Assembly: GCA_024279935.1 (NCBI GenBank)
Contig: JAJRQZ010000076.1
Span: 1-64,000 of the forward strand
DNA length: 64,000 nucleotides
Source of the DNA: Bacteroidota bacterium
GTDB lineage: Bacteria; Bacteroidota; Bacteroidia; Bacteroidales; F082
Direction of reading: 5' to 3'
This document shows positions 1-64,000 of the stretch, in pieces (the first letter of the stretch is position 1; each line of letters begins with the position of its first letter). The notes beneath the pieces are model-generated. The model ran no database searches, was not told the origin of the DNA, and was given only the letters and a program-made list of their open reading frames with translations. A program made the translations under genes and the position numbers.

Positions 1-279
1 TAACCCGGATTGATGAGATATGTAACCCGGCCTGAAGGCGCGGGTTTATTGATGAGGTATGAAACCCGGCCTTGATGAGATATGTAACCCGGCCTGAAGG
101 CGCGGGTTTATTGATGAGATATGTAACCCGGATTGATGAGGTATGTAACCCGGCCTGAAGGCGCGGGTTTATTGATGAGGTATGAAACCCGGCCTTGATG
201 AGATATGTAACCCGGCCTGAAGGCGCGGGTTTATTGATGAGATATGTAACCCGGCCTGAAGGCGCGGGTTTATTGATAG
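1..279. repeat. Hairpin-bearing tandem repeat array (39-bp unit, 123-bp higher-order period)
   Basis: Five full units of about 39 bp begin at 23, 85, 146, 208 and 247. They alternate with shortened 22-23 bp units at 1, 62, 124 and 185 that lack the middle and right arm. The order repeats exactly with a 123-bp period (1 matches 124, 23 matches 146, 62 matches 185, 85 matches 208). Each full unit holds a hairpin: AACCCGGCC, loop TGAA, then GGC-G-CGGGTT with one bulged G. The array starts at or before the window edge and lies downstream of the polyphosphate kinase gene. Positions 280-468 hold no gene I can support. The array could be a REP-like hairpin repeat; its function is unknown. Confidence 0.9.
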
Positions 280-468
280 GTTTTCTGGTCAATAGTTCGT
301 TATGGTTTTATAATATGCACGTTATCAAATACTTGCAGAATATACGATAAGTGATCAACATTATGATAATCAGCACTTTATGGCTTAACAACAAACTAAA
401 GCCACACGAGCTATTGCTGGTGATATCGCATATTATTTTTATTGTCATCCTTGCAACGACAATGGTTG

Positions 469-2526
469 TCAATAGTCCATGCCACTTGTGGAGGGGCTGA
501 AGAGTTTGTATATCTCGCTTTGCGAACGTACATTTTTAGGGTCGTTGTTGTCAACATATTCATTATTGTTTTCGGTATTTAACAGCCTTGCTTTTCTGTT
601 GTCATTTAACTGAATGATAAGCATCTCCATTATCTCCGATTGAAGATCGGCATCATAGATCGGGGCGGCACATTCAAATCTATGGTCAAAATTCCGAACC
701 ATCCAATCAGCAGATGAGAGGTAATATTTTGGTTTGCCTTCGTTGGCGAAAACAAATATACGACTGTGTTCCAAGAACTTATCTACAATGCTAATAATCC
801 TGATGTTCTGCTCGCCACCATCAGCCTCAGGCTTGAGAACACATATTCCGCGACAAATAATATCTATTTTAACTCCTGCTCTTGCAGCATCTGAAATTTT
901 GTTCGTTATTTTAACATCGACGAGGTTGTTCAATTTCAATATCGCCCAGGCTTCTTTGCCTGCCTTGGCATTTCGTATCTCGGTATTCAATAATTTGTTG
1001 AAGCTGTTGCGCATATAATATGGCGCCACCATCAGGTGCTTGAACTTTGGGGGGTTATACGGCGACTCAAAAAGATGGAACAGCATATTGACCTCGTTTG
1101 CAATACCTTGATGAGCAGTTAAAAGGCTGTCGTCGGCATAAACCTTGGCAGTGCTCTCGTTAAAATTACCTGTGCTTATATTTGAATAATAAATATTCTT
1201 GCCATTTTCTTTCCGCCTGATGAGCATCAGTTTGCTGTGAACCTTGAATCCGGGCAGGGTTTTGATGATTTTAACGCCTTCTTCTTTGAGTTTCCTCGAC
1301 CAGTAGATATTTGCTTTTTCATCGAAACGTGCTTGTATTTCAAGGAATACGGTAACATTCTTGCCATTTCTGGCTGCGTTTATCAAAGCGTTTATGACAT
1401 TGGAATTTCGCGCGGCGCGATAAAAAGTCATTTTTATAGCCCTGACCTTCGGGTCAAGGGAGGCCTCCCTCAAAAGATCGACTATATATTGGAACGATTG
1501 ATAGGGGTAGTGCAACAGAATGTCCTTTTTCTTTATTGTTTCAATAATGCTGGTGTTTTGCCTTATATCCCTGTGTTTTAGCGGAACCGACTTTTGATAA
1601 ACAAGGTTTTTCTCCCCTAAATTCGGGAACGACATAAAATCCTTGAAGTTGTGATACCTTCCACCGCCCCTGATATTGTCTGTTTTTGTTATTTTTAATT
1701 TTTTCAACAGCCTTTTATGCAGTATCTCAGGCATTTTCTTGTCGTAAACGAAACGCACAGGCGACCCTTGTTTTCGTCTTTTGATGCTCTCGCTCATAAG
1801 TTCCATGAAGCTTTTCGACACATCATGATCAATGTCGAGCTCGGCATCGCGAGTGAATTTTATCGTATAAGCTTTAAAACTATCGTAGCCCATCCAGCCG
1901 AAAAGCTCGAACATGCAAAACCTCAAGACATCATCGAGAAACATAAGGTGCTTTCTCCCGTTTTTCGATGGAAGCTGTACGAACCTTGAAATAGTGTCGG
2001 GAACCATTATCAAAGCATAATCCTCCTCTTTTTCACCTTTGGAGCTGCTTAGGACTGCCGCCAGATATATCGAATTGTCGCGCAAGCTATCAGGCTGGGC
2101 AAGGTTTTTCAGCATGATGGGGAATAGCAGGGGCCTTACTTCATTATAAAAATACTTCTGGACGAAATCACCTTGCTCCGCATCCAGCTGGTGCTCGTTC
2201 AATAAATATATCTTATGCTCTTTTAAGTCGTTGATAATATTGCCGAACGTTGCGGTAAATTTTACTTCCTGATCCTCAACTATGCTCAATATCTCGTTTA
2301 AAACATCCGATGGTTTTTCTTTGCGCTTGTGTTTCTCTTCGTTTTCAAAATGGATAAGCCTCTTGATAGTGGCAACCCTGACCCTGAAAAACTCATCCCG
2401 GTTATTTGAAAAGATACCTAAAAACCTCAGCCTTTCGATAATAGGGTTTTTCTCGTCCATGGCCTCCTGTAATACCCTTTCGTTGAAATGCAGCCACGAC
2501 ACTTCCCTGTTGATTAGTTTCTTCAC
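469..2526 (-). CDS. ppk1: Polyphosphate kinase 1
   Basis: Reversibly transfers the terminal phosphate of ATP to long-chain polyphosphate. The 685 residues match the usual PPK1 length. The N-terminal domain starts with the typical INREVSWLHFNERVLQEA. The catalytic phospholipase-D-like half has KMTFYRAARNS, then FLEIQARFDEKANI, and the histidine motif KVHSKLML near residue 430 that carries the phosphohistidine in this family. A second conserved histidine region, FLEHSRIFVFAN, lies near residue 590. The first ATG follows an A/T-rich leader. It stands alone, with the hairpin array downstream of its stop and a mobile-element copy upstream. No ppx gene is adjacent. The family assignment is firm. 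Confidence 0.97.
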   Translation of the reverse strand: MKKLINREVSWLHFNERVLQEAMDEKNPIIERLRFLGIFSNNRDEFFRVRVATIKRLIHFENEEKHKRKEKPSDVLNEILSIVEDQEVKFTATFGNIINDLKEHKIYLLNEHQLDAEQGDFVQKYFYNEVRPLLFPIMLKNLAQPDSLRDNSIYLAAVLSSSKGEKEEDYALIMVPDTISRFVQLPSKNGRKHLMFLDDVLRFCMFELFGWMGYDSFKAYTIKFTRDAELDIDHDVSKSFMELMSESIKRRKQGSPVRFVYDKKMPEILHKRLLKKLKITKTDNIRGGGRYHNFKDFMSFPNLGEKNLVYQKSVPLKHRDIRQNTSIIETIKKKDILLHYPYQSFQYIVDLLREASLDPKVRAIKMTFYRAARNSNVINALINAARNGKNVTVFLEIQARFDEKANIYWSRKLKEEGVKIIKTLPGFKVHSKLMLIRRKENGKNIYYSNISTGNFNESTAKVYADDSLLTAHQGIANEVNMLFHLFESPYNPPKFKHLMVAPYYMRNSFNKLLNTEIRNAKAGKEAWAILKLNNLVDVKITNKISDAARAGVKIDIICRGICVLKPEADGGEQNIRIISIVDKFLEHSRIFVFANEGKPKYYLSSADWMVRNFDHRFECAAPIYDADLQSEIMEMLIIQLNDNRKARLLNTENNNEYVDNNDPKNVRSQSEIYKLFSPSTSGMDY

Positions 2527-2736
2527 TTATAGTTTTTTATTTGTAATAGCGATTTTTGCAAAGTTATAAAAAGGATCGTAAAATTTATATATGATTACGG
2601 ACAATCAATATTAGCACAAGTTGGAGAGGTTCTGCCCAAGGAGTTACAAGCCAAATGCAATTTCGGGCAGTTGGATATCATGTCCGGATCCGGTTATGGC
2701 CATCATCAGTATTCGTGTCGGTAATATAAAAAAGTT

Positions 2737-2913
2737 GTTACAACTCAGCAGGTTTATCAAGTTGATTATCAATAGCCCCATACTTCAGCGTGGGGTTATA
2801 TATTTGAAATCTCAGTAGTTTTGGAGGAAATTTTGTGTTTTTCAAACATAAATTGTGACAAAACGGATAGGTAACCAATGAGTTAATATTTTTCTCTACT
2901 GCTGAGTAGTAAC
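2737..2913 (+). mobile_element. 177-bp MITE-like element, copy 1
   Basis: First of four near-identical 177-bp copies. The ends are GTTACAACTCAGCAG (one mismatch to the family end) and CTGCTGAGTAGTAAC, which form a 15-bp terminal inverted repeat. The copy is flanked by the direct repeat AAAAAGTT on both sides (2729-2736 and 2914-2921), the expected 8-bp target duplication. An internal hairpin of the AGCCCCATGC-TTCA-GCGTGGGGCT type lies near 2774-2797. No transposase is encoded. The right end lies directly beside the stop codon of an RHS remnant. The bases between the polyphosphate kinase gene and this element (2527-2736) hold no gene I can support. Confidence 0.92.
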
Positions 2914-2920
2914 AAAAAGT

Positions 2921-3178
2921 TTAATGTAATACCCTCGAACCATTGTACCAAAAGCTTTGTCTGTCAAGTTGAGATGGAGCAGCATTTTTAAAGCCAGCTT
3001 CTCTTACAGAAGAATTTAATAAACCAGTTGCACTTCCTGTTAAACCTTGTTGCCCAAGTGGCCTATTAGCTAAAGAAGCATCTAAAGTAACAGGGGCTGA
3101 CAATGCTCCGATCATGACAAAAATAATATCCACACTAGGGTCAGTATGCTTCAACGGGTTATTGAGCACATAACTATA
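2921..3178 (-). pseudogene. RHS-repeat core C-terminal fragment (polymorphic toxin remnant)
   Basis: The open frame begins directly after a stop with YSYVLNNPLKHTDPS. This is the signature end of the RHS-repeat-associated core, normally preceded by hundreds of residues that are missing here. About 70 residues follow (DIIFVMIGALSAPVTLDASL and onward) with no domain I recognise. They may be the start of a variable C-terminal toxin region. The only in-frame start would be a GTG inside the core motif, so this is a gene fragment and not a functional start. It ends against the target duplication of the neighbouring 177-bp element. A second RHS fragment lies at 8716-9839. Confidence 0.7.
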
Positions 3179-3194
3179 TCAATCATAATTTCAT

Positions 3195-4664
3195 TTATAA
3201 TAAATATATTATGCACAATAAGCCAACACCGCCCATGACTATTGCATAAGGGAAGGCCATTTTTACCATTTTCCCATAGGAGAGGTTAATCAATGGGGCT
3301 AAGGCAGATGTGAGCAGGAACAGAAATGCCGCCTGGCCATTAGGCGTGGCAACACTTGGCAGGTTTGTGCCAGTGTTTATCGCAACGGCAAGTTTTTCGT
3401 ATTGTTCGCGTGATAAGTCCCCGGCATTGAATGCTGCCTCGATCTCGTTAATATATACCGTTGCCACAAATACGTTATCGCTGATAGCCGACAATAAGCC
3501 ATTTGCGATATAGAACATTACAGGCTGCATGCTTGCTTCCATCGAAAGAGCCAATTCAATAAGCGGTTTAAATAAATGTTGGTCATGAATCATTGCAACT
3601 ATTACAAAGAACACTACCAACAGGGCCGTAAATGGAAGGGCTTCCTTGAATGCCGGTGCAATATTGTGCTCGTCGGTGATGCCCATAAAGGCCGTTTGAA
3701 AAACAATAAGCGCTAAACCGATAAAGCCTACGGGAGCAAGGTGCAACGCAAGGCCAATAATTAGTAACAGCATTGCTGCCGCCTGGACCACGAGTTTGTA
3801 TTTCTCGTTTCTGCTACGCTTTTTATCTTCTGAAATAGTATAATTATAGATAATTTTCCGGGCTACATCAGGCAGCCCCCCCCCAAAACCAAATAGCTTG
3901 AATTTCTCAAGAATTACCGTTGTCAATAATCCTGCAAAGAAAACCGGGATAGTTATAACATCCATTTGCAAGAAGAACTCAATAAAGTCCCAGCCCATCT
4001 TCTCTCCGATTAACAGGTTTTGCGGTTCGCCCACCAAGGTCATGACACCGCCAAGTGCAGTTCCCACAACGCCGTGCATTATCAGGCTCCTCAAAAATCC
4101 CCGGAACTGCTCAAGAGTTTCGCCACTTAATTGTGTCCGGTCTATTATGCCGTCCCCATCAATGTCAAGATCGCTTGATTGGATTTTGTGATAAACGCCA
4201 TAAAAGCCCACGGAAACACTTATAAGGACGGCCGTAACCGTTAGTGCATCCAGGAATGCAGACAGGACGGCCGAGAGGATGACAAACAAAAGCGATAGTG
4301 CTATTTTTGATCTCACCTTTGTAAAAATCTTACTGAAAATATACATCAGCAGCGGTTTCATAAAGTAAATCGCGGCAACCATAAACATTAAAAGCAGGAT
4401 AACTTCCAGGTTTTGCTCCACCTCATGATAAGCATTGTTTGCAGAAGTAAGTTTCAGCGCCAAAATTTGAATAGCCAATAAGCCTCCTGATATCAATGGA
4501 TAGCATTTTAGGGCCATGGCAAGAGTAAAGATAAATTCTGCAATAAATATCCATGCTGTTATGGTTGGCCCGAGGGTGAAATAGGAGAGTACATTAAATA
4601 TCAGAAAACCTATTATCGTATATTTATACCAATTGGGGCTGTTGCCCAAGAAATGTTTCATCAT
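3195..4664 (-). CDS. nhaB: Na+/H+ antiporter, NhaB family
   Basis: Inner-membrane sodium/proton exchanger for sodium expulsion and pH homeostasis. The 489 residues are close to the NhaB family length of about 500. The protein is hydrophobic with roughly a dozen membrane segments. Family-like stretches include [17 protein letters not shown] at the N-terminus, [20 protein letters not shown] in the middle and a helix-breaking [20 protein letters not shown] near residue 430. The start has two adjacent ATG codons (4664 and 4661). It is the last gene of a minus-strand run downstream of the DUF2490, SulP and carbonic anhydrase genes. This suggests a joint role in sodium, bicarbonate and pH balance, which is inference. 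Confidence 0.9.
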
Positions 4665-4681
4665 TTTTATATTATTTTTAA

Positions 4682-5374
4682 TTAATCATTTTTATTCCTG
4701 AAATCAGCATTGAAAACCAGGGTGAACTGCAAATACCATTTTCCGGAATCTGTAAGCTGCTGATGCATTACCCCAGCCTGTGCGCTTGCCAGTTTATGAA
4801 ACTGATAACCCAATGCCCCATATAGCCTGTTGCGGTCGAAAAAGCCCTTTTCCGTATTCAGGAATATTTCGTCGTAAAGGCCAATAAAAAAGCTACCTTT
4901 CTCAATTATTGGTTTGTTTAGCGGGGCGAATAACATTAGGCGATAACGTAGGCGGTTCCTGTATTCGGAGCTTGCCCATCGTTGCTCTATGCGATAGCGG
5001 TGCTCAAGTTTTACCCGGCCAATGTTATTTGTTAAAATAAATTGCTGCCAGATACGGTGTTCTATCGTCTCCGGTGCTTTCTGTTCCGAATCAAAAATAT
5101 AAGAAGGGATATATGCGTATCCCGCACTTACAAATGCCTTGTTCGAGAAATGATAATTCAGCCCAAGCCGCAACAGCAACTGTTCAGTGTTATTTGGCGC
5201 AATCGTATGGTTGCGGTATTGAAATTCGGTATGAACGCTAATTTTATCGCTTATTTTATTCATCCCAAAATACATCAGCCAATTGCCTGCCTCATCTTGC
5301 TGGGCAAGCATGGAAACAGGCAATAGGACCAACATCAGGATTAAGCTTTTGTTGAGGATTCTTGATAGGTTCAT
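4682..5374 (-). CDS. DUF2490 family outer-membrane-like protein
   Basis: About 230 residues starting at [15 protein letters not shown], a clear signal peptide ending at VSMLAQQ. The body has the alternating pattern of a beta-barrel and the family-like opening [20 protein letters not shown]. It ends in an aromatic/hydrophobic strand, [12 protein letters not shown] chose the ATG at 5374 because it gives the signal peptide and lies one base after the SulP stop, implying translational coupling. A longer frame to 5419 would overlap that gene. The function is unknown. Its placement between SulP and NhaB suggests an outer-membrane partner or a passive operon member. Confidence 0.8.
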
Positions 5375-5375
5375 A

Positions 5376-7271
5376 TTACATCTTTGCGATGTTGTTGGTA
5401 TAAACCTCATCTTCCACATTCTCCTTGACCCATGCCAGGCAGTTGGCGAAATTGTCGAAGACCTGCTCTGTCGGTATTAAGTCAGGGATGATGTCAATCC
5501 GCTCAAGCATATATCGCGGTTGCTTTAAGACTGACACCAGCAAAACTGTTTTCCCTTGTTTGGCCAGGTCAACCAATACATCTTCCATGGCATATAATCC
5601 CGACTGGTCGATATACGGCATTCTTCCCATCCTGATGATGATGGTTGATGTTTTGTCGGGTATTTGTTTGACCAGCTGTTGAAAATAGTTTGTGGAACCA
5701 AAGAACAAGGGGCCCCTGATATGTTTGATGAATATATCTTCTTTTATACTTTTTGGAATGGTGATCTCATCCGGCCAGGCTTTCGACCTGTCGAATGATT
5801 CCACGCTTGAGCGTTCTGCTGTTACATCGCCAATTTTCTTCATGAACATCAGTGATGCGATAATTAGGCCTACGCCCACCGCATATACCAAATTCCAAAC
5901 AGAAGACAATATTAATACTACCAGCATTATGATCACTTCGGGGCGGGGCATATAAGGTATTGCCTTGAGTCCTTTATAATCCATCACACCTATGCCCACG
6001 GTTATTAATATTCCGGCTAAAACCGCCGCAGGGATTTGTGAGGCAACAGGGCCTAATGCCAATAATATCACCAGGAGCAAAACCCCGGCCATCATACCCG
6101 AAAGACGGGTTTTCCCACCAGCGTTTATATTGACGACTGTCCGGATAGTGGCACCTGCCCCGGGAATGCCACCAAAGATGGCGGCAACGCTATTGCCAAT
6201 GCCCTGGCCAACCAGTTCCTTATTGGGATTATGCTTTGTCTTGGTCATATTGTCGGCAACCACGGAAGTAAGCAAGGAATCAATCGCCCCAAGGAGCGCC
6301 AAAGTTAAAGCCGTTAAAATATATGGTGAAATACTGTTGAAGCTGAAGTTTGTAAAAATCCCAAAGTTAGGGATCGGCAAGCCTCCCGGTATTTCTTCAA
6401 TGGGCCGATAATTCAAGCCGAAACCTATCGCTATGGACGACATTACAAGCAGGGCCACCAATGTGCTTGGTATTTTGGTTGTTATTCGTTTGAACCCGAA
6501 TATTATAAGAATAGTGCCCAATGCCAAAAGCAGTTCGAGCCAATTGATATTTGCCAGTGCCCTGGGAAGTACTTTTATGGCACCGATAACGCCCGATGCC
6601 TCGGAATTTGCCAATGATTGCGATTCTTTAAGAATCTGCTCCTCGGTAATATGTTCCGCCAGGTTGATGGTCTCCTTAAAATCCTCTAATACCAGTATGC
6701 CTTCGCCTGCTTCGTCTTTCAGTATCTTATGCAGGATAATTTCTTCAGCCTGAGGCTTGAACTGATTAACCAGCCCTACATCTTCTTTTGGGTAATATCC
6801 AACGGAAGGCAGGATCTGCGTAACTAATATGATTACACCGATGGCAGTCATAAACCCCGAAACTACAGGGTAGGGAATATATCTGATATATTTTCCCAGA
6901 CCAATCAATCCTAATCCTATCTGCATTAAGCCGGCCAATAGGAACACTATTAGTATAGCCGGTAGAGCATTGCCTATATCACCGTCGAAAGTTGCTACAA
7001 TCCCTGCAATTACTACCATGCTGACTGCTGTCATCGGGGCCGTGGGCCCTGAAATCTGGGTATTGGTGCCGCCAAAAAGTGCAGCAAAGAAACTTACGAA
7101 AATTGCTCCGTAAAGCCCTGCGCTGGGGCCTAGACCCGAGCTTACCCCAAAAGCGAGCGCCAATGGCAGGGCAACTATCCCTGCCGTAATACCTCCGAAC
7201 ATATCGCCTTTGATGTTGGAAAAATCAAAACCGAAGATTTTTGTGTTTTTGTTCTTTTTTGTGAAATTCAT
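5376..7271 (-). CDS. SulP family anion permease with STAS domain (bicarbonate or sulfate)
   Basis: A 631-residue inner-membrane transporter. The N-terminus has the SulP signature GGITAGIVALPLALAFGVSSG followed by about a dozen membrane segments. The C-terminus is a cytoplasmic STAS domain from about residue 530, with IDQSGLYAMEDVL holding the DxSG motif. A soluble insertion of roughly 65 residues near 170-240 (HKILKDEAGEGILVLEDFKE and onward) makes it longer than typical members. It lies 8 bp downstream of a carbonic anhydrase gene on the same strand. This favours bicarbonate (BicA-like) over sulfate as substrate, though sequence alone does not settle that. Confidence 0.92.
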   Translation of the reverse strand: MNFTKKNKNTKIFGFDFSNIKGDMFGGITAGIVALPLALAFGVSSGLGPSAGLYGAIFVSFFAALFGGTNTQISGPTAPMTAVSMVVIAGIVATFDGDIGNALPAILIVFLLAGLMQIGLGLIGLGKYIRYIPYPVVSGFMTAIGVIILVTQILPSVGYYPKEDVGLVNQFKPQAEEIILHKILKDEAGEGILVLEDFKETINLAEHITEEQILKESQSLANSEASGVIGAIKVLPRALANINWLELLLALGTILIIFGFKRITTKIPSTLVALLVMSSIAIGFGLNYRPIEEIPGGLPIPNFGIFTNFSFNSISPYILTALTLALLGAIDSLLTSVVADNMTKTKHNPNKELVGQGIGNSVAAIFGGIPGAGATIRTVVNINAGGKTRLSGMMAGVLLLVILLALGPVASQIPAAVLAGILITVGIGVMDYKGLKAIPYMPRPEVIIMLVVLILSSVWNLVYAVGVGLIIASLMFMKKIGDVTAERSSVESFDRSKAWPDEITIPKSIKEDIFIKHIRGPLFFGSTNYFQQLVKQIPDKTSTIIIRMGRMPYIDQSGLYAMEDVLVDLAKQGKTVLLVSVLKQPRYMLERIDIIPDLIPTEQVFDNFANCLAWVKENVEDEVYTNNIAKM

Positions 7272-7279
7272 TTATTGCT

Positions 7280-7933
7280 TTATTTTAAAAATTCAACTTT
7301 GCCGTTCCCAACATCATACATTGCCCCTACAATATCTATTTCCCCGCGATTATATAGCTCATGAAGTATAGGACTTTGCGTATTGATGTTTTCCATTGTT
7401 TGTTCTACATTCCGCAGGGCGACCCTGTTTACAAAGCCGGCGTTGTCTGAGGTTCTGTCCTCGTTTTTCTTTGTTTTGGTTGAATGTACCGCAGGCATGA
7501 GTTTGCCGAGCAGTTGCGTTAAGTTGCCTGCCTGTACATTGTCGCAGGCGCCTTTTACCGCACCGCAGGAAGTATGTCCCATTACCACCACTAATTTTGC
7601 CCCGGCAAATTTGCATGCGAACTCCATGCTGCCAAGAATGTCTTCGTTGACAAAGTTGCCGGCAATACGTACGTTAAATATATCTCCTATTCCCTGGTCA
7701 AATATTATTTCCGTAGGAATACGCGAATCTATACAGCTTAAAACAACTGCAAAAGGGAACTGGCCTTCGGCAGTTTGGGCAATCTGCCGCTCAAGCTTCC
7801 TGTCCAGCCGCTCGCATTTTAGAAAGCGTTTATTGCCTGTTTTAAGAATTTCAACTGCCATATTGGGAGTGATAAGGCCTTGCGAACCTGATGTTTGGGT
7901 TTTCGAATTGTCTATAAAATCTAGTTTTTTCAT
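7280..7933 (-). CDS. Beta-carbonic anhydrase
   Basis: Zinc enzyme interconverting CO2 and bicarbonate. The 217 residues contain both metal/catalytic motifs of beta-class enzymes: SCIDSRIP (Cys, Asp-Arg dyad) near residue 67 and GHTSCGAVKGA (His and Cys ligands) near residue 119. No signal peptide is visible, so it is cytoplasmic. It is the first gene of the minus-strand run with the SulP transporter, consistent with trapping imported bicarbonate or supplying it to carboxylases. A short remnant of a second carbonic anhydrase C-terminus is found at 24380-24439. Confidence 0.95.
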   Translation of the reverse strand: MKKLDFIDNSKTQTSGSQGLITPNMAVEILKTGNKRFLKCERLDRKLERQIAQTAEGQFPFAVVLSCIDSRIPTEIIFDQGIGDIFNVRIAGNFVNEDILGSMEFACKFAGAKLVVVMGHTSCGAVKGACDNVQAGNLTQLLGKLMPAVHSTKTKKNEDRTSDNAGFVNRVALRNVEQTMENINTQSPILHELYNRGEIDIVGAMYDVGNGKVEFLK

Positions 7934-8157
7934 TTTTTGTTATTTTATTTTGAAACATAATTCTCCATGGACGCGATGGAATTCGCTCAGGATAAAAGAA
8001 ATAAGATTTGATTATTGTTAATGTCGGGACTTAGTGCTGCCTGGCTCAAAGCATTAATAAAACACTATGTTAATAGCAAAGGCATTATCAAGCCAATTAG
8101 GTTGAATTGCACCAAATCAAAGCTAAAAGTTACTGCGCCATTAAAGCGCATAAATTT

Positions 8158-8529
8158 TTATGAATGGAAAAGTAAATGTTCGGGTGGCGGGGTGGTAACT
8201 TCAGAATACAGCCGTAAGGGGAAATATTCAAAGCTTATGTTGTTTATCACCTTTTCCGAATCGTCAAAGTTTGTTGGGTTTAGGTCAACTAAAAATTTAT
8301 CTGCTTTATCTTTCTTGTCATCTTCTTCCCGTGGCTCATTGTTATCGCAACCATAAAGTTCGATAAGCTCCGATTTTGAATCTATCAACCAATAGCAATA
8401 TGAAATGGTATTGGTCCAGAACTGACCAATAAGCACCAAGACGATAATGCTTTTTAGAAAAAACTGATATGTTGTAGCTTTTTTCAAGTTTGACGCAAGT
8501 TTATTTTTTACGAATTGCAAAACTAACAT
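8158..8529 (-). CDS. Small hypothetical membrane protein
   Basis: About 123 residues from the ATG at 8529 (MLVLQFVKNKLASNLKK). One membrane segment, FFLKSIIVLVLIGQFW, is followed by a charged segment, EPREEDDKKDKADKFLVDL, and a short tail ending PPPEHLLFHS. Small single-span proteins of this plan occur in many Bacteroidota, often near metal or efflux genes; I know no function. An in-frame extension to 8625 adds a basic stretch and looks less likely. It is the leftmost intact gene before the toxin graveyard at 8.7-9.8 kb, and the 186 bases between them hold nothing I can identify. Confidence 0.5.
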   Translation of the reverse strand: MLVLQFVKNKLASNLKKATTYQFFLKSIIVLVLIGQFWTNTISYCYWLIDSKSELIELYGCDNNEPREEDDKKDKADKFLVDLNPTNFDDSEKVINNISFEYFPLRLYSEVTTPPPEHLLFHS

Positions 8530-9210
8530 TTTTACAGTATGAAGTAGGATTTGTTTTCGCCGTTTTTTATTTTTTAGCTTATTGGCCCCGTGCGGCTCAA
8601 AACCTTTGCTGGGTTTTAAGGTCAATTACATAAGCCAGTTTCGTAAAAATTCATGTTAGAATGATGATGACCTTCATTAATATAGTTTGTCCCTTCCGTT
8701 TTGGGTTCTAATTTCCTATGCATTGCCTACCACTATGGTCGTATAAACATTAAATTCAGAAACGAAGTCTGCGATACCGATTATGGGCAGCAGCAGTTCG
8801 TTAATTGTCACCAGAAGATATCCAGGCATCATTTGTAATTGAAAATGAAAAATCCCTGCCAATCCTCATACCGCAAACCAATTGGATTGTGGATCGTTAA
8901 GCCCGTATTTAGTCACTCCAAGAGAGAAACCTAAATTATTTTGCTTATCAAGATAAGGGACTCAACCACCAACTCTGCTCTCAAAGCCCCCATTATGTCC
9001 AGCAATACTTGCGCCACCACTAATTGTCCAGTCCCCATTAAAATAACTTGCATTTAAACTAATGCCTAAGCCATTAAATGAAATTGAATGATTTACAGAT
9101 ATTTACCAATTATCATCTTGATATACTTGGAAAGAATGTGTTATAGAAAATGCTGCAATATTGATTGCTGTACTGCCCAAATAATTACCAGTTGCACCAA
9201 TAGTTAAATA

Positions 9211-9628
9211 GGGTCTGCTGAAAAAGTCTGTTTGCATCATATACGAAGCCGCAAGGTGAAGATGTATAATAATACTGCGAGCCGCCGCAATGAAGTAGAT
9301 GATGTACTACGGGCTAGCAAACAAGATTTTTAGAAAAAATGCCGGCCTTTTTAATAGGTCCTTGGAAAAAGCTAGTATTCGGTTACTACTCAGCAGGTTC
9401 ATCAAGTTGATTATCAATAGCCCCATGCTTCAGCGTGGGGCTATATATTTGAAATCTCAGCAGTTTTGGCGGAAATTTTGTGTTTTTCAAACAAAAATTG
9501 TGACAAAACGGATAGGTAACCAATGAGTTAATGTTTTTCTCTACTGCTAAGTAGTAACCGTATCCGTAATTAACAAAAATCGTGTAACAATTTATATCTC
9601 ACGTTGTTAGGCGTTTTTCAGCAGACCC
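9211..9628. mobile_element. Second small element with 15-bp terminal repeats, carrying a nested MITE
   Basis: The ends GGGTCTGCTGAAAAA (9211-9225) and TTTTTCAGCAGACCC (9614-9628) are perfect inverted complements. TAAATA flanks both sides (9205-9210 and 9629-9634), a 6-bp direct duplication. The element is 418 bp as found. Without the 177-bp element inside it and one 8-bp duplication it would be about 233 bp, too short for a transposase, and none is encoded. The end sequence resembles those of IS4/IS5-type insertion sequences, but I cannot name the family. It interrupts the RHS/toxin remnant. Confidence 0.85.
9382..9558 (+). mobile_element. 177-bp MITE-like element, copy 2 (nested)
   Basis: Same family and length as the copies at 2737, 11350 and 27062. 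It begins GTTACTACTCAGCAG and ends CTGCTAAGTAGTAAC, one base off the family end. The flanks are AGTATTCG (9374-9381) and CGTATCCG (9559-9566), agreeing at 6 of 8 positions, a decayed 8-bp duplication. The internal hairpin is best preserved here: AGCCCCATGC-TTCA-GCGTGGGGCT. It lies wholly inside the 418-bp element and so arrived later. Confidence 0.9.
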
Positions 9629-9839
9629 TAAATATCCAGATTCAAACAATGCAGCATTCTTCCAGGCCCTGCCTCCACAAAAGTTCCGGCAGACAGCCAT
9701 GAATCGTCGGTGCGGCTGTTCATGTTTGTAAGGCCGAAATTTGTTAGGTGTTCAACGCCCTTGATGCCGCGTTCAGTAAAAACAAAGTCTGTATCCCGGT
9801 GAGACAGCGATATTTTATTAAAAGCATTGTTATTATGTC

Positions 9840-11105
9840 TTATGTAGTTTGTAAAGCATTTAGCAACAGCCATTTGTAAACAGGAAGCACCTTGATCGAT
9901 TTCCCGTTTTTATTTATCTCGAACTCCTCATTTTCGGTTAATATTAAACCTTCCTTTAAGTTATGTATTTCCATTGCTTCCGTTAATCCTGATATTTCCC
10001 GTGCCATGACATCTTGGTCAACCAATGATTGAGTTACTTGGATGGCTCCGGTAATTTCTAGTTTTTCGCATATTAGGAAATCGCATTCTTTTTTCAATTT
10101 GTGATAATACAATTCATGACCTCTTCGTTTCAACTCCAAAAAAACCGTATTCTCCAAAAAACGACCCCTGTCCTCCGAAAACCTAAAACTAATATTCCTT
10201 GCCATCGCATTATCGATGAAATATATTTTTTTAGGGTTGTTTATCTGTTTCTTTATCGAAAAATTGAAGTTTGGCAATAAAAATACTAGATATGTGTCTT
10301 CTAAATACTTAAGATATTTTTTAACGGTATTAACATGTTTTACGTTGATTATTGCACAAAGTTTATTGTAAGATACCGGTTTCCCTATATTTCCAGCTAT
10401 AAAATAGCCCAACTCCCTAACTTCTAGTTCGTTTTGCAATTTATTCCTTGCAATAACATCCCTATATAAAATGCTGTCGTAAATAAATTTTAAATATTCG
10501 GTATTATTATTTATGAGGAATTCCGGAAACCCGCCTTTTATAAGGTAATTGTCGAACTGTTTCTTAAGCTCCACTTTGGTTTCGATAGAATAAATGTCCT
10601 TTTTAGAGTAGTTTATATTATTGAAATCCAGAAATTCAATAAATGAAAAAGGGAAAAGCTCAAATTGAATGTGGCGACCCGTTAAATGAGTTCCCAGCTC
10701 CCTACTTAATAAATTAGCATTCGAACCTGTTATATATATCTTATTACCTTGGTTGTGCAGCCTTCTAACGAAATATTCCCAATATTCAATATTCTGTATC
10801 TCATCAAAATAAAATGTCTTTTGCAGGCCGAATAATTCAATGAGCGATTCATAGAGTTTTTGAAAATCATCCTTGGTAAAATGAAGCAAGCGTTCATCAT
10901 CAAAATTTAAAAGATAATCTTGCTCCGGTTGGGTTTCTCTAATTTGTTGCATGAGAGTTGATTTTCCACATCTCCTTACTCCAGTTAAAATTGTTATTTG
11001 AGGAATTTCTTTTAATTGTTTGAATTTCGTTCTGCTCACTAACCTATTTGGCTTAAAGCTAGTGTTTTGTTGAATAATAATTTCTTTGAGCGTTGTAGTT
11101 TCCAT
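9840..11105 (-). CDS. DUF4143 family ATPase (AAA-type ATP-binding protein)
   Basis: 421 residues. The Walker A region ILTGVRRCGKSTLMQQI lies near residue 36, the Walker B-like FYFDEIQNIEYWEYFV near residue 97, and the sensor-type YITGSNANLLS near residue 125. The C-terminal half has the DUF4143 domain with ISFRFSEDRGRFLENTVFLE and the nuclease-like VFLELKRRGHELYYHKLKK / CDFLI. Such genes are scattered and horizontally mobile in Bacteroidota; their role is unsettled. The stop overlaps the edge of a dead toxin gene. Upstream are two palindrome-like repeats that could be operators. Confidence 0.9.
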   Translation of the reverse strand: METTTLKEIIIQQNTSFKPNRLVSRTKFKQLKEIPQITILTGVRRCGKSTLMQQIRETQPEQDYLLNFDDERLLHFTKDDFQKLYESLIELFGLQKTFYFDEIQNIEYWEYFVRRLHNQGNKIYITGSNANLLSRELGTHLTGRHIQFELFPFSFIEFLDFNNINYSKKDIYSIETKVELKKQFDNYLIKGGFPEFLINNNTEYLKFIYDSILYRDVIARNKLQNELEVRELGYFIAGNIGKPVSYNKLCAIINVKHVNTVKKYLKYLEDTYLVFLLPNFNFSIKKQINNPKKIYFIDNAMARNISFRFSEDRGRFLENTVFLELKRRGHELYYHKLKKECDFLICEKLEITGAIQVTQSLVDQDVMAREISGLTEAMEIHNLKEGLILTENEEFEINKNGKSIKVLPVYKWLLLNALQTT

Positions 11106-11135
11106 GGCATCTCAATTTTTGCAAATATATAAAAT

Positions 11136-11185
11136 ATGTATTTGAAATGCAAAAATATATATAATAATATGCATTTGAAATGCAT
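11136..11185 (-). promoter_or_regulatory. Paired palindromic operator candidate upstream of the DUF4143 ATPase
   Basis: ATGCATTTGAAATGCAT (11169-11185) is a 17-base palindrome around one central base. A close copy, ATGTATTTGAAATGCA, begins at 11136, 33 bp away, about three helix turns. The pair sits 31-80 bp upstream of the ATPase start. The spacing and symmetry suggest a dimeric repressor site, but no regulator is adjacent. Nothing else is seen from 11186 to 11349. Confidence 0.4.
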
Positions 11186-11349
11186 TATATATCTAATATT
11201 TATAAACAAAGTCGTGCGGCCACTGTATCACTTTCTTCGATTTTAATGCTTTGAGCAATAGGATGCTGGAGGAGGTTAGGGGGGTAAAGAGAGATTAATG
11301 GGGGAACGATCTTACATTGGTTTTTGCTTTTTATCCATAGAAAACTATG

Positions 11350-11526
11350 GTTACTACTCAGCAGGTTTATCAAGTTGATTATCAATAGCCCCATGCTTCA
11401 GCGTGGGGTTATATATTTGAAATCTCAGCAGTTTTGGCGGAAATTTTGTGTTTTTCAAACAAAAATTGTGACAAAACGGATAGGTAACCAATGAGTTAAT
11501 GTTTTTCTCTACTGCTGAGTAGTAAC
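11350..11526 (+). mobile_element. 177-bp MITE-like element, copy 3
   Basis: Perfect 15-bp terminal inverted repeats, GTTACTACTCAGCAG and CTGCTGAGTAGTAAC. The flanking 8-mers AAACTATG (11342-11349) and AAGCTATG (11527-11534) match at 7 of 8 positions. The internal hairpin is conserved. It lies in an intergenic stretch and disrupts no gene I recognise. Confidence 0.93.
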
Positions 11527-11607
11527 AAGCTATGACTTACCCGGATACTGTTTCATTTTAACAAAAATCAACCCATATCAACCTCAAAAATATTCTTAAC
11601 TAATAAA

Positions 11608-11639
11608 AAAGTCCTTCCTGCCAAGGCAAGAAGGACTTT
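11608..11639 (-). terminator. Rho-independent terminator
   Basis: A 15-bp stem (AAAGTCCTTCCTGCC with GGCAAGAAGGACTTT, one wobble) and a 2-base loop. On the minus strand it is followed by a run of T. It lies 19 bp after the stop of the T9SS-sorted protein at 11659. Confidence 0.85.
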
Positions 11640-11658
11640 AAAATATTTATAATCTAAA

Positions 11659-12399
11659 CTAACGAATTACTAATTTCTTGGTTTGGAAAACCTCGTTGTT
11701 TATAACAACAGAGTAAAAATAAACTCCTGCGTTCAGGTCGGAAATATCAATGCTTAGCTTATTCGAGCCTTGATCTATCTCGACATCTTTAACGACCGAT
11801 CCCAAGAGATTTACGATTTTTAATCTTGCCCGGTTGAAATTAATATCAAAATTGTAGTCGATGTTGAATTTGTTGGTAGCGGGGTTAGGATATACGTTTG
11901 AAAACGAAATCTTATCGAAAATATTTTCTTCGACAGAGGTGGGGGATGTCCAAAAGACAACAACCACATCTTTATGATCGGAAGTATTGCTAAAATCATA
12001 GAAGCTATACTTAACAATCGTTTTTCCAATGTTCCCGCTTTCATTGAAATACTTACCTTTTAACATATTCTGTTCATTTGTAGTTACCCCGGAAGGGAGA
12101 GTCAAATAAGCAGTCGTGTCAACACTAGGTGCATATTTTATATCACCAAAAACCACCTGATTTCTAGTGTCAGCCATTACTTCAATGTTTGTTCTGGCAA
12201 CTTTAACATTAATTAATTTATCTGATATGTTTTTTACCTTGGCATAAAAGCTAGTTTGATTAGAATCCGGGTGGGCATAAACATAAACTGTATCATTAAG
12301 TATGGCTCCATCATATGATAGCTCAAACGATTGTGAGTTTACGTTCGACGCGGATAATAATATAAAGAGAAAAAATATCAGCAGTCTTCTTATCATCAT
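11659..12399 (-). CDS. Secreted protein with T9SS type A sorting domain
   Basis: 246 residues. The N-terminal signal peptide is MMIRRLLIFFLFILLSASNVNSQ. A beta-rich middle of unknown function resembles a small immunoglobulin-like or DUF4625-like domain. The C-terminal Por sorting domain runs from about residue 165: SFSNVYPNPATNKFNIDY, then LNAGVYFYSVVINNEVFQTK and KLVIR. Proteins with this tail cross the outer membrane by the type IX system and may be anchored to the surface. It is a paralogue of the next gene upstream (12578-13321) with the same architecture, and each has its own terminator. Confidence 0.88.
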   Translation of the reverse strand: MMIRRLLIFFLFILLSASNVNSQSFELSYDGAILNDTVYVYAHPDSNQTSFYAKVKNISDKLINVKVARTNIEVMADTRNQVVFGDIKYAPSVDTTAYLTLPSGVTTNEQNMLKGKYFNESGNIGKTIVKYSFYDFSNTSDHKDVVVVFWTSPTSVEENIFDKISFSNVYPNPATNKFNIDYNFDINFNRARLKIVNLLGSVVKDVEIDQGSNKLSIDISDLNAGVYFYSVVINNEVFQTKKLVIR

Positions 12400-12518
12400 A
12401 AATTTATTTTATAACTTCTTAATTCTTAGTCTGAATTTTATCAATAATTGAATTGAGAATGTTTGCAATAATACAAAATAATTCACGATTCAACACTCAG
12501 TTGGTTAAATACTGAAAT

Positions 12519-12550
12519 GAAAAACCCGTCTCACTATTGGTAAAGCGGGT
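12519..12550 (-). terminator. Rho-independent terminator
   Basis: On the minus strand, ACCCGCTTTACC, loop AATA and GTGAGACGGGT form a stem of about 11 bp with one mismatch, followed by TTTTTC. It lies 28 bp past the stop of the T9SS protein at 12578. Confidence 0.7.
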
Positions 12551-12577
12551 CATTTCAATAACATTTATAATCTATAA

Positions 12578-13321
12578 CTAACGTATTACTAATTTCTTAG
12601 TTTGAAAAACATCGTTGTTTACAACAATAGAGTAGAAATAAACTCCCGCATTTAGATCGGAAATATCCATGCTTAGCTTAATCGAACTTTTATCTAACTC
12701 GACATCTTTAACGACCGAGCCCAAAAGATTTATAATTTTAAGGGATGCTGTGTTGACAGTTGTACCAAAATCGTAGTCGATATTAATTTTATTTGTCGCA
12801 GGGTTTGGGTAAATATTCGAAATATTTATCATGTCTTGCAAGTTTTCTCCAACAGATAATGGTGACGACTTGTAAACAATATAAAATTCTTTAACATTAT
12901 CCATATTTAATGAATCATAAAAACTGTACTTGATGACGGAGCTTCCAATTGTTCCTACAGGGCTAAAATAGTCGGTGACTAAAGAAGATTTTGCGCCAGT
13001 AGTTTCGCCGGGAGCAAGATTTATTGCATGTGGAACAGTATCAATAAAATCAGGATAGCAAACATCATTAAAGCAAATGTTATTTGTGGTCCCGTCAATA
13101 ACATCAATGTTTGTGCGAGTGGCTTTAACAAAAATAGCGTTCTCACTAATATTCTTAACCATTACGGTTAAAGTGAAAAGTCTTGCACTATCATTACTTT
13201 GATACATATATGTTGTATCATCCATTAAGCCTTCTGAAGTTGAAATTTCAAAAGATTGCGAATAACTATTTGTTATTGCTATCAGTAATGTCAAAAATGA
13301 GATAAGTAGTTTTTTCATCAT
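12578..13321 (-). CDS. Secreted protein with T9SS type A sorting domain (paralogue)
   Basis: About 247 residues from MMKKLLISFLTLLIAITNSYSQ, a signal peptide. I chose the ATG pair at 13321/13318 over a frame extension to 13342 because the signal peptide starts there. The middle differs from the downstream paralogue and carries two cysteines (NNICFNDVCYPDF). The C-terminus is nearly identical in pattern: ISNIYPNPATNKINIDYDF, DLNAGVYFYSIVVNNDVF and KLVIR. A tandem duplication of a surface protein is the simplest explanation. The ligand or function is unknown. Confidence 0.86.
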   Translation of the reverse strand: MMKKLLISFLTLLIAITNSYSQSFEISTSEGLMDDTTYMYQSNDSARLFTLTVMVKNISENAIFVKATRTNIDVIDGTTNNICFNDVCYPDFIDTVPHAINLAPGETTGAKSSLVTDYFSPVGTIGSSVIKYSFYDSLNMDNVKEFYIVYKSSPLSVGENLQDMINISNIYPNPATNKINIDYDFGTTVNTASLKIINLLGSVVKDVELDKSSIKLSMDISDLNAGVYFYSIVVNNDVFQTKKLVIR

Positions 13322-13467
13322 ATTTAATTTTTTAATTATCAATTCATTATTATCAAAATCCGTACCAAATCAATATTAATACTTAATAGCTGGGAAATTA
13401 ATACTAATTTCGAAAGCCATTTGTTAAATACCATTAAGATTCATGTAAAGAGACATCGGCTGTTGGC

Positions 13468-13650
13468 CTATGGTTGCCCCATAATCTCATAAATAATGTT
13501 GGTTTTGCCTTGCCTGCAGCCCCCTTTTGCGATAAGGTTTTTAAGCTGGTTTTGAATTTGGCCGTGCTTTCCCGGAATATCGTTTAATTTCCTTGATGGG
13601 GAAACTTTTTTGATACTGTCGTTGTCTAAAACATAAAACCATAAAGGGTT
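13468..13650 (-). pseudogene. Possible short gene remnant (no start codon)
   Basis: An open stretch of about 60 codons between stops, reading NPLWFYVLDNDSIKKVSPSR, then IPGKHGQIQNQLKNLIAKGG and TNIIYEIMGQP. It looks protein-like in composition but has no in-frame ATG and matches no family I can name. It may be the C-terminal end of a lost gene. It fills most of the 391-base gap between the T9SS paralogue and the Omp28-like gene; the rest of that gap is A/T-rich with nothing recognised. Confidence 0.3.
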
Positions 13651-13712
13651 TTAAAAAAATGATTGGTAATTTTGCTAATCAAAAAATATTATAAATTAAA
13701 ACACATGCACTA

Positions 13713-15398
13713 ATGAAAACGAAATTTACATTTTTGATCGTCAGCCTTGCTCTCATGGCATCATCAGCATTTGCTCAATCGCAGAGGATGGTTTTGGCCG
13801 AGGAGTTCACAAGTAGCACTTGTGGGCCTTGCGCTACCCAAAACCCTGCCTTCGACGCGCTTTTGAACCAAAACCTCGACAAGGTGGTTTCAATAAAATA
13901 TCACATGAGCTGGCCGGCGCCAGGCAACGATCCTTTTTACCTAGACAACGAATCGGAGAACAACAACCGAAGAGGGTATTATGGAATTAATTCTGTCCCT
14001 CACGTGCATATGGACGGAAGCAGCTGGAACGGGCAACCGTCGCAGGTTACGCAAAGCAGGATAAACAATATGGCTGCCGTACCATCGCCTTTTGAAATGC
14101 AGATTCAAACGCAACTGTCACCAAATCAGGATACTATTTACCTAACTACTCTCGTAAAAGCCACTGATGCAATAACAAACAATTTGGTGGTTCACAATGT
14201 TGTTATCGAAAAATACCTGCACTTTGATACTCCACCCGGAGTAAATGGCGAAAAGGATTTTTATAGCGTGATGAAAAAAATGTTGCCAACAGCAAGTGGT
14301 ACAACTTTGGACGCCCCAATGAACAGTGGCGATTATGTTATAATGCAGAATTCCTGGGCATTGGATTACATTTACGATATAACCCAATTGGCCGTTGTAG
14401 GCTTTGTTCAGAACAATATGAACAAAGAGGTTTTCCAGGCTGCCCTAAGCAGCGAGGATCCGCTGGTGCCTGTTTACAATCTTGATGCGGAGGTGCTGGA
14501 TGTTCAAAATGTTACTACTACAAATTGTTTCGGCTCCCTGACGCCTGAAGTAACCATCAGAAACAACGGCCAGGAGACCTTGACTTCAATGACGATCGAG
14601 TATTACGTGAATGGTGGCGATGTTCAGTCAACAGACTGGACCGGCAACCTGGATTTCCTGGGAACTGAAATTGTTCAGCTGGATGAAATATTATTCGATG
14701 TTCTGGATACTAATAATTTGCAGATTGCGGGACTCAACCCAAACGGTATGACTGATGATTATACGCCAAATAATACTCTTAATCATGAGTTTACGCAGGC
14801 CCCTAGCTTAAGCGGTGGGGTAAACTTATTTATGTTGTTCGACAACGAACCATCGGAAACGACTTGGGAACTGTTCAGCTCGGCCGGCGAGCTAATACAA
14901 TCCGGTGGTCCCTATGATACCCCCGGTGGAATGAAGATTGAACCGTTGAGCGTTTCGGCTATGGATTGCTATGAGCTTATTATGTATGATGCAGGAGGCA
15001 ACGGAATGTGCTGTGACAACGGAAATGGCTATTATGCAGTTATCTACGGAAATAATCAAACGGCTTTTGAGGGTTCCGATTTTACTGATCTTGACCGTAA
15101 CCAGTTTAATTTCGACCCCGTTGGAATAGGTGAGAAAGCCATCTTTAACGAAATGAGCGTTTTCCCAAATCCTGTTACCGATGTATTAAATGTTAGCTTC
15201 AACCTATTTGAGAACTCAAGTGTTGAAATCAGGATTTATGATTTGCTTGGAAAAGCAGTCTATGAAAATACTGAAGGATTAAGCCAAAGCGGGAAAAAGG
15301 ATTTTGCTTTGAATCTTAATGATTTTGAACCAGGGGTTTATCTCCTGAAGATGAATATCGGCGAGAAAACTTATGTTGAAAAACTTAGTGTGAGATAA
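13713..15398 (+). CDS. Omp28-like thioredoxin-fold secreted protein with T9SS sorting domain
   Basis: 561 residues with the signal peptide MKTKFTFLIVSLALMASSAFAQ. The N-terminal domain to about residue 250 is Omp28-like, with thioredoxin-type CGPCATQNP near residue 37 following EEFTSSTCGPC, and a NSVPHVHMDG turn near residue 93. A central region has a cysteine-containing MYDAGGNGMCCDNGNGYYAV stretch, typical of Bacteroidota surface proteins. The C-terminal Por sorting domain starts near residue 480 (MSVFPNPVTDVLNVSF) and ends VEKLSVR. It is exported by the type IX route. The CxxC pair suggests redox or disulfide activity, but none is proved. Confidence 0.88.
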   Translation: MKTKFTFLIVSLALMASSAFAQSQRMVLAEEFTSSTCGPCATQNPAFDALLNQNLDKVVSIKYHMSWPAPGNDPFYLDNESENNNRRGYYGINSVPHVHMDGSSWNGQPSQVTQSRINNMAAVPSPFEMQIQTQLSPNQDTIYLTTLVKATDAITNNLVVHNVVIEKYLHFDTPPGVNGEKDFYSVMKKMLPTASGTTLDAPMNSGDYVIMQNSWALDYIYDITQLAVVGFVQNNMNKEVFQAALSSEDPLVPVYNLDAEVLDVQNVTTTNCFGSLTPEVTIRNNGQETLTSMTIEYYVNGGDVQSTDWTGNLDFLGTEIVQLDEILFDVLDTNNLQIAGLNPNGMTDDYTPNNTLNHEFTQAPSLSGGVNLFMLFDNEPSETTWELFSSAGELIQSGGPYDTPGGMKIEPLSVSAMDCYELIMYDAGGNGMCCDNGNGYYAVIYGNNQTAFEGSDFTDLDRNQFNFDPVGIGEKAIFNEMSVFPNPVTDVLNVSFNLFENSSVEIRIYDLLGKAVYENTEGLSQSGKKDFALNLNDFEPGVYLLKMNIGEKTYVEKLSVR

Positions 15399-15425
15399 GG
15401 TTTCTTGCATTTTGCTAATGTTTAT

Positions 15426-15460
15426 AAAAAGCCGTCTCGCCTTAGGCAAGACGGCTTTTT
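15426..15460 (+). terminator. Rho-independent terminator
   Basis: AAAAAGCCGTCTCGCC, loop TTA, then GGCAAGACGGCTTTTT: a 16-bp stem with one wobble and a T run, 27 bp after the Omp28-like gene. Confidence 0.9.
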
Positions 15461-15579
15461 CGTCGATAATCCCAATGTATGGCCAAGCTCGGGCTGAAAT
15501 AAATAAAATTACTATATTTGGAAATCTAAACCAACTAGTACCAAACACCTTTGTGGTATCAGTAGAAATTTATAAACAG

Positions 15580-16482
15580 ATGAAAAATATTACACTAATA
15601 TTGATGATAATTCTGGCCTTCGGACTTAAGCAGAAATCAAAAGCCCAGGATTCCAATTTCAATGTAACGCCATGTCAGGACAGTATGGCCGTTATTGATT
15701 TGTTCGACTCGGTTTTCTTTAGTGTTATGCCTTCGCAAAATATTGCTAACCTGCAGTTTAGTGGCGACCCGAGCGCAGTGGGCTACTTTGAGGCCGGCTA
15801 TTTTTTAGGCTTTGACAGCGGAAAGGGAATCGTTCTGACAACAGGCAAGGCGGCAGATGCTGATAATTCGAATATTTGCGGTTCGGCAGCCAATGCTTCC
15901 ACAAATAACAATGGAGTCCAGGGTGATCCTGACTTGCAACAAATAAATAACGGCATCACTTCACAGGACGGCTGCATAATAGAGTTTGATTTCCTGCCGA
16001 AAACGAATAAGATCCAATTTAATTATGTTTTTGCCTCAGAGGAGTATAACGAATATGTCTTTGCATTTTTCAACGATGGTTTCGGCTTATTTTTGAGCGG
16101 CGAGGGCATAGATGGTGATTTTACGAATAATGCCGATAATATTGCATTGCTGCCGGGATCTAATATCAGTGTTTCGATCGACAATGTTAACCGCGGGAAG
16201 GGTGGCAAAACATGTAGCGGCGTTCCTACGGGCTGCACAAACTGCGAGTATTTCATTAACAACAGCGAAGGCGGCGACCAGGCTTTCAATATATTTGTCT
16301 ATGATGCTTATACTAAAGTTTTTCATGTAGGTCAATACATATTTCATGGAGAATGGTATCATGTGAAAATTGCGATAGGTGATTCGGGTGACGAGGTTTT
16401 TGATTCGGCAATTTTTCTAGAGGAAAAAAGCTTTAAGACCGGAAGTGTTACAAGAGTAGCGGGATCGAAGATAATGAAGTAG
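15580..16482 (+). CDS. Choice-of-anchor L domain secreted protein
   Basis: About 300 residues from the ATG at 15580, which gives the signal peptide MKNITLILMIILAFGLKQK. The longer frame to 15412 runs back through the upstream terminator and is rejected. The body matches the choice-of-anchor L pattern: GFDSGKGIVLTTGKA, then FNYVFASEEYNEYVFAFFND near residue 147, GFGLFLSG, and a late IAIGDSGDEVFDSAIFLE. Many relatives carry a T9SS tail or repeats after this domain. Here the protein ends soon after it, so it may be shortened or use another anchor. Convergent with the PAP2-like gene. Confidence 0.82.
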   Translation: MKNITLILMIILAFGLKQKSKAQDSNFNVTPCQDSMAVIDLFDSVFFSVMPSQNIANLQFSGDPSAVGYFEAGYFLGFDSGKGIVLTTGKAADADNSNICGSAANASTNNNGVQGDPDLQQINNGITSQDGCIIEFDFLPKTNKIQFNYVFASEEYNEYVFAFFNDGFGLFLSGEGIDGDFTNNADNIALLPGSNISVSIDNVNRGKGGKTCSGVPTGCTNCEYFINNSEGGDQAFNIFVYDAYTKVFHVGQYIFHGEWYHVKIAIGDSGDEVFDSAIFLEEKSFKTGSVTRVAGSKIMK

Positions 16483-16511
16483 GCTATGCTGAAAGTCGTC
16501 TAAGCACCGGC

Positions 16512-17123
16512 TTAAACGAGCAGGAACAAAAAAAGCATAAAAACACAGCCTATCAAAAATCCTGAATAAACCTGGAATTGCGAATGGGCCTTGAGTTTCA
16601 GCCTTGCAAAGGCTGTTAGTCCAGCAATTAATAATATACAATAAATTATAAACCTGATATCCTGGTTATAAGTCAAGGCCAACCCTATGAATGTGCCCGA
16701 TAACCCTCCGTGGGCCATCATGTGAATACTGATCTTGGTAAAATAATTCAATATCAAACTGATCAGCACCAGGACTGTCGAGCCCAGCAGGAAGATGTTG
16801 AAATTGGCAATTTGGGGCGATTCCCTAAGAAAATAAAAGGTGCCGAAAAAAAAACCGGCAACTATTAGCAAGGGCAACAACCTCTCGTTTTGGGTCTCCA
16901 TCTGCAAGCTGTTTATCATCTTGGACTTAAGCAATAAGAGCATCATGATTACAGGAAGTATGAAGGAAGTGATAAACACAAAACCTATCAAAAGTAACTT
17001 ATAATCACCTGGCAGTACCAGCACAAAATAGTAATCGGTGCTGAAAATAAGGGTTAAAGCGTAGGTTGGCAAAAGCAATGGGTGGAATATCAAAGAGATG
17101 AGCTTGGCTATCTTGGTCTCCAT
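16512..17123 (-). CDS. PAP2-like integral membrane protein with degenerate active site
   Basis: 203 residues from the ATG at 17123 (METKIAKLISLIFHPLLLPT), seven bases after the rpoN stop, so probably co-transcribed. Five or six membrane segments. The C-terminal pattern AHGGLSGTFIGLAL and KAHSQFQVYSGFLIG lines up with the PAP2 phosphatase motifs (PSGH and SRx5HxxxD). The first Ser-Gly-His and the final Asp are not conserved, so phosphatase activity is doubtful. An upstream extension to 17207 would overlap rpoN and is unlikely. Confidence 0.7.
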   Translation of the reverse strand: METKIAKLISLIFHPLLLPTYALTLIFSTDYYFVLVLPGDYKLLLIGFVFITSFILPVIMMLLLLKSKMINSLQMETQNERLLPLLIVAGFFFGTFYFLRESPQIANFNIFLLGSTVLVLISLILNYFTKISIHMMAHGGLSGTFIGLALTYNQDIRFIIYCILLIAGLTAFARLKLKAHSQFQVYSGFLIGCVFMLFLFLLV

Positions 17124-17130
17124 CAATCGC

Positions 17131-18603
17131 TTATTTAAGTTCTTTTCTGAGTCTGGCAACGGGGACCCCCATCTGTTCGCGGTATTTTGCAACTGTGCGG
17201 CGGGCAATATTATATTCTTTTTCCTTTAATAATTTTGTAAGATACTCGTCGGTGTGAGGTTTGCGCTTATCTTCCGAAGAAATAATATCTTTCAATATAT
17301 TTTTGATTTCGCGGGTGGATACTTCTTCACCGTCTTCTTTCTGCATGCTCTCGCTGAAGAAACTCTTTAACAGGAAGGTGCCGAATGGGGTTTGGACATA
17401 TTTTGAATTGGCGACCCTGGAAATGGTCGAAATGTCGAGGTTTACTATTTCGGCTATATCTTTTAATATCATTGGCCTCAAATCGGAATCGTCGCCGCTC
17501 ATGAAATATTTGAACTGATAATCCATTATTGCCTTCATTGTCGAGAACAAAGTGTGCTGTCGTTGTTTGATGGCATCGATAAACCATTTGGCCGAGTCAA
17601 CCTTGTTTTTGATAAAGGTAAAGGCTTCCCTTTGTTTTTTTGTTTTTTTCTGCTTGTTGAGCTCGCTGATCATTCCTGCATAAGTACGGCTAACCCTTAG
17701 TTCAGGCGTGTTCCAGGTGTTGAGCATGAGCTCGAGCACTCCGTTATTGTTTGTGATCGTAAAATCAGGTATTATATAATGATTTGTTTTAACCGACTCG
17801 CTTAGCGAATTACCTGGCTTTGGGTTTAGCTGCAGGATTTCATCCAATGCTTTTCTTAGTTGGTCTTCAGTTATTTCCGCTTTCTTTATAATCTTTTGAT
17901 AATGTTTTTTGGTGAATTCGTTGAAATACCTTTTAATGATCCGCACTGCCAAATGAAGCTCTTCCGAAGGCTGTTCATCTAGCTTACGGTTTAGTTGTAT
18001 CAAAAGGCATTCCTGTAAATTCCTGGCCCCAACGCCCACAGGGTCGAAATCTTGTACAATCCCCAACACCCGGCTTACGGTCTCTTTGTCGGTAATTACG
18101 TTCTGCGTAAAGGCTAAATCGTCAACAATGGCATCAACGGATCGCTGCAAATAACCCGAGTCGTCCAGGTTCCCGATGATATAAAGACCTATTTGATAAT
18201 CCTTGTCGTCAAGTATTCGCAATCCTAACTGCTCGTTGAGCAAATCGTGAAAACTATATCCTGATGAGAAAGGGATTTCTGCATGCTTGTCGTCGGGGCT
18301 GTAGTTGTTTGCATGAAGCTTATAGTAGGGGATATCCTCGTCTTGTAAGTAATCATCTAAATCAAACTCTTCCTCTTTCGATACAAATTCATCGTCGTCG
18401 AACTCTTCGTCATTATAATCATCATCCAATTTGTCCTTGTCGTCCTCCTCGGGGCCTTCGGTGTCGAGCGCCGGGTTTTCTTCTATCTCCTGCTTTATCC
18501 TTTGCTCAATGCCAACCGTGGGTATCTGCAGCAACTTCATTAGAAGGATTTGCTGTGGCGACAACTTTATCGAAAGCTTTTGTTGTAAGCGTTGGTTTAG
18601 CAT
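17131..18603 (-). CDS. rpoN: RNA polymerase sigma-54 factor
   Basis: 490 residues. The N-terminal activator-interacting region is glutamine/leucine-rich (LNQRLQQKLSIKLSPQQILL). A strongly acidic linker follows at about residues 48-90 (DDKDKLDDDYNDEEFDDDEF). The core-binding domain is in the middle, an HTH region lies near 400 (LDISTISRVANSKYVQTPFG), and the RpoN box ARRTVAKYREQMGVP lies near the C-terminus. It directs transcription from -24/-12 promoters with AAA+ activators, none of which is in this window. Followed by the PAP2-like gene at 7 bp. Confidence 0.97.
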   Translation of the reverse strand: MLNQRLQQKLSIKLSPQQILLMKLLQIPTVGIEQRIKQEIEENPALDTEGPEEDDKDKLDDDYNDEEFDDDEFVSKEEEFDLDDYLQDEDIPYYKLHANNYSPDDKHAEIPFSSGYSFHDLLNEQLGLRILDDKDYQIGLYIIGNLDDSGYLQRSVDAIVDDLAFTQNVITDKETVSRVLGIVQDFDPVGVGARNLQECLLIQLNRKLDEQPSEELHLAVRIIKRYFNEFTKKHYQKIIKKAEITEDQLRKALDEILQLNPKPGNSLSESVKTNHYIIPDFTITNNNGVLELMLNTWNTPELRVSRTYAGMISELNKQKKTKKQREAFTFIKNKVDSAKWFIDAIKQRQHTLFSTMKAIMDYQFKYFMSGDDSDLRPMILKDIAEIVNLDISTISRVANSKYVQTPFGTFLLKSFFSESMQKEDGEEVSTREIKNILKDIISSEDKRKPHTDEYLTKLLKEKEYNIARRTVAKYREQMGVPVARLRKELK

Positions 18604-18866
18604 TTGATGATTTTATAATAACGATAACAAATGTAATAACATTTTCGTTGTTGGCATGATTTTAGTTAACGGAATTTGAAAAAATAATTAACAAAATAAG
18701 CAATATTGTTAATTTCTCATTTCCTTTCAAAAAACCGGGGAATGCAATTTCTGGCAATCCTGCATTTGTTTTTTAGTTAAAATACAGATAATGAGGCACT
18801 TCGTTTTTTTGACATCTCTAATTGTAACGCTAAGTGCTGAAAACAATCGTGTTCAGGTATTTCAGA

Positions 18867-20306
18867 TTAAAATTCCAGGTTTAAGGGTGAGCGCGGAAAA
18901 GCGATCACGTCCCTTATATTCCCCATACCGGTAACGAAAAGCATAAGGCGTTCAAAACCAAGACCATAACCCGAATGCGGCACTGTCCCGAATTTTCTGG
19001 TCTCCAAAAACCACCACATCGATTCTTCGGGGATTTCCATCTCTTGCATGCGCTTCGACAATTTTCCGTAGTCTTCCTCGCGCTGCGACCCGCCGATTAT
19101 CTCACCTATCTGCGGAAATAAAACGTCCATGGCCCTTACGGTTCTGCCATCGTCGTTTTGCTTCATATAAAAAGCCTTTATTTCTTTAGGGTAATCCGTT
19201 AGGATAACCGGTTTCTTGAAATGCTTCTCGACCAGGAACCTTTCGTGTTCCGACTGCAAGTCGGCGCCCCAGCCATCAATTATATAATCGAATTTTTTCT
19301 TTTTGTTTGGCTTCGAGTTCCGTAAAATCTCAATAGCCCTTGTATAGCTAACTCTTTCAAAAGGATTCTCAAGGACAAATTTTAGTTTTTCGATAAGCTC
19401 CATCGAGCGCTCATCGGCTTTTTTGTTCTTCTCCTCATCTTTTAGCCTTTTGCTAAGGAAGAGCAAATCGTCCATACAGTTGTCGAGTGCGTACTGAATG
19501 ACGTATTTCAACATGTCCTCGGCCAAATCCATATTGTCGTTTATATCGTTGAAGGCTACTTCGGGCTCTATCATCCAAAATTCGGCCAAATGCCTCGAGG
19601 TGTTTGAGTTCTCAGCCCGGAAAGTAGGGCCGAAGGTATAAACTTTAGAGAGTGCCAATGCTGCAAGTTCGGCTTCCAGCTGCCCCGATACTGTAAGGTT
19701 TGCCGGTTTGCCGAAGAAATCTTGCTTGAAGTCGATTTTACCTTCCTCGGTCTTTGGCAAGTTGTTCAAATCCAAGGTGGTTACCTGAAACATCTCACCC
19801 GCCCCCTCGGCATCCGACCCTGTGATGATGGGTGAGTGTATATTGTAGAACCCCCTGTCGTTGAAGAATTTATGAATGGCAAATATCATCGAGTGACGAA
19901 TGCGCGTTATGGCTGCAAAAGTGTTGGTGCGAAACCTTAGGTGGGCCTTCTCGCGAAGGAACTCCAAAGAGTGCTTTTTTGGTTGTATCGGATATTCGTC
20001 GGGATTGGCCTTGCCGAGAATATCTAATCTGGTGGCTTGAACTTCCACTGCTTGTCCGCTTCCTGCCGATTCAACCAAATTACCTTCAACCGATAAACTT
20101 GCTCCGGTATGTATGCTTTCCAACAAAGCCGAATTATTATCGTTGACATCAACGACAATTTGTATGTTATTGATGGTAGAACCGTCGTTAAGAGCGATAA
20201 AGGCTACGTTTTTGCTCCCTCTTTTCGTTCTAACCCAGCCTTTTACATTTATTTGAGCACCTAATTCACCTTGCTCCAGCAAGTTTTTTATATCAGTTCT
20301 TTTCAC
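18867..20306 (-). CDS. asnS: Asparagine-tRNA ligase
   Basis: Class IIb aminoacyl-tRNA synthetase charging tRNA-Asn. 479 residues. The N-terminal OB-fold anticodon-binding domain has [19 protein letters not shown]. The catalytic domain has motif 2 in [20 protein letters not shown] near residue 230 and motif 3 in [20 protein letters not shown] near residue 450. The Asn-specific type is indicated by the similarity to the AsnS rather than the AspS pattern around EFWMIEPE. Full length, with its own leader, and a single-gene unit. Confidence 0.96.
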
Positions 20307-20369
20307 TTTTGAAGTTTTTGAAAATAATTTGCAAAAAAACTAAAATTTAATGAACTAGCACACTTATTT

Positions 20370-21263
20370 TTACGAATTCTTGGCCTTATGCTTTTTGGCC
20401 TCCCTTTCCATAAGCGATATGAATTTGTGCGGCAAAGGAAGTGGGATTTCTATTTTTTGTCCGTTACCGGGATGCGAAAAGCTTAGGGATGATGCACATA
20501 AAAACATCCCTTTGCCCTTTAATAAAGGAGAGCCGTCATTATTATAAAGCTTATCTCCCACTATTGAATGGCCTATGCCGGACAAATGTATCCGCAATTG
20601 ATGCCTTCGGCCTGTGGCAGGATGTAATTCTATTAAACTAATGTCTCCCGCAACCAGCGACGGAATTGTTTTGATTGTTGAATAGGTGGTTTTTGCCTTT
20701 TTGCCACCAATATCCTCATTTATCTCGCCATTACTTTTTGTTTGGCCGTTCACAATGGCGTGATAGGTCTTAAAAACTTTGTTTTCGGCAAACTGCTTGC
20801 CCAAGCTGGCAGCGGCCGAATGTGTTTTGGCGCAGACTAGTAAACCACTTGTCGAATAATCCAGTCTGTGAACAGGTACAGGCCGGCCTAATAAGCCGGT
20901 TTTAGCCGATGGTTTTAGGTTGTGGGATAGAGCATTTTGTATGGTCTTGAATTTGTTCCCGCTTACTTCAAAGCCGGCCGGTTTGTTGATAACTGCAATG
21001 TCATCATCTTCATAGCAAACTTCCAGCTTTAGCGTAAAAACTTTATGACCTGAGCGCGCTGCCCCGAAAAGTTCTACTTTATCCCCTTTATTTAAATACC
21101 TGGCCGATTCAACTTGCTTGCCGTTCAGTTTTATCATACCCGATTTTATGGCATTTTTAATGCCTTTTCTCGAATTTAACAACTGCATTTCCGAGATGCA
21201 AAAATCGAGTAGCCGAACCGGGTTTTCCAATTTTCCAACAATGAGCTTTTCAACGGGATTCAT
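20370..21263 (-). CDS. RluA-family pseudouridine synthase
   Basis: 297 residues. The N-terminal S4-like RNA-binding region includes SGMIKLNGKQVESARYLNKG. The catalytic domain has PVPVHRLDYSTSGLLVCAKT near residue 130 with the catalytic aspartate in HRLD, and LHPATGRRHQLRIHLSGIGH near residue 215. It isomerises uridines in rRNA or tRNA; the exact target cannot be read from sequence. No membrane segment or signal peptide. A terminator for the upstream gene lies just before its start. Confidence 0.93.
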   Translation of the reverse strand: MNPVEKLIVGKLENPVRLLDFCISEMQLLNSRKGIKNAIKSGMIKLNGKQVESARYLNKGDKVELFGAARSGHKVFTLKLEVCYEDDDIAVINKPAGFEVSGNKFKTIQNALSHNLKPSAKTGLLGRPVPVHRLDYSTSGLLVCAKTHSAAASLGKQFAENKVFKTYHAIVNGQTKSNGEINEDIGGKKAKTTYSTIKTIPSLVAGDISLIELHPATGRRHQLRIHLSGIGHSIVGDKLYNNDGSPLLKGKGMFLCASSLSFSHPGNGQKIEIPLPLPHKFISLMEREAKKHKAKNS

Positions 21264-21280
21264 TGTTGCAAAAGTAGCAT

Positions 21281-21316
21281 AAAAAAATCCAGACAGCCGA
21301 CAGGCTCGTCTGGATT
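21281..21316 (-). terminator. Rho-independent terminator
   Basis: On the minus strand the stem AATCCAGAC-GAGCC, loop TGTC, GGC-T-GTCTGGATT is followed by a run of seven T. It ends the transcript of the 21393-21743 gene, just ahead of the RluA-family gene. Confidence 0.85.
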
Positions 21317-21392
21317 ACCAAAAAACTATTCAGGTTCTTAAAAGCATAAACCTGAGGCCCCCTGTTGAACAAGAGGGTATGTGGATTGAAGT

Positions 21393-21743
21393 TTACCTTA
21401 AATCGTAGGTTATTTTCATCAGCATCCACTGACCTGAATATGCGCTAAAATCATCGGACGTGATTTTCTCGATGGTTTTTACGGTAAAATCCTTCATCTT
21501 TTCACATGATGAATTGGCACGATCAACTTCTAGTCCCCCGTTTTCGTTTACAATAATTCTGGCATAGACCGAGCATTCGGTTCTGCTGTCGATTGCAAAT
21601 TGCGGGTAATAGAGTTTCTTACGTATGGCTTCTTTTAACTCTTTGCTTACCTGACTGTTGGCAGGAATGGGCTCGGATGCAAAAGAAACCGTGCTTAAAA
21701 AAATGCCCAATAACAGCATAACAGTTGCGATTCTTGTCTTCAT
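21393..21743 (-). CDS. Small secreted protein of unknown function
   Basis: 116 residues with the signal peptide MKTRIATVMLLLGIFLSTVS and cleavage after about residue 22. The mature part has two cysteines and a pattern like a TonB-C-type or energy-transducing fold (YPQFAIDSRTECSVYARIIV, then LEVDRANSSCEKM). Bacteroidota encode many such small periplasmic proteins, and I cannot assign a role. Its promoter would lie in the 495-base gap 21744-22238. In that gap I see only the regulatory signals at its right end. Confidence 0.75.
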   Translation of the reverse strand: MKTRIATVMLLLGIFLSTVSFASEPIPANSQVSKELKEAIRKKLYYPQFAIDSRTECSVYARIIVNENGGLEVDRANSSCEKMKDFTVKTIEKITSDDFSAYSGQWMLMKITYDLR

Positions 21744-22198
21744 GACTTAATGTATTAGTTAAAAATATAATGGTTGCGATTGGGGTTCTGCTAATGTCGT
21801 GCCATAAAGGCTAACGTTCATAAAAACAGAGGTTAAAATAAATTTTCCAATCATAGTTAATAGTTATCTGTTCGTTCGCAAACATCCAATGTACATCTGC
21901 GAACAGCTTGCCGTATATTATGAATATAATGGCTGTTTGTAATAGGGGACCCCCAAGTCTATTGTTATTAAATAACTATGGATTAATGCTTTAGATTGAT
22001 ATAAATTCACGATAAAATCTAATTTCCAGATTAATTTAACAAATCAGGGACTTTGGTTTGAGCAAAAACCCCCTAAAAAAGTGACGAAAACCATTAGATT
22101 CATTCTAAATATGATTTGTAAAATACATTAGAACAGAGCAATATGATTGTTGTTGCTCAGCATAGCACTAATTAGGCGCGAGGCTAATGAATTAAATT

Positions 22199-22228
22199 TA
22201 GATTTGTATCCTATAAAACTTATAGGAT
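22199..22228 (+). promoter_or_regulatory. Promoter -7 box and palindromic operator of the Rrf2 gene
   Basis: TAGATTTG (22199-22206) fits the Bacteroidota -7 consensus TAnnTTTG. Two bases on, ATCCTATAA-AAC-TTATAGGAT (22208-22228) is a perfect 9-bp inverted repeat. It ends 10 bases before the Rrf2 start codon and overlaps the expected transcription start. This is the arrangement of an autoregulatory operator for a dimeric Rrf2 protein. A convincing -33 box is not seen. The rest of the gap back to 21744 is A/T-rich with no gene found. Confidence 0.65.
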
Positions 22229-22238
22229 TAATCGGATT

Positions 22239-22676
22239 ATGCGAATTAACACCAAGGTGAGATATGGTTTACGGGCAATGATTGAAATTGCAAAAAATAA
22301 CGATGGGAAAGCTGTTCTGCAAAAGGATATTTCGAGGGCACAAGAAATATCAGCTGGTTACCTCGATACTATTATCGCAAGTTTGAAGAGTGCAGGCTTA
22401 ATTAAGAATTATGCCGGTAAGCATAGTGGATATATTTTGACAAAAAGCGCAGTTGATATAAATGTTTATGATATTTATAAGGCCTTCGAGCCTGATATAA
22501 ACATAGTGAATTGTACTTACCCTTCTAATGAATGCTCAAGATTAAATATCTGTCCCGCAACGGATTATTGGTCTGGCTTAAATGATGTTATCCGTGAGAA
22601 TATGATAAACACCAGTTTAAGGAGTTTGTTGAGGGAAGAAATAGTAAAATTAAATAAAATTAAAATTCACAATTAA
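22239..22676 (+). CDS. Rrf2 family transcriptional regulator with iron-sulfur cysteine triad
   Basis: 145 residues. The N-terminal winged helix starts MRINTKVRYGLRAMIEIAKN and has the recognition segment ISAGYLDTIIASLKSAGLI. Three cysteines at 92, 99 and 105 (NCTYPSNECSRLNIC, spacing C-x6-C-x5-C) closely match the cluster ligands of IscR (92, 98, 104) and NsrR. It therefore probably senses redox state, iron-sulfur supply or nitric oxide. It is 11 bp upstream of the duplicated cytochrome gene, so the two likely form one autoregulated operon controlled through the palindrome at 22208. Confidence 0.92.
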   Translation: MRINTKVRYGLRAMIEIAKNNDGKAVLQKDISRAQEISAGYLDTIIASLKSAGLIKNYAGKHSGYILTKSAVDINVYDIYKAFEPDINIVNCTYPSNECSRLNICPATDYWSGLNDVIRENMINTSLRSLLREEIVKLNKIKIHN

Positions 22677-22687
22677 AATAGAATATT

Positions 22688-24313
22688 ATGAGAAGACTTA
22701 GTTTTTTATTGTTGGTTTCAGTAGTAGTGGCTTTTACTTCATGTAAAAAGACCGAAACTCCTACCGATGACCCAAATGATGTTGCTTATGCAGCAGCGGA
22801 TGCCGCAAAAGGTGGCATAATGTATGACAAATTCTGGGCCACGGAGTCTGGTTTTGACCAAAATGACGCCAATTTGGCCAAGTTTAACGACTACAGCAAC
22901 TTTTTCCGTTGTAAACAATGTCATGGTTGGGATGGACTTGGCAACAAAGGTGCTTATATTAACCGTAAGCCAAAAACATCCAGGCCAAATGTTACTGCTT
23001 TCGATATGATGGAAGTTCGCCAAAACGACGCACCTATCGATATCTTCAATGCTATTAAAGGTATAGGTGGCGATCGCCGCGATATTTCTTATGATTTAAG
23101 TGCCTATGATCCAGCTTCTAACAACGTAGATGGTGATATGATGCCAGACTTTAGCCAGATTTTAACTGATGCCCAAATTTGGGATCTTGTTAAATTTATA
23201 AAAGAAGGCATGTTCGATGTAACCGAGCTTTATGATGCAACTTATGAAGGGACATATCCTACAGGAAGCGTTACTTTCTCAAACTTAGGCCTTGACGGGA
23301 ATGCCGCGAACGGAAAAACTTTCTATGCAGCAAATTGTGCCGCTTGTCATGGTGCCGACGGAACCACTCTTGCGCTGGAAGATGATAAAACGGTTGGTAG
23401 CTTTGCAAGAACTAAAGCTAACGAAGCTCAACATAAGGTACATTATGGTCAGCTTGGCACTGCAATGACAGGACAATTTGATCTTAGTGTTTCTGATATG
23501 AAAGATCTTTATAAAGCGCTTTCCAGTGAAACAGATTTTCCAAATAATCCTGCCAACGTGGCCGATGGCGCCTTAGGTGGAATTATGTATGACAAATTCT
23601 GGGCCGCTGAATCAGGTTTCGACCAAAATGACGCTAATCTGGCTACATTTGACAACTATAGCAATTTCTTCCGTTGCAAGCAATGCCACGGTTGGGACGG
23701 GCTTGGGAGAAATGGTGCTTATATCAACAGAGCCCCTAAAACATCAAGGCCTAACGTATCTGCAGTTGACATGATGGAAGTTCAGGCCAACGATGATCTA
23801 CAAGAAATTTTTGACGCAATTAAAGGCGAAGGTTTCGACCGTAGGGATATTTCATACGATCTTGCATCTTACGATCCTGAAACCAACAGCGCTGATGGCG
23901 ACAGAATGCCTTACTTTGGACAGATTTTAACTGATGCTCAAATTTGGAATCTTGCTAAATTCATCAAAGATGGCTTATTTGACGTGAGCCTGCTTTATGA
24001 TGCTACTTATGAAGGTACTTATCCAACCGGGACGGTAACTTTTGCAAACATAGGCCTTGATGGTGACGCCACTGCCGGTGATGCATACTATGCTGCCAAT
24101 TGCGCACAATGCCATGGTGCCGATGGTATGACACTGGAACTTGAGGGAGGGAGACATGTTGGTAGTTTTACCAGGCAAAAAGCTAACGAGGCACAACATA
24201 AAATTCATTATGGTCAACTTGGCTCGTTAATGGCCGGTAACTTTGATATTACTTTAACAGGAATGAAAGATTTGTATAAAGCATTGGATGATGCTGCAAA
24301 TTACCCTGATTGA
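22688..24313 (+). CDS. Four-haem c-type cytochrome lipoprotein with internal duplication
   Basis: 541 residues. The lipoprotein signal ends FTSC (Cys19), so it is probably anchored in an outer or inner membrane facing the periplasm. There are four haem motifs: CKQCH at 75, CAACH at 217, CKQCH at 330 and CAQCH at 472. The protein is two copies of a 255-residue unit, each with one FFRCKQCHGWDGLG site and one ANCA.CHGADG site; both pairs are offset by exactly 255. Electron transfer is the likely role, and partners are not in the window. It follows the Rrf2 gene, suggesting redox- or NO-controlled expression. Confidence 0.9.
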   Translation: MRRLSFLLLVSVVVAFTSCKKTETPTDDPNDVAYAAADAAKGGIMYDKFWATESGFDQNDANLAKFNDYSNFFRCKQCHGWDGLGNKGAYINRKPKTSRPNVTAFDMMEVRQNDAPIDIFNAIKGIGGDRRDISYDLSAYDPASNNVDGDMMPDFSQILTDAQIWDLVKFIKEGMFDVTELYDATYEGTYPTGSVTFSNLGLDGNAANGKTFYAANCAACHGADGTTLALEDDKTVGSFARTKANEAQHKVHYGQLGTAMTGQFDLSVSDMKDLYKALSSETDFPNNPANVADGALGGIMYDKFWAAESGFDQNDANLATFDNYSNFFRCKQCHGWDGLGRNGAYINRAPKTSRPNVSAVDMMEVQANDDLQEIFDAIKGEGFDRRDISYDLASYDPETNSADGDRMPYFGQILTDAQIWNLAKFIKDGLFDVSLLYDATYEGTYPTGTVTFANIGLDGDATAGDAYYAANCAQCHGADGMTLELEGGRHVGSFTRQKANEAQHKIHYGQLGSLMAGNFDITLTGMKDLYKALDDAANYPD

Positions 24314-24334
24314 CAGGTATTTAATTATATTCTC

Positions 24335-24373
24335 AAAAGCAGTCCCACCGCCTTGTGTGAGGCTGCTTTTTTT
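24335..24373 (+). terminator. Rho-independent terminator
   Basis: AAAAGCAGTCCCACCGCC, then TTGTG, then TGAGGCTGCTTTTTTT: an imperfect stem with an 8-bp closing helix and a T run, 21 bp after the cytochrome gene. Confidence 0.8.
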
Positions 24374-24379
24374 ATTGTT

Positions 24380-24439
24380 ATCGAAAAGCTCAACCCTGCC
24401 GCTGCCAACATCATATCGAGTGCCGATATTTATTGTCTC
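24380..24439 (-). pseudogene. Remnant of a second beta-carbonic anhydrase C-terminus
   Basis: On the minus strand 20 codons read [20 protein letters not shown]. The C-terminus of the intact carbonic anhydrase at 7280 reads EIDIVGAMYDVGNGKVEFLK. The two agree in pattern with one residue deleted, and the DNA is also similar around TATGATGTTGG. No stop follows at the expected place and no upstream domain remains. This is a fossil of a lost copy between the cytochrome terminator and glnS. Confidence 0.6.
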
Positions 24440-24516
24440 ATTGTTTTTGTTTCATGTTAAAACATGAGTATTTTCAATTAATTTTGCATTTCGAATTAAT
24501 TTCAAAGAGTTTAAAC

Positions 24517-26199
24517 ATGGATACTCCTGAAAATGAAAAGCGATCGCTTAATTTTATCGAAAGCATAATCGAAGAAGACCTTCGCGAAAACAAAAACGAA
24601 GGCCGGATTCATCTGCGCTTCCCTCCCGAGCCTAATGGCTATCTTCATATAGGTCATGCAAAATCAATTTGCCTCAATTTCGGCCTTGCCGAATCATATA
24701 ATGGAATGTGCAATCTTCGCTTCGACGATACCAATCCTGAAAAGGAAGATGTGGAATATGTTGATTCAATTAAAGAGGATATTAATTGGCTGGGTTTCAA
24801 ATGGAACGACCAGCCTTACTTTGCGTCGGATTATTTTGACCAGTTGTATGACTGGGCGGTAAAGCTAATTAAGGACGGTAAAGCTTATGTTGACGACCAG
24901 CCTCAGGAACTGATTCGCGAGCAGAGGGGGATTCCAACGCAAGCAGGAGTTGAAAGCCCGGGCAGGAAACGTAGCATCGAAGATAACATTAAGCTTTTCG
25001 AAGGCATGAAAAATGGCGAATATCCTGATGGCTCGATGGTTTTGAGGGCCAAAGTTGACATGACCTCGCCAAATATGCATTTGCGCGACCCGATAATGTA
25101 CCGAATCCTTCATAAGGAACACCATCGTACGGGCGATAAATGGAATATTTATCCCATGTACGACTGGGCTCACGGACAATCGGATTATATTGAGGGAATT
25201 ACCCATTCCGTATGTACTTTGGAATTTGAGGTTCACCGCCCGCTTTATAATTGGTTTTTGGATCAAATTGCCGAAAACAAATATAGGCCAAGACAGATTG
25301 AATTTGCCCGGCTAAATCTTTCATATACTGTGATGAGCAAACGTAAACTGCTGGAACTAGTTGAGGATAAGTATGTTAATGCTTGGGATGATCCTCGTAT
25401 GCCCACAATCTCGGGATTGAGGCGTAGAGGTTATACAGCCGGCTCAATAAGGGCTTTTGCAGAAAGAATCGGAGTTGCGAAGCGCGATAACGTTATCGAT
25501 GTCGGGCTCCTGGAATTCAGCGTTCGCGAACATTTAAATAGTATCGCACCAAGGGTGTTTGGGGTTTTGAACCCTGTAAAAGTTGTAATTACCAATTATC
25601 CTGAAGGAAAAGTAGAGGATATGGAGCTTATTAACAACCCTGAGGATGCGGAAGCGGGAAGCCGTAAAGTACCGTTTACAAGGGAGATTTTTATCGAGCG
25701 CGACGACTTTATGGAAGATGCACCTAAGAAGTTCTTTCGAATGGGCCCGGGACGGGAGGTAAGGCTAAAGGGCGCCTATATTGTTAAATGCGAGGATTTC
25801 GCAAAAGATACAAATGGAAATATCTCAGAGATTTATTGTACTTACGATCCCGATACCAAATCGGGTAGCGACAGCAGCGGTAAGAAAGTGAAAGGTACTT
25901 TGCATTGGGTTTCGGCTACTCATAGTTTTAATGCGGAAGTGCGTTTATACGATCGTCTTTTTAGCGATGAGGATCCCGCCGGACACAAAGAGGTTGACTT
26001 TAAAGAATTCTTAAACCCCGATTCCCTGAGAATATTGCCTGGCTGCAAACTTGAGCCCTCCTTGAAAGATGCACGAATTGGCGATAAATTCCAATTCCAG
26101 AGGTTGGGCTATTTCTGCGTTGACAAGGACAGCACTCCTGAGAAAATGGTGTTCAACCGTACTGTCCCACTAAGGGATAGCTGGGGGAAAAGAAAATAG
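24517..26199 (+). CDS. glnS: Glutamine-tRNA ligase
   Basis: Class I aminoacyl-tRNA synthetase charging tRNA-Gln directly. 560 residues from the ATG at 24517. An upstream frame extension to 24433 overlaps the carbonic anhydrase remnant and adds a non-family leader, so I reject it. The nucleotide-binding motif is [17 protein letters not shown] near residue 37. The second signature [10 protein letters not shown] near residue 272 is the KMSKS equivalent. The C-terminal anticodon-binding beta-barrel is complete ([19 protein letters not shown]). Having GlnS implies a direct Gln charging route. Confidence 0.96.
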
Positions 26200-26252
26200 T
26201 CTTGGTTACCGAAAACAAGATACTCTCCCCCAATCATTTATGTGGCTTGATG

Positions 26253-26282
26253 TTTGTGATATATATCTTTGTCTTATATTTG
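26253..26282 (+). promoter_or_regulatory. Promoter of the toxin-antitoxin pair
   Basis: TATATTTG (26275-26282) fits the Bacteroidota -7 element TAnnTTTG, with TTTG at 26253-26256 18 bases upstream as the -33 element. The start codon of the antitoxin follows 26 bases later. The leader between them is A/T-rich with a TTTCATAAATATAAAATATC stretch that could bind the ribbon-helix-helix repressor; this is unproven. Confidence 0.55.
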
Positions 26283-26308
26283 TATTTCATAAATATAAAA
26301 TATCCGTC

Positions 26309-26542
26309 ATGACTACTTTTACCTCAACATTGCCTGATGATCTTTTGTCTCATTTGAACGAGAAGGCAAAAATGTTAGCCTTGCCAAAAAATAAAATAAT
26401 CGAAAGGGCACTGCGAATTTATCTTGATCAATTGAATCGTGCCGAATATATTAAGTCTTATAAAAATGCAAGTAAGGATGCGAACATACTTGATATCGCT
26501 GAGGAAGGCATGGAAGATTATGTTAAACAGCTGGATTTATGA
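26309..26542 (+). CDS. Ribbon-helix-helix antitoxin
   Basis: 77 residues from the ATG at 26309, MTTFTSTLPDDLLSHLNEKA, followed by LALPKNKIIERALRIYLDQL. This is the beta strand plus two helices of a CopG/MetJ-like DNA-binding fold. The acidic C-terminal tail EEGMEDYVKQLDL is the likely toxin-binding part. Its stop codon overlaps the toxin start by four bases (ATGA), a coupling typical of these pairs. An upstream extension to 26240 crosses the promoter and is not used. It should repress its own operon together with the toxin. Confidence 0.85.
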   Translation: MTTFTSTLPDDLLSHLNEKAKMLALPKNKIIERALRIYLDQLNRAEYIKSYKNASKDANILDIAEEGMEDYVKQLDL

Positions 26543-26871
26543 GGCAGCGGGAAATTTGGTATGCTAAGCTAAATCCTGTTAAGGGCAGTGAACAACGAGG
26601 TTTTAGGCCAGTTGTGATTATTAGTGGAAACATGCTTAACGAACATTTGAAAATAGTTATCGCTTGTCCGTTGACATCTAAAATCACAAATTACAAAGGA
26701 AATGTTATGCTAAGCCCATCAGTTGAAAACGGCTTGCACAAACAATCAGAAGTGTTGATTTTTCACATGCGATCCATTTCAAAAGATAGGCTTGTGAAGA
26801 AAATAGGTATTATTTCTCATGATGAATTATCTCAGCTAAAACATGGGCTTGATGATATTTTAAGATACTAA
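26539..26871 (+). CDS. MazF/PemK-type mRNA interferase toxin
   Basis: 110 residues with the MazF pattern: MRQREIWYAKLNPVKGSEQR, then GFRPVVIISGNMLN, IACPLTSKITNYKGNVML, and late QSEVLIFHMRSISKDRLVKK. The family cuts RNA at short sequences when the antitoxin is lost. It begins inside the antitoxin stop (ATGA). No frame damage is seen, so the pair is probably active. The adjacent DNA to the right is scarred by a mobile element. Confidence 0.92.
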   Translation: MRQREIWYAKLNPVKGSEQRGFRPVVIISGNMLNEHLKIVIACPLTSKITNYKGNVMLSPSVENGLHKQSEVLIFHMRSISKDRLVKKIGIISHDELSQLKHGLDDILRY

Positions 26872-26922
26872 GCTGAGTTGGGTCTAATCTTAGACCGCTG
26901 CAATACCAGGTTTTTAAATGAA

Positions 26923-27299
26923 TTATGACAATCTTTTATTCACCTCCTTCGTTGTCTTATTTTTAAAGTCCTCACAGACAACAGTCTGCTGTGGGTTTGA
27001 AAATACTGCCGCCCTCTCAGGCAAAACACGATAGGCAGGCTCGAATTTGAACAAAATATTGGTTACTACTCAGCAGGTTTATCAAGTTGATTATCAATAG
27101 CCCCATGCTTCAGCGTGGGGTTATATATTTGAAATCTCAGTAGTTTTGGCGGAAATTTTGTGTTTTTCAAACAAAAATCGTGACAAAACGGATAGGTAAC
27201 CAATGAGTTAATATTTTTCTCTACTGCTGAGTAGTAACAAATATCTTTCGCAACGGTTTTAATCTTCGCGCTCAGCATCAGCTTATTAAAAAAAGCCAT
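26923..27299 (-). pseudogene. Small reading frame interrupted by the 177-bp element
   Basis: Read across the insertion on the minus strand, removing 27062-27238 plus one 8-bp duplication leaves a continuous 63-codon frame. It starts MAFFNKLMLSAKIKTVAKDI, continues LFKFEPAYRVLPERAAVFSN and ends KTTKEVNKRLS. Excision restores the frame exactly, so the host sequence was uninterrupted before the element came in. I do not know the family. The candidate ATG lies inside a terminator stem (27288-27318), so this may be the tail of an older gene instead of a complete one. Confidence 0.5.
27062..27238 (+). mobile_element. 177-bp MITE-like element, copy 4
   Basis: Perfect 15-bp ends GTTACTACTCAGCAG and CTGCTGAGTAGTAAC. 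The flanking 8-mers are AAATATTG (27054-27061) and AAATATCT (27239-27246), agreeing at 6 of 8 positions. The internal hairpin is conserved. It interrupts the small minus-strand frame described at 26923-27299. Confidence 0.93.
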
Positions 27300-27318
27300 C
27301 CCGAAGGGAATGACTTTT
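27288..27318 (-). terminator. Rho-independent terminator
   Basis: Minus strand: AAAGTCATTCCC, loop TTC, GGGATGGCTTT, with a bulged T, then a T run. It lies 53 bp beyond the stop of the 27371-27943 gene and should end the two-gene transcript from 28613. Confidence 0.75.
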
Positions 27319-27370
27319 CAACAAATTCTCATGAGGAGCCTTTGTTTGGCCATTTGAAGCCATGGAATAA

Positions 27371-27943
27371 TTATTTCGATGTTTCCTTAACCCTTATATC
27401 TCCGAGCAAAACATCCCAGAAACCAATCAGGCGACCACCAATTTGGGTTTCCTTGCGTTTTACGTAAACGGTTATATCTTTTTTGGTAGTGTCCTGATAT
27501 ACTAACCTGCCCTCGGCGTCATAGCCCTTGAATTTTTGGAAAATGGTAATAACGCCGACGTAAGTGCCATCGGGCTGGCGCTGCAAATCGCTGACATACT
27601 CTATGTTATACCACGATATCTCAACTTTGTTATAGTTGAGGCGCATAAGTCGCTCAAAATACTTGCGTACTGTATAGTAACTAATTTCGGGGCGGACCAA
27701 AGAGGAGACACCAATTTCGCTTCCCTGCATAAAAAGCTCGTCGGCACGGTCGATAACGCGGTTGGCCTCGCTCCACGGGGTTTCCTTGCTTCCGATAATA
27801 CTGATGTATTTGCTCAGATCCCTGATTTTTTCCAGGGCCAGGCTGTCGATAGCCTGTTTTCTCTCGGGGCTTAATTTCTGGGCAACAGCACCGGAGATCC
27901 CAAATGCTGATAATATTACTATTAAACATGCTATTCGTTTCAT
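27371..27943 (-). CDS. Secreted protein of unknown function
   Basis: 190 residues with the signal peptide MKRIACLIVILSAFGISGAVAQ. The mature part is mixed alpha/beta: an N-terminal helical segment with LSPERKQAIDSLALEKIRDL, then a beta-rich half (VEISWYNIEYVSDLQRQPDG, VGVITIFQKFKGYDAEGRLV). No catalytic motif is seen. It starts 7 bp after the stop of the upstream lipoprotein gene, so the two form an operon. It could be a periplasmic chaperone-like or turnover protein, but I do not recognise the family. Confidence 0.8.
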   Translation of the reverse strand: MKRIACLIVILSAFGISGAVAQKLSPERKQAIDSLALEKIRDLSKYISIIGSKETPWSEANRVIDRADELFMQGSEIGVSSLVRPEISYYTVRKYFERLMRLNYNKVEISWYNIEYVSDLQRQPDGTYVGVITIFQKFKGYDAEGRLVYQDTTKKDITVYVKRKETQIGGRLIGFWDVLLGDIRVKETSK

Positions 27944-27950
27944 GGCTGTG

Positions 27951-28613
27951 TTATTTAACGATTAATTCTAACTCGGTAATCTTGTCCATGCTGTTTCGCT
28001 TTGCGGAAACCACACGGTATTTATAACCTTTCTTGTCCTTTAGATAATTCAGGAATTTCGAGATTGTCGTTGGCCGGTCATAATCGTTAAAGCCACCGCT
28101 TTGACTGATGATAATCAACACAGGTATGTCAGGTGTCTCAAAATATTGAAGCGCCATTCGGATTTTATTGTTTGCGTCGTCGATCCCGTTTGCTGAGGCA
28201 ACGGCCATAAACTGATTGTCAACAACGGCAAATTCCGATTGTTGTGCTCTCCTTCTGGCTTCTTCCTCGCGGCTGAGCCTTTCTTCTTCGGCTTTGCGGA
28301 TCTCGGCTGCCTTAACGTCCTCAATCTTGGCTTCTGCCTGCCCGATTAAACTTTTAACATCTTCGTCATCAATATTAAATGATTTAATCTTGTCAACCCT
28401 TTCCTCCATTTGAGCGCTGGTCCAATTGGTTGAGCCGTTTATAATCGCTGTTAAATCTTTTTTGGCCTGATCTACTTTTAATGCATACTCGGCAGCAGCC
28501 TTTTCTTTTGCAAGTTTTTTCTTGCTTTTACAACTAGCAGCCCCACCAATTAAAATTGTTGCCACTAACAAAACCATTATGGTTTTTGGTAATAATCTTA
28601 TAATACCGGTCAT
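27951..28613 (-). CDS. Coiled-coil lipoprotein of unknown function
   Basis: 220 residues. The lipoprotein signal is MTGIIRLLPKTIMVLLVATI, ending in GGAASC (Cys28). A helical coiled-coil region follows at about 30-125, rich in Lys/Glu/Ala/Arg (AEAKIEDVKAAEIRKAEEER). A globular C-terminal domain has PDIPVLIIISQSGGFNDYDR and KDKKGYKYRVVSAKRNSM. It is the first gene of a two-gene unit with the secreted protein downstream. Such pairs look like envelope-stress or gliding-related lipoproteins, but no specific role is supported. Confidence 0.8.
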   Translation of the reverse strand: MTGIIRLLPKTIMVLLVATILIGGAASCKSKKKLAKEKAAAEYALKVDQAKKDLTAIINGSTNWTSAQMEERVDKIKSFNIDDEDVKSLIGQAEAKIEDVKAAEIRKAEEERLSREEEARRRAQQSEFAVVDNQFMAVASANGIDDANNKIRMALQYFETPDIPVLIIISQSGGFNDYDRPTTISKFLNYLKDKKGYKYRVVSAKRNSMDKITELELIVK

Positions 28614-28683
28614 TTTTATAATGTTATTTGTGCTTTATTAATAAATGCAAAGCTAAAGAAAATATTGTCTGTTTTGTGTAAAA

Positions 28684-28725
28684 AAATGTTAAGCGGTTTG
28701 ATTTTGCTCTTCAAACCGCTTAACA
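28684..28725 (-). terminator. Rho-independent terminator
   Basis: AATGTTAAGCGGTTTGA paired with TTCAAACCGCTTAACATT, a stem of about 17 bp, with a T run on the minus strand. It ends the RND efflux transcript 61 bp after its stop. Confidence 0.85.
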
Positions 28726-28785
28726 TTTTATTTTAATATCCGCTTTAATGCGGAACAGATAAAAATATCGGGGTTTCCGCTTAAA

Positions 28786-31700
28786 TTAGTTGTTTTTGCC
28801 GATTGAGGCTTGTATTTTAACCTTGGCAACATAAAGTGCGTGGTACATTGCGGGAACAACCACAAGAGTTAGGAAAGTGGCAAATGCCAGGCCGAATATC
28901 ACCGTCCACGACATGGGCCCCCAGAACACTGAGTTGTCGCCGCCAAAATAAATATGGGGGTTGAAATTTTCAAGGAAGCTGACAAAGTCGATATTTAATC
29001 CGACGGCTAATGGCATTAGTCCTAATATGGTTGTTATGGCCGTGAGCAATACCGGGCGCAAACGCGTTTTCCCTGCTTCAACAATACATTCCTTGGCAAT
29101 TTCCAAGGGGAGGTTGTCGTCTTCGGCAAGGCCCATTTCCTTTTTCTTGCGTTGCTTTACAAGTCCGATATAATCAATTAGCACAATTCCGTTGTTTACG
29201 ACAACTCCGGCCAGCGAAACTATCCCGATGCCAGTCATGATCACGATGAAATCCATGTTGAAAGTTGCAAGACCGCCGAATACGCCAATTGTGCTCAAGA
29301 GAACGGTAAACATGATAATTGCAGGCTTTGCAAACGAGTTGAATTGCGAAACCAGGATAATGGTTATTAACGAAACGGCTATTAACAAGGCTGTTGCGAG
29401 AAAAGCCATCGACTCTGCCTGCTCTTCCTGCTCGCCCGTGAATGAGTATTCGTATCCCATTGGCATTTCATAAGTTTTCATGAATTCCTTCAGCTTGTTG
29501 TTAATCTCGTTGGCATTATAGGTTTGCAGGACATTAGAGAAGATAGTGACAACGCGTTTTTTGTTGATTCGTGTTATAGCCCCGTAAGTTGAGCTGTATT
29601 CAAAGTCGGCAACGGCCGAGATAGGAACCTGCACAATTTTGCCCGACGACTGGCTTCTGAACGTGATGCGTTGGTTTATAAGGTCGGAGATGTTGTCCCT
29701 ATATTTATCGTCGAGTCTCATCACGATTTTATATTCGTCCTCACCATCTTTATAATCGGAGATCTCCTTTCCGAACAGCGCAGTTCTTATGGCTGTCCCT
29801 ATCTGTCCTGTTGACAAGCCATATCGCCTTGCTTTTTCCCTGTCGATGTTTATCAACAACTCAGGCTTTTCCTTGTCGAGGTCTATTTGCAGCTCCTCGA
29901 TACCGGGAATGTTTTGTTCGTTAACCTTGTTGATGATGTCGCTCGTTATTTCCAGCAGCTTATTGAAATCCTTCCCGCTCACCTCTATATTAATTGGTTT
30001 CCCGGTCGGCGGGCCCTCGCGCTGACGCTCAACTGTAAGGGTGATGCCCGGATAAAATCCAACTAGGGAATCTGAGAGTTCTTCCATTATCTTGTTGGTG
30101 TTTATCCCGTCCCTGTCCTCGAAATCGACGAAGTTGATGGTGATGATGCCCCTGTTCGGCGAGCCGCCGCGGCCCGAGAAACCTTCGTCCTGACCAACAG
30201 CGCCTTTGCCTGTTAGTGCCAATACTGATTCGACAATATTCATGTTTGGCTCCAATAGCTCGAAAACCCTGTTCTCGAAACCTTTCATTACCGAGTCTGT
30301 AACTTCGATATCGGTGCTTATCGGCAGGTCGGCTATAACATTTATCAGCTTAGGGTCGGAATGTGGGAAAAACTCAACTTTAGGGTTGTTGCCGAAATAA
30401 AACCCCATGGTTATAAACATCAATAAAAATGTTCCCCCAATGGTTAAATACGGATTTGATCCACGAAGCACGAACTGGACAAATTGCAAATAGGTTTGTT
30501 CAAGCCAAACCAGGAACTTGTTCTGAAACCAAAAAGCCAAACGGGAAAGGAATAATAAGTTAATCAACCCGATAAACGCAAATATTATTAGCAGGCTGCC
30601 CACCGAGTTTATCCCAAGAAGATAAAATATTGCCGAAGCAAGCAAAAAAACTATGGCAACTATAAGGCTGCGTTTTGGTTTTGGAAGACTTATGTTCTCA
30701 CCTTTCTTATAAAACTGAGTGAAGATGACGGGAATTAAAACCAAGGCGACAAATAGTGACGATGAAAGTACAATTATCAATGTAACAGGAAGATACGACA
30801 TAAATTCGCCCATAATGCTATCCCAAAATATCAGTGGGAAAAATGCTGCCAGCGTGGTTGCCGTGGATGAGATAATAGGCATGGCGACTTCGCCTGTTGC
30901 CTGGCGGGCTGCCTCGTAAACCGAATAGCCCTTGCTGATATATCGATAAATGTTTTCGGTAACGACAATAGCATTGTCAACCAGCATGCCAAGGGCAAGT
31001 ATTAGCGAAAACAATACGATCATATTTATTTTAGTCCCCATGATCCCCATGATCAGGAACGATATCATCATCGACATCGGGATTGCCAAGCCGACGAATA
31101 TGGAGTTTCTTGTCCCCAGGAAGAGGAAAAGAATGACTACGACAAAAATAATGCCCATGATGATGCTGTTTTCCAGGTTGCTAAGCTGCATTTTCACCAT
31201 GTCGCTCTGGTCGTTGGTAATTGTAATGACAAGGTTGTCCGGAATCATCTTTGTTTTGCGCGCATTGTCAAGTATCTTAAATACCTGATCGATGGTGGAG
31301 AGCAGGTTTTCCCCGCTTTTTTTAACAACTTGCAACGAAACAACATTTTGATGGTTCAGGCGGGCATAACTGTCCCTTTCCTTAAACCCGTATTCTACGT
31401 TTCCGATATCGCGCAAGTAAACAATATTGCCTTTTTCCGATTTAACGATAATATTTTCTATGTCCTCAGGTTTTTCGAATTCGCCGATCAGGCGGACGGA
31501 CCTTTTAATATTGCCATCCTTGATCTCGCCTCCCGACATGGATATGTTCTCAAAGGAAACGGCGTTTTCAACGTCGGTATAGCTAACTTCAAGGGATGCC
31601 ATCTTGAAAGGGTCGAGGTTTATCCTTACTTCCCTTTCCGTTATGCCCGTTATGTTTACCGATGAAACTTCGGATATTGCCTCAAATTCGTCACTGAGCT

Positions 31701-32223
31701 GTTCGGCATAGTCTTTTAGCTCGTTTATCCCGAAGTCGCCGGAAATATTAATGTTTATGACAGGAAATTCCGATATGTCGATATCCGTGACTGTCGGGTC
31801 TTCCAAAAGGTCGTTGGGCAAATCGGTTTTTGCCTTGTCAACAGCATCCTTGACATCCTGCAAAGCAGTTTTGATTACGACATCGGTATTGAATTCCACA
31901 AATATGCTCGAAGCGTCCTGGGAGGAAATCGAGGTCATCTTTTTTATGCCCTTTACCGATTCGATTTCTTTTTCCAGGGGCCTGCTAATTAGGTTTTCTA
32001 TGTCAACGGGGGGATTGCCCGGATAAATAGTCTGCACCATGATGGTAGGGATGTTTATCTCGGGGAACAATTCCTTCGGAAGCGTGATATATGAATACAT
32101 CCCGAAAAACACTGCCACCAACATGACCAGGTAAACCGTATTCTTGTTGTTGAGCGCCCAGGTGGAAAGCCAAAAGTCCCTAACAACTTTTTTATCGCGT
32201 TCCTGTATATTTTTGTCGTCCAT
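28786..32223 (-). CDS. RND efflux permease (AcrB-like)
   Basis: 1145 residues, somewhat longer than the usual 1,040. Inner-membrane proton-driven pump of a tripartite system. The N-terminal half has the typical VDIENLISRPLEKEIESVKG porter region and, near residue 411, LALGMLVDNAIVVTENIYR, where classical AcrB-type pumps have two aspartates (VDD). Here the second is Asn, as in many HAE-like Bacteroidota pumps. The second half repeats the layout, with LVDNA-type NNGIVLIDYI near 1040. Extra length comes partly from the region around residues 500-560. Directly downstream of its adaptor gene (8-bp gap). Substrates cannot be read. Confidence 0.95.
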   Translation of the reverse strand: MDDKNIQERDKKVVRDFWLSTWALNNKNTVYLVMLVAVFFGMYSYITLPKELFPEINIPTIMVQTIYPGNPPVDIENLISRPLEKEIESVKGIKKMTSISSQDASSIFVEFNTDVVIKTALQDVKDAVDKAKTDLPNDLLEDPTVTDIDISEFPVININISGDFGINELKDYAEQLSDEFEAISEVSSVNITGITEREVRINLDPFKMASLEVSYTDVENAVSFENISMSGGEIKDGNIKRSVRLIGEFEKPEDIENIIVKSEKGNIVYLRDIGNVEYGFKERDSYARLNHQNVVSLQVVKKSGENLLSTIDQVFKILDNARKTKMIPDNLVITITNDQSDMVKMQLSNLENSIIMGIIFVVVILFLFLGTRNSIFVGLAIPMSMMISFLIMGIMGTKINMIVLFSLILALGMLVDNAIVVTENIYRYISKGYSVYEAARQATGEVAMPIISSTATTLAAFFPLIFWDSIMGEFMSYLPVTLIIVLSSSLFVALVLIPVIFTQFYKKGENISLPKPKRSLIVAIVFLLASAIFYLLGINSVGSLLIIFAFIGLINLLFLSRLAFWFQNKFLVWLEQTYLQFVQFVLRGSNPYLTIGGTFLLMFITMGFYFGNNPKVEFFPHSDPKLINVIADLPISTDIEVTDSVMKGFENRVFELLEPNMNIVESVLALTGKGAVGQDEGFSGRGGSPNRGIITINFVDFEDRDGINTNKIMEELSDSLVGFYPGITLTVERQREGPPTGKPINIEVSGKDFNKLLEITSDIINKVNEQNIPGIEELQIDLDKEKPELLINIDREKARRYGLSTGQIGTAIRTALFGKEISDYKDGEDEYKIVMRLDDKYRDNISDLINQRITFRSQSSGKIVQVPISAVADFEYSSTYGAITRINKKRVVTIFSNVLQTYNANEINNKLKEFMKTYEMPMGYEYSFTGEQEEQAESMAFLATALLIAVSLITIILVSQFNSFAKPAIIMFTVLLSTIGVFGGLATFNMDFIVIMTGIGIVSLAGVVVNNGIVLIDYIGLVKQRKKKEMGLAEDDNLPLEIAKECIVEAGKTRLRPVLLTAITTILGLMPLAVGLNIDFVSFLENFNPHIYFGGDNSVFWGPMSWTVIFGLAFATFLTLVVVPAMYHALYVAKVKIQASIGKNN

Positions 32224-32231
32224 ATTTTGCG

Positions 32232-33299
32232 TTATTTAATAATATTTAATATGCTGCCATCAGAAACATTATTATAACCGTCGGTTATTACCACATCCCC
32301 GGCTGACAAGCCTGCAGTGATCTCGGTTTTGGCCTTATATGACATTCCTGTTTCAACATACTTTTTCGCGGCTGCCATATTCGAGCCTTTTTTGCTTACT
32401 GTGAATAAATATTTCCCTTGTATATCGTGCTTCACCAAAACAGAAGGAACAACTAGGCTGTTCTCGGAAAGATAATCCTTGAAGACAACATTGGCCAACA
32501 TATTGGGCTTCAGCCTGTGGTCGGTATTGTCGAGTTCTATTTCGACTATAAAAGTCCTGTTTTGTTTGTCGATTACATTTCCTGTACGGGAAACCTTGGC
32601 GGGGATTATTAAATCCTTATAGGACGGGAAGTTTACTTCTACTATATACCCTTTTGAGACCGCTGCGAGATAGGCCTCCGACAGCTTGGCTTTCAGTATT
32701 AATTTATCGAGGGAGATTACTTGCATCAGCATCATTCCCGGGCCGGCCAGCTCACCTTTCTTTAGTAGTATGTTCTCGACAGTTCCCGTAAACGGTGCTT
32801 TTATGAGCGACATATTGTACTGGGCTTTAAGGGTTTCGTATTTGTTCTTCAAGGACTCGTAATTGTTTTTTGCTTGCAGGTACTGACGCTCCGAGCCGAT
32901 GTTCCGTTTCCAAAGGTCATCTTGCTTCTTGAACATAATGGATGCAAAATCCAATTGCGTTTTTACTTCCTGCATGTTTTTTTCGATCAGGTTGGTGTTC
33001 AGTTTTGCCAGCAGCTGGCCTTTTTTGACTTTGTCGCCTTCTTTAACGGCAATCCTCACAACCTGACCGCTCACCTCCGGGCTAATGAATGCCTCGTTCA
33101 CACTTTCAAGCTCGCCAGCGGCCTCAAAATAATGGGCAAATTCTTGATGCTCGACCTTGAGTGTCCTTACGGGTATTTTTTTACCGCTATAAATCGTGTT
33201 TTCGGTATTCGTTTTGCTGGGATCATCATCAGGGCTTAGCTGTGTTTTGCAGGCAACAATTGAAACTGCAACGGTTATTAGTAAAAGTAATTTTTTCAT
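32232..33299 (-). CDS. RND efflux periplasmic adaptor (membrane fusion) subunit
   Basis: 355 residues. The lipoprotein signal MKKLLLLITVAVSIVAC (Cys17) anchors it in the inner membrane. The biotinyl-lipoyl-like region has EAFISPEVSGQVVRIAVKEG near residue 67 and KVKKGQLLAKLNTNLIEK. A helical hairpin follows, then the second lipoyl half near 165 (YNMSLIKAPFTGTVENILLK). C-terminal beta-barrel with AGDVVITDGYNNVSDGS. It links the RND pump with TolC. Separated from the regulator gene by 196 bp that hold a large inverted-repeat structure. Confidence 0.95.
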   Translation of the reverse strand: MKKLLLLITVAVSIVACKTQLSPDDDPSKTNTENTIYSGKKIPVRTLKVEHQEFAHYFEAAGELESVNEAFISPEVSGQVVRIAVKEGDKVKKGQLLAKLNTNLIEKNMQEVKTQLDFASIMFKKQDDLWKRNIGSERQYLQAKNNYESLKNKYETLKAQYNMSLIKAPFTGTVENILLKKGELAGPGMMLMQVISLDKLILKAKLSEAYLAAVSKGYIVEVNFPSYKDLIIPAKVSRTGNVIDKQNRTFIVEIELDNTDHRLKPNMLANVVFKDYLSENSLVVPSVLVKHDIQGKYLFTVSKKGSNMAAAKKYVETGMSYKAKTEITAGLSAGDVVITDGYNNVSDGSILNIIK

Positions 33300-33345
33300 C
33301 TGTTTATAATTTTGTAATTAATTGTCATCTAGCATATTATATTTA

Positions 33346-33423
33346 TCATCGGATTAAGCGGATTAAGCGGATTTTAGTTTTTCGCAAGCGAAAAACATTC
33401 GTTAAATCCGCTTAATCCGATGA
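33346..33423. repeat. Large cruciform-type inverted repeat with inner hairpin
   Basis: A 19-bp perfect stem (33346-33364 with 33405-33423, TCATCGGATTAAGCGGATT and complement). It encloses a second perfect hairpin, GTTTTTCGC-AA-GCGAAAAAC (33377-33396), with a tandem ATTAAGCGG beside the left arm. It has no long T run after the outer stem on either strand. Could act as a terminator/attenuator between the regulator and the pump genes, or be a REP-type repeat of a kind common in Bacteroidota. Confidence 0.75.
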
Positions 33424-33495
33424 CTGTATTTTTGCAGAATAATCATTTTCCTGTGTGATTAAAATTAAACATGGATGTGTCATTTTATGTTATTT

Positions 33496-34116
33496 TCAAG
33501 CGTTTTCAATTAATTCATCAATATTTTTTTCTATTATTTCCCTGCCCTTTTTGCTGGCGATGGCATAAACGTGATACTTAAAAGCTTCGGCAAAAAACAC
33601 CGGTGAAATGAGCTCCTCAAAACTGAACAGGGATGAATTCTTGAACGATTCGATCCGCGCTATATGAAGTTTTGTGATTATGTTCTCGTCCATGTCTTTC
33701 CTGTAAAGGCCTTCTTTTTTGCCTCTTTTCAGGTTGGCCATAACCGACTCGATTATCTTTTCTTTTTTATGTAAATTGAATTTATCGAAGAGGGACGGAT
33801 AATATTTCTTCAAGTCATAGATGAAATTCGGTTTCTGCGAGCTGAGCAACTTGATTTGAACCTTATAATACGCGAATAATTCTTGCAAGGCATCAGCTTT
33901 GTCTTCCACCGACTTTTTCAGCAAGCTTGCTTTTTCCTCAAATTCTTGACTGAGCACTTGTTCCACCAAGTCCGATTTATCAGCGAAATATGCATAAAGA
34001 GTTCTCTTTGATATTCCCAGTTCCCTGGAAACGTCATCCATGGTAACGCTCTTTATACCATAGGACTTGAAAAGCTGAAGGGTTTTTTTTATGTATTCCA
34101 GATGTAAGTCTTGCAT
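33496..34116 (-). CDS. TetR family regulator of the efflux cluster
   Basis: 206 residues with an N-terminal helix-turn-helix, VTMDDVSRELGISKRTLYAY, and FADKSDLVEQVLSQEFEEK. The C-terminal ligand domain is variable and unassigned. Its start is one base past the TolC stop, so it is translationally coupled to tolC; the adaptor and pump genes follow. Likely represses the cluster, with operator candidates in front of tolC (35523-35555). Confidence 0.88.
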   Translation of the reverse strand: MQDLHLEYIKKTLQLFKSYGIKSVTMDDVSRELGISKRTLYAYFADKSDLVEQVLSQEFEEKASLLKKSVEDKADALQELFAYYKVQIKLLSSQKPNFIYDLKKYYPSLFDKFNLHKKEKIIESVMANLKRGKKEGLYRKDMDENIITKLHIARIESFKNSSLFSFEELISPVFFAEAFKYHVYAIASKKGREIIEKNIDELIENA

Positions 34117-34117
34117 A

Positions 34118-35467
34118 TCAGTTGGTAACTTTAGTTAGAATTTTTTTCAATGTCTCACCAGACTGTAAAAATAACTGGGAGGCGGTCAGGAAGTCGCTTT
34201 CAGCCTTTAGGAACTGATTGTGAGTGTTTAGTATGTCGAGGCTTGAGGCCAGGCCTTGTTTGTATTTCTCAGTCGTCTTCAGGAATATCTTTTTAGCGAT
34301 TTTCCTGTTTTTGTCTTTGTTTTGATAAACTTTATACGAATTAAAATACTCGTTACGGGCATTGCTGAATTGCAGGTTCAGCTGGTTCTCAAGCTGGTTC
34401 TGTTGTATGCTTATCTGCTCGAAAGCAATTTTAGCCTGTTTTAACTTGGCTGACCTTGTGCCGCTCGAAAGTATCGGAATGTTCATGGTGAGGCCAAATA
34501 TCGAACTCGAATACCATATCCCTTTCGAGTTGAAGAAGTCCCAGGTATCCCGCTGGGCTTGGGTTTGGTAGTTCAGGAACGCATTGATGCTGGGCAGGTA
34601 TGACGCCTTTTCCAGATCTACCTGCAGATAGCTTAATTCCTTTTGCTTTGACAATGAATAAAAATCGGGATTATAATCAACAATAAAATCGGCGCTAACT
34701 ACTGACGATTCCTCAAGGTCATTGACCAGCATGTCCAGGTCATCAGTCAGGATAAGGCTGTCCTTATCGCTGAGCCCGAGATAAAACTTAAGATAAGCAT
34801 TGGCTAAACTGAGCTGGTTCTCAAAATTAATCCTCGAGGCCTCCAGGTCGGCAACCAGGAGGTCCAATTGATCTACGTCGATGTCCTCAGCAAAGCCGAC
34901 CTCGTAGATCTGGCGTGTTTCCTCGGCCAAGTTCTTGGTTACTTTCATCGTTGTGTCGATAATATATAGGGCTCTCTCAACAGTCAATACATTATAATAT
35001 GAGTTGGCAACCTGCTGCTTAACGGCCACCTTGTTTCTAAAAAACTCGGCATTAGTGCTTTCAAGATACTTTCTTGAGGCCTTTAAACCAACGATATATT
35101 CGCCGCTGAAAATTAACTGGCTTGCCGTTGCCCCCAGGCTTGCGTCATATCTTGTCCCAAACTGTATTTCAAGGCCGGGGCCGTTCGGGTCTCCGCTGAA
35201 CTCGGGAGGCAATATGATCGTCGGCCTGGCCACATTGTCGTTATAAGTTAATTTTGCGTCAATTTGAGGGAGCCCTATGGATGTGGATTCTTTTATTTTC
35301 TGTTTTGCGGCTTCCACGTCTTTCTCCGACTTCATTATATCATAGTTGTTTTCCATTGCATAATCCAATGCTTGTTGCAACGAAAAACTTTTGATTTCCT
35401 GCGCGCTTAGTCCAGAACCGGCCACTATTGCTAGCAGTAAAATCAAAACAGGTTTTATTTTTTGCAT
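34118..35467 (-). CDS. TolC-family outer-membrane efflux protein
   Basis: 449 residues with the signal peptide MQKIKPVLILLLAIVAGSGL. Two OEP repeats of long helices: FSLQQALDYAMENNYDIMKS near residue 28, and the later QAKIAFEQISIQQNQLENQL near 350. TAKLEYKEA-like regions mark the trans-periplasmic tunnel. First gene of the minus-strand cluster tolC-tetR-adaptor-RND. A second, different TolC protein belongs to the ABC export operon at 49919. Confidence 0.94.
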   Translation of the reverse strand: MQKIKPVLILLLAIVAGSGLSAQEIKSFSLQQALDYAMENNYDIMKSEKDVEAAKQKIKESTSIGLPQIDAKLTYNDNVARPTIILPPEFSGDPNGPGLEIQFGTRYDASLGATASQLIFSGEYIVGLKASRKYLESTNAEFFRNKVAVKQQVANSYYNVLTVERALYIIDTTMKVTKNLAEETRQIYEVGFAEDIDVDQLDLLVADLEASRINFENQLSLANAYLKFYLGLSDKDSLILTDDLDMLVNDLEESSVVSADFIVDYNPDFYSLSKQKELSYLQVDLEKASYLPSINAFLNYQTQAQRDTWDFFNSKGIWYSSSIFGLTMNIPILSSGTRSAKLKQAKIAFEQISIQQNQLENQLNLQFSNARNEYFNSYKVYQNKDKNRKIAKKIFLKTTEKYKQGLASSLDILNTHNQFLKAESDFLTASQLFLQSGETLKKILTKVTN

Positions 35468-35496
35468 GCCTTTAAATATTTTGTCATTTAAAAGCG

Positions 35497-35555
35497 CAAA
35501 TATAAAACTATTTATACTTTGGAAACTTTAAATATGTTAAAAGTATATAAAGTTT
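35497..35555 (-). promoter_or_regulatory. Promoter and inverted-repeat operator candidate before tolC
   Basis: On the minus strand TATATTTG (35497-35504) fits the -7 consensus and lies about 30 bases before the tolC start. Upstream, AAACTTTA (35523-35530) and TAAAGTTT (35548-35555) form an 8-bp inverted repeat with 17-base spacing across the expected -33 region. A suitable site for the TetR-type regulator encoded in the cluster. Confidence 0.45.
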
Positions 35556-35562
35556 TGATGGT

Positions 35563-35877
35563 TTATCTGGGTTTTGTGCAATTCCGCCTGAATATCTGAT
35601 CCCAAAGCGATCTCTTCCTGACCAGGTTATTCTTCCTCTGTTGCTTTTTCATATCCTTCATGAGCTGTTTGGCATAATCACTTTGTTTCTTACGATGTTC
35701 TTTTACGGCATTTTCATATTCCTTTTGGGATTCTTTGTTTTGTTCTTCTTGTGTTTTTTCGGCCTGTTTCACGTCTTTGCTTACTTTTTCATTGGTCTTG
35801 CACGATGGTGACAATACCAAAAAAATGGCAAAAAACAAGATCGTTATAATTTTTTTTGGCGATTTGGCTGACTTCAT
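35563..35877 (-). CDS. Small basic lipoprotein
   Basis: 104 residues from the ATG at 35877 (MKSAKSPKKIITILFFAIFL) with a lipobox ending LSPSC. A TTG start at 35889 is possible but less likely. The rest is a highly charged Lys/Glu/Gln helix (VKQAEKTQEEQNKESQKEYE, then KKQQRKNNLVRKRSL) that should be helical or disordered. It ends with a Cys-containing FRRNCTKPR tail. Function unknown; such peptides are frequent in this phylum. Upstream of the efflux cluster on the same strand. Confidence 0.6.
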   Translation of the reverse strand: MKSAKSPKKIITILFFAIFLVLSPSCKTNEKVSKDVKQAEKTQEEQNKESQKEYENAVKEHRKKQSDYAKQLMKDMKKQQRKNNLVRKRSLWDQIFRRNCTKPR

Positions 35878-35988
35878 CTCTATTTGCAAAGCTAATTAAA
35901 TAAGGTAATACTCAGCATATTTTTTGCCAATAAAATATAATTAATTTTGTTGCGTTAAATCATGACTGATGAATTTTATTATTAACTG

Positions 35989-36462
35989 ATGAGGCATATA
36001 ACATTAAAATGGTTTTTTTTGTTTTTGGGAACAATGCTTTTTGCAGGTTCCTGTAATAAAGGGAGGGTAAACCCTAATATCCCTAATGTGCCGATCAATA
36101 TCAGCATCGACCCGAATTCCACTTTGTTCCAGGAGTTGAATACTGTTGGCGGATGGCTTTATCTTGACGAGAAACCGGGGGTTTATATCCCTTACGGCAG
36201 CAGGGGGGTTATGGTTTATCGCCTTAGTATTGATGAATTCATGGCTTTCGAGCGGCAACCGCCCAATTCGCCCGATAAGTGTTGCGACGGCAATAAGTGT
36301 ACGAAATTAATAATTGGCGATTATTTTCCTTTGGTGAAGGACACCTGTACCCAAACTTCATATCTGCTAATCGACGGTTCCATAGTCGAAGGGGAGGGGG
36401 AGTATCCTTTAATCAGGTATTCGGCTGTTTACGATGGTAATCTGCTGCATGTTTACAATTAG
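35989..36462 (+). CDS. Rieske-like lipoprotein of unknown function
   Basis: 157 residues with the lipoprotein signal MRHITLKWFFLFLGTMLFAG ending GSC (Cys22). The middle GVMVYRLSIDEFMAFERQPP and end YPLIRYSAVYDGNLLHVYN match the frame of Bacteroidota Rieske-fold lipoproteins. The cysteine pattern differs: a CCDGNKC cluster and a later DTCTQTSY, while the CxH ligand motifs of true Rieske proteins are absent. It may therefore bind no iron-sulfur cluster or use a different one. Convergent with ahcY across a strong terminator. Confidence 0.65.
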   Translation: MRHITLKWFFLFLGTMLFAGSCNKGRVNPNIPNVPINISIDPNSTLFQELNTVGGWLYLDEKPGVYIPYGSRGVMVYRLSIDEFMAFERQPPNSPDKCCDGNKCTKLIIGDYFPLVKDTCTQTSYLLIDGSIVEGEGEYPLIRYSAVYDGNLLHVYN

Positions 36463-36477
36463 CCGAAGCTGAAATAA

Positions 36478-36519
36478 ACAAAAAGCCCCGTCTCAAATAA
36501 GTGAAGCGGGGCTTTTTGT
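36478..36519 (+). terminator. Bidirectional terminator between convergent genes
   Basis: ACAAAAAGCCCCG paired with CGGGGCTTTTTGT, a perfect 13-bp stem whose arms contain the T/A runs, so it can stop transcription from both sides (the lipoprotein gene on the plus strand and ahcY on the minus strand). Confidence 0.88.
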
Positions 36520-36541
36520 CTTTAGCTGAATTTTCTTGCGG

Positions 36542-37966
36542 TTAATATCTATAATGCTCCGGTTTGTATGGTCCGTTTTGATCAATTCCGAGATAATCGG
36601 CTTGATCCTTCGTCAATTTGGTTAGCTTAACACCAATTTGCTCAAGATGCAAGCGGGCAACTTCCTCGTCAAGGTGTTTTGGCAGTCGATAAACCTCAAC
36701 ATCATAATTGTCGCGGTTTTTCCAAAGCTCGATTTGAGCAAGGGTTTGGTTAGTAAACGAATTGCTCATAACAAAGGATGGGTGCCCGGTGGCACAGCCC
36801 AGGTTAACCAGTCTTCCCTCTGCCAGCAAATAAATTGAATGTCCGTCGGGAAAGGTGTATTTGTCAACCTGTGGTTTGATATTGGTTTTCACGACACCCT
36901 CCATGGCTTCCATCTGGCTTACCTGGATTTCGTTGTCGAAGTGGCCGATATTACAAACTATGGCTTCGTCCTTCATGTTTGCCATGTGCTCGGCAGTAAC
37001 TATATCTTTGTTCCCTGTTGTGGTAACAAAAATATTTCCTTCTTTAACTGCCTCTTCCATTGTTGTAACCTCAAATCCTTCCATTGCGGCCTGAAGGGCG
37101 CAAATAGGGTCTATTTCGGTAACCAAGACGCGTGCTCCATAAGTTCTCATCGAATGTGACGAGCCTTTTCCCACATCGCCGTAACCGGCAACAACAACAA
37201 CTTTTCCTGCAATCATCACGTCTGTGGCGCGTTTTATACCGTCGGCAAGCGATTCGCGGCAGCCGTAAAGGTTGTCGAATTTCGACTTGGTAACCGAGTC
37301 GTTGACGTTAATGGCAGGGACGAGAAGTTTTCCGGTCTCCTTCATCTGGTATAAACGGTGAACACCGGTAGTGGTTTCTTCCGAGACGCCTTTCCAATCC
37401 TCAACGGTGCGATGCCATCTCTTTGGATCTTCGTCAAGAACGGATTTTAAAAGTTTTAAGATCTCGGCTTCTTCATCGCTCGAAGGCTCGGTATCGAGAA
37501 GCGATGCGTCTTTTTCTGCCTCATAACCTTTGTGTATCAGCAAAGTAGCATCACCTCCATCGTCAACTATCAATTGCGGGCCTTTTCCGTCGGGGAATGA
37601 GAGTGCTTGGTTTGTGCACCACCAATACTCTTCCAAAGTTTCGCCTTTCCAGGCAAAAACCGGAACTCCTGAAGCCGCTATTGCTGCCGCTGCGTGATCC
37701 TGAGTGGAGAAGATGTTACAACTTGCCCAACGGACGTCCGCTCCCAGCTCGACCAATGTTTCAATTAAAACGGCGGTCTGTATGGTCATGTGCAGCGAGC
37801 CCATTATCCTAACTCCCCGTAATGGCTTTTCACCCGAGAATTTTTTTCTGATCGAAACCAGGCCTGGCATTTCCTTTTCGGCAATCTCAATTTCTTTCCG
37901 GCCCCAATCAGCAAGACTGATGTCGGCTACTTTGTATTCAAGTTTATCAACAAATGTTGTGCTCAT
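36542..37966 (-). CDS. ahcY: Adenosylhomocysteinase
   Basis: Hydrolyses S-adenosylhomocysteine to homocysteine and adenosine using bound NAD. 474 residues, full length. Markers: [20 protein letters not shown] near residue 50, [20 protein letters not shown] near 80, the NAD-binding [20 protein letters not shown] near 260, and the C-terminal [20 protein letters not shown] ending HYRY. It feeds homocysteine to the methionine synthase encoded about 1.7 kb to the right on the opposite strand. Confidence 0.97.
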
Positions 37967-38164
37967 AAGTATATAATTTATAGAAAATCCTTTTATTAAT
38001 TATGGGCTGCAAATATAAATCATATTTTAATACGCTTTAAAACCGATTAAAATTCAATAAATCACAATAAATACAGTAAGGACTTGTTATTTTATGAAGC
38101 TTTTGAAAATAAATTGCGACCCTTTAAGAACTTTGGTGTCATTAAAAGAAACATTACGATTGAT

Positions 38165-38419
38165 ATGACAGAATTAAAATGGTTGAAATTGTCGGGGCTT
38201 ATGCGCCGGTGTGTTTACAATAAGGAGAACCCTGCATGTCCCTTTACTGATTTTAGAAAACAAGACAGTTATGAACAGTTGGAATCACTTGGCAAAATCG
38301 GCGATTCGTTGGGCAATCAGTTGCTGGGGATGTGCAATTCGTGCCGCTTTCAGTGCAAGCCTATCGTAAACAACGACCTTGAAATTGCAAATACAAGGCA
38401 TTTTAAAGTAGTTGGCTGA
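38165..38419 (+). CDS. Small cysteine-rich protein
   Basis: 84 residues from the ATG at 38165 (MTELKWLKLSGLMRRCVYNK). Five cysteines in two groups, CVYNKENPACPF and LGMCNSCRFQCKP, the pattern of a small zinc- or iron-sulfur-binding domain. No signal peptide. A longer frame to 38084 adds residues with no support. Close relatives appear in other Bacteroidota as hypothetical proteins, as far as I recall. It lies between ahcY and the winged-helix regulator. Confidence 0.6.
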   Translation: MTELKWLKLSGLMRRCVYNKENPACPFTDFRKQDSYEQLESLGKIGDSLGNQLLGMCNSCRFQCKPIVNNDLEIANTRHFKVVG

Positions 38420-38443
38420 GAATAGCCGCTAAATTCGACCAAG

Positions 38444-38725
38444 TTAAATATTCAGCATCTTCTTCAATCTTGAAACGTATTCCGTCAGTTCTTTTTTGCC
38501 TTTTTCAGTAATCATGCATTTCGTATGCGGATATTTGCCCTTGAAAGTTTTCGTAACCTCAACATATCCTGCTTCTTGCAGCTTGCTTATTTGAACGCTC
38601 AAGTTTCCTTTAGTTGCCGAGCTTATTTCCAGCAACTTATTGAAATCGGCACGTTCGACCGTGGCAAGAAAACTTATTATGCGCAAACGCAATTCTTGAT
38701 GCAACAATGGGTTGAGCTTATACAT
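38444..38725 (-). CDS. Winged-helix DNA-binding protein
   Basis: 93 residues: a winged-helix domain with ATVERADFNKLLEISSATKG, NLSVQISKLQEAGYVEVTKT and the wing KGKYPHTKCMITEKGKKELT. Similar to the MarR/ArsR-like minimal regulators of Bacteroidota. Its start overlaps the upstream membrane gene by 8 bases (38718-38725). Such pairs regulate their own expression and the membrane protein. Confidence 0.82.
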   Translation of the reverse strand: MYKLNPLLHQELRLRIISFLATVERADFNKLLEISSATKGNLSVQISKLQEAGYVEVTKTFKGKYPHTKCMITEKGKKELTEYVSRLKKMLNI

Positions 38726-39272
38726 TTTCCGATTTCCTTAATATAAAACCGGGTATGACATAAGCTAAAAAAATGCTTAGCGCGAAAACTAACCCGTGAT
38801 ACCTGTTGTCGATAAAGTAGGCGCATGCGACCGAGCCTGCCTCCAAAACAAGGCCGCCCCAGATAAAAGGCTTGAATCTTGAGACGCCACCGCTGATGAA
38901 GGTTGCCGATCCTGCCAACAACAATACAAGGGGGTATGACGATAGATGATTATACGCCGCATAAAATATTGCCAGGAAAAGACTGATGCCAAAAGCCCCC
39001 CATGTATATAGGTGAATCCTGTCAATCATTGTTACCGTACCGGATCTTTTGCCTTCTTTCCTGCTGTAAACCGTGGAGATGATGCCGCCCGCAGTTGCTG
39101 TTGCGGGCCATATCGCCCAAAAATAGGGCTTGCCGTAAAAGAAATATTCAGCCAGGCCGGCAATTATCATCATTATACCCCAAAGGATAAAATAAAAGGA
39201 ATGCCGGTACAACGACTTTTTGCTTTCCTTTAACATGCTTTCGATAATCTCTATACTTTTTATCGCTTCCAT
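38718..39272 (-). CDS. Membrane protein of unknown function
   Basis: 184 residues with four or five membrane segments (FYFILWGIMMIIAGLAEYFF, LYTWGAFGISLFLAIFYAAY, YPLVLLLAGSATFISGG and a final FALSIFLAYVIPGFIL). An N-terminal helix precedes the first segment. It belongs to a group of small Bacteroidota membrane proteins paired with a winged-helix regulator, as here. Function unknown. Overlaps the regulator gene by 8 bases. Confidence 0.75.
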   Translation of the reverse strand: MEAIKSIEIIESMLKESKKSLYRHSFYFILWGIMMIIAGLAEYFFYGKPYFWAIWPATATAGGIISTVYSRKEGKRSGTVTMIDRIHLYTWGAFGISLFLAIFYAAYNHLSSYPLVLLLAGSATFISGGVSRFKPFIWGGLVLEAGSVACAYFIDNRYHGLVFALSIFLAYVIPGFILRKSENV

Positions 39273-39381
39273 TTTTATTAAGTTTAGTAAATAATATTTT
39301 GCAAATGTAAACTAGTTTATAAAATAAACCAAATTATTTTATCATTTCTCGACAACAATTTCGCACAGTATAAAAATTTTA

Positions 39382-39389
39382 TATCTTTG
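39382..39389 (+). promoter_or_regulatory. Promoter -7 element for metH
   Basis: TATCTTTG fits TAnnTTTG and lies 37 bases before the first paired base of the SAM riboswitch. A weak TTTC-type element is about 20 bases upstream. This would start transcription just ahead of the riboswitch. Confidence 0.55.
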
Positions 39390-39425
39390 TTCCATAATTC
39401 AAATGCCCGTTTCTGGGAAATTTTG

Positions 39426-39537
39426 ATTTATAAAGAAGGGCGGAGAGATTAGGCTCAATGAAACCCTGGCAACCTATCGCTAAGCGAACAAGGTGCCAAT
39501 ACCTAGCCTTCCCGGTTAACGGGCGGGAATTATAAAT
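39426..39537 (+). ncRNA. SAM riboswitch controlling metH
   Basis: A SAM-I-type aptamer. It has the conserved core GGCGGAGAGATTAGGCTCAA, then TGAAACCCTGGCAACC and AAGGTGCCAATACCT. Its outer P1 helix is formed by ATTTATAA (39426-39433) and TTATAAAT (39530-39537). SAM binding should shut down the methionine synthase gene, whose start is 139 bases downstream. I see no clear classical terminator in the expression platform, so control may be at translation or by another fold. A variant of the same clan (SAM-I/IV) is possible. Confidence 0.85.
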
Positions 39538-39676
39538 TGATTAAATATGGAAAAATTATATTTTTATAGGTTGTTCTTTTAGTGGTAATTATATTGCCTG
39601 CTAGCTATAATGGTTTTTGCTGATTAATCAACTGTTAGTTTAATAAAAAGTTGTTTGACTATTTAAAATTACGTTT

Positions 39677-42600
39677 ATGAAACCTGACATTAAAACAGAG
39701 TTGAGTAAAAGGGTGCTTGTCCTGGACGGGGCAATGGGCACTATGATTCAAAGATATAAGCTCGAGGAAGAGGATTATAGGGGAGAACGGTTCTCTTCGG
39801 CCGAAAAACTTCAAAAGGGAAACAATGACCTGCTCTGTCTCAGCCAGCCACAAATAATTGAAGAGATACATAAAGAATATCTGGAGGCAGGGGCCGACAT
39901 AATCGAAACCAATACTTTTAATTCAACGGGTATTTCAATGTCGGATTATGGTATGCAGGATGTCGTAAACGAGATAAATACCGCAGCGGCACGCATTGCT
40001 GCTAAAGTGGCTGCGGAGTTTACGCAAAAAAACCCCAAAAAGCCGCGTTATGTTGCAGGTGCAATTGGGCCGACGAACAAGACCGCATCAATGTCGCCTT
40101 TAGTTGATAAACCGGGTTTCAGGAATATCAGTTTCGATGAATTGCATGATAATTACTATCAGCAGGCCAAATCGCTTCTGCAAGGTGGCGTTGATTTGCT
40201 TTTGGTGGAAACGATATTCGATACTTTAAACGCTAAAGCAGCTTTGGTGGCGATAAATGATTTATGCCGCGAGAGAGATATCAGGATACCGCTTATGGTT
40301 TCGGGGACCATTTCAGATGCCAGCGGGCGTACCCTCTCGGGACAAACCCTTGAAGCCTTCCTGACCTCCGTATCACATATCGACTTGTTGAGCATCGGCT
40401 TGAACTGCTCGCTCGGGGCCGAGCAGATGCGCCCCCATTTGGAGGAACTTTCAAAGAAATCGAGTTTCTTTGTTAGTGTTTATCCTAATGCCGGATTACC
40501 AAACCAGTTTGGCGAATACGATGAGAGCCCCACAAAAATGGCCGGGCATATCCATGATTTCCTTGACAACGAATTCGCCAATATCGTGGGTGGATGTTGT
40601 GGGACAACGCCCGAGCATATACATGAAATGGTTTTGTTGGCCATGAAGGCAAACGTCAGGAAGCCATTGAGCAAAAGCCATATTACATCAATTAGCGGAC
40701 TTGAGCCGCTAAGGGTTACCCGCAAGCTCAACTTTATAAATATCGGTGAGCGCACCAATGTTAGCGGCTCCCGCAAATTCGCCCGCTTGATTCGAGAGAA
40801 AAGATACGAGGAGGCACTTGCCGTAGCCCGGCATCAGGTGGAAGGCGGAGCCCAAATACTCGATGTCAACCTCGATGACGGTTTGCTGGACGCAGGGAAG
40901 GAAATGAAATTGTTCTTGAACATGCTTGCTTCCGAACCTGATATTGCCCGACTGCCGATAATGATAGATTCATCGAAATGGGAGGTTATCGAAGCGGGGC
41001 TTAAATGCACACAAGGTAAATCCATAGTGAACTCGATCAGCCTTAAGAACGGCGAGGGCGAATTTATAAAACTTGCCCGAAAAATAAATTCTTACGGGGC
41101 GGCGGTAGTGGTCATGGCCTTTGACGAGAGCGGCCAGGCCGATACGTTTGAAAGAAAGGTCGAAATCTGCAAAAGGGCTTATGAGCTGCTTGTAGATACA
41201 GTAAAGTTCAATCCCGAGGATATTATCTTCGACCCTAATATCTTGGCAATTGGTACAGGTATCGACGAACATAATAATTATGCTGTTAATTATATAAATG
41301 CCGTTAAGTGGATAAAAGCAAACCTGCCTTATGCAAAAATAAGCGGTGGAGTGAGTAATTTGTCCTTCTCGTTTCGAGGTAACAATACCGTAAGGGAAGC
41401 AATACATTCGGTATTTCTGTTTCATGCCATAAAGGCCGGCATGGACATGGGAATCGTAAATCCTGCCATGCTTCAGATTTATGACGAGATTGAACCGGAC
41501 CTGAGGAGATTTGCCGAAGACCTTGTTCTGAACCGGCGGAAAGATGCCACTGCCCGTTTGCTGTCTTATGCCGACAAAATAAGCGATTCGTTTAAGGTAA
41601 AGCCTGAAAACATCTTGGAATGGAGAAAACTTGATGTTGAGAAGCGTCTAGAACATTCTTTGATAAAAGGGATTACCGAATTCCTGGACGAGGATGTCGA
41701 AGAGGCAAGAAAACTTTATAACAGGGCAATAGAAGTTATAGAAATCCCATTGATGAACGGGATGAACATAGTTGGCGACTTATTTGGATCGGGAAGGATG
41801 TTCTTGCCCCAGGTTGTTAAAAGTGCCAGGGTGATGAAAAAAGCCGTTTCTATTTTACTGCCCTATATCGAGAGCGAAAAGTCGTCCGGAATAAAAGGCA
41901 ATGGCAAGATTGTTATGGCAACCGTTAAAGGCGATGTTCATGATATAGGCAAAAATATTGTCGGCGTTGTCTTGCAATGTAATAATTATGAGGTAATTGA
42001 CCTTGGTGTAATGGTTCCGGCAGAGAAAATATTGGAAGTCGCAAAAAATGAGAATGCAGATGTGCTCGGCTTGAGCGGATTGATAACGCCCTCGCTGGAA
42101 GAAATGGTTTATGTGGCCAAGGAAATGAAGCGGCTGGATTTTAACATACCTCTTTTGATAGGGGGTGCCACGACATCCGATGTTCATACGGCGGTTAAAA
42201 TTTCCCCGAACTATAAAAATCCTGTCGTTCATGTGCGCGATGCTTCCAAAGTAATCAACGTGGTTAATAAACTTCTCTCCAAAGATGACAAGGAATCCTA
42301 TAAGTCGGATATCGAAATCAAATATGAAAATCTGCGCAAGAAACATGAGGCTTCCGTTAAGTCATCGGAGTATTTGAGCTTGGCAGATGCCAGAAAAAAT
42401 AAATATATTGGCCGCTGGGATGGTTTTAGTGTCGTAAAACCAACTTTTACGGGAGTTGAATACTTTGATGATTATTCCATTGCCGAAATCAGACCTTATA
42501 TCGACTGGACGTTTTTCTTCCATGCCTGGAAAATCACAGGTAAGTTCCCGAAAATATTCGATGATGTTTTAAAAGGGGAGGAAGCCAGGAAATTATACGA

Positions 42601-43333
42601 CGACGCACAGCAGATGCTCGATAGGGTCATTGAAGGGAAATGGCTCACCGCCAAAGCAGGAATAGGGATATTTAAAGCAGTATCCGTTGATGAAACAGTG
42701 ATGCTGCTGGACGAAAATGGAGCTCAGTTCGATAGTTTCGAGTTCCTGCGGAATCAGGAATTGAAAAATGAGTCCCCGAATTATTGCCTTTCAGATTTTA
42801 TTTGCCCGGGCAGCAAGAAAAAAGACGATTATATAGGAATGTTTGCCCTTACCGCCGGTTTGGGTATCGAAAAGCATATAAAGCGCTTTGAAAAGGAAAA
42901 CGACGATTATAGCTCCATAATGCTAAAAACATTGGCCGACAGGTTGGCTGAGGCTTTTGCCGAGCTGATGCACAAGAGGCTAAGAACGGACTTTTGGGCT
43001 TTTGCGGCAGGGGAAGACACCAGCATGAATGATTTATTGAAGGAAAATTATCGAGGAATACGGCCTGCTCCCGGTTATCCGGCTTGTCCCGAGCATTCGG
43101 AAAAGGAGAAAATATTCAATATCCTGGATGCAGAAAGCAAATTGGGCATTAAACTAACCGAATCGTACGCAATGTATCCTGCCGCCTCGGTAAGCGGATA
43201 TTATTTTGCAAATCCCGATGCCAGATATTTTGCCGTTGGGAAAATTGCCGGCGATCAGGTTGAGGACTATGCCAAACGTAAAAAACTAAGTGCCGAGCAA
43301 GTAAAAAAACTACTAATTGTAAATACTATCTAA
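39677..43333 (+). CDS. metH: Cobalamin-dependent methionine synthase
   Basis: Methylates homocysteine to methionine with methyltetrahydrofolate through cobalamin. 1218 residues, all domains present. The homocysteine domain has [16 protein letters not shown] near 303. The pterin-binding domain has [20 protein letters not shown] near 355. The cobalamin-binding domain has [20 protein letters not shown] near 752 (the His is the cobalt ligand). The C-terminal activation domain has [18 protein letters not shown] near 1115. Directly followed by metF (13 bp), so they form an operon behind the SAM riboswitch. Confidence 0.98.
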
Positions 43334-43346
43334 AACATAAAATAAA

Positions 43347-44306
43347 ATGGAAAGAACTGTAATACACCATATAAGCGATGCCGACGAAACATTGTTCTCG
43401 TTTGAGCTGCTGCCACCGCTAAAAGGTCAGGACTTTAGCTCGATAGCTAATTCCATCGACCCATTAATGGAATTTAAACCGGCTTTTATAAATATCACTT
43501 ATCATCAGGAAGAAATTGAATATGAAACACTTGCAAATGGCTTGATGAGAAAGAACGTGGTGCGCAAGCGCCCTGGCACGGTTGGCATCTCGGCGGCGAT
43601 AAAATTCAGGTATGGAGTAAACATAGTGCCACATATTATTTGCGGCGGTTTTTCACGCGAGGATACCGAGAATGCCCTTATCGACCTTAATTTCCTGGGC
43701 GTTAATAACGTTCTTGTTGTTCGCGGCGACCCGCAGCCAGGGATGAAAAGCTTTGTCCCCGAGCCCGACGGCAACAGCCACGCCATCGAAACCGTAATAC
43801 AAATTACCAACCTTAACAAAGGTATTTATCTGGATCCTAAAATCCGCAACTCGCGATCCACCAACTTTTGTATCGGAGTTGCCGGCTATCCCGAAAAACA
43901 TTCTGAGTCCCCTAATATGGACAGCGATATCCACTTCCTTAAAAAGAAAATCGAAGCAGGTGCTCAATTTATTGTTACTCAGATGTTCTTCGATAACAAA
44001 AAGTACTTCGACTTTGTTGATGTGTGCCGCAGGAACAATATAAACGTTCCAATTATTCCGGGCTTAAAACCTATTTCCACTTTAAATCAAATAGCGATAA
44101 TCCCAAAAACATTTGGCGTCGAGGTCCCGGCCACCTTGGTGAAAGAGGTGCTGAAATGCAAAAACAATGATGAAGTCAGGCAGTTGGGCGTTAAGTGGGC
44201 TGTTGAGCAATCCAAGGAACTTAAGAAAGCCCATGTGCCGGTGCTGCATTATTACACCATGGGGAAATCAGATAATATCCGCAAGATCGCCAAAGAGATA
44301 TTTTAA
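43347..44306 (+). CDS. metF: Methylenetetrahydrofolate reductase
   Basis: 319 residues. Reduces methylene-THF to methyl-THF for MetH. Flavin-dependent TIM barrel: FSFELLPPLKGQDF near residue 12, PHIICGGFSREDTENALIDL near 95, LVVRGDPQPG near 125, then GAQFIVTQMFFDNKKYFDFV near 205. Second gene of the metH operon. The family is well known; no truncation seen. Confidence 0.96.
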   Translation: MERTVIHHISDADETLFSFELLPPLKGQDFSSIANSIDPLMEFKPAFINITYHQEEIEYETLANGLMRKNVVRKRPGTVGISAAIKFRYGVNIVPHIICGGFSREDTENALIDLNFLGVNNVLVVRGDPQPGMKSFVPEPDGNSHAIETVIQITNLNKGIYLDPKIRNSRSTNFCIGVAGYPEKHSESPNMDSDIHFLKKKIEAGAQFIVTQMFFDNKKYFDFVDVCRRNNINVPIIPGLKPISTLNQIAIIPKTFGVEVPATLVKEVLKCKNNDEVRQLGVKWAVEQSKELKKAHVPVLHYYTMGKSDNIRKIAKEIF

Positions 44307-44465
44307 TTGGTTGATTATATTCTTGGATATTGTTTGCCAGGTATTTATAGATATTAATCAAGATAGGAACCCTTATGCGGAATTTGGATTAGCTTTAAAT
44401 TATCAAAAATTAGCTCGATGCATTCCAAATTGATTTATTTTTACGCATCTGAAAATTTAAGAACA

Positions 44466-44987
44466 ATGAAGAATATAGTATTGCTTTACTGGCCTAAAGG
44501 TGGAAATGTTGAAAACTCGGCAAAAAAGATCTTTGCTCAATTTAACCCAAATGACATCGAAATGTGCGATGTCGAAAGTTTTGATGTCGATACCCTTGAG
44601 GATTATAAAACAATTATTATGGGGAGCTCGACCGTTGGTGCCGAAAACTGGATAGATGCCGCTAATGATAATTTATGGAACAGGTTTTTCAGTAAAATTG
44701 AAGAACATGACCTGAGCGGACATAATATAGCTGTTTTCGGCCTTGGCGATCAGGTTTTGTATCCTGCTCATTTTGTTGACGTATTGGGCATTCTTAATCA
44801 GGAAGTCGTTAAGGTAAAAGGAACGCTCATCGGCAAATGGCCAACTAAGAATTATTCGTTTACTGATTCGGAAGGTGTTGAGGGCGACTACTTTTATGGA
44901 CTTGCCCTTGATGAAGATAATGAATCGGATCTTACCGGCCAAAGAGTAGCCCAATGGGTAGAACAAATTAAAAGTGAAATAAAATAA
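44466..44987 (+). CDS. Flavodoxin-like protein
   Basis: 173 residues from the ATG at 44466. The N-terminal phosphate loop reads LLYWPKGGNVENSAKKI; the usual T/SxTGNT motif is altered (WPKGGN), so FMN binding may be different. The rest follows flavodoxins: IIMGSSTVGAENWIDAANDN near 55, NIAVFGLGDQVLYPAHFVDV near 90 and a final GLALDEDNESDLTGQRVAQW. May serve as electron carrier, including for reactivation of MetH, whose operon lies just upstream. That link is inference. Confidence 0.8.
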   Translation: MKNIVLLYWPKGGNVENSAKKIFAQFNPNDIEMCDVESFDVDTLEDYKTIIMGSSTVGAENWIDAANDNLWNRFFSKIEEHDLSGHNIAVFGLGDQVLYPAHFVDVLGILNQEVVKVKGTLIGKWPTKNYSFTDSEGVEGDYFYGLALDEDNESDLTGQRVAQWVEQIKSEIK

Positions 44988-45120
44988 CTTTCTTGTTTTT
45001 TCCTGGATATAGACCTTATGGAAACACTAATTATTTTGTGATCAACTTGTTGCGGTAATTCCTAACTTTCTTTTGTGGATTATTTTATTGCTTTTGATGG
45101 ATTATTATCAAGCATATATA

Positions 45121-45128
45121 TATTTTTG
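45121..45128 (+). promoter_or_regulatory. Promoter -7 element of the lytic transglycosylase gene
   Basis: TATTTTTG fits TAnnTTTG, 37 bases before the start codon. A -33 TTTG lies 24 bases upstream, somewhat far, so the assignment is tentative. Confidence 0.4.
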
Positions 45129-45165
45129 CCACAAATAACATTACCTTTATCAAGAATAAAAAGCC

Positions 45166-46833
45166 ATGGATAAATTTATATTATCAGTAATATTTTCATT
45201 AACTTTTTTTGCACATTCGTTTGCTGGTATTATAGGTTTTGTTTCAAATCCCGATACTGTTAGTATAAAACCGGCAATGATATTCGACACACCATTGCTG
45301 AGGCATCTCGATAGTCTTATATTCGACTCCTTCAACGGAAGGAAATATTCGGAAAAGCAGGAACCCAAACATATTGATTATAATTATGCAACCGATTATA
45401 TACCTTTATTCCCCGATTCTGTTTATGAGCAGAGGATTGAATCCTTAAATATTGAAACACCCATAGAGCTTACTTATAATAAGGAGGTTAAAAAGTTCAT
45501 TCAACTATATGCTGTTAAAAAACGCGATTTGACGGCCAGGATGCTGGGCTTGTCGGAATTATACTTTCCCATGATCGAGGAGCAACTCGACCGTTTCGAC
45601 ATGCCCCTGGAAATAAAATATCTGGCAATAGTGGAATCGGCCCTTATTCCGTCCGCAGGATCTAATAAAGGCGCGAAAGGTCTGTGGCAATTCATGTACG
45701 GAACGGGAAAAGCTTATGGATTAAAGGTTACGTCATTGGTTGACGACCGTTACGATCCGTATAAGGCAACGGTAGCAGCCTGCGAGCATTTAACGGATTT
45801 GTATGGTATTTATGGAGACTGGTCGTTGGCATTGGCTGCCTATAACTCCGGGGCAGGAAATGTAAACCGCGCACTTCGACGTGCGGGCGGAACTAAGAAT
45901 TACTGGGCTGTCTGGCCTTTCCTGCCAAGGGAGACACGGGGTTATGTGCCTGCTTTTATTGCTGTTAACTATGTGATGAACTATGCTCCCGAACATAACA
46001 TAAAAGCAGTAGATCCCGAATACTATTATTTTGATACAGACACTGTTACGGTTAACGACGTGCTTGCGTTCGACCAGTTGAACGAAATGTTAGGTATTCC
46101 GGTGAAAGAACTAAAAGCCCTGAACCCCACATATAAAAAAGGTATAATTCCTGCTACGGACGATAAAAAATATCTGCTTAGGCTGAGGAATGAATATGTT
46201 GCTGATTTCTTGAACAACGAGCAGGCACTTTATGCATATAAAACAAAAAAAGGCATCGAGCGGGATAAGCTGATCGCCGAAGTTAAAAAGGCGAAAGACA
46301 GAAATATCCACATCGTGCGAAGTGGTGAAAGCTTGGGGCTTATAGCCAAAAGATATCATGTTTATGTTAGCCAGATAAAAAGCTGGAATCACCTCAGGAG
46401 CAATACGATCTACCCAGGGCAAAAGCTGGTGTTGTTCGGCTCTGGCAGCAGCAAATACTACATTACCTCCAAATCCCCGGTCAAGCGCTCCTCCGATAAA
46501 TCGTATCATGAGGTTAAAAGTGGCGAGAACCTGGGGCTGATCGCAAAAAAATATAAGTGTACGACAACTGATCTGAAAGAGTGGAACAACCTAAAAAGCT
46601 CGCGTATCTACCCTAATCAAAAACTGCTGGTGTATAAACCGGAGTCAAAATCAGCCTCATCCATCAAAGAAGGGAGGTATTTATATCACATTGTTAGGAA
46701 AGGCGATACATTATGGGATATTGCAAAGGAATATGATGGTGTTACCGTTGATAAAATCAAGAGGCTGAATAATTTCAAGAACTCGAATAAACTCAAACCC
46801 GGGCAAAAAATCAAGATTGCCGTAATTAGTTGA
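45166..46833 (+). CDS. MltD-like lytic transglycosylase with three LysM domains
   Basis: 555 residues with an N-terminal signal sequence (MDKFILSVIFSLTFFAHSFA). The catalytic domain at about 130-290 has the glutamate in LAIVESALIPSAGSNKGAKG followed by LWQFMYGTGKAYGLKVTS and AALAAYNSGAGNVNRALRRA. Three peptidoglycan-binding LysM modules lie near 380-425 (HIVRSGESLGLIAKRYHVYV), 445-490 (HEVKSGENLGLIAKKYKC) and 505-550 (HIVRKGDTLWDIAKEYDG). It cuts glycan strands in the periplasm during wall remodelling. Confidence 0.94.
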   Translation: MDKFILSVIFSLTFFAHSFAGIIGFVSNPDTVSIKPAMIFDTPLLRHLDSLIFDSFNGRKYSEKQEPKHIDYNYATDYIPLFPDSVYEQRIESLNIETPIELTYNKEVKKFIQLYAVKKRDLTARMLGLSELYFPMIEEQLDRFDMPLEIKYLAIVESALIPSAGSNKGAKGLWQFMYGTGKAYGLKVTSLVDDRYDPYKATVAACEHLTDLYGIYGDWSLALAAYNSGAGNVNRALRRAGGTKNYWAVWPFLPRETRGYVPAFIAVNYVMNYAPEHNIKAVDPEYYYFDTDTVTVNDVLAFDQLNEMLGIPVKELKALNPTYKKGIIPATDDKKYLLRLRNEYVADFLNNEQALYAYKTKKGIERDKLIAEVKKAKDRNIHIVRSGESLGLIAKRYHVYVSQIKSWNHLRSNTIYPGQKLVLFGSGSSKYYITSKSPVKRSSDKSYHEVKSGENLGLIAKKYKCTTTDLKEWNNLKSSRIYPNQKLLVYKPESKSASSIKEGRYLYHIVRKGDTLWDIAKEYDGVTVDKIKRLNNFKNSNKLKPGQKIKIAVIS

Positions 46834-46910
46834 TGCTGAATTCTTGTTTGGCACATTAATTGGTCTTTGTTCTGTGGAAGGCATTAACGTTTATATTTAA
46901 TTACTGGGAC

Positions 46911-47906
46911 ATGATTCAAAAAATAAATTCCATTTTATTAGCAGCAGTACTAATGTTGGCAACAACCTCCTGCACACAAAGCAAAAAAAACGCCAAAGCC
47001 CGATCAATAGGAAACACTTCTGAGATTTTAATCGTAGTGCAAAACGAGAAACAATGGAACAGCACGATAGGGGAGGCTTTAAAAGCCGGGTTTGCCCGGG
47101 AACAATATGGGCTAAACCAACCGGAACCGCTTTTTAAGCTCTCGCATATCCCTATAAACAGTTTTTCTGATTTGTTCAAAAAGCACCATAACATCTTCAT
47201 TGTAAACATTGATGGGCTTGTAAAAAAGCCCTTATTGGAGGCAAGTACGGATCTTTGGTCGCAACCTCAACAAATATTTAAGATCACTTGTGCCTCAGCA
47301 GACGATTTTGTTCAAATCTTCAATAAGAATGCCGGCAGCTTTATTTCTGCTTATGAACAAACCGACCGCAATAGGATAATGGAAGTCTTTCGTTCGACCC
47401 AAAATGCGGAAGCCGTTACACAGGTCGAGAAAAGTACCGGCATTAAGATGGTGATTCCCAAGGATTTCTATCTTGCCAAAAATATTGATGACTTTGTATG
47501 GATACGTAAGGAACAGATTGATATGAGCCAGGCAATCATTATTATCTCAACAACTTATAAAGATACGGCCCAGTTTTCGCAGCCAAGCATACTGGCACGA
47601 ATAAAAAAATCGCTCAAAGAAAATGTGCCCGGGGCAGTTTACGATTCCTATATGGCCATAGATGAGGAGTTTGTGCCGCCTGTGTCAAAAAAAACAAAGA
47701 ACTTCATAACGGAATATGCCATTGAATCAAGCGGGCTTTGGACGGTGAAAAATGATTTTATGGGCGGTCCGTTCAAAGCATTTACCTTTTATAACGAAAA
47801 GAACGGAAAGATAGTTACGATGATGGCTTATGTTTATAAACCAAGTGAAAAGAAAAGGGACTTGCTCAAGCAGGTGGTGGCCTTAATCTATTCCAGTAAG
47901 ATATAA
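46911..47906 (+). CDS. DUF4837 family lipoprotein
   Basis: About 331 residues from the ATG at 46911, MIQKINSILLAAVLMLATTS with lipobox TSC. The extension to 46860 lacks a signal peptide and is not used. The family-type repeats are seen at SIGNTSEILIVVQNEKQWN near residue 30 and QTDRNRIMEVFRSTQNAEAV near 145, with an ending AYVYKPSEKKRDLLKQVVAL. Function unknown; an envelope lipoprotein in this phylum. Convergent with the next gene. Confidence 0.85.
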   Translation: MIQKINSILLAAVLMLATTSCTQSKKNAKARSIGNTSEILIVVQNEKQWNSTIGEALKAGFAREQYGLNQPEPLFKLSHIPINSFSDLFKKHHNIFIVNIDGLVKKPLLEASTDLWSQPQQIFKITCASADDFVQIFNKNAGSFISAYEQTDRNRIMEVFRSTQNAEAVTQVEKSTGIKMVIPKDFYLAKNIDDFVWIRKEQIDMSQAIIIISTTYKDTAQFSQPSILARIKKSLKENVPGAVYDSYMAIDEEFVPPVSKKTKNFITEYAIESSGLWTVKNDFMGGPFKAFTFYNEKNGKIVTMMAYVYKPSEKKRDLLKQVVALIYSSKI

Positions 47907-47911
47907 CAAGG

Positions 47912-48526
47912 CTATTCTTGTACCGACAATTCCTTAATGACTTTAAACTGCCGGTAAACTTCAATATTCGGATCGAAAAATTCCATGGTTTCATAAGTAA
48001 TTGAAACCTCCTTGTCCAATAGGTCAGCATAGCCGGACACCATGTCGAAGTCTGATTCGATGCCTTCAAGCCAATAATACTTTGATACCTTGTTCATTTC
48101 GTCCTTCAAGGAGAACACGACAAACTGATCCTGACCGATTTTTGTTATTTTGCCACTAACGATTTGAATATCGGAATAAGTTTCTTTCGGGAGTTGTTCC
48201 TTTTTCTGTGTCAAACGGGTTACTTTGACAAGAGTGGCCGGACAAACAGAAGCCAGTTTTACACCAACCAAACGCCCTAGTTTTTCACCATACTGATCAA
48301 TTAGTTCCAAATCTATCTCATGATCCTTGAGCAACTGTTTTTTATAGGGCATGGCAGCATCGATAATGCATAAGCCCATTTCCATATTTATTTGCGCAGG
48401 TTGGGCAGAATCGGAAATGTTCTCTAAACAACTACAGGACACCTCCGCTATTTTAGTTAAATACTTCTGTGAATGCCCCATTAAGCTTAGAGTTAAAAGC
48501 AGGCTTATCAGAATGTATCTCCTCAT
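47912..48526 (-). CDS. Secreted protein of unknown function
   Basis: 204 residues with the signal peptide MRRYILISLLLTLSLMGHSQ. Four cysteines in the order SCSCLENI, MGLCIIDAA and SVCPATL, in a helical N-terminal half. A beta-rich C-terminal half carries SGKITKIGQDQFVVFSLKDE and FKVIKELSVQE. Related proteins of unknown role occur in Bacteroidota. Its stop is 6 bp from the DUF4837 stop. Confidence 0.75.
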   Translation of the reverse strand: MRRYILISLLLTLSLMGHSQKYLTKIAEVSCSCLENISDSAQPAQINMEMGLCIIDAAMPYKKQLLKDHEIDLELIDQYGEKLGRLVGVKLASVCPATLVKVTRLTQKKEQLPKETYSDIQIVSGKITKIGQDQFVVFSLKDEMNKVSKYYWLEGIESDFDMVSGYADLLDKEVSITYETMEFFDPNIEVYRQFKVIKELSVQE

Positions 48527-48643
48527 ATCTTTTCAATAAAATAGTTTATTGGGCTAAGATATGAAACTTAGGAATCTCCTTTTGTTCAGTATGAAGATTT
48601 AATGGGAAATCATATTGGAAACCAAAATATATTCGTTATCACA

Positions 48644-49036
48644 TTATTGTCTGCCATAAGTTATTATCATCTTGCCTATTGGCGCATTGGTTTCAGAAAC
48701 AATGTTCCCGTCAACAAAAATCCCAAGTTTGTTAATCGTAGTAGGGTTTGAATCAAAATAATAGTTCAATGTTTGGTCATCGTCGCCAAAGCTCCATCTT
48801 GCCTCGTGGGTGTTGTCCTTGGTATAAATGATCAACACGCTATCGTTGCGAATTTTAAAAAAAGTTTCCTTTTGCATGGCAACAACCTGGCTGACCATGG
48901 CCGGGGTCATTTTTGCCTCGTCGAAATGAGTTTCCACATCAACGACTTTCCATGTTCCTACAAGCTCGCTTTTTTTGTTACCGCATGAAATAAGTATTAA
49001 GAATAATGAGACAAGAACAATATTGACAACTTTCAT
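48644..49036 (-). CDS. Lipocalin-like lipoprotein
   Basis: 130 residues from the ATG at 49036, MKVVNIVLVSLFLILISCGN (lipobox ISC). The mature part starts ELVGTWKVVDVETHFDEAKM, the opening of a lipocalin-like or DUF5004-like beta-barrel, with SVLIIYTKDNTHEARWSFGD. The frame extension to 49096 gives no signal peptide and is not used. A small ligand may bind in the barrel; none known. Confidence 0.75.
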   Translation of the reverse strand: MKVVNIVLVSLFLILISCGNKKSELVGTWKVVDVETHFDEAKMTPAMVSQVVAMQKETFFKIRNDSVLIIYTKDNTHEARWSFGDDDQTLNYYFDSNPTTINKLGIFVDGNIVSETNAPIGKMIITYGRQ

Positions 49037-49212
49037 TTCTTTGATATAGTTTATACAGATGCAAAAATACTTTAAAAAAGATTGAAAAAAATACATTTTT
49101 CGGGCATAAGTGTTAAAACTTATTAATTAAAGATATTGCATTGATTATGAGGGCTGTTTATCAAGTTTAACTTTTATAATTTGTAATAGAGTAAAAAAAT
49201 ACAGTAAAATAC

Positions 49213-49259
49213 TTGACAACCGAAAGTTTTGAATATATATTTGCCAACTGGTTTAACCA
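49213..49259 (+). promoter_or_regulatory. Promoter and operator candidate of the ABC export operon
   Basis: TATATTTG (49236-49243) fits TAnnTTTG, with TTG at 49213-49215 20 bases upstream. TGGTT-T-AACCA (49249-49259) is an 11-base palindrome at the expected transcription start, 28 bases before the TetR start codon. Together they suggest self-repression by the TetR protein. Confidence 0.55.
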
Positions 49260-49286
49260 AATAGTTAAATCGTATAGTTGAACAAT

Positions 49287-49904
49287 ATGGCTAAAACCGA
49301 AAATACTGAATTCAAGATAGTCGAGGCTGCTACCGCAGTCTTTGTCCATAAAGGCTTTGATGGTGCGCGCATGCAGGAAATTGCCGATAAAGCAGAAATC
49401 AACAAGGCTATGGTCCACTACTATTTCCGAACTAAGCAAAAACTGTTCGAGAGAGTGTTCGAGAATGTTTTTGAAGTTGTTGCCGAAAGAATTTCGTCGT
49501 CCCTGGAAACATCTAAAAGCATCGAAGAATTATTGGAAAACATAACCGGGACATATTTCAATGTTTTGGCGGAAAAGCCGTATATACCTGATTTTGTGAT
49601 ACATGAGTTAAACAGAAACCCCGAGTTGATAGTTCATATAATAAAGACTAGGGGTATCAACCAGGCGAAATTGAGCGAGTTGATAATAACTGAGATCCAA
49701 AGCCGGAGATTAAAACCGTTCGACCCTGTGCAAATAATTGTAAACGTGCTGGCATTGACGATATTTCCGTTTGCGGCATCAAGCATCATAAAGGGATTTA
49801 TATTCGAAGGCGATGCCGGGAAGTACGATAAGTTTGTCAACGAGAGAAGGCAGCATATTATCGACTTTGTAAAATCGGCTATCTTTAAAGACCAGAAAAC
49901 ATGA
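49287..49904 (+). CDS. TetR family regulator (CecR-like position)
   Basis: 205 residues from the ATG at 49287; an upstream TTG at 49278 is possible. Helix-turn-helix: GARMQEIADKAEINKAMVHY, then YFRTKQKLFERVFENVFEVV. The C-terminal part is helical ligand-binding, unassigned. First gene of an eight-gene run of export genes, as cecR is beside ybhGFSR in E. coli. Its stop overlaps an alternative ATG of the next gene. Confidence 0.88.
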   Translation: MAKTENTEFKIVEAATAVFVHKGFDGARMQEIADKAEINKAMVHYYFRTKQKLFERVFENVFEVVAERISSSLETSKSIEELLENITGTYFNVLAEKPYIPDFVIHELNRNPELIVHIIKTRGINQAKLSELIITEIQSRRLKPFDPVQIIVNVLALTIFPFAASSIIKGFIFEGDAGKYDKFVNERRQHIIDFVKSAIFKDQKT

Positions 49905-49918
49905 TAAATTATAAGGCT

Positions 49919-51193
49919 ATGAAATATAGGTTGTTGGCATTTGTGTTCGTGCCGTTATTTGTTAATGCCCAGCATCTGCAAACTTTTACGCTTACGGCAT
50001 GCTACGATAGTGCCGTAAACAACTATCCCAATCTTCATCAAATTGATTTGAACAGGGCAATAAACGAGTTGAAAAAAAAGAATATTAAAACAACGTATTA
50101 TCCAAAGCTGAGCCTCAACGGTCAGGCCTCTTATCAATCAGATGTAACAAAAGTGCCCACGCTGGTCAATATACCTGGTTTTAGTATTCCCGAACTTGAG
50201 AAGGACTGGTATAAAATAAACCTTGATATCGAGCAAATGATATATGACGGTGGCTTGACTTCAAATCGAAAAAAAATTGAAGACGCCGATTTAAGGATTT
50301 CGGACCAAAAAATACTTGTCGAGATTTATCAGTTGAAGGAAAGGGTCAACAACTTGTTTTTTAGCATAGTGTATTTGAACAAGAGCAGGGATATCTTAAA
50401 TATACTTATCAAAAACCTTGATTTGAGGCTTGAGGATGCAAACAAAGCCTATCAGAACGGGATGCTGCTTCAATCTGATTTGGATGCAATAAACGTTGAA
50501 ATCAGTTCCGGTCAACAGAAAATTATCGAGTTCGACTCCGACATCGAAGGCTTGCTGGCCTCGCTGAACGAAATATGCGGTTTGGATATAAAAAGCCCGT
50601 ATCAGCTTAAATTGACCGATATACAAATCGCCGACTATAATTTTATCAACAACCGACCTGAGTATCAGCTGTTAAGCTTGCAGCAAGAAAAAGTAAACTC
50701 GCTAAAGAGCTTGAGCACGGTAAAACGCATGCCTGTTTTTGTCGCCTTCGGGCAGATGGGTTACGGGCGTCCGGGTTATGATATGCTCAAAAACGAGTTC
50801 GATGATTATTATATGGTGGGTTTACGTTTAAGATGGAGTATATGGGACTGGGGCAGGGTAATGCGCGAGAAACAGGTTTTCGATATTCAAAACAGTATTA
50901 TCAATTCGCAGAAAGCGACCTTTGAACAGGCTTTGCGAGCAGACATGCGCAAGAAGGTCAGCGACATCAACAAATACAATAAATTAATAGAGGCTGATGA
51001 AAAAATCGTAAAACTCCAGGAAAACGTTCTGAAAACCGCTGCCAGCCGAATGGATAACGGAACAATCACAACCGGCAACTACTTAATTGAAGTAAATAAA
51101 AAACTGAGGTCCGATTTAAATCTGGAAGCGCACAAGCTTCAGCTTATTTATTCAAAAATATTATATTTAACATCAATTGGAAAAAATCAATAA
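49919..51193 (+). CDS. TolC-family outer-membrane channel
   Basis: 424 residues from the ATG at 49919, giving the signal peptide MKYRLLAFVFVPLFVNAQ. An alternative ATG at 49901 overlaps the TetR stop (ATGA). Outer-membrane efflux helices: KTTYYPKLSLNGQASYQSDV near residue 50 and EVNKKLRSDLNLEAHKLQL near the end. Cooperates with the adaptor and ABC pair downstream. One base separates its stop from the adaptor start. Confidence 0.92.
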   Translation: MKYRLLAFVFVPLFVNAQHLQTFTLTACYDSAVNNYPNLHQIDLNRAINELKKKNIKTTYYPKLSLNGQASYQSDVTKVPTLVNIPGFSIPELEKDWYKINLDIEQMIYDGGLTSNRKKIEDADLRISDQKILVEIYQLKERVNNLFFSIVYLNKSRDILNILIKNLDLRLEDANKAYQNGMLLQSDLDAINVEISSGQQKIIEFDSDIEGLLASLNEICGLDIKSPYQLKLTDIQIADYNFINNRPEYQLLSLQQEKVNSLKSLSTVKRMPVFVAFGQMGYGRPGYDMLKNEFDDYYMVGLRLRWSIWDWGRVMREKQVFDIQNSIINSQKATFEQALRADMRKKVSDINKYNKLIEADEKIVKLQENVLKTAASRMDNGTITTGNYLIEVNKKLRSDLNLEAHKLQLIYSKILYLTSIGKNQ

Positions 51194-51194
51194 T

Positions 51195-52085
51195 ATGAAA
51201 ATGAGATATTTTGCAGTCGTAATTTATTTGGTATTTGCATTATCATCTTGCCATGGCGGCGATGAAATTTCAGATGCTTATGGTAGTTTCGAGTCCACGG
51301 AAATAATTATATCCGCCCAGGCCAGTGGTGAGATCCTTAAGCTCGGCATAGAAGAGGGCGACCTGCTTGACGAGAACCAAATTGTCGGCTTGATAGACAC
51401 TACCGACCTGTATTTGCGCAAAAAACTTCTTGTACAGCAAATAAAAACCATCGGCTCATCCCTGACGAGTATTAGTTCTGAGATTGACGTTCAAAAACAG
51501 CAGCTTGAAAACAAGCTTGTCAACCAGAAACGGATAACACAACTTTATGAGCAAGCTGCGGCCACCAAAAAGCAATTGGATGATATCAATGGGCTTGTTG
51601 ACCTCAACAGGAAAATCATAGTTTCGGTAAACAGCAAGAAGAGGTCTGTATTGGATCAAATGGAAGGCGTTAAGATCCAAATTGAGCAAATCGACGAAAA
51701 TATCTCGAAATGTTTGATCAAAAATCCATCGCCCGGGACCGTATTGGTAAAATATGCCGAGCGAGGTGAGCTTACAGCAATGGGAAAGCCGTTATATAAG
51801 ATAGCAGATGTGAAAAAAATCAAGCTCAAAGCTTATGTTAGCGGAAATCAGCTGCCCAATATTAAGCTGGGGGATGAGGTTGAGGTGCTTTATGATAAAG
51901 ACATGACTACAAACAACACTGTCATGGGCAAGGTGATCTGGATATCGAATACTGCCGAGTTTACTCCAAAAACCATCCAAACAAAAGAAGAGAGGGTAAA
52001 TTTGGTTTATGCGGTCAAGGTGTTGGTGCCAAACGATGGCAGCATAAAAATAGGAATGCCGGGAGAAATGAATTTCGTTAAATAA
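51195..52085 (+). CDS. HlyD/YbhG-type adaptor lipoprotein
   Basis: About 296 residues from the ATG at 51195, MKMRYFAVVIYLVFALSSC (Cys19 lipobox). The lipoyl region has IIISAQASGEILKLGIEEGD near residue 37. The helical hairpin runs from about 80 to 160, with VSGNQLPNIKLGDEVEVLYD at 215-235. Fits the periplasmic adaptor of an ABC-type exporter. Adjacent to TolC and ABC genes, which matches the order cecR-ybhG-ybhF-ybhS-ybhR of E. coli. Confidence 0.9.
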   Translation: MKMRYFAVVIYLVFALSSCHGGDEISDAYGSFESTEIIISAQASGEILKLGIEEGDLLDENQIVGLIDTTDLYLRKKLLVQQIKTIGSSLTSISSEIDVQKQQLENKLVNQKRITQLYEQAAATKKQLDDINGLVDLNRKIIVSVNSKKRSVLDQMEGVKIQIEQIDENISKCLIKNPSPGTVLVKYAERGELTAMGKPLYKIADVKKIKLKAYVSGNQLPNIKLGDEVEVLYDKDMTTNNTVMGKVIWISNTAEFTPKTIQTKEERVNLVYAVKVLVPNDGSIKIGMPGEMNFVK

Positions 52086-52170
52086 TTTTGTTAATTTAGT
52101 GCTTTTTCAATCAAATGGAATTTTAAAGGAATATTATATTTATAATCAATTTTTAATTAATCGTTTTACT

Positions 52171-52632
52171 ATGAAACTAAAAGCAATTTTAATGTTAATG
52201 ACGGTCATGGCCGTCGCCCCTTTTGCCCAAATAAACGCACAGGATTTCAAATCTGACGACATACTGGGCGTATGGATGAACGAAGACAAGGATGCCAATG
52301 TGGAGATTTACAAAGAGGGCGATAAATATTATGGGAAAATTGTATGGTTGCTGAACCCTATCGACGAAGAAACCAACAAGCCGAAATTGGATGACGAAAA
52401 TGCCGACGAGAGCCTTCGCGACCGACCGGTAATGGGATTATTGTTGCTTAAGGATTTTGTTTTCGACGGCGACGACGAATGGGAAGATGGCGAGATCTAT
52501 GATCCTAAAAATGGCAAAACGTATAGTTGCTATATGGAATTTGAGGATGAAGACGATATGAACACCCTTAAAATCAGGGGGTATATCGGCATCAGCCTTC
52601 TTGGCAGGACTACCTATTGGACAAGACAATAA
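52171..52632 (+). CDS. DUF2147 family secreted protein
   Basis: 153 residues from the ATG at 52171, MKLKAILMLMTVMAVAPFAQ (signal peptide). The mature part begins SDDILGVWMNEDKDANVEIY and continues GDKYYGKIVWLLNPIDEETN, the DUF2147 pattern, with KTYSCYMEFEDEDDMNTLKI. A small beta-barrel of unknown ligand. Set between the adaptor and the ABC ATPases; it may be a passenger in the operon. Confidence 0.85.
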   Translation: MKLKAILMLMTVMAVAPFAQINAQDFKSDDILGVWMNEDKDANVEIYKEGDKYYGKIVWLLNPIDEETNKPKLDDENADESLRDRPVMGLLLLKDFVFDGDDEWEDGEIYDPKNGKTYSCYMEFEDEDDMNTLKIRGYIGISLLGRTTYWTRQ

Positions 52633-52730
52633 TACGCTTGTCCGGAAAAGGTTAGCGATTTTCAAATAGCACATAATCAATTAGATACATAAATTTTCGG
52701 GCTGTCAGGCCCGGAATAACAGCCATCAAC

Positions 52731-53657
52731 ATGTCCGTTAGCGTCCAAATAAAAAACATAAATAAGAAGTTTGAGAAGCTTGAAGCCTTAAAGGATATAA
52801 CATTGAGCATACCCCCGGGCGAGCTTTTCGGCTTTATCGGCCCCGACGGAGCAGGCAAGACCACGTTGTTTAGGTTGATAACAAGCCTCTTGCATGCCGA
52901 TAAAGGGAGTATTACCGTTGACGGACTTGACAGTAAAACCGATTATAAGAAAATCAGAAATATTACCGGCTATATGCCCGGACGGTTTTCTCTCTATTAT
53001 GATTTAACTGTTGAGGAGAACATTAATTTTTACGCAAGCATTTTTAAGACCAGCTTAAGGGAAAACTATCATCTGATAAAGGACGTCTATGAACAAATTG
53101 AACCTTTTAAAAAACGCAGGGCAGGGGATTTGTCGGGTGGCATGAAACAGAAACCGGCTTTATCATGTGCTTTGATTCACAAGCCGGAATTACTCATTTT
53201 GGACGAGCCCACCACGGGGGTTGACGCTGTTTCGAGAAAGGAATTTTGGGAGTTGCTGAAAAAAATGCAGAAAACAGGTATAACAATCTTGGTGTCAACA
53301 CCATATATGGACGAGGCCTCTTTATGCGACAGGGTGGCCCTGATGCAAAAAGGAATCCTGATGGCCGTTGATACACCGTCGAACATCGTTGATGGTTATA
53401 ATGGGGATCTCTGGCAGATCAGCAGTTCCGATATGCATGCGATAGTTGCCGATTTAACTGGCATAGACAGCAGGGTCGAAAAGGTGTTCCGCTTTGGCGA
53501 GAAGGTTCATGTTACAACCCGTAATGTCAACAATAAGGAACTAAATGATATTATTGAGGGCATATTGGATCCTGCAAGGCACAAAAACATATTGCTTGAG
53601 AGTGCCAAGCCCCAAATTGAGGATTGTTTCCTGGCCCTGATGTGTGAAAAAGGATGA
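52731..53657 (+). CDS. ABC transporter ATP-binding protein (first half of a YbhF-like pair)
   Basis: 308 residues. Walker A GFIGPDGAGKTTLFRLITSL near residue 34, where the usual Asn is Asp. Signature LSGGMKQKPALSCALIH near 135, Walker B LLILDEPTTGVDAVSRKEF near 150, and the His-switch position in ILVSTPYMDEASLCDRVAL is Pro-Tyr instead of His. The C-terminal extension of about 80 residues is like the link in fused YbhF proteins. Overlaps nothing; the next gene starts 2 bases after its stop. Confidence 0.93.
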   Translation: MSVSVQIKNINKKFEKLEALKDITLSIPPGELFGFIGPDGAGKTTLFRLITSLLHADKGSITVDGLDSKTDYKKIRNITGYMPGRFSLYYDLTVEENINFYASIFKTSLRENYHLIKDVYEQIEPFKKRRAGDLSGGMKQKPALSCALIHKPELLILDEPTTGVDAVSRKEFWELLKKMQKTGITILVSTPYMDEASLCDRVALMQKGILMAVDTPSNIVDGYNGDLWQISSSDMHAIVADLTGIDSRVEKVFRFGEKVHVTTRNVNNKELNDIIEGILDPARHKNILLESAKPQIEDCFLALMCEKG

Positions 53658-53658
53658 G

Positions 53659-54396
53659 ATGAAGGATGATGACCACATAATAGTTGTTGAGAACTTGGTA
53701 AAGAAATTCGGTAGTTTCGTTGCCAACGACAATTTAAACTTCTTTGTGAAGAGAGGTGAGATATTTGGGTTCTTGGGCGCCAACGGAGCCGGTAAGACAA
53801 CAGCCATCAAAATACTGTCAGGCTTGTCGAAACCTAGTTCGGGGAAGGCAAACGTTGCTGGCTTCGATGTTGGGCGACAGTCGGAAAAGGTAAAAAGGAA
53901 CATAGGTTATATGAGCCAAAGGTTCTCCCTTTACGATGACTTGACCGTTAAAGAAAACTTCAGGTTTTATGGTGGTATTTATGGTTTGTCGGCAAAAGCC
54001 ATAAAGCAAAAAACAGCCCATCTTCTTCAAAAACTAGATATGTTAGATTATAAAGACATGCTGCTGAGTAAGATACCTCTGGGCTGGAAACAGAAACTTG
54101 CTTTTTCAGTGGCTGTGATGCACGATCCGGCAGTGGTGTTCCTTGATGAGCCCACAGGAGGCGTGGATCCGATCACAAGACGGCAGTTTTGGGAACTGAT
54201 TTATGACAAGGCCTCGGAGGGCACAACGATATTCGTAACTACGCACTATATGGACGAAGCTGAATACTGCGAACGCGTGTCCATTATGTCGGAAGGCAGG
54301 ATAGAGGCATTGGATACCCCCTCGAACCTTAAAAAAAAATATAGGGTAAATACAATGGATGAAGTATTTGTGAGGATAGCGCGTTCGGATACTTAG
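53659..54396 (+). CDS. ABC transporter ATP-binding protein (second half of a YbhF-like pair)
   Basis: 245 residues from the ATG at 53659; a GTG at 53644 would overlap the upstream gene by 14 bases. Walker A GFLGANGAGKTTAIKILSGL near residue 38. The signature is replaced by IPLGWKQKLAFSVAVMH, a form known for the second domain of YbhF-type tandem ATPases. Walker B VVFLDEPTGGVDPITRRQFW near 160 and the switch His in FVTTHYMDEAEYCERVSIM. The two ATPases are a split version of one double-domain protein. Confidence 0.93.
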   Translation: MKDDDHIIVVENLVKKFGSFVANDNLNFFVKRGEIFGFLGANGAGKTTAIKILSGLSKPSSGKANVAGFDVGRQSEKVKRNIGYMSQRFSLYDDLTVKENFRFYGGIYGLSAKAIKQKTAHLLQKLDMLDYKDMLLSKIPLGWKQKLAFSVAVMHDPAVVFLDEPTGGVDPITRRQFWELIYDKASEGTTIFVTTHYMDEAEYCERVSIMSEGRIEALDTPSNLKKKYRVNTMDEVFVRIARSDT

Positions 54397-54505
54397 TATT
54401 ATTGGTTATTATTGAGTTGTAAATATCTTTGATGAATAGCAGCTAGTGAGTTGTGAGTATTGTAATGCTTTGTAAACCAAGGTGGGTAAATATATTTTTT
54501 TGAAC

Positions 54506-55606
54506 ATGTGGCCATTTATAAAAAAAGAGTTTTTTCATATTTTTCGCGACTTCAGGTCGATGCTCATCCTGTTTGGCATGCCCGTAGCACAGGTTCTGCT
54601 TTTCGGCTTTGCCATAACAACTGATATCAAGGATGTCTCTATCGCCATTCTCGACAACTCAAAGGATAACGTAAGCCGGGAAATAAGCAACAAGTTGGTC
54701 TCTTCGGGTTATTTTATCTTAAACAGCAACTTGTCAAGCAATAATGAGATCGAGGCCGCTTTCAAACGTGGCGATATAAAAGAAGTCGTGGTTTTTGAAA
54801 ATGATTTTGCCCAAAAGCTGCAAAGGGAGGGCGTTGCCAATATCCAGTTGATAATCGATGCGTCGGAGCCAAACACAGCCAATATGATAAATGCATATAC
54901 CAGCGGTATCATTAACTCCTACTCTCTGGAATTGATGAAAAAGCAAGGAAAAATACCGATCAGCATCATTACCGAGCCCAAGATGCTTTATAATTCGGGC
55001 TTGAGAAGTGTTTTTATGTTTGTCCCGGGGGTTATAACTATTTTATTGATGCTGGTTTCCGCGATGATGACATCAATTTCCATAACTCGCGAAAAGGAAG
55101 TGGGCACTATGGAGGCTATACTTGTGTCGCCATTAAAACCTATACAGATTATTCTCGGAAAAGTAGCCCCTTATGTTTTGTTGTCATTTATAAATCTTAT
55201 AGTCATATTATTGCTTTCGGCATTTGTTTTTGATATGCCCATCAGGGGAAGTATAGTGCTGTTGTTGGTTGAAAGCATTTTGTTTATAGTTATGGCATTG
55301 GCCTTGGGAATATTAATTTCGTCGGTAAGCAAGTCGCAGCAACAAGCCATGTTGTTGTCTATGTTTGCGTTATTGCTTCCCACAATACTTTTGTCGGGAT
55401 TTATTTTCCCAATAGAGAACATGCCTTACGCACTTCAGTTGGTAAGCCATGTAATGCCTTCAAAATGGTTTATTATAATTGTCAAGAATATCATGCTGAA
55501 GGGTGTTGGCATAGGGTATTTTTGGAAAGAAACATTAATATTGCTTGCCATGACGGTCTTTTTTATTTTGATGAGCGTGAAGAAGTTTAAAACAAGACTA
55601 GAATAA
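54506..55606 (+). CDS. ABC-2 type permease (YbhS-like)
   Basis: 366 residues from the ATG at 54506, MWPFIKKEFFHIFRDFRSML. A GTG at 54482 is an alternative. One N-terminal membrane segment (FGMPVAQVLLFGFAI), a periplasmic domain of about 150 residues, then five C-terminal segments with ITREKEVGTMEAILVSPLKP, the coupling motif of ABC-2 permeases. Its partner follows at 2 bp. Confidence 0.92.
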   Translation: MWPFIKKEFFHIFRDFRSMLILFGMPVAQVLLFGFAITTDIKDVSIAILDNSKDNVSREISNKLVSSGYFILNSNLSSNNEIEAAFKRGDIKEVVVFENDFAQKLQREGVANIQLIIDASEPNTANMINAYTSGIINSYSLELMKKQGKIPISIITEPKMLYNSGLRSVFMFVPGVITILLMLVSAMMTSISITREKEVGTMEAILVSPLKPIQIILGKVAPYVLLSFINLIVILLLSAFVFDMPIRGSIVLLLVESILFIVMALALGILISSVSKSQQQAMLLSMFALLLPTILLSGFIFPIENMPYALQLVSHVMPSKWFIIIVKNIMLKGVGIGYFWKETLILLAMTVFFILMSVKKFKTRLE

Positions 55607-55608
55607 TT

Positions 55609-56721
55609 ATGAGGACTATATTGTACATCTTACAGAAAGAGTTCATACAGGTTTTCAGGGACAAGACCATGTTGCCGATTATTTTTGTGGTTCCCATCGT
55701 CCAGCTTTTAATACTTTCTTATACGGCAACTTTTGAGATTAAAAACATTGACTTGGTTGTTGTAGATCATGATAAATCTGTTGTTTCGGCCAAGATTGTC
55801 AGTAAGTTCTCAGGCTCGGCCTTCTTTAATTTTAAAGGAGTGGTTGACAGTTATGAAGAAGGTGAAAATAGTTTGCGGAACGATTACGCCGACCAGGTAA
55901 TTGTTGTTGAGCCTGGTTTTGAGCGTAATTTGCAGCTTGAGAAACAGGCGCATATTCAGGTAGTTACCAATGCCATTAACGGTAGTGCGGCTAGTTTGAT
56001 GAGTGCTTATTCCATTTCGATAATTGCTGATTTCAACCGGGAAATCATTGTTGATGCATTTCCGTTGGCCAATATTGAACTGCCGATAAGTACACAGCCT
56101 AATTTTTGGTACAATCCTGAGCTTAACTATATGACATTCATGGTTCCCGGTATTTTGGTTCTTTTGGTTACCATTATCGGCATGTTTCTTTCGGGGATGA
56201 ATTTGGTTAAGGAAAAAGAAATAGGTACAATAGAACAAATAAATGTAACCCCTATAAAAAAGTATCAGTTTATTGCAGGCAAGCTCCTGCCTTTCTGGGT
56301 AATTGCAAATATTGATTTAGCAATAGGCTTGTTGATGGCATATCTGGTATTCCAGATTCCGGTAGTTGGCAGTTTGCCCTTATTGTTCGGAGTGGCGTCT
56401 GTTTATCTTGTGGCTATATTATCGATCGGCTTGTTCATATCAACCATGACGAACACTATTCAGCAATCGATGTTTATATCCTGGTTTTTCCTGGTGGTTT
56501 TTATTCTGATGAGCGGTTTGTTTACACCGATTGAAAGCATGCCGAACTGGGCCCAGGACTTGAATTATATAAACCCCGTGGCATATTTTATCAAGATAAA
56601 CCGGATGATAATGCTTAAAGGCTCCGGATTCACAGATTTTGCGAGAGATTTTTACCTCTTATTGATTTATGCAGTTTCGGTACTAAGCTTTGCTATTTTT
56701 AGATATAAAAAGAGAATCTAA
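55609..56721 (+). CDS. ABC-2 type permease (YbhR-like)
   Basis: 370 residues. Same plan: N-terminal LYILQKEFIQVFRDKTMLPI, a periplasmic region, then NLVKEKEIGTIEQINVTPIK near 200 and four or more late segments (FISWFFLVVFILMSGLFTPI). Second permease of the pair. Stop overlaps the stop region of the convergent beta-barrel gene by 4 bases. Confidence 0.92.
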   Translation: MRTILYILQKEFIQVFRDKTMLPIIFVVPIVQLLILSYTATFEIKNIDLVVVDHDKSVVSAKIVSKFSGSAFFNFKGVVDSYEEGENSLRNDYADQVIVVEPGFERNLQLEKQAHIQVVTNAINGSAASLMSAYSISIIADFNREIIVDAFPLANIELPISTQPNFWYNPELNYMTFMVPGILVLLVTIIGMFLSGMNLVKEKEIGTIEQINVTPIKKYQFIAGKLLPFWVIANIDLAIGLLMAYLVFQIPVVGSLPLLFGVASVYLVAILSIGLFISTMTNTIQQSMFISWFFLVVFILMSGLFTPIESMPNWAQDLNYINPVAYFIKINRMIMLKGSGFTDFARDFYLLLIYAVSVLSFAIFRYKKRI

Positions 56722-57353
56722 TTGCCTAAGCTGAATATTAGCCCACCACTAAAATCACCTTGGATCATTGGTGCGTATGTGTTCAGGCTAAGGCCGCCGC
56801 CGCTGCTGCCCCCACCGATACCGTAATAGAAGCCGACACCAGAAAAGTTAAGGGGCATCAATAACCTTCCCCTAAGTATAATTCCAACCCTTTCGGTAAA
56901 GAATATTTTCACACCAAGACCTGCTGTTATCGAAAACCTGACCACATCCTTGATGTCCAAACCCGGTTCAGAGGCCGAGGACCAGCCTACGCCCATGGAG
57001 AAGTTCCCAAAAGGCCGTACCATGTCGTTGTTCACGCTCAGGGCTTTTAACGCGCCCACTTGAATATAGTTGACGGCTAAATTGCTTATCGTTACATCGC
57101 TCCAGCCGGCACGGTAGGCTGTAAACTTTGCATGAGTGTCCATGCGCGTATAGTTTAGCTCAAAATCCATTATCTCCCTTACCGGGACAATTAAGGATGC
57201 GCCGTAGTTCATGTTGTCGTAGATTTTAAAGCGGCCTTCGTAATAATCGATGCCACCACCGAACATATAACCTACGAAAGGAGCCACCTCGACCTGTGCA
57301 AAGGATGCCGATGAAAGCATTAAGGCAATAAAAAGTAGTCTGAATTTTTTCAT
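56718..57353 (-). CDS. Outer-membrane beta-barrel protein
   Basis: 211 residues with the signal peptide MKKFRLLFIALMLSSASFAQ. Regular alternating strands: VEVAPFVGYMFGGGIDYYEG, then YGASLIVPVREIMDFELNYT, and a Gly/Ser-rich loop YYGIGGGSSGGGLSLNTY. The last strand, FSGGLIFSLGN, ends in Asn instead of Phe. An OmpA-like or PorT-like small barrel of unknown function. Confidence 0.75.
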   Translation of the reverse strand: MKKFRLLFIALMLSSASFAQVEVAPFVGYMFGGGIDYYEGRFKIYDNMNYGASLIVPVREIMDFELNYTRMDTHAKFTAYRAGWSDVTISNLAVNYIQVGALKALSVNNDMVRPFGNFSMGVGWSSASEPGLDIKDVVRFSITAGLGVKIFFTERVGIILRGRLLMPLNFSGVGFYYGIGGGSSGGGLSLNTYAPMIQGDFSGGLIFSLGN

Positions 57354-57406
57354 TTTTGAATTTTTTATTTGCTTACAAATATATAATAATTCGTCGGGCT
57401 TTGATT

Positions 57407-58342
57407 CTAACGATAGTTTTTTCTGATAATTTTATTGCTTTCCGTCCGTGCAAAGCTGTCTATTATGATTATTTCTTTCGGCATAAATTTTTCCCTTATT
57501 GATCCCGACATTTCTTTCATAAGCAGAGACCTTGGCATGAGCAATTCCCCTTCAATATAAAGAACAATTTTTTGCCCCAGCTTCTTATCAGGAATACCAT
57601 ATATAAAGAATTGATTTTCAATAAATGAAGCAATTTTACGTTCTATTTCCTCCGGATGGATCTTAATCCCGCCGCTGATAATCACATTGTCCGTCCGGCC
57701 TTTTATTTTGAATGTCCCGTCATTGTTGATTGTTGCAATATCATTGGTAACAAGATTGCTGATGCCGATTTTGGGATATTCGATTATTAAGGTGTTTTTT
57801 TCTGACAGGCTAAGCTTTACGTTATTCAAGGGAGTGAGGAATTCAGATTTCTCAGGCCCGTTTATCCTTCGCAGGGCGATATGTGTTATGGTCTCGGTCA
57901 TGCCGTAAGTATGCCATAAGTTACATTTTGCTTTTTGAAGCCCGTCCTCCAATTTTATTGAAATAGAGGATCCGCCCAACAAAACATGCTGAAAGTTCTC
58001 CAGGATGCATCCCTTATCGTTCTCGATAATGTTCGATATCATTCCCGGTATCAAGGCGGTCAAGTCGTATTTCTCCAAGGGGGGGAAAACCGGTTCTAGC
58101 GACGGCTTTATATAATTTAGTTCCAAACCTCCGACAAAGGCTCTTATTATCATCATTTTGCCGGCAATATACTCGGTCGGCAGGCATAAAAGGGCTTTTT
58201 TACCAGAATTAATTTTAAGAAAGTCCAGAGTGGCTTTTGCACTATATTTCATATATCTTTTCAGAATCTTGATTTCCTTGGGCTTGCCGGTCGATCCTGA
58301 TGTCTTTGCAATTATAAAATCCTTGTCGTCAATCCATTGCAA
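57407..58342 (-). CDS. menE: o-Succinylbenzoate-CoA ligase, short form
   Basis: 311 residues. Adenylates o-succinylbenzoate and makes its CoA ester. The protein begins almost at the P-loop TSGSTGKPKEIKI (residue 14), so the N-terminal 100-150 residues of standard ligases are missing. Remaining markers: NLWHTYGMTETITHIALRRI near 142, IKGRTDNVIISGGIKIHPEE near 215, and the catalytic lysine region ARTESNKIIRKNYR at the end. Short MenE proteins are normal in Bacteroidota. Its start lies inside the 3' end of menC (31-base overlap), so translation is coupled. Confidence 0.88.
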   Translation of the reverse strand: MQWIDDKDFIIAKTSGSTGKPKEIKILKRYMKYSAKATLDFLKINSGKKALLCLPTEYIAGKMMIIRAFVGGLELNYIKPSLEPVFPPLEKYDLTALIPGMISNIIENDKGCILENFQHVLLGGSSISIKLEDGLQKAKCNLWHTYGMTETITHIALRRINGPEKSEFLTPLNNVKLSLSEKNTLIIEYPKIGISNLVTNDIATINNDGTFKIKGRTDNVIISGGIKIHPEEIERKIASFIENQFFIYGIPDKKLGQKIVLYIEGELLMPRSLLMKEMSGSIREKFMPKEIIIIDSFARTESNKIIRKNYR

Positions 58343-59499
58343 TATAAATTCGTATATCTTTTTTCCCAGTCTTCTATCTGTGGATTATTGATTTTCTCAT
58401 TGCAATAATGGCCCAACGAAACTGTGTTGAAGGATTTTCCCCGGATAAAAAACGTATTTTCCAGATTGGTCCATTGTGCGGTGCTTGAGTAAAAAAGCTC
58501 ATCTTTTTTTATCACCAAAGGGGAAATTATATTATTTGTAAAAAGGGTTCCTGTTCCCAGTCCTTGCGGCATATCGTTGTTTAAGCTTGCTATCCATTGT
58601 GCTATTGCGTTCAATCCTATATTTGCTTCCAGGGCTGAGGTGGCCCACCACGATATATTTCGTTTTTCGGCTTCCTTAATGAATGACCCGCTTACCTTAA
58701 AGCCTCCTAATAAACTAGGTTTCAGTATTATATATTGTGGTTTGATATAGTCTAGCAACTTCGGGATTTCATCAGGCTTTAAACCGATAAGTTCTTCGTC
58801 GAGGGCAATTGGAATGGGCGATTTCCTACACAGTACCGACATCTTCTCCCATTGTTTTTGTTTTATGGGCTGTTCTATGGAGTGGATTCCGAATTCCGAA
58901 AGCTTTTTTATCTTTTCCAAAGCCTCTGCCGGGCTGAAGGCACCATTGGCATCAACGCGAAGCTCAAGTTCTTCCTCGCTAAACTCATCCCTTATCATTT
59001 TTAGTAAACTCAGCTCCTTTTCGAATTCGATAGCACCGATCTTGAGTTTTATGCACTTGAAGCCTGAATTGATTTTATCGTGTATTTGTTGGCGCATAAA
59101 ATCAAACGAGCCCATCCATATTAAACCATTAATTGGGATCCCTTTTGTCCCTTTTGAGAAACCGGATTCAAAAAGTATATGTTTAGCCCCCTTATTTAAA
59201 TCGATAAAAGCAGTTTCAAGGCCGAAATTTATTGCCGGGAATTCAATTAACTCATCAGGGTTCCAATCTGGAAAAGTGTTGATGTTATGCAGGCACCAGT
59301 TTAGTTTTTCTTCAAAACCGGGACGGTCGTCAACGCTTAAATTGCGGATGATGCTGGCCTCGCCAAGGCCTTTGGTGTCAGGTGCTTCGCTATTATATAT
59401 ACTTATAAACCACGAATCCTTGGTTTTTAAGATTCCTCGTGATGTGCCTCCAGGGATTTTAAAGTTTAAAGTATGTTTTATGCAAGTGGCTTTTAACAT
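58312..59499 (-). CDS. menC: o-Succinylbenzoate synthase
   Basis: Dehydrates SHCHC to o-succinylbenzoate. 395 residues. Enolase-superfamily markers: FKCIKLKIGAIEFEKELSLL (KxK) near residue 145, ELRVDANGAFSPAEAL near 176, the metal-binding SIEQPIKQKQ near 205, PIALDEELIGLKPDEI near 230 and ILKPSLLGGFKVSGSFIKEA near 254. A tail of about 30 residues beyond the barrel overlaps menE. Between menA (2 bp) and menE. Confidence 0.93.
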   Translation of the reverse strand: MLKATCIKHTLNFKIPGGTSRGILKTKDSWFISIYNSEAPDTKGLGEASIIRNLSVDDRPGFEEKLNWCLHNINTFPDWNPDELIEFPAINFGLETAFIDLNKGAKHILFESGFSKGTKGIPINGLIWMGSFDFMRQQIHDKINSGFKCIKLKIGAIEFEKELSLLKMIRDEFSEEELELRVDANGAFSPAEALEKIKKLSEFGIHSIEQPIKQKQWEKMSVLCRKSPIPIALDEELIGLKPDEIPKLLDYIKPQYIILKPSLLGGFKVSGSFIKEAEKRNISWWATSALEANIGLNAIAQWIASLNNDMPQGLGTGTLFTNNIISPLVIKKDELFYSSTAQWTNLENTFFIRGKSFNTVSLGHYCNEKINNPQIEDWEKRYTNLYCNGLTTRIL

Positions 59500-59501
59500 A
59501 A

Positions 59502-60401
59502 TTATAAAATTAGCCCAATGCCGAATAATATTGAGAATAATAGGGTGGTCATGGCAAGTTTCTTCAAATACGGGTCGAGCAGAACTTCGTCTTTTATTTT
59601 CAAAATATTTCTTAGTTGAATTGCGAAGAACGGGAAACTTAGTAAATAGACTAGGTTCCAGTTAGATGTAAAATTAAATCTTGTATAAGTTATTGCGGAG
59701 ATCATTGCTGTGGAAAGTAAGATTAGATGGTATTTTTTAGCCTTGTTTATTCCAAGTTTAGCAGCAAAAGTAATTTTTCCGGAAGCAATATCATTTTTTA
59801 TGTCTCGCATATTGTTGAGGTTCAATACTGCCGTGCTTAACAACCCCATGCTAATTGCAGGCAGCAGAATGTAGAAATCGATTTTTTTGGTGTTCAGGAA
59901 ATATGTCCCTAAAACAGCCGTCAAACCAAAGAAAACAAATACGAAAACATCTCCCAAACCCGAATAGCCATAAGCTTTAGTGCCTATGGTATATTTAATT
60001 GCTGCTGCTATTGCGGCAATGCCCAGGAGGAGAAAGGCCAATATTGGGAATAGCTCGTCACCAAACGATTCAACAATAAGGTAAACACCAGATATAAAGG
60101 AGAGTAAAGAAAAAATAACAATTGCTGTTTTCATCTGTCCCGGACTGATCTCACCGCTTTGTAAAGCTCTTTCAGGACCAAGCCGGTCTTTGTTGTCAGT
60201 ACCTTTGGTCCCATCGCCATAGTCGTTGGCAATGTTTGATAATATTTGGAGCAGGAGTGTTGTTATTAATGAGAACGCAATAACGCTTGTTTTATATTCA
60301 CCAGAGGCAATTGCCAGGAAACTTCCCATTAAAATTGTGGAAAACGCCAAGGGCAAAGTCCGTAGGCGAAATGAATTTATCCATGTTTTTATTTTAGACA
60401 T
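59502..60401 (-). CDS. menA: 1,4-Dihydroxy-2-naphthoate polyprenyltransferase
   Basis: 299 residues from the ATG at 60401, MSKIKTWINSFRLRTLPLAF. UbiA-type membrane enzyme with eight or nine segments. First Asp motif NIANDYGDGTKGTDNKDR near residue 53, second near 180 (NLNNMRDIKNDIASGKITFA). Attaches the polyprenyl tail to DHNA. The upstream extension to 60440 lacks support. Ends 2 bp before menC. Confidence 0.93.
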   Translation of the reverse strand: MSKIKTWINSFRLRTLPLAFSTILMGSFLAIASGEYKTSVIAFSLITTLLLQILSNIANDYGDGTKGTDNKDRLGPERALQSGEISPGQMKTAIVIFSLLSFISGVYLIVESFGDELFPILAFLLLGIAAIAAAIKYTIGTKAYGYSGLGDVFVFVFFGLTAVLGTYFLNTKKIDFYILLPAISMGLLSTAVLNLNNMRDIKNDIASGKITFAAKLGINKAKKYHLILLSTAMISAITYTRFNFTSNWNLVYLLSFPFFAIQLRNILKIKDEVLLDPYLKKLAMTTLLFSILFGIGLIL

Positions 60402-60515
60402 TCTTAATGTAGTTAATTTTATTTTCCCGCTTCCAGGCAAGGGGCCTGAAATATTTTGTTTTCTTTAGCAACAGTCTTCATTTTGTATAATAGTGTTATT
60501 GATCAAATCCGCTTA

Positions 60516-61337
60516 CTATGGAAACTTCGGATATTTATGGAAATCGGGGTCGCGTTTCTCAAGGAAGGCATGTTTTCCCTCCTGGGCCTCGTCGGTAAGA
60601 TAATAAAGCAAAGTGGCATTGCCCGCAAACTCCTGGAGACCGATCTGGCCATCCAATTCGGCGTTCATCCCTAGCTTGATCATCCTTAGTGCCATAGGGC
60701 TTCGCTTGTGCATGGTTAAGCACCAATCAACGGCCTCGTCCTCCAGTTTGCCTAAGGGAACAACTTTATTGACCATTCCCATTTCCTCTGCTTCTTTAGC
60801 TGAGTATTGTTTGTTTAGGAACCATATTTCCCTTGCTCTCTTCTGCCCTACAATGGCTGCCAGGAACGAGGATCCCAGTCCGGCATCGAAGCTTCCTACC
60901 TTTGGACCTGTTTGACCGAAAACGGCATTTTCGCTTGCAATTGTCATGTCGCATACAACATGCAAAACGTGCCCGCCGCCTATCGCAAAACCGTTAACCA
61001 TGGCTATAACCGGTTTCGGCATCGACCTTATTTTTCTTTGAACGTCTAGAACGTTGAGCCTCGGAACCCCGTCTTTCCCAATATAGCCCCCCTTGCCCTT
61101 CACGTTTTGGTCGCCACCAGCACAAAAAGCCTTGTCGCCTTCACCCGTAATTAAAATTGTATAAACGTCCATGTCCTCGCGCAGCATTTCCATTGCCGTG
61201 GCCATCTCAGTGGTAGTAGTTGGTGTGAAAGCATTATAATATCTTGGCCTGTTGATAGTTAATTTTGCTATATGATTCCATTTCTCGAGTTTAATATCCT
61301 CAAAATCGTATATGGGCTTCCAGTCTCTTGTGCTCAT
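60516..61337 (-). CDS. menB: 1,4-Dihydroxy-2-naphthoyl-CoA synthase
   Basis: 273 residues, crotonase fold. [18 protein letters not shown] near residue 70, [20 protein letters not shown] near 115, [20 protein letters not shown] near 140 and [20 protein letters not shown] near 225. Closes the ring of o-succinylbenzoyl-CoA. First gene of the minus-strand menB-menA-menC-menE run; menD and menF are outside the window. Confidence 0.95.
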
Positions 61338-61542
61338 GATTTCTTAATTTAATTTTGAAACAAAAATATTAAAAAGATCCACCCAACGACCTGGCAATTA
61401 TAAGTCAGGGGAAAAACCAAGTATTATATTATATAGTCTTGAATTATTGCATAAATTATAATACAAAAAAACAGCTGCATGATTTATGTTGTTTTTGTGC
61501 GTTTGCAGAAATAATTGTCATGAGCCCTCTTCCCCGTATAAA

Positions 61543-62460
61543 CTATATCTTTATGAGTTCGTAAAAATCAAAATCCCTTAAGGCTTCTTTCGATTCCTTG
61601 AGCTTGCTTGTGAACCCGAGCATCATCCCACCGCCCCCCGAGCCACAGAGTTTAAGATAATAATCATCACTCGAAAGGCCATTTTCCCAGATTTCGAGTA
61701 TAGGGCCGGGGATCATGGGCTTGAAATTCTCAAATGTAAATTCTGAAATAGTCTTAGCGTCTTTTATAACATTGTTAAAAGTAACAGACAGAAAGTGTTT
61801 TATGCATTTATTATTAGTAGGAATAAGTATGCCCTGAATTTTCTTCATGAAAGATCCTTTTTCAAACTCTTTCAAAAACCAGTTTACAAGTGGTTGAGTT
61901 TCACCAACGGTTTTGGTGTCTATCAGAAAGATTCCCGAATTACTGTTTTCGTTTTCCTTTGGAAGGCAGACAGTTGTTAAATTACCTTTTTCATTTATTA
62001 AAATTGCCTTGTTAAGGTAAGACACCAATGGGTCGAGCCCGGAACTTTTTCCGTGATAATAGGACTCCATTTTTGAGAAGATACTTTTTAGCTCATCAAG
62101 GTTATCAGTCTTGTCATAAGCATAAGTGTCATAAACCGAAGCTACAATGACGCCTGAACTGCCTAGTCCATAACTAATCGGGATATTTGTCTCAAAAAAT
62201 AGCCCGTGTTCGATATCCTGTTTGAAAACATGCAGATCAATCTGTTCATGGAATCCGGATTCCATAAGAAAATAAAGATAATCCAAAAGATAGGCGACTG
62301 AGTAGTGATTGCTTTCGGAGTTTCTGCTCTCAGTGTCAAATAACAATTGCCCTGAATATTTCCCAAAAGGGATGCTCAAGGCCATTGAACCTTTTATCAG
62401 GGTATATTCACCAAACAAAAGTATCTTCGACTTAAATGACCTGGATTTTTCTACTGTCAT
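61543..62460 (-). CDS. GHMP kinase, probably mevalonate kinase-like
   Basis: 305 residues. KSKILLFGEYTLIKGSMALS near residue 10 and the ATP-binding ETNIPISYGLGSSGVIVASV near residue 95 (PxxxGLGSS type), then YYHGKSSGLDPLVSYLNKAI near 132, and the C-terminal LKLCGSGGGGMMLGFTSKLK near 275. The general pattern fits mevalonate pathway kinases; the exact substrate (mevalonate or a phosphorylated form) cannot be fixed. No partner gene adjacent. Positions 61338-61542 hold nothing recognised. Confidence 0.82.
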   Translation of the reverse strand: MTVEKSRSFKSKILLFGEYTLIKGSMALSIPFGKYSGQLLFDTESRNSESNHYSVAYLLDYLYFLMESGFHEQIDLHVFKQDIEHGLFFETNIPISYGLGSSGVIVASVYDTYAYDKTDNLDELKSIFSKMESYYHGKSSGLDPLVSYLNKAILINEKGNLTTVCLPKENENSNSGIFLIDTKTVGETQPLVNWFLKEFEKGSFMKKIQGILIPTNNKCIKHFLSVTFNNVIKDAKTISEFTFENFKPMIPGPILEIWENGLSSDDYYLKLCGSGGGGMMLGFTSKLKESKEALRDFDFYELIKI

Positions 62461-62560
62461 TTTATTGTTTTATGTTATAACGATAGTACTGGTTTAATTG
62501 ACTTCTTATGATTTGCAAATTTAAGCCATTATTTCATTTGAAAAATCTAATATCGTCATA

Positions 62561-63174
62561 ACAATCATAAAGATCAGTGTTCCAATACTTTATCCTCCGG
62601 GACACTGATCTTACTGATCATACTGATTTATTATGGTCTAAGTTAACAGCCGACGAAGTAAACCTTAACAGATCATGACAATCATAAAGATCAGTGTACT
62701 AATATTTTATCCTCCGGGACACTGATATTACTGATCATACTGATTTATTATGGTATAAGTTAACGATAACCGAAGTAAACCTTAACAGATCATGACAATC
62801 ATAAAGATCAGTGTACTAATATTTTATCCTCCGGGACACTGATCTTACTGATCATACTGATTTATTATGGTATAAGTTAACAGCCGACGAAGTAAACCTT
62901 AACAGATCATGACAATCATAAAGATCAGTGTACTAATATTTTATCCTCCGGGACACTGATATTACTGATCATACTGATTTATTATGGTCTAAGTTAACAG
63001 CCGACGAAGTAAACCTTAACAGATCATGACAATCATAACAATCAGTGTACTAATATTTTATCCTCCGGGACACTGATCTTACTGATCATACTGATTTATT
63101 ATGGTATAAGTTAACAGCCGACGAAGTAAACCTTAACAGATCATGACAATCATAAAGATCGGTGTAAAGTAACC
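62561..63174. repeat. 117-bp tandem repeat array, left block
   Basis: Units start at 62561, 62678, 62795, 62912 and 63029, each exactly 117 bases apart, with a truncated sixth unit from 63146. Each contains AAGATCAGTGT and, 20 bases on, its complement ACACTGATCTT; some units have ATATTAC in place of the last bases of the arm. With flanking bases the hairpin stem reaches about 15-17 bp around a loop with TATCCTCCGGG. The common spacer is GTTAACAGCCGACGAAGTAA or the variant GTTAACGATAACCGAAGTAA. Not a CRISPR: the units are whole-length repeats without unique spacers. Bases 62461-62560 show a decaying start. Confidence 0.92.
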
Positions 63175-63561
63175 TTATTTATAATCAGCAGTTAATACTC
63201 TTCGTCTAAGTTGAGGTTTTTTGCCAAAGTTCAATAATAAACCTACCTCGATTTCTGTTGCTCGCAAGTAATTAACGAGTTGTGCTTCATGTTCTTCACA
63301 TAGGTTCTCTGCTGCTTTTAACTCGACAATGATTTTGTGCTCAACAATTAAATCCGCAAAATAATTGCCAACTTTTATATCATCGTAGTACACAGTAATA
63401 GACTTTTGCTGCTCACAATCAACCCCTGTTTTTCTCAATTCAATCATCATGGAGTTTTCATATACTTTCTCTAAAAAGCCATAACCAAGAGTGTTATAAA
63501 CTGTGTAAAAAGCCTTAATAATTTTGTTGGAAATTTCTGAGTGTAAGTAATTATCTTTCAT
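63175..63561 (-). CDS. GxxExxY protein (PD-(D/E)XK nuclease-like fold)
   Basis: 128 residues. The family name-giving motif is GYGFLEKVYENSM near residue 26. A PD-(D/E)XK-like core follows: VGNYFADLIVEHKIIVELKA (Asp in ADLIV, then ExK in VELKA) near 65-85. Then EEHEAQLVNYLRATEIEVGL and LLNFGKKPQLRRRVL. Function of the family is not established; a nuclease role is inferred from the fold. The gene sits inside the 117-bp repeat array, with its stop directly at the end of the left block and repeat sequence resuming after its start. Confidence 0.9.
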   Translation of the reverse strand: MKDNYLHSEISNKIIKAFYTVYNTLGYGFLEKVYENSMMIELRKTGVDCEQQKSITVYYDDIKVGNYFADLIVEHKIIVELKAAENLCEEHEAQLVNYLRATEIEVGLLLNFGKKPQLRRRVLTADYK

Positions 63562-63639
63562 TGGAGAAATTTTTAATGGTTAACTAATTAAATTTGTTTA
63601 AATTTTAGAATTAAATGCTAATAATTTTCAAGTTAGGTT

Positions 63640-63753
63640 TGACGATTAGCTAAATACGTATTCTATAGGATACTGATCAGACTAGTGTGTCTGATTTCTT
63701 ATAAATTACAAATTTAAACTAAAAATCAATCGAATAAACCTTAACAGACCATA
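63640..63753. repeat. Degenerate copy of the 117-bp repeat
   Basis: The order of elements matches a repeat unit: ACGTATTCTATAGGATACTG in place of the hairpin start, then CTGATTTCTTATAAATTA and CGAATAAACCTTAACAGACC. Many bases have drifted. It lies between the GxxExxY gene and the right block, so repeats existed on both sides of the gene. 63562-63639 is A/T-rich with nothing else seen. Confidence 0.55.
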
Positions 63754-64000
63754 ACAATCATAAAGATCAGTGTACTAATATTTTATCCTCCGGGACACTG
63801 ATATTACTGATCATACTGATTTATTATGGTATAAGTTAACGATAACCGAAGTAAACCTTAACAGACCATGACAATCATAACAATCAGTGTACTAATATTT
63901 TATCCTCCGGGACACTGATCTTACTGATCATACTGATTTATTATGGTATAAGTTAACGATAACCGAAGTAAACCTTAACAGATCATGACAATCATAACAA
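63754..64000. repeat. 117-bp tandem repeat array, right block (continues past the window)
   Basis: Units begin at 63754, 63871 and 63988, again 117 bases apart, with the same hairpin and the GATAACCGAAG spacer variant. The array runs off the window edge, so its length is unknown. Confidence 0.92.

Follow-up and report, generated by a model that had tools for sequence, protein, structure and literature searches.

Within the stretch analysed here, the first 64,000 nucleotides of contig JAJRQZ010000076.1 of a Bacteroidota bacterium (hereafter the window), a sequence of 177 bp occurs four times. The question raised by this locus is how a sequence without any gene of its own came to be dispersed, which enzyme moved it and where its interior originated. 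A sequence check places all four copies on the + strand, and those at 2737, 9382 and 27062 share 96.6-98.3% identity with the copy at 11350 (Table 1), in agreement with the near identity claimed in the preliminary description. The 15-bp inverted ends described there are also present: they are exact at six of the eight window ends, with a single mismatch at the left end of the copy at 2737 and at the right end of that at 9382. When three mismatches are tolerated, nine matches are found in the window, eight of them being the ends of the copies, versus 0.65 expected. The agreement of the flanking 8-mers (8/8, 6/8, 7/8 and 6/8 for the four copies) was reproduced exactly.

Table 1. Coordinates of the repeat copies, their component parts and their flanks in the window
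Feature	Position	Strand	Remarks
MITE copy 1, 177 bp	2737..2913	+	flanks AAAAAGTT on both sides, 8/8
MITE copy 2, 177 bp	9382..9558	+	interrupts a member of another MITE-like family, unrelated to this one; empty sites at paralogous places in G003
MITE copy 3, 177 bp	11350..11526	+	duplication 7/8
MITE copy 4, 177 bp	27062..27238	+	convergent ORFs on either side (crude ORF calling); duplication 6/8
Left 15-bp terminal inverted repeat, copy 3	11350..11364	+	same relative position in the other copies
Right 15-bp terminal inverted repeat, copy 3	11512..11526	-	
Inner hairpin 1, copy 3	11387..11410	+	AGCCCCATGC-TTCA-GCGTGGGGTT, REP-like; from sequence and consensus fold
Inner 47-bp hairpin core, copy 3	11431..11477	+	common to related genomes
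Left 8-bp duplication, copy 1	2729..2736	.	right partner 2914-2921
Left 8-bp duplication, copy 2	9374..9381	.	right partner 9559-9566; one single stretch in empty sites
Left 8-bp duplication, copy 3	11342..11349	.	right partner 11527-11534
Left 8-bp duplication, copy 4	27054..27061	.	right partner 27239-27246
Host repeat of copy 2	9209..9630	.	second MITE-like family (TAGGGTCTGCTGAAAAA ... TTTTTCAGCAGACCCTA), split by the IS66-type MITE

The family extends well beyond the window. Forty-five copies were aligned end to end in the whole genome, a set that includes the right end of one array-bearing element (L009) mis-scored as full length, and further copies are cut by contig ends; an earlier genome search had scored at least 40. 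The length is 177 bp in 32 of the 45, with a range of 167-178. Genome-wide counts reach 120 for the 15-bp ends with at most one mismatch (control 1), 60 for the left ends with at most two (own control 0) and 73 for the core hairpins with at most three (control 0). The single orientation noted previously is valid for the window and fails at the genome scale, both orientations being found on contigs C67 and C107. The 8-bp duplication, by contrast, holds across the 45 copies and is the sole length to stand out: the mean match between flanks reaches 0.88 at k=8 and does not exceed 0.44 for the remaining values of k between 2 and 12. It is perfect in 28 copies, and the match drops to 4/8 or lower in five, one of which is the mis-scored end. 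The absence of a transposase is upheld, as the repeat has no coding capacity, and the possibility that it belongs to a larger gene came out negative, which supports a MITE. The element was unmatched in plasmid records, and its 26-bp interior pattern gave no exact match in IMG/VR.

The history of these insertions can be read by comparison with the genome G003. Eleven of the 39 eligible junctions were tested, and five match G003 straight across, with neither the element nor the duplication. Two of these five (sites 1 and 3) fall only in repeated sequence, at the same two G003 places, with a junction match of about 38 bp for site 1, which is window copy 4, and of about 140 bp for site 3; at site 9 the 8-mer within the G003 match has diverged to 5/8. 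For the other six junctions, among them those of window copies 1 and 3, a match across was not obtained in G003. The repeat that hosts copy 2 is found at about 38 places in G003, and all five copies compared carry one single 8-bp stretch. The empty-site comparison proposed at the outset thus yields sites without duplication, and six comparisons favour insertion. On the evidence of the aligned sequences, an insertion history of the repeat is supported.

A parent element can now be proposed. The end GTTACTACTCAGCAG is exact in 8 of 173 genomes of the family (own genome counted). In G103, which belongs to a related genus, a 1510-bp element that encodes a 428-aa protein is delimited by 15-bp ends identical to these. 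This protein passes the cut-offs of PF03050 (DDE_Tnp_IS66, 1.9e-35, 123.1 bits) and NF033517 (253.9 bits versus a cut-off of 180), and its zf-IS66 match lies under the cut-off (23.1 versus 27.3 bits). The suspected descent from an IS of a family that makes 8-bp duplications is borne out and refined to the IS66 family, and the suggested search for a full-length IS with the same ends has its answer in this complete element. In the own assembly, the search for a whole transposase flanked by these ends yielded only a fragment: the last 43 residues of such an IS66 transposase with the end adjoining, followed by the contig end. Over 136 bp this fragment matches a copy in G105, from the same genus as G103, with 100% identity. 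Contig C98 of the own genome carries a second IS66-type reading frame, interrupted by stops and with 30% identity. Two elements with the same ends and perfect 8-bp duplications were also observed, one of 212 bp (L120) and one of 675 bp without any ORF of 60 aa or more (L124).

The 177-bp repeat is short (under about 300 bp), non-coding and multi-copy, flanked by 8-bp target duplications and bounded by terminal inverted repeats as on an autonomous IS: these features make it a MITE, with ends of IS66 type. The reading that we favour, with a probability of about 0.92, is that of a non-autonomous element with a captured interior. An IS66-family DDE transposase, supplied by an IS with identical 15-bp ends, would recognise GTTACTACTCAGCAG, place the element into A/T-rich, mainly intergenic targets and leave an 8-bp target duplication at each insertion. 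The inverted ends, the target duplication and the record of insertion are shown by the sequences themselves, as is an IS66 element sharing these ends, which is complete in the related genus and reduced to a broken end here; mobilisation in trans by its transposase is most likely. The duplications have the value of 8 tabulated, apparently in the direct-repeat column, for the IS66 members ISPpa5a and ISPpa7 in the available part of PMC3281130. The layout differs from classic IS66 as presented in the accessible portion of PMC12888890, with a single gene, of 428 aa, in an element of about 1.5 kb versus three genes.

The ends might instead belong to another 8-bp-duplicating IS family, the IS66 gene of G103 lying between them just by nested insertion. 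Indeed, the parent ends begin with GTTAC, versus GTAAGCG or GTAACCG for the Pseudomonas IS66 members in the part of PMC12888890 consulted, although GTAA may not define the whole family. Of four complete IS66 copies considered (L159, L161, L186 and L189), those with flanks available for comparison also show no clean duplication: the flanks of the complete G103 element (L159) agree at only 4/8, those of a second copy (L161) agree at 7/8 but within a T run, and for a third (L189) the right-hand flank matches at 4/4, those four bases alone being compared. Against this stands the arrangement of the 12 loci to which a search with the G103 transposase led. In eight of them the exact end overlaps the last codons of the gene, on its 3' side, and in one more it does so with one mismatch, such an end being missing in three; in 3 of the 12, both exact ends are 1462-1510 bp apart. 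Nested insertion would hardly preserve such a placing of end and gene across so many genomes, and it is the least credible of the explanations considered here.

A different enzyme could be invoked on the basis of the inner hairpin. Such a hairpin is present, as previously described, but the exact AGCCCCATGC-TTCA-GCGTGGGGCT form is limited to copy 2; the other three copies have GGGGTT on the 3' side, and copy 1 also has ATAC. It looks REP-like, and by eye similar hairpins precede the 47-bp core in relatives. The genome moreover encodes a REP-associated tyrosine transposase (RAYT; L088, NF047646, 91.5 bits for a cut-off of 80) and an IS200-type gene (L087), so that a REP/BIME-type repeat moved by this HUH enzyme through its hairpin, with incidental ends, has to be considered. 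Inverted ends, here of 15 bp, together with an exact target duplication, here of 8 bp, are hallmarks of DDE transposition, and HUH elements are not known to leave a target duplication; the RAYT and IS200-type genes are disfavoured as movers. By eye, the RAYT gene is also flanked by another palindrome, CGTCCGGATTCGCAATCCGG, rather than by the hairpin of the MITE. This explanation is highly improbable.

The placement of the copies bears on a third alternative, a regulatory or chromosome-structuring element (a bidirectional terminator for example) maintained by selection at gene ends, for which transposition would be merely history. Among 38 sites classified by crude ORF calling, 14 are convergent, 16 tandem, 2 divergent, 3 inside ORFs and 3 unassigned. 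The MITE contains strong hairpins, and 14 of the 26 differences in hairpin 1 occur at one C/T site where the pair is kept as G-C or G-U. This location is explained equally well by avoidance of genes and promoters, and, according to the available text of PMC9208149, IS66 and a number of further IS families show an excess of convergent placement. Hairpin 1 is no more conserved than its surroundings, with 0.034 differences per base versus 0.009-0.031 in the rest of the MITE. The element is missing at the tested G003 sites, and a search of 393 genomes of the order found its left end in no other genome, save two look-alikes with two mismatches (in G404 and G555) whose second end is missing. Host maintenance is thus unlikely, less so than the two previous alternatives.

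The origin of the interior of the IS66-type MITE is a separate matter. Past the 15 bp, its ends show only weak similarity to those of the IS (E about 0.001 with the ends included), and comparison of the interior with the IS gene gave chance-level matches only. The 47-bp hairpin, which has a conserved GCGG/GTGA internal loop, is present with at most three mismatches to one pattern in 10 of 148 other relatives and, by the same measure, in none of 394 further genomes sampled from the whole phylum. The flanks were inspected for 20 of the 22 places outside the own genome, and the MITE ends are missing where inspected. At 9 of 19 usable loci (L117, at a contig end, being omitted), the hairpin precedes a start codon by 27-46 nt, versus none on the opposite strand. 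Inner hairpin 1 is one piece of a larger structured stretch common to related genomes. Rfam returned no match to the MITE at the gathering score and none credible at E<=1, a snoRNA match on copy 3 being dismissed as chance; the upstream hairpins at two of six loci of relatives reach Acido-Lenti-1 below cut-off (33.4 and 25.9 versus 37 bits). Two readings of the 47-bp hairpin were dropped, an integron attC site for the wrong orientation of its GTT/AAC boxes and a kink-turn for the poor fit of the internal loop by eye.

The interior would derive from the chromosome rather than from a transposase gene, as a REP-like hairpin followed by the 47-bp hairpin, and the MITE appears to have taken up a lineage-specific leader-like element whose relatives often stand upstream of start codons. 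The 47-bp core is a candidate for an undescribed structured element. A bolder proposal, offered tentatively and at somewhat less than even odds, is that the MITE captured and disperses an undescribed structured leader of this lineage (REP-like hairpin, 47-nt hairpin with its conserved loop), so that the transposase would deliver a cis-acting element, RNA or DNA, in finished form to dozens of new places; in probably one copy, the hairpin unit would expand as a 57-bp tandem array.

Comparable elements are known. MITECca01 of Cardinium (about 240 bp, derived from IS982) is likewise gene-less and IS-derived, forms a lineage-specific burst and occurs with its partner IS; it differs by its IS family, and a captured structured element is not mentioned in the accessible part of PMC9769881. 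MITEPsy1 of Pseudomonas syringae shares the short size and IS-like ends, and its transposition has been demonstrated; it differs in probably deriving from ISPsy2 (IS5-type), with a 4-nt duplication and 6 copies in strain 1448A (PMC3189936, available part). The REP or GTAG-tagged palindromes treated in the available part of PMC3733652 resemble, by eye, inner hairpin 1 and the hairpins preceding the core in relatives, but here the unit of dispersal is bounded by inverted ends with a target duplication. Within the accessible parts of the open-access literature on IS66 and miniature inverted elements, no IS66-derived MITE is described. An anonymous repeat family thus gains a named parent and stands as an example of a MITE burst with ends of IS66 type, the copies in this Bacteroidota genome being counted in dozens. 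With a conserved structured intergenic element apparently packaged between transposon ends, the distribution of functional hairpins by MITEs becomes testable.

The four copies of the 177-bp MITE previously described in the window were all found at this exact length and on the forward strand, and the 8-mers flanking them agree at 8/8, 6/8, 7/8 and 6/8 positions, as had been reported. Six of the eight termini of these copies carry the 15-bp end GTTACTACTCAGCAG without mismatch, and the other two differ from it by one base. When up to three mismatches are allowed, nine matches are present in the window against 0.65 expected in shuffled sequences. At least 40 copies were scored across the genome (3.73 Mb in 181 contigs, the window being part of contig C78), where the end occurs 120 times with at most one mismatch (once for the reversed-pattern control) and the left end extended by seven interior bases occurs 60 times with at most two mismatches (0 for its own control). 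The single orientation noted for the four window copies by the preliminary description does not hold genome-wide, both orientations being found on contigs C67 and C107. The window also contains a SAM riboswitch (RF00162, 72.5 bits).

To measure the target duplication, the k bases on either side were compared, for k = 2 to 12, in 45 distinct copies drawn from the loci fetched and aligned over their full length. The length is exactly 177 bp in 32 of these copies and ranges from 167 to 178. The mean flank match reaches 0.88 at k = 8 and is at most 0.44 at every other k; perfect duplications number 28 at k = 8, three at k = 2, one at k = 5 and zero at the remaining values. Agreement of the other 8-mers is 7/8 in seven copies, 6/8 in five and at most 4/8 in five, one of the latter, L009, being an array-bearing end wrongly scored as a full copy. 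The duplications are A/T-rich, with AAATAATT as the commonest letters among the 35 copies at 7/8 or better.

Empty sites were found in the same-genus genome G003. Window copy 2 sits within a copy of a different repeat: this second MITE-like family, whose ends are TAGGGTCTGCTGAAAAA, occupies about 38 places in G003. The five G003 copies fetched are all uninterrupted, with a single 8-bp stretch: one of them reads GCT[CGCATTCG]TGATTAACAAAA, the stretch being present once, and the occupied site reads GCT[AGTATTCG]-MITE-[CGTATCCG]TAATTAACAAAA. An end of this second family also stands after a 47-bp core hairpin in G103, from a related genus (L097). Eleven other junctions were compared with four same-genus genomes; five are spanned in G003 without duplication and without the element, in line with the insertion proposed initially, and six have no spanning match in the four genomes. 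Sites 4, 6 and 9 match over nearly all of 220 bp (8-mer alike at 7/8, 7/8 and 5/8). Two repeated places are matched by site 3 (6/8 and 7/8) and by site 1, window copy 27062 (8/8, over only about 38 bp). The flanks of this last copy and of two other MITE sites hold a further repeat that recurs in G003 (L183, L184). The sequences bordering window 8631-11600 adjoin in G003, only 6 bp apart, and this 3-kb stretch with two MITEs is therefore absent there.

Coordinates of the MITE copies and associated features
Feature	Location	Details
MITE copies in the window	2737; 9382 (copy 2); 11350; 27062	
Second MITE-like family, interrupted by the MITE at 9382	window 9209-9630	ends TAGGGTCTGCTGAAAAA/TTTTTCAGCAGACCCTA
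SAM riboswitch	window 39425-39538	
Array end	L075:1006-1276 (contig C116)	runs off contig end
Array end	L009:1501-2107 (contig C1)	runs off contig end
Truncated MITE copy	L077:1216-1355 (contig C122)	
Short dispersed repeat	L160:2292-2367 (contig C173)	
Upstream hairpin pairs	L097:1433-1479; L040:1567-1613	

The exact 15-bp end is present in 8 of 173 family genomes, this one counted (reversed control, 0). In G103, two inverted copies of it enclose 1510 bp encoding a 428-aa IS66 protein (PF03050 at 1.9e-35; NF033517 at 253.9 bits, cut-off 180). Twelve transposase loci were recovered when named genomes were searched with this protein: in eight the gene has the exact end at its 3' terminus, in one it has the end with one mismatch, and three have none. 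Both exact ends occur at three of the twelve, one of them apparently the G103 locus itself, 1509, 1510 and 1462 bp apart. These loci come from MAGs of Bacteroidetes/Bacteroidales, Marinimicrobia, Chlorobiota and Deltaproteobacteria, for which binning errors are possible. The duplication is less clear for complete IS copies, whose flanks agree at 4/8 positions in L159, at 7/8 within a T run in L161 and at 4/4 of the bases present in L189, L186 having no flank bases. Two small elements, one of 212 bp (G100) and one of 675 bp (G109), have the same ends and perfect 8-bp duplications. IS66 elements are tabulated with the value 8 in PMC3281130; the IS66 ends described in PMC12888890 start with GTAA, whereas those of the present element differ.

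Of this transposase, only the C-terminal 43 residues were found in the genome itself, adjoining the end and extending to a contig end. The 136-bp IS piece matches a copy in G105, from another genus, at 100% identity, and the surrounding contig sequence is not that of G105, which yields only short repeat matches; the longest match is 69% to G005, with 70% to G003 next to the insertion. Such identity within a contig differing from G105 suggests a recent horizontal transfer of the IS. A short repeat of contig C173 has more than 20 related places in G105 and constitutes another dispersed family.

Crude ORF calling was used to assess location relative to genes for 38 copies, each taken with 500 bp of flanking sequence; seven others had too little of it. 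Sites are convergent in 14 cases, tandem in 16 (9 in the same and 7 in the opposite orientation), divergent in 2, within an ORF in 3 and unassigned in 3. Avoidance of genes and promoters would produce such a placement, and PMC9208149 describes convergent placement as more frequent than expected for several IS families, IS66 among them.

Several copies depart from the standard layout. At two contig ends, the left part of the MITE including hairpin 1 is repeated in tandem, mostly at 57-bp spacing, with 4 (L075) and 9 (L009) hairpin units visible; since the outer flanks of these arrays, AAAATTTA and AAAATTAA, are 7/8 alike, the two may be opposite ends of a single expanded copy. In the 167-bp deletion variant L080, the joint is the one found in the array units. 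L084 (contig C171) and L074 (contig C100) are contig ends with MITE parts and GGCTCTATGT-type IS ends, probably the two sides of one copy interrupted, with the 8-bp duplication CAAAAATT, by an IS that we presume to be ISL3-like. The copy in L077 stops at position 145 and is followed by unrelated sequence to the contig end.

The MITE middle resembles DNA of other genomes, G045 (74%, E 2.9e-8) and G033 (71%, E 8.7e-4, the local alignment reaching across MITE positions 37-150), and 29 bp of hairpin 1 are matched in G032 (90%, E 5.4e-4); matches were obtained in 4 of 61 genomes, this one counted. With at most three mismatches, the 47-bp pattern of the second hairpin is present in 11 of 149 relatives, this one counted (control, zero), is absent from the four same-genus genomes and, in a sample of 395 genomes from across the phylum, occurs in this one only. 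Around the cores of other genomes, inspected by eye at 20 of 22 places, no IS66 ends were seen in the 110 bp before or the 60 bp after the core, and other hairpins stand ahead of most of these cores. Two such upstream hairpin pairs (L097, L040) score 33.4 and 25.9 bits towards Rfam Acido-Lenti-1, below the cut-off of 37, hinting that this family is REP-like. A repeat of about 200 bp in G100, with REP-like hairpins and the 47-bp hairpin (L092, L101, L105, L107, L109, L111, L113, L115, L117; 11 core matches in this genome), often terminates at ATGAAA and looks like a dispersed leader element.

Across 16 distinct sequences, 98.0% of the cells of the 47-bp hairpin are paired; sliding the pairing lowers this to 43-56%. 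Changes on both sides occur in three pairs, a number that 12 of 500 shuffles attain, and the covariation score exceeds all 500 shuffles, although these ignore relatedness. In other genomes, 9 of the 19 usable loci have an ATG opening at least 80 codons 27-46 nt downstream of the core (tested range, 25-49 nt), one genome supplying 8 of the 19 loci and 2 of the 9 positives, and two positives looking orthologous; controls gave 0/19 on the opposite strand and 4.8% of 9500 random positions. The MITE copies do not hold this position (within 60 nt, 2/42 on one side and 1/42 on the other). From these sequence comparisons, we infer that the MITE originated through the enclosure of a candidate leader-like unit between IS66-type ends. 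The repeat is judged to be a true MITE family, with an IS66 element as its parent and an ordinary mechanism, whose structured interior would represent an unusual captured cargo.
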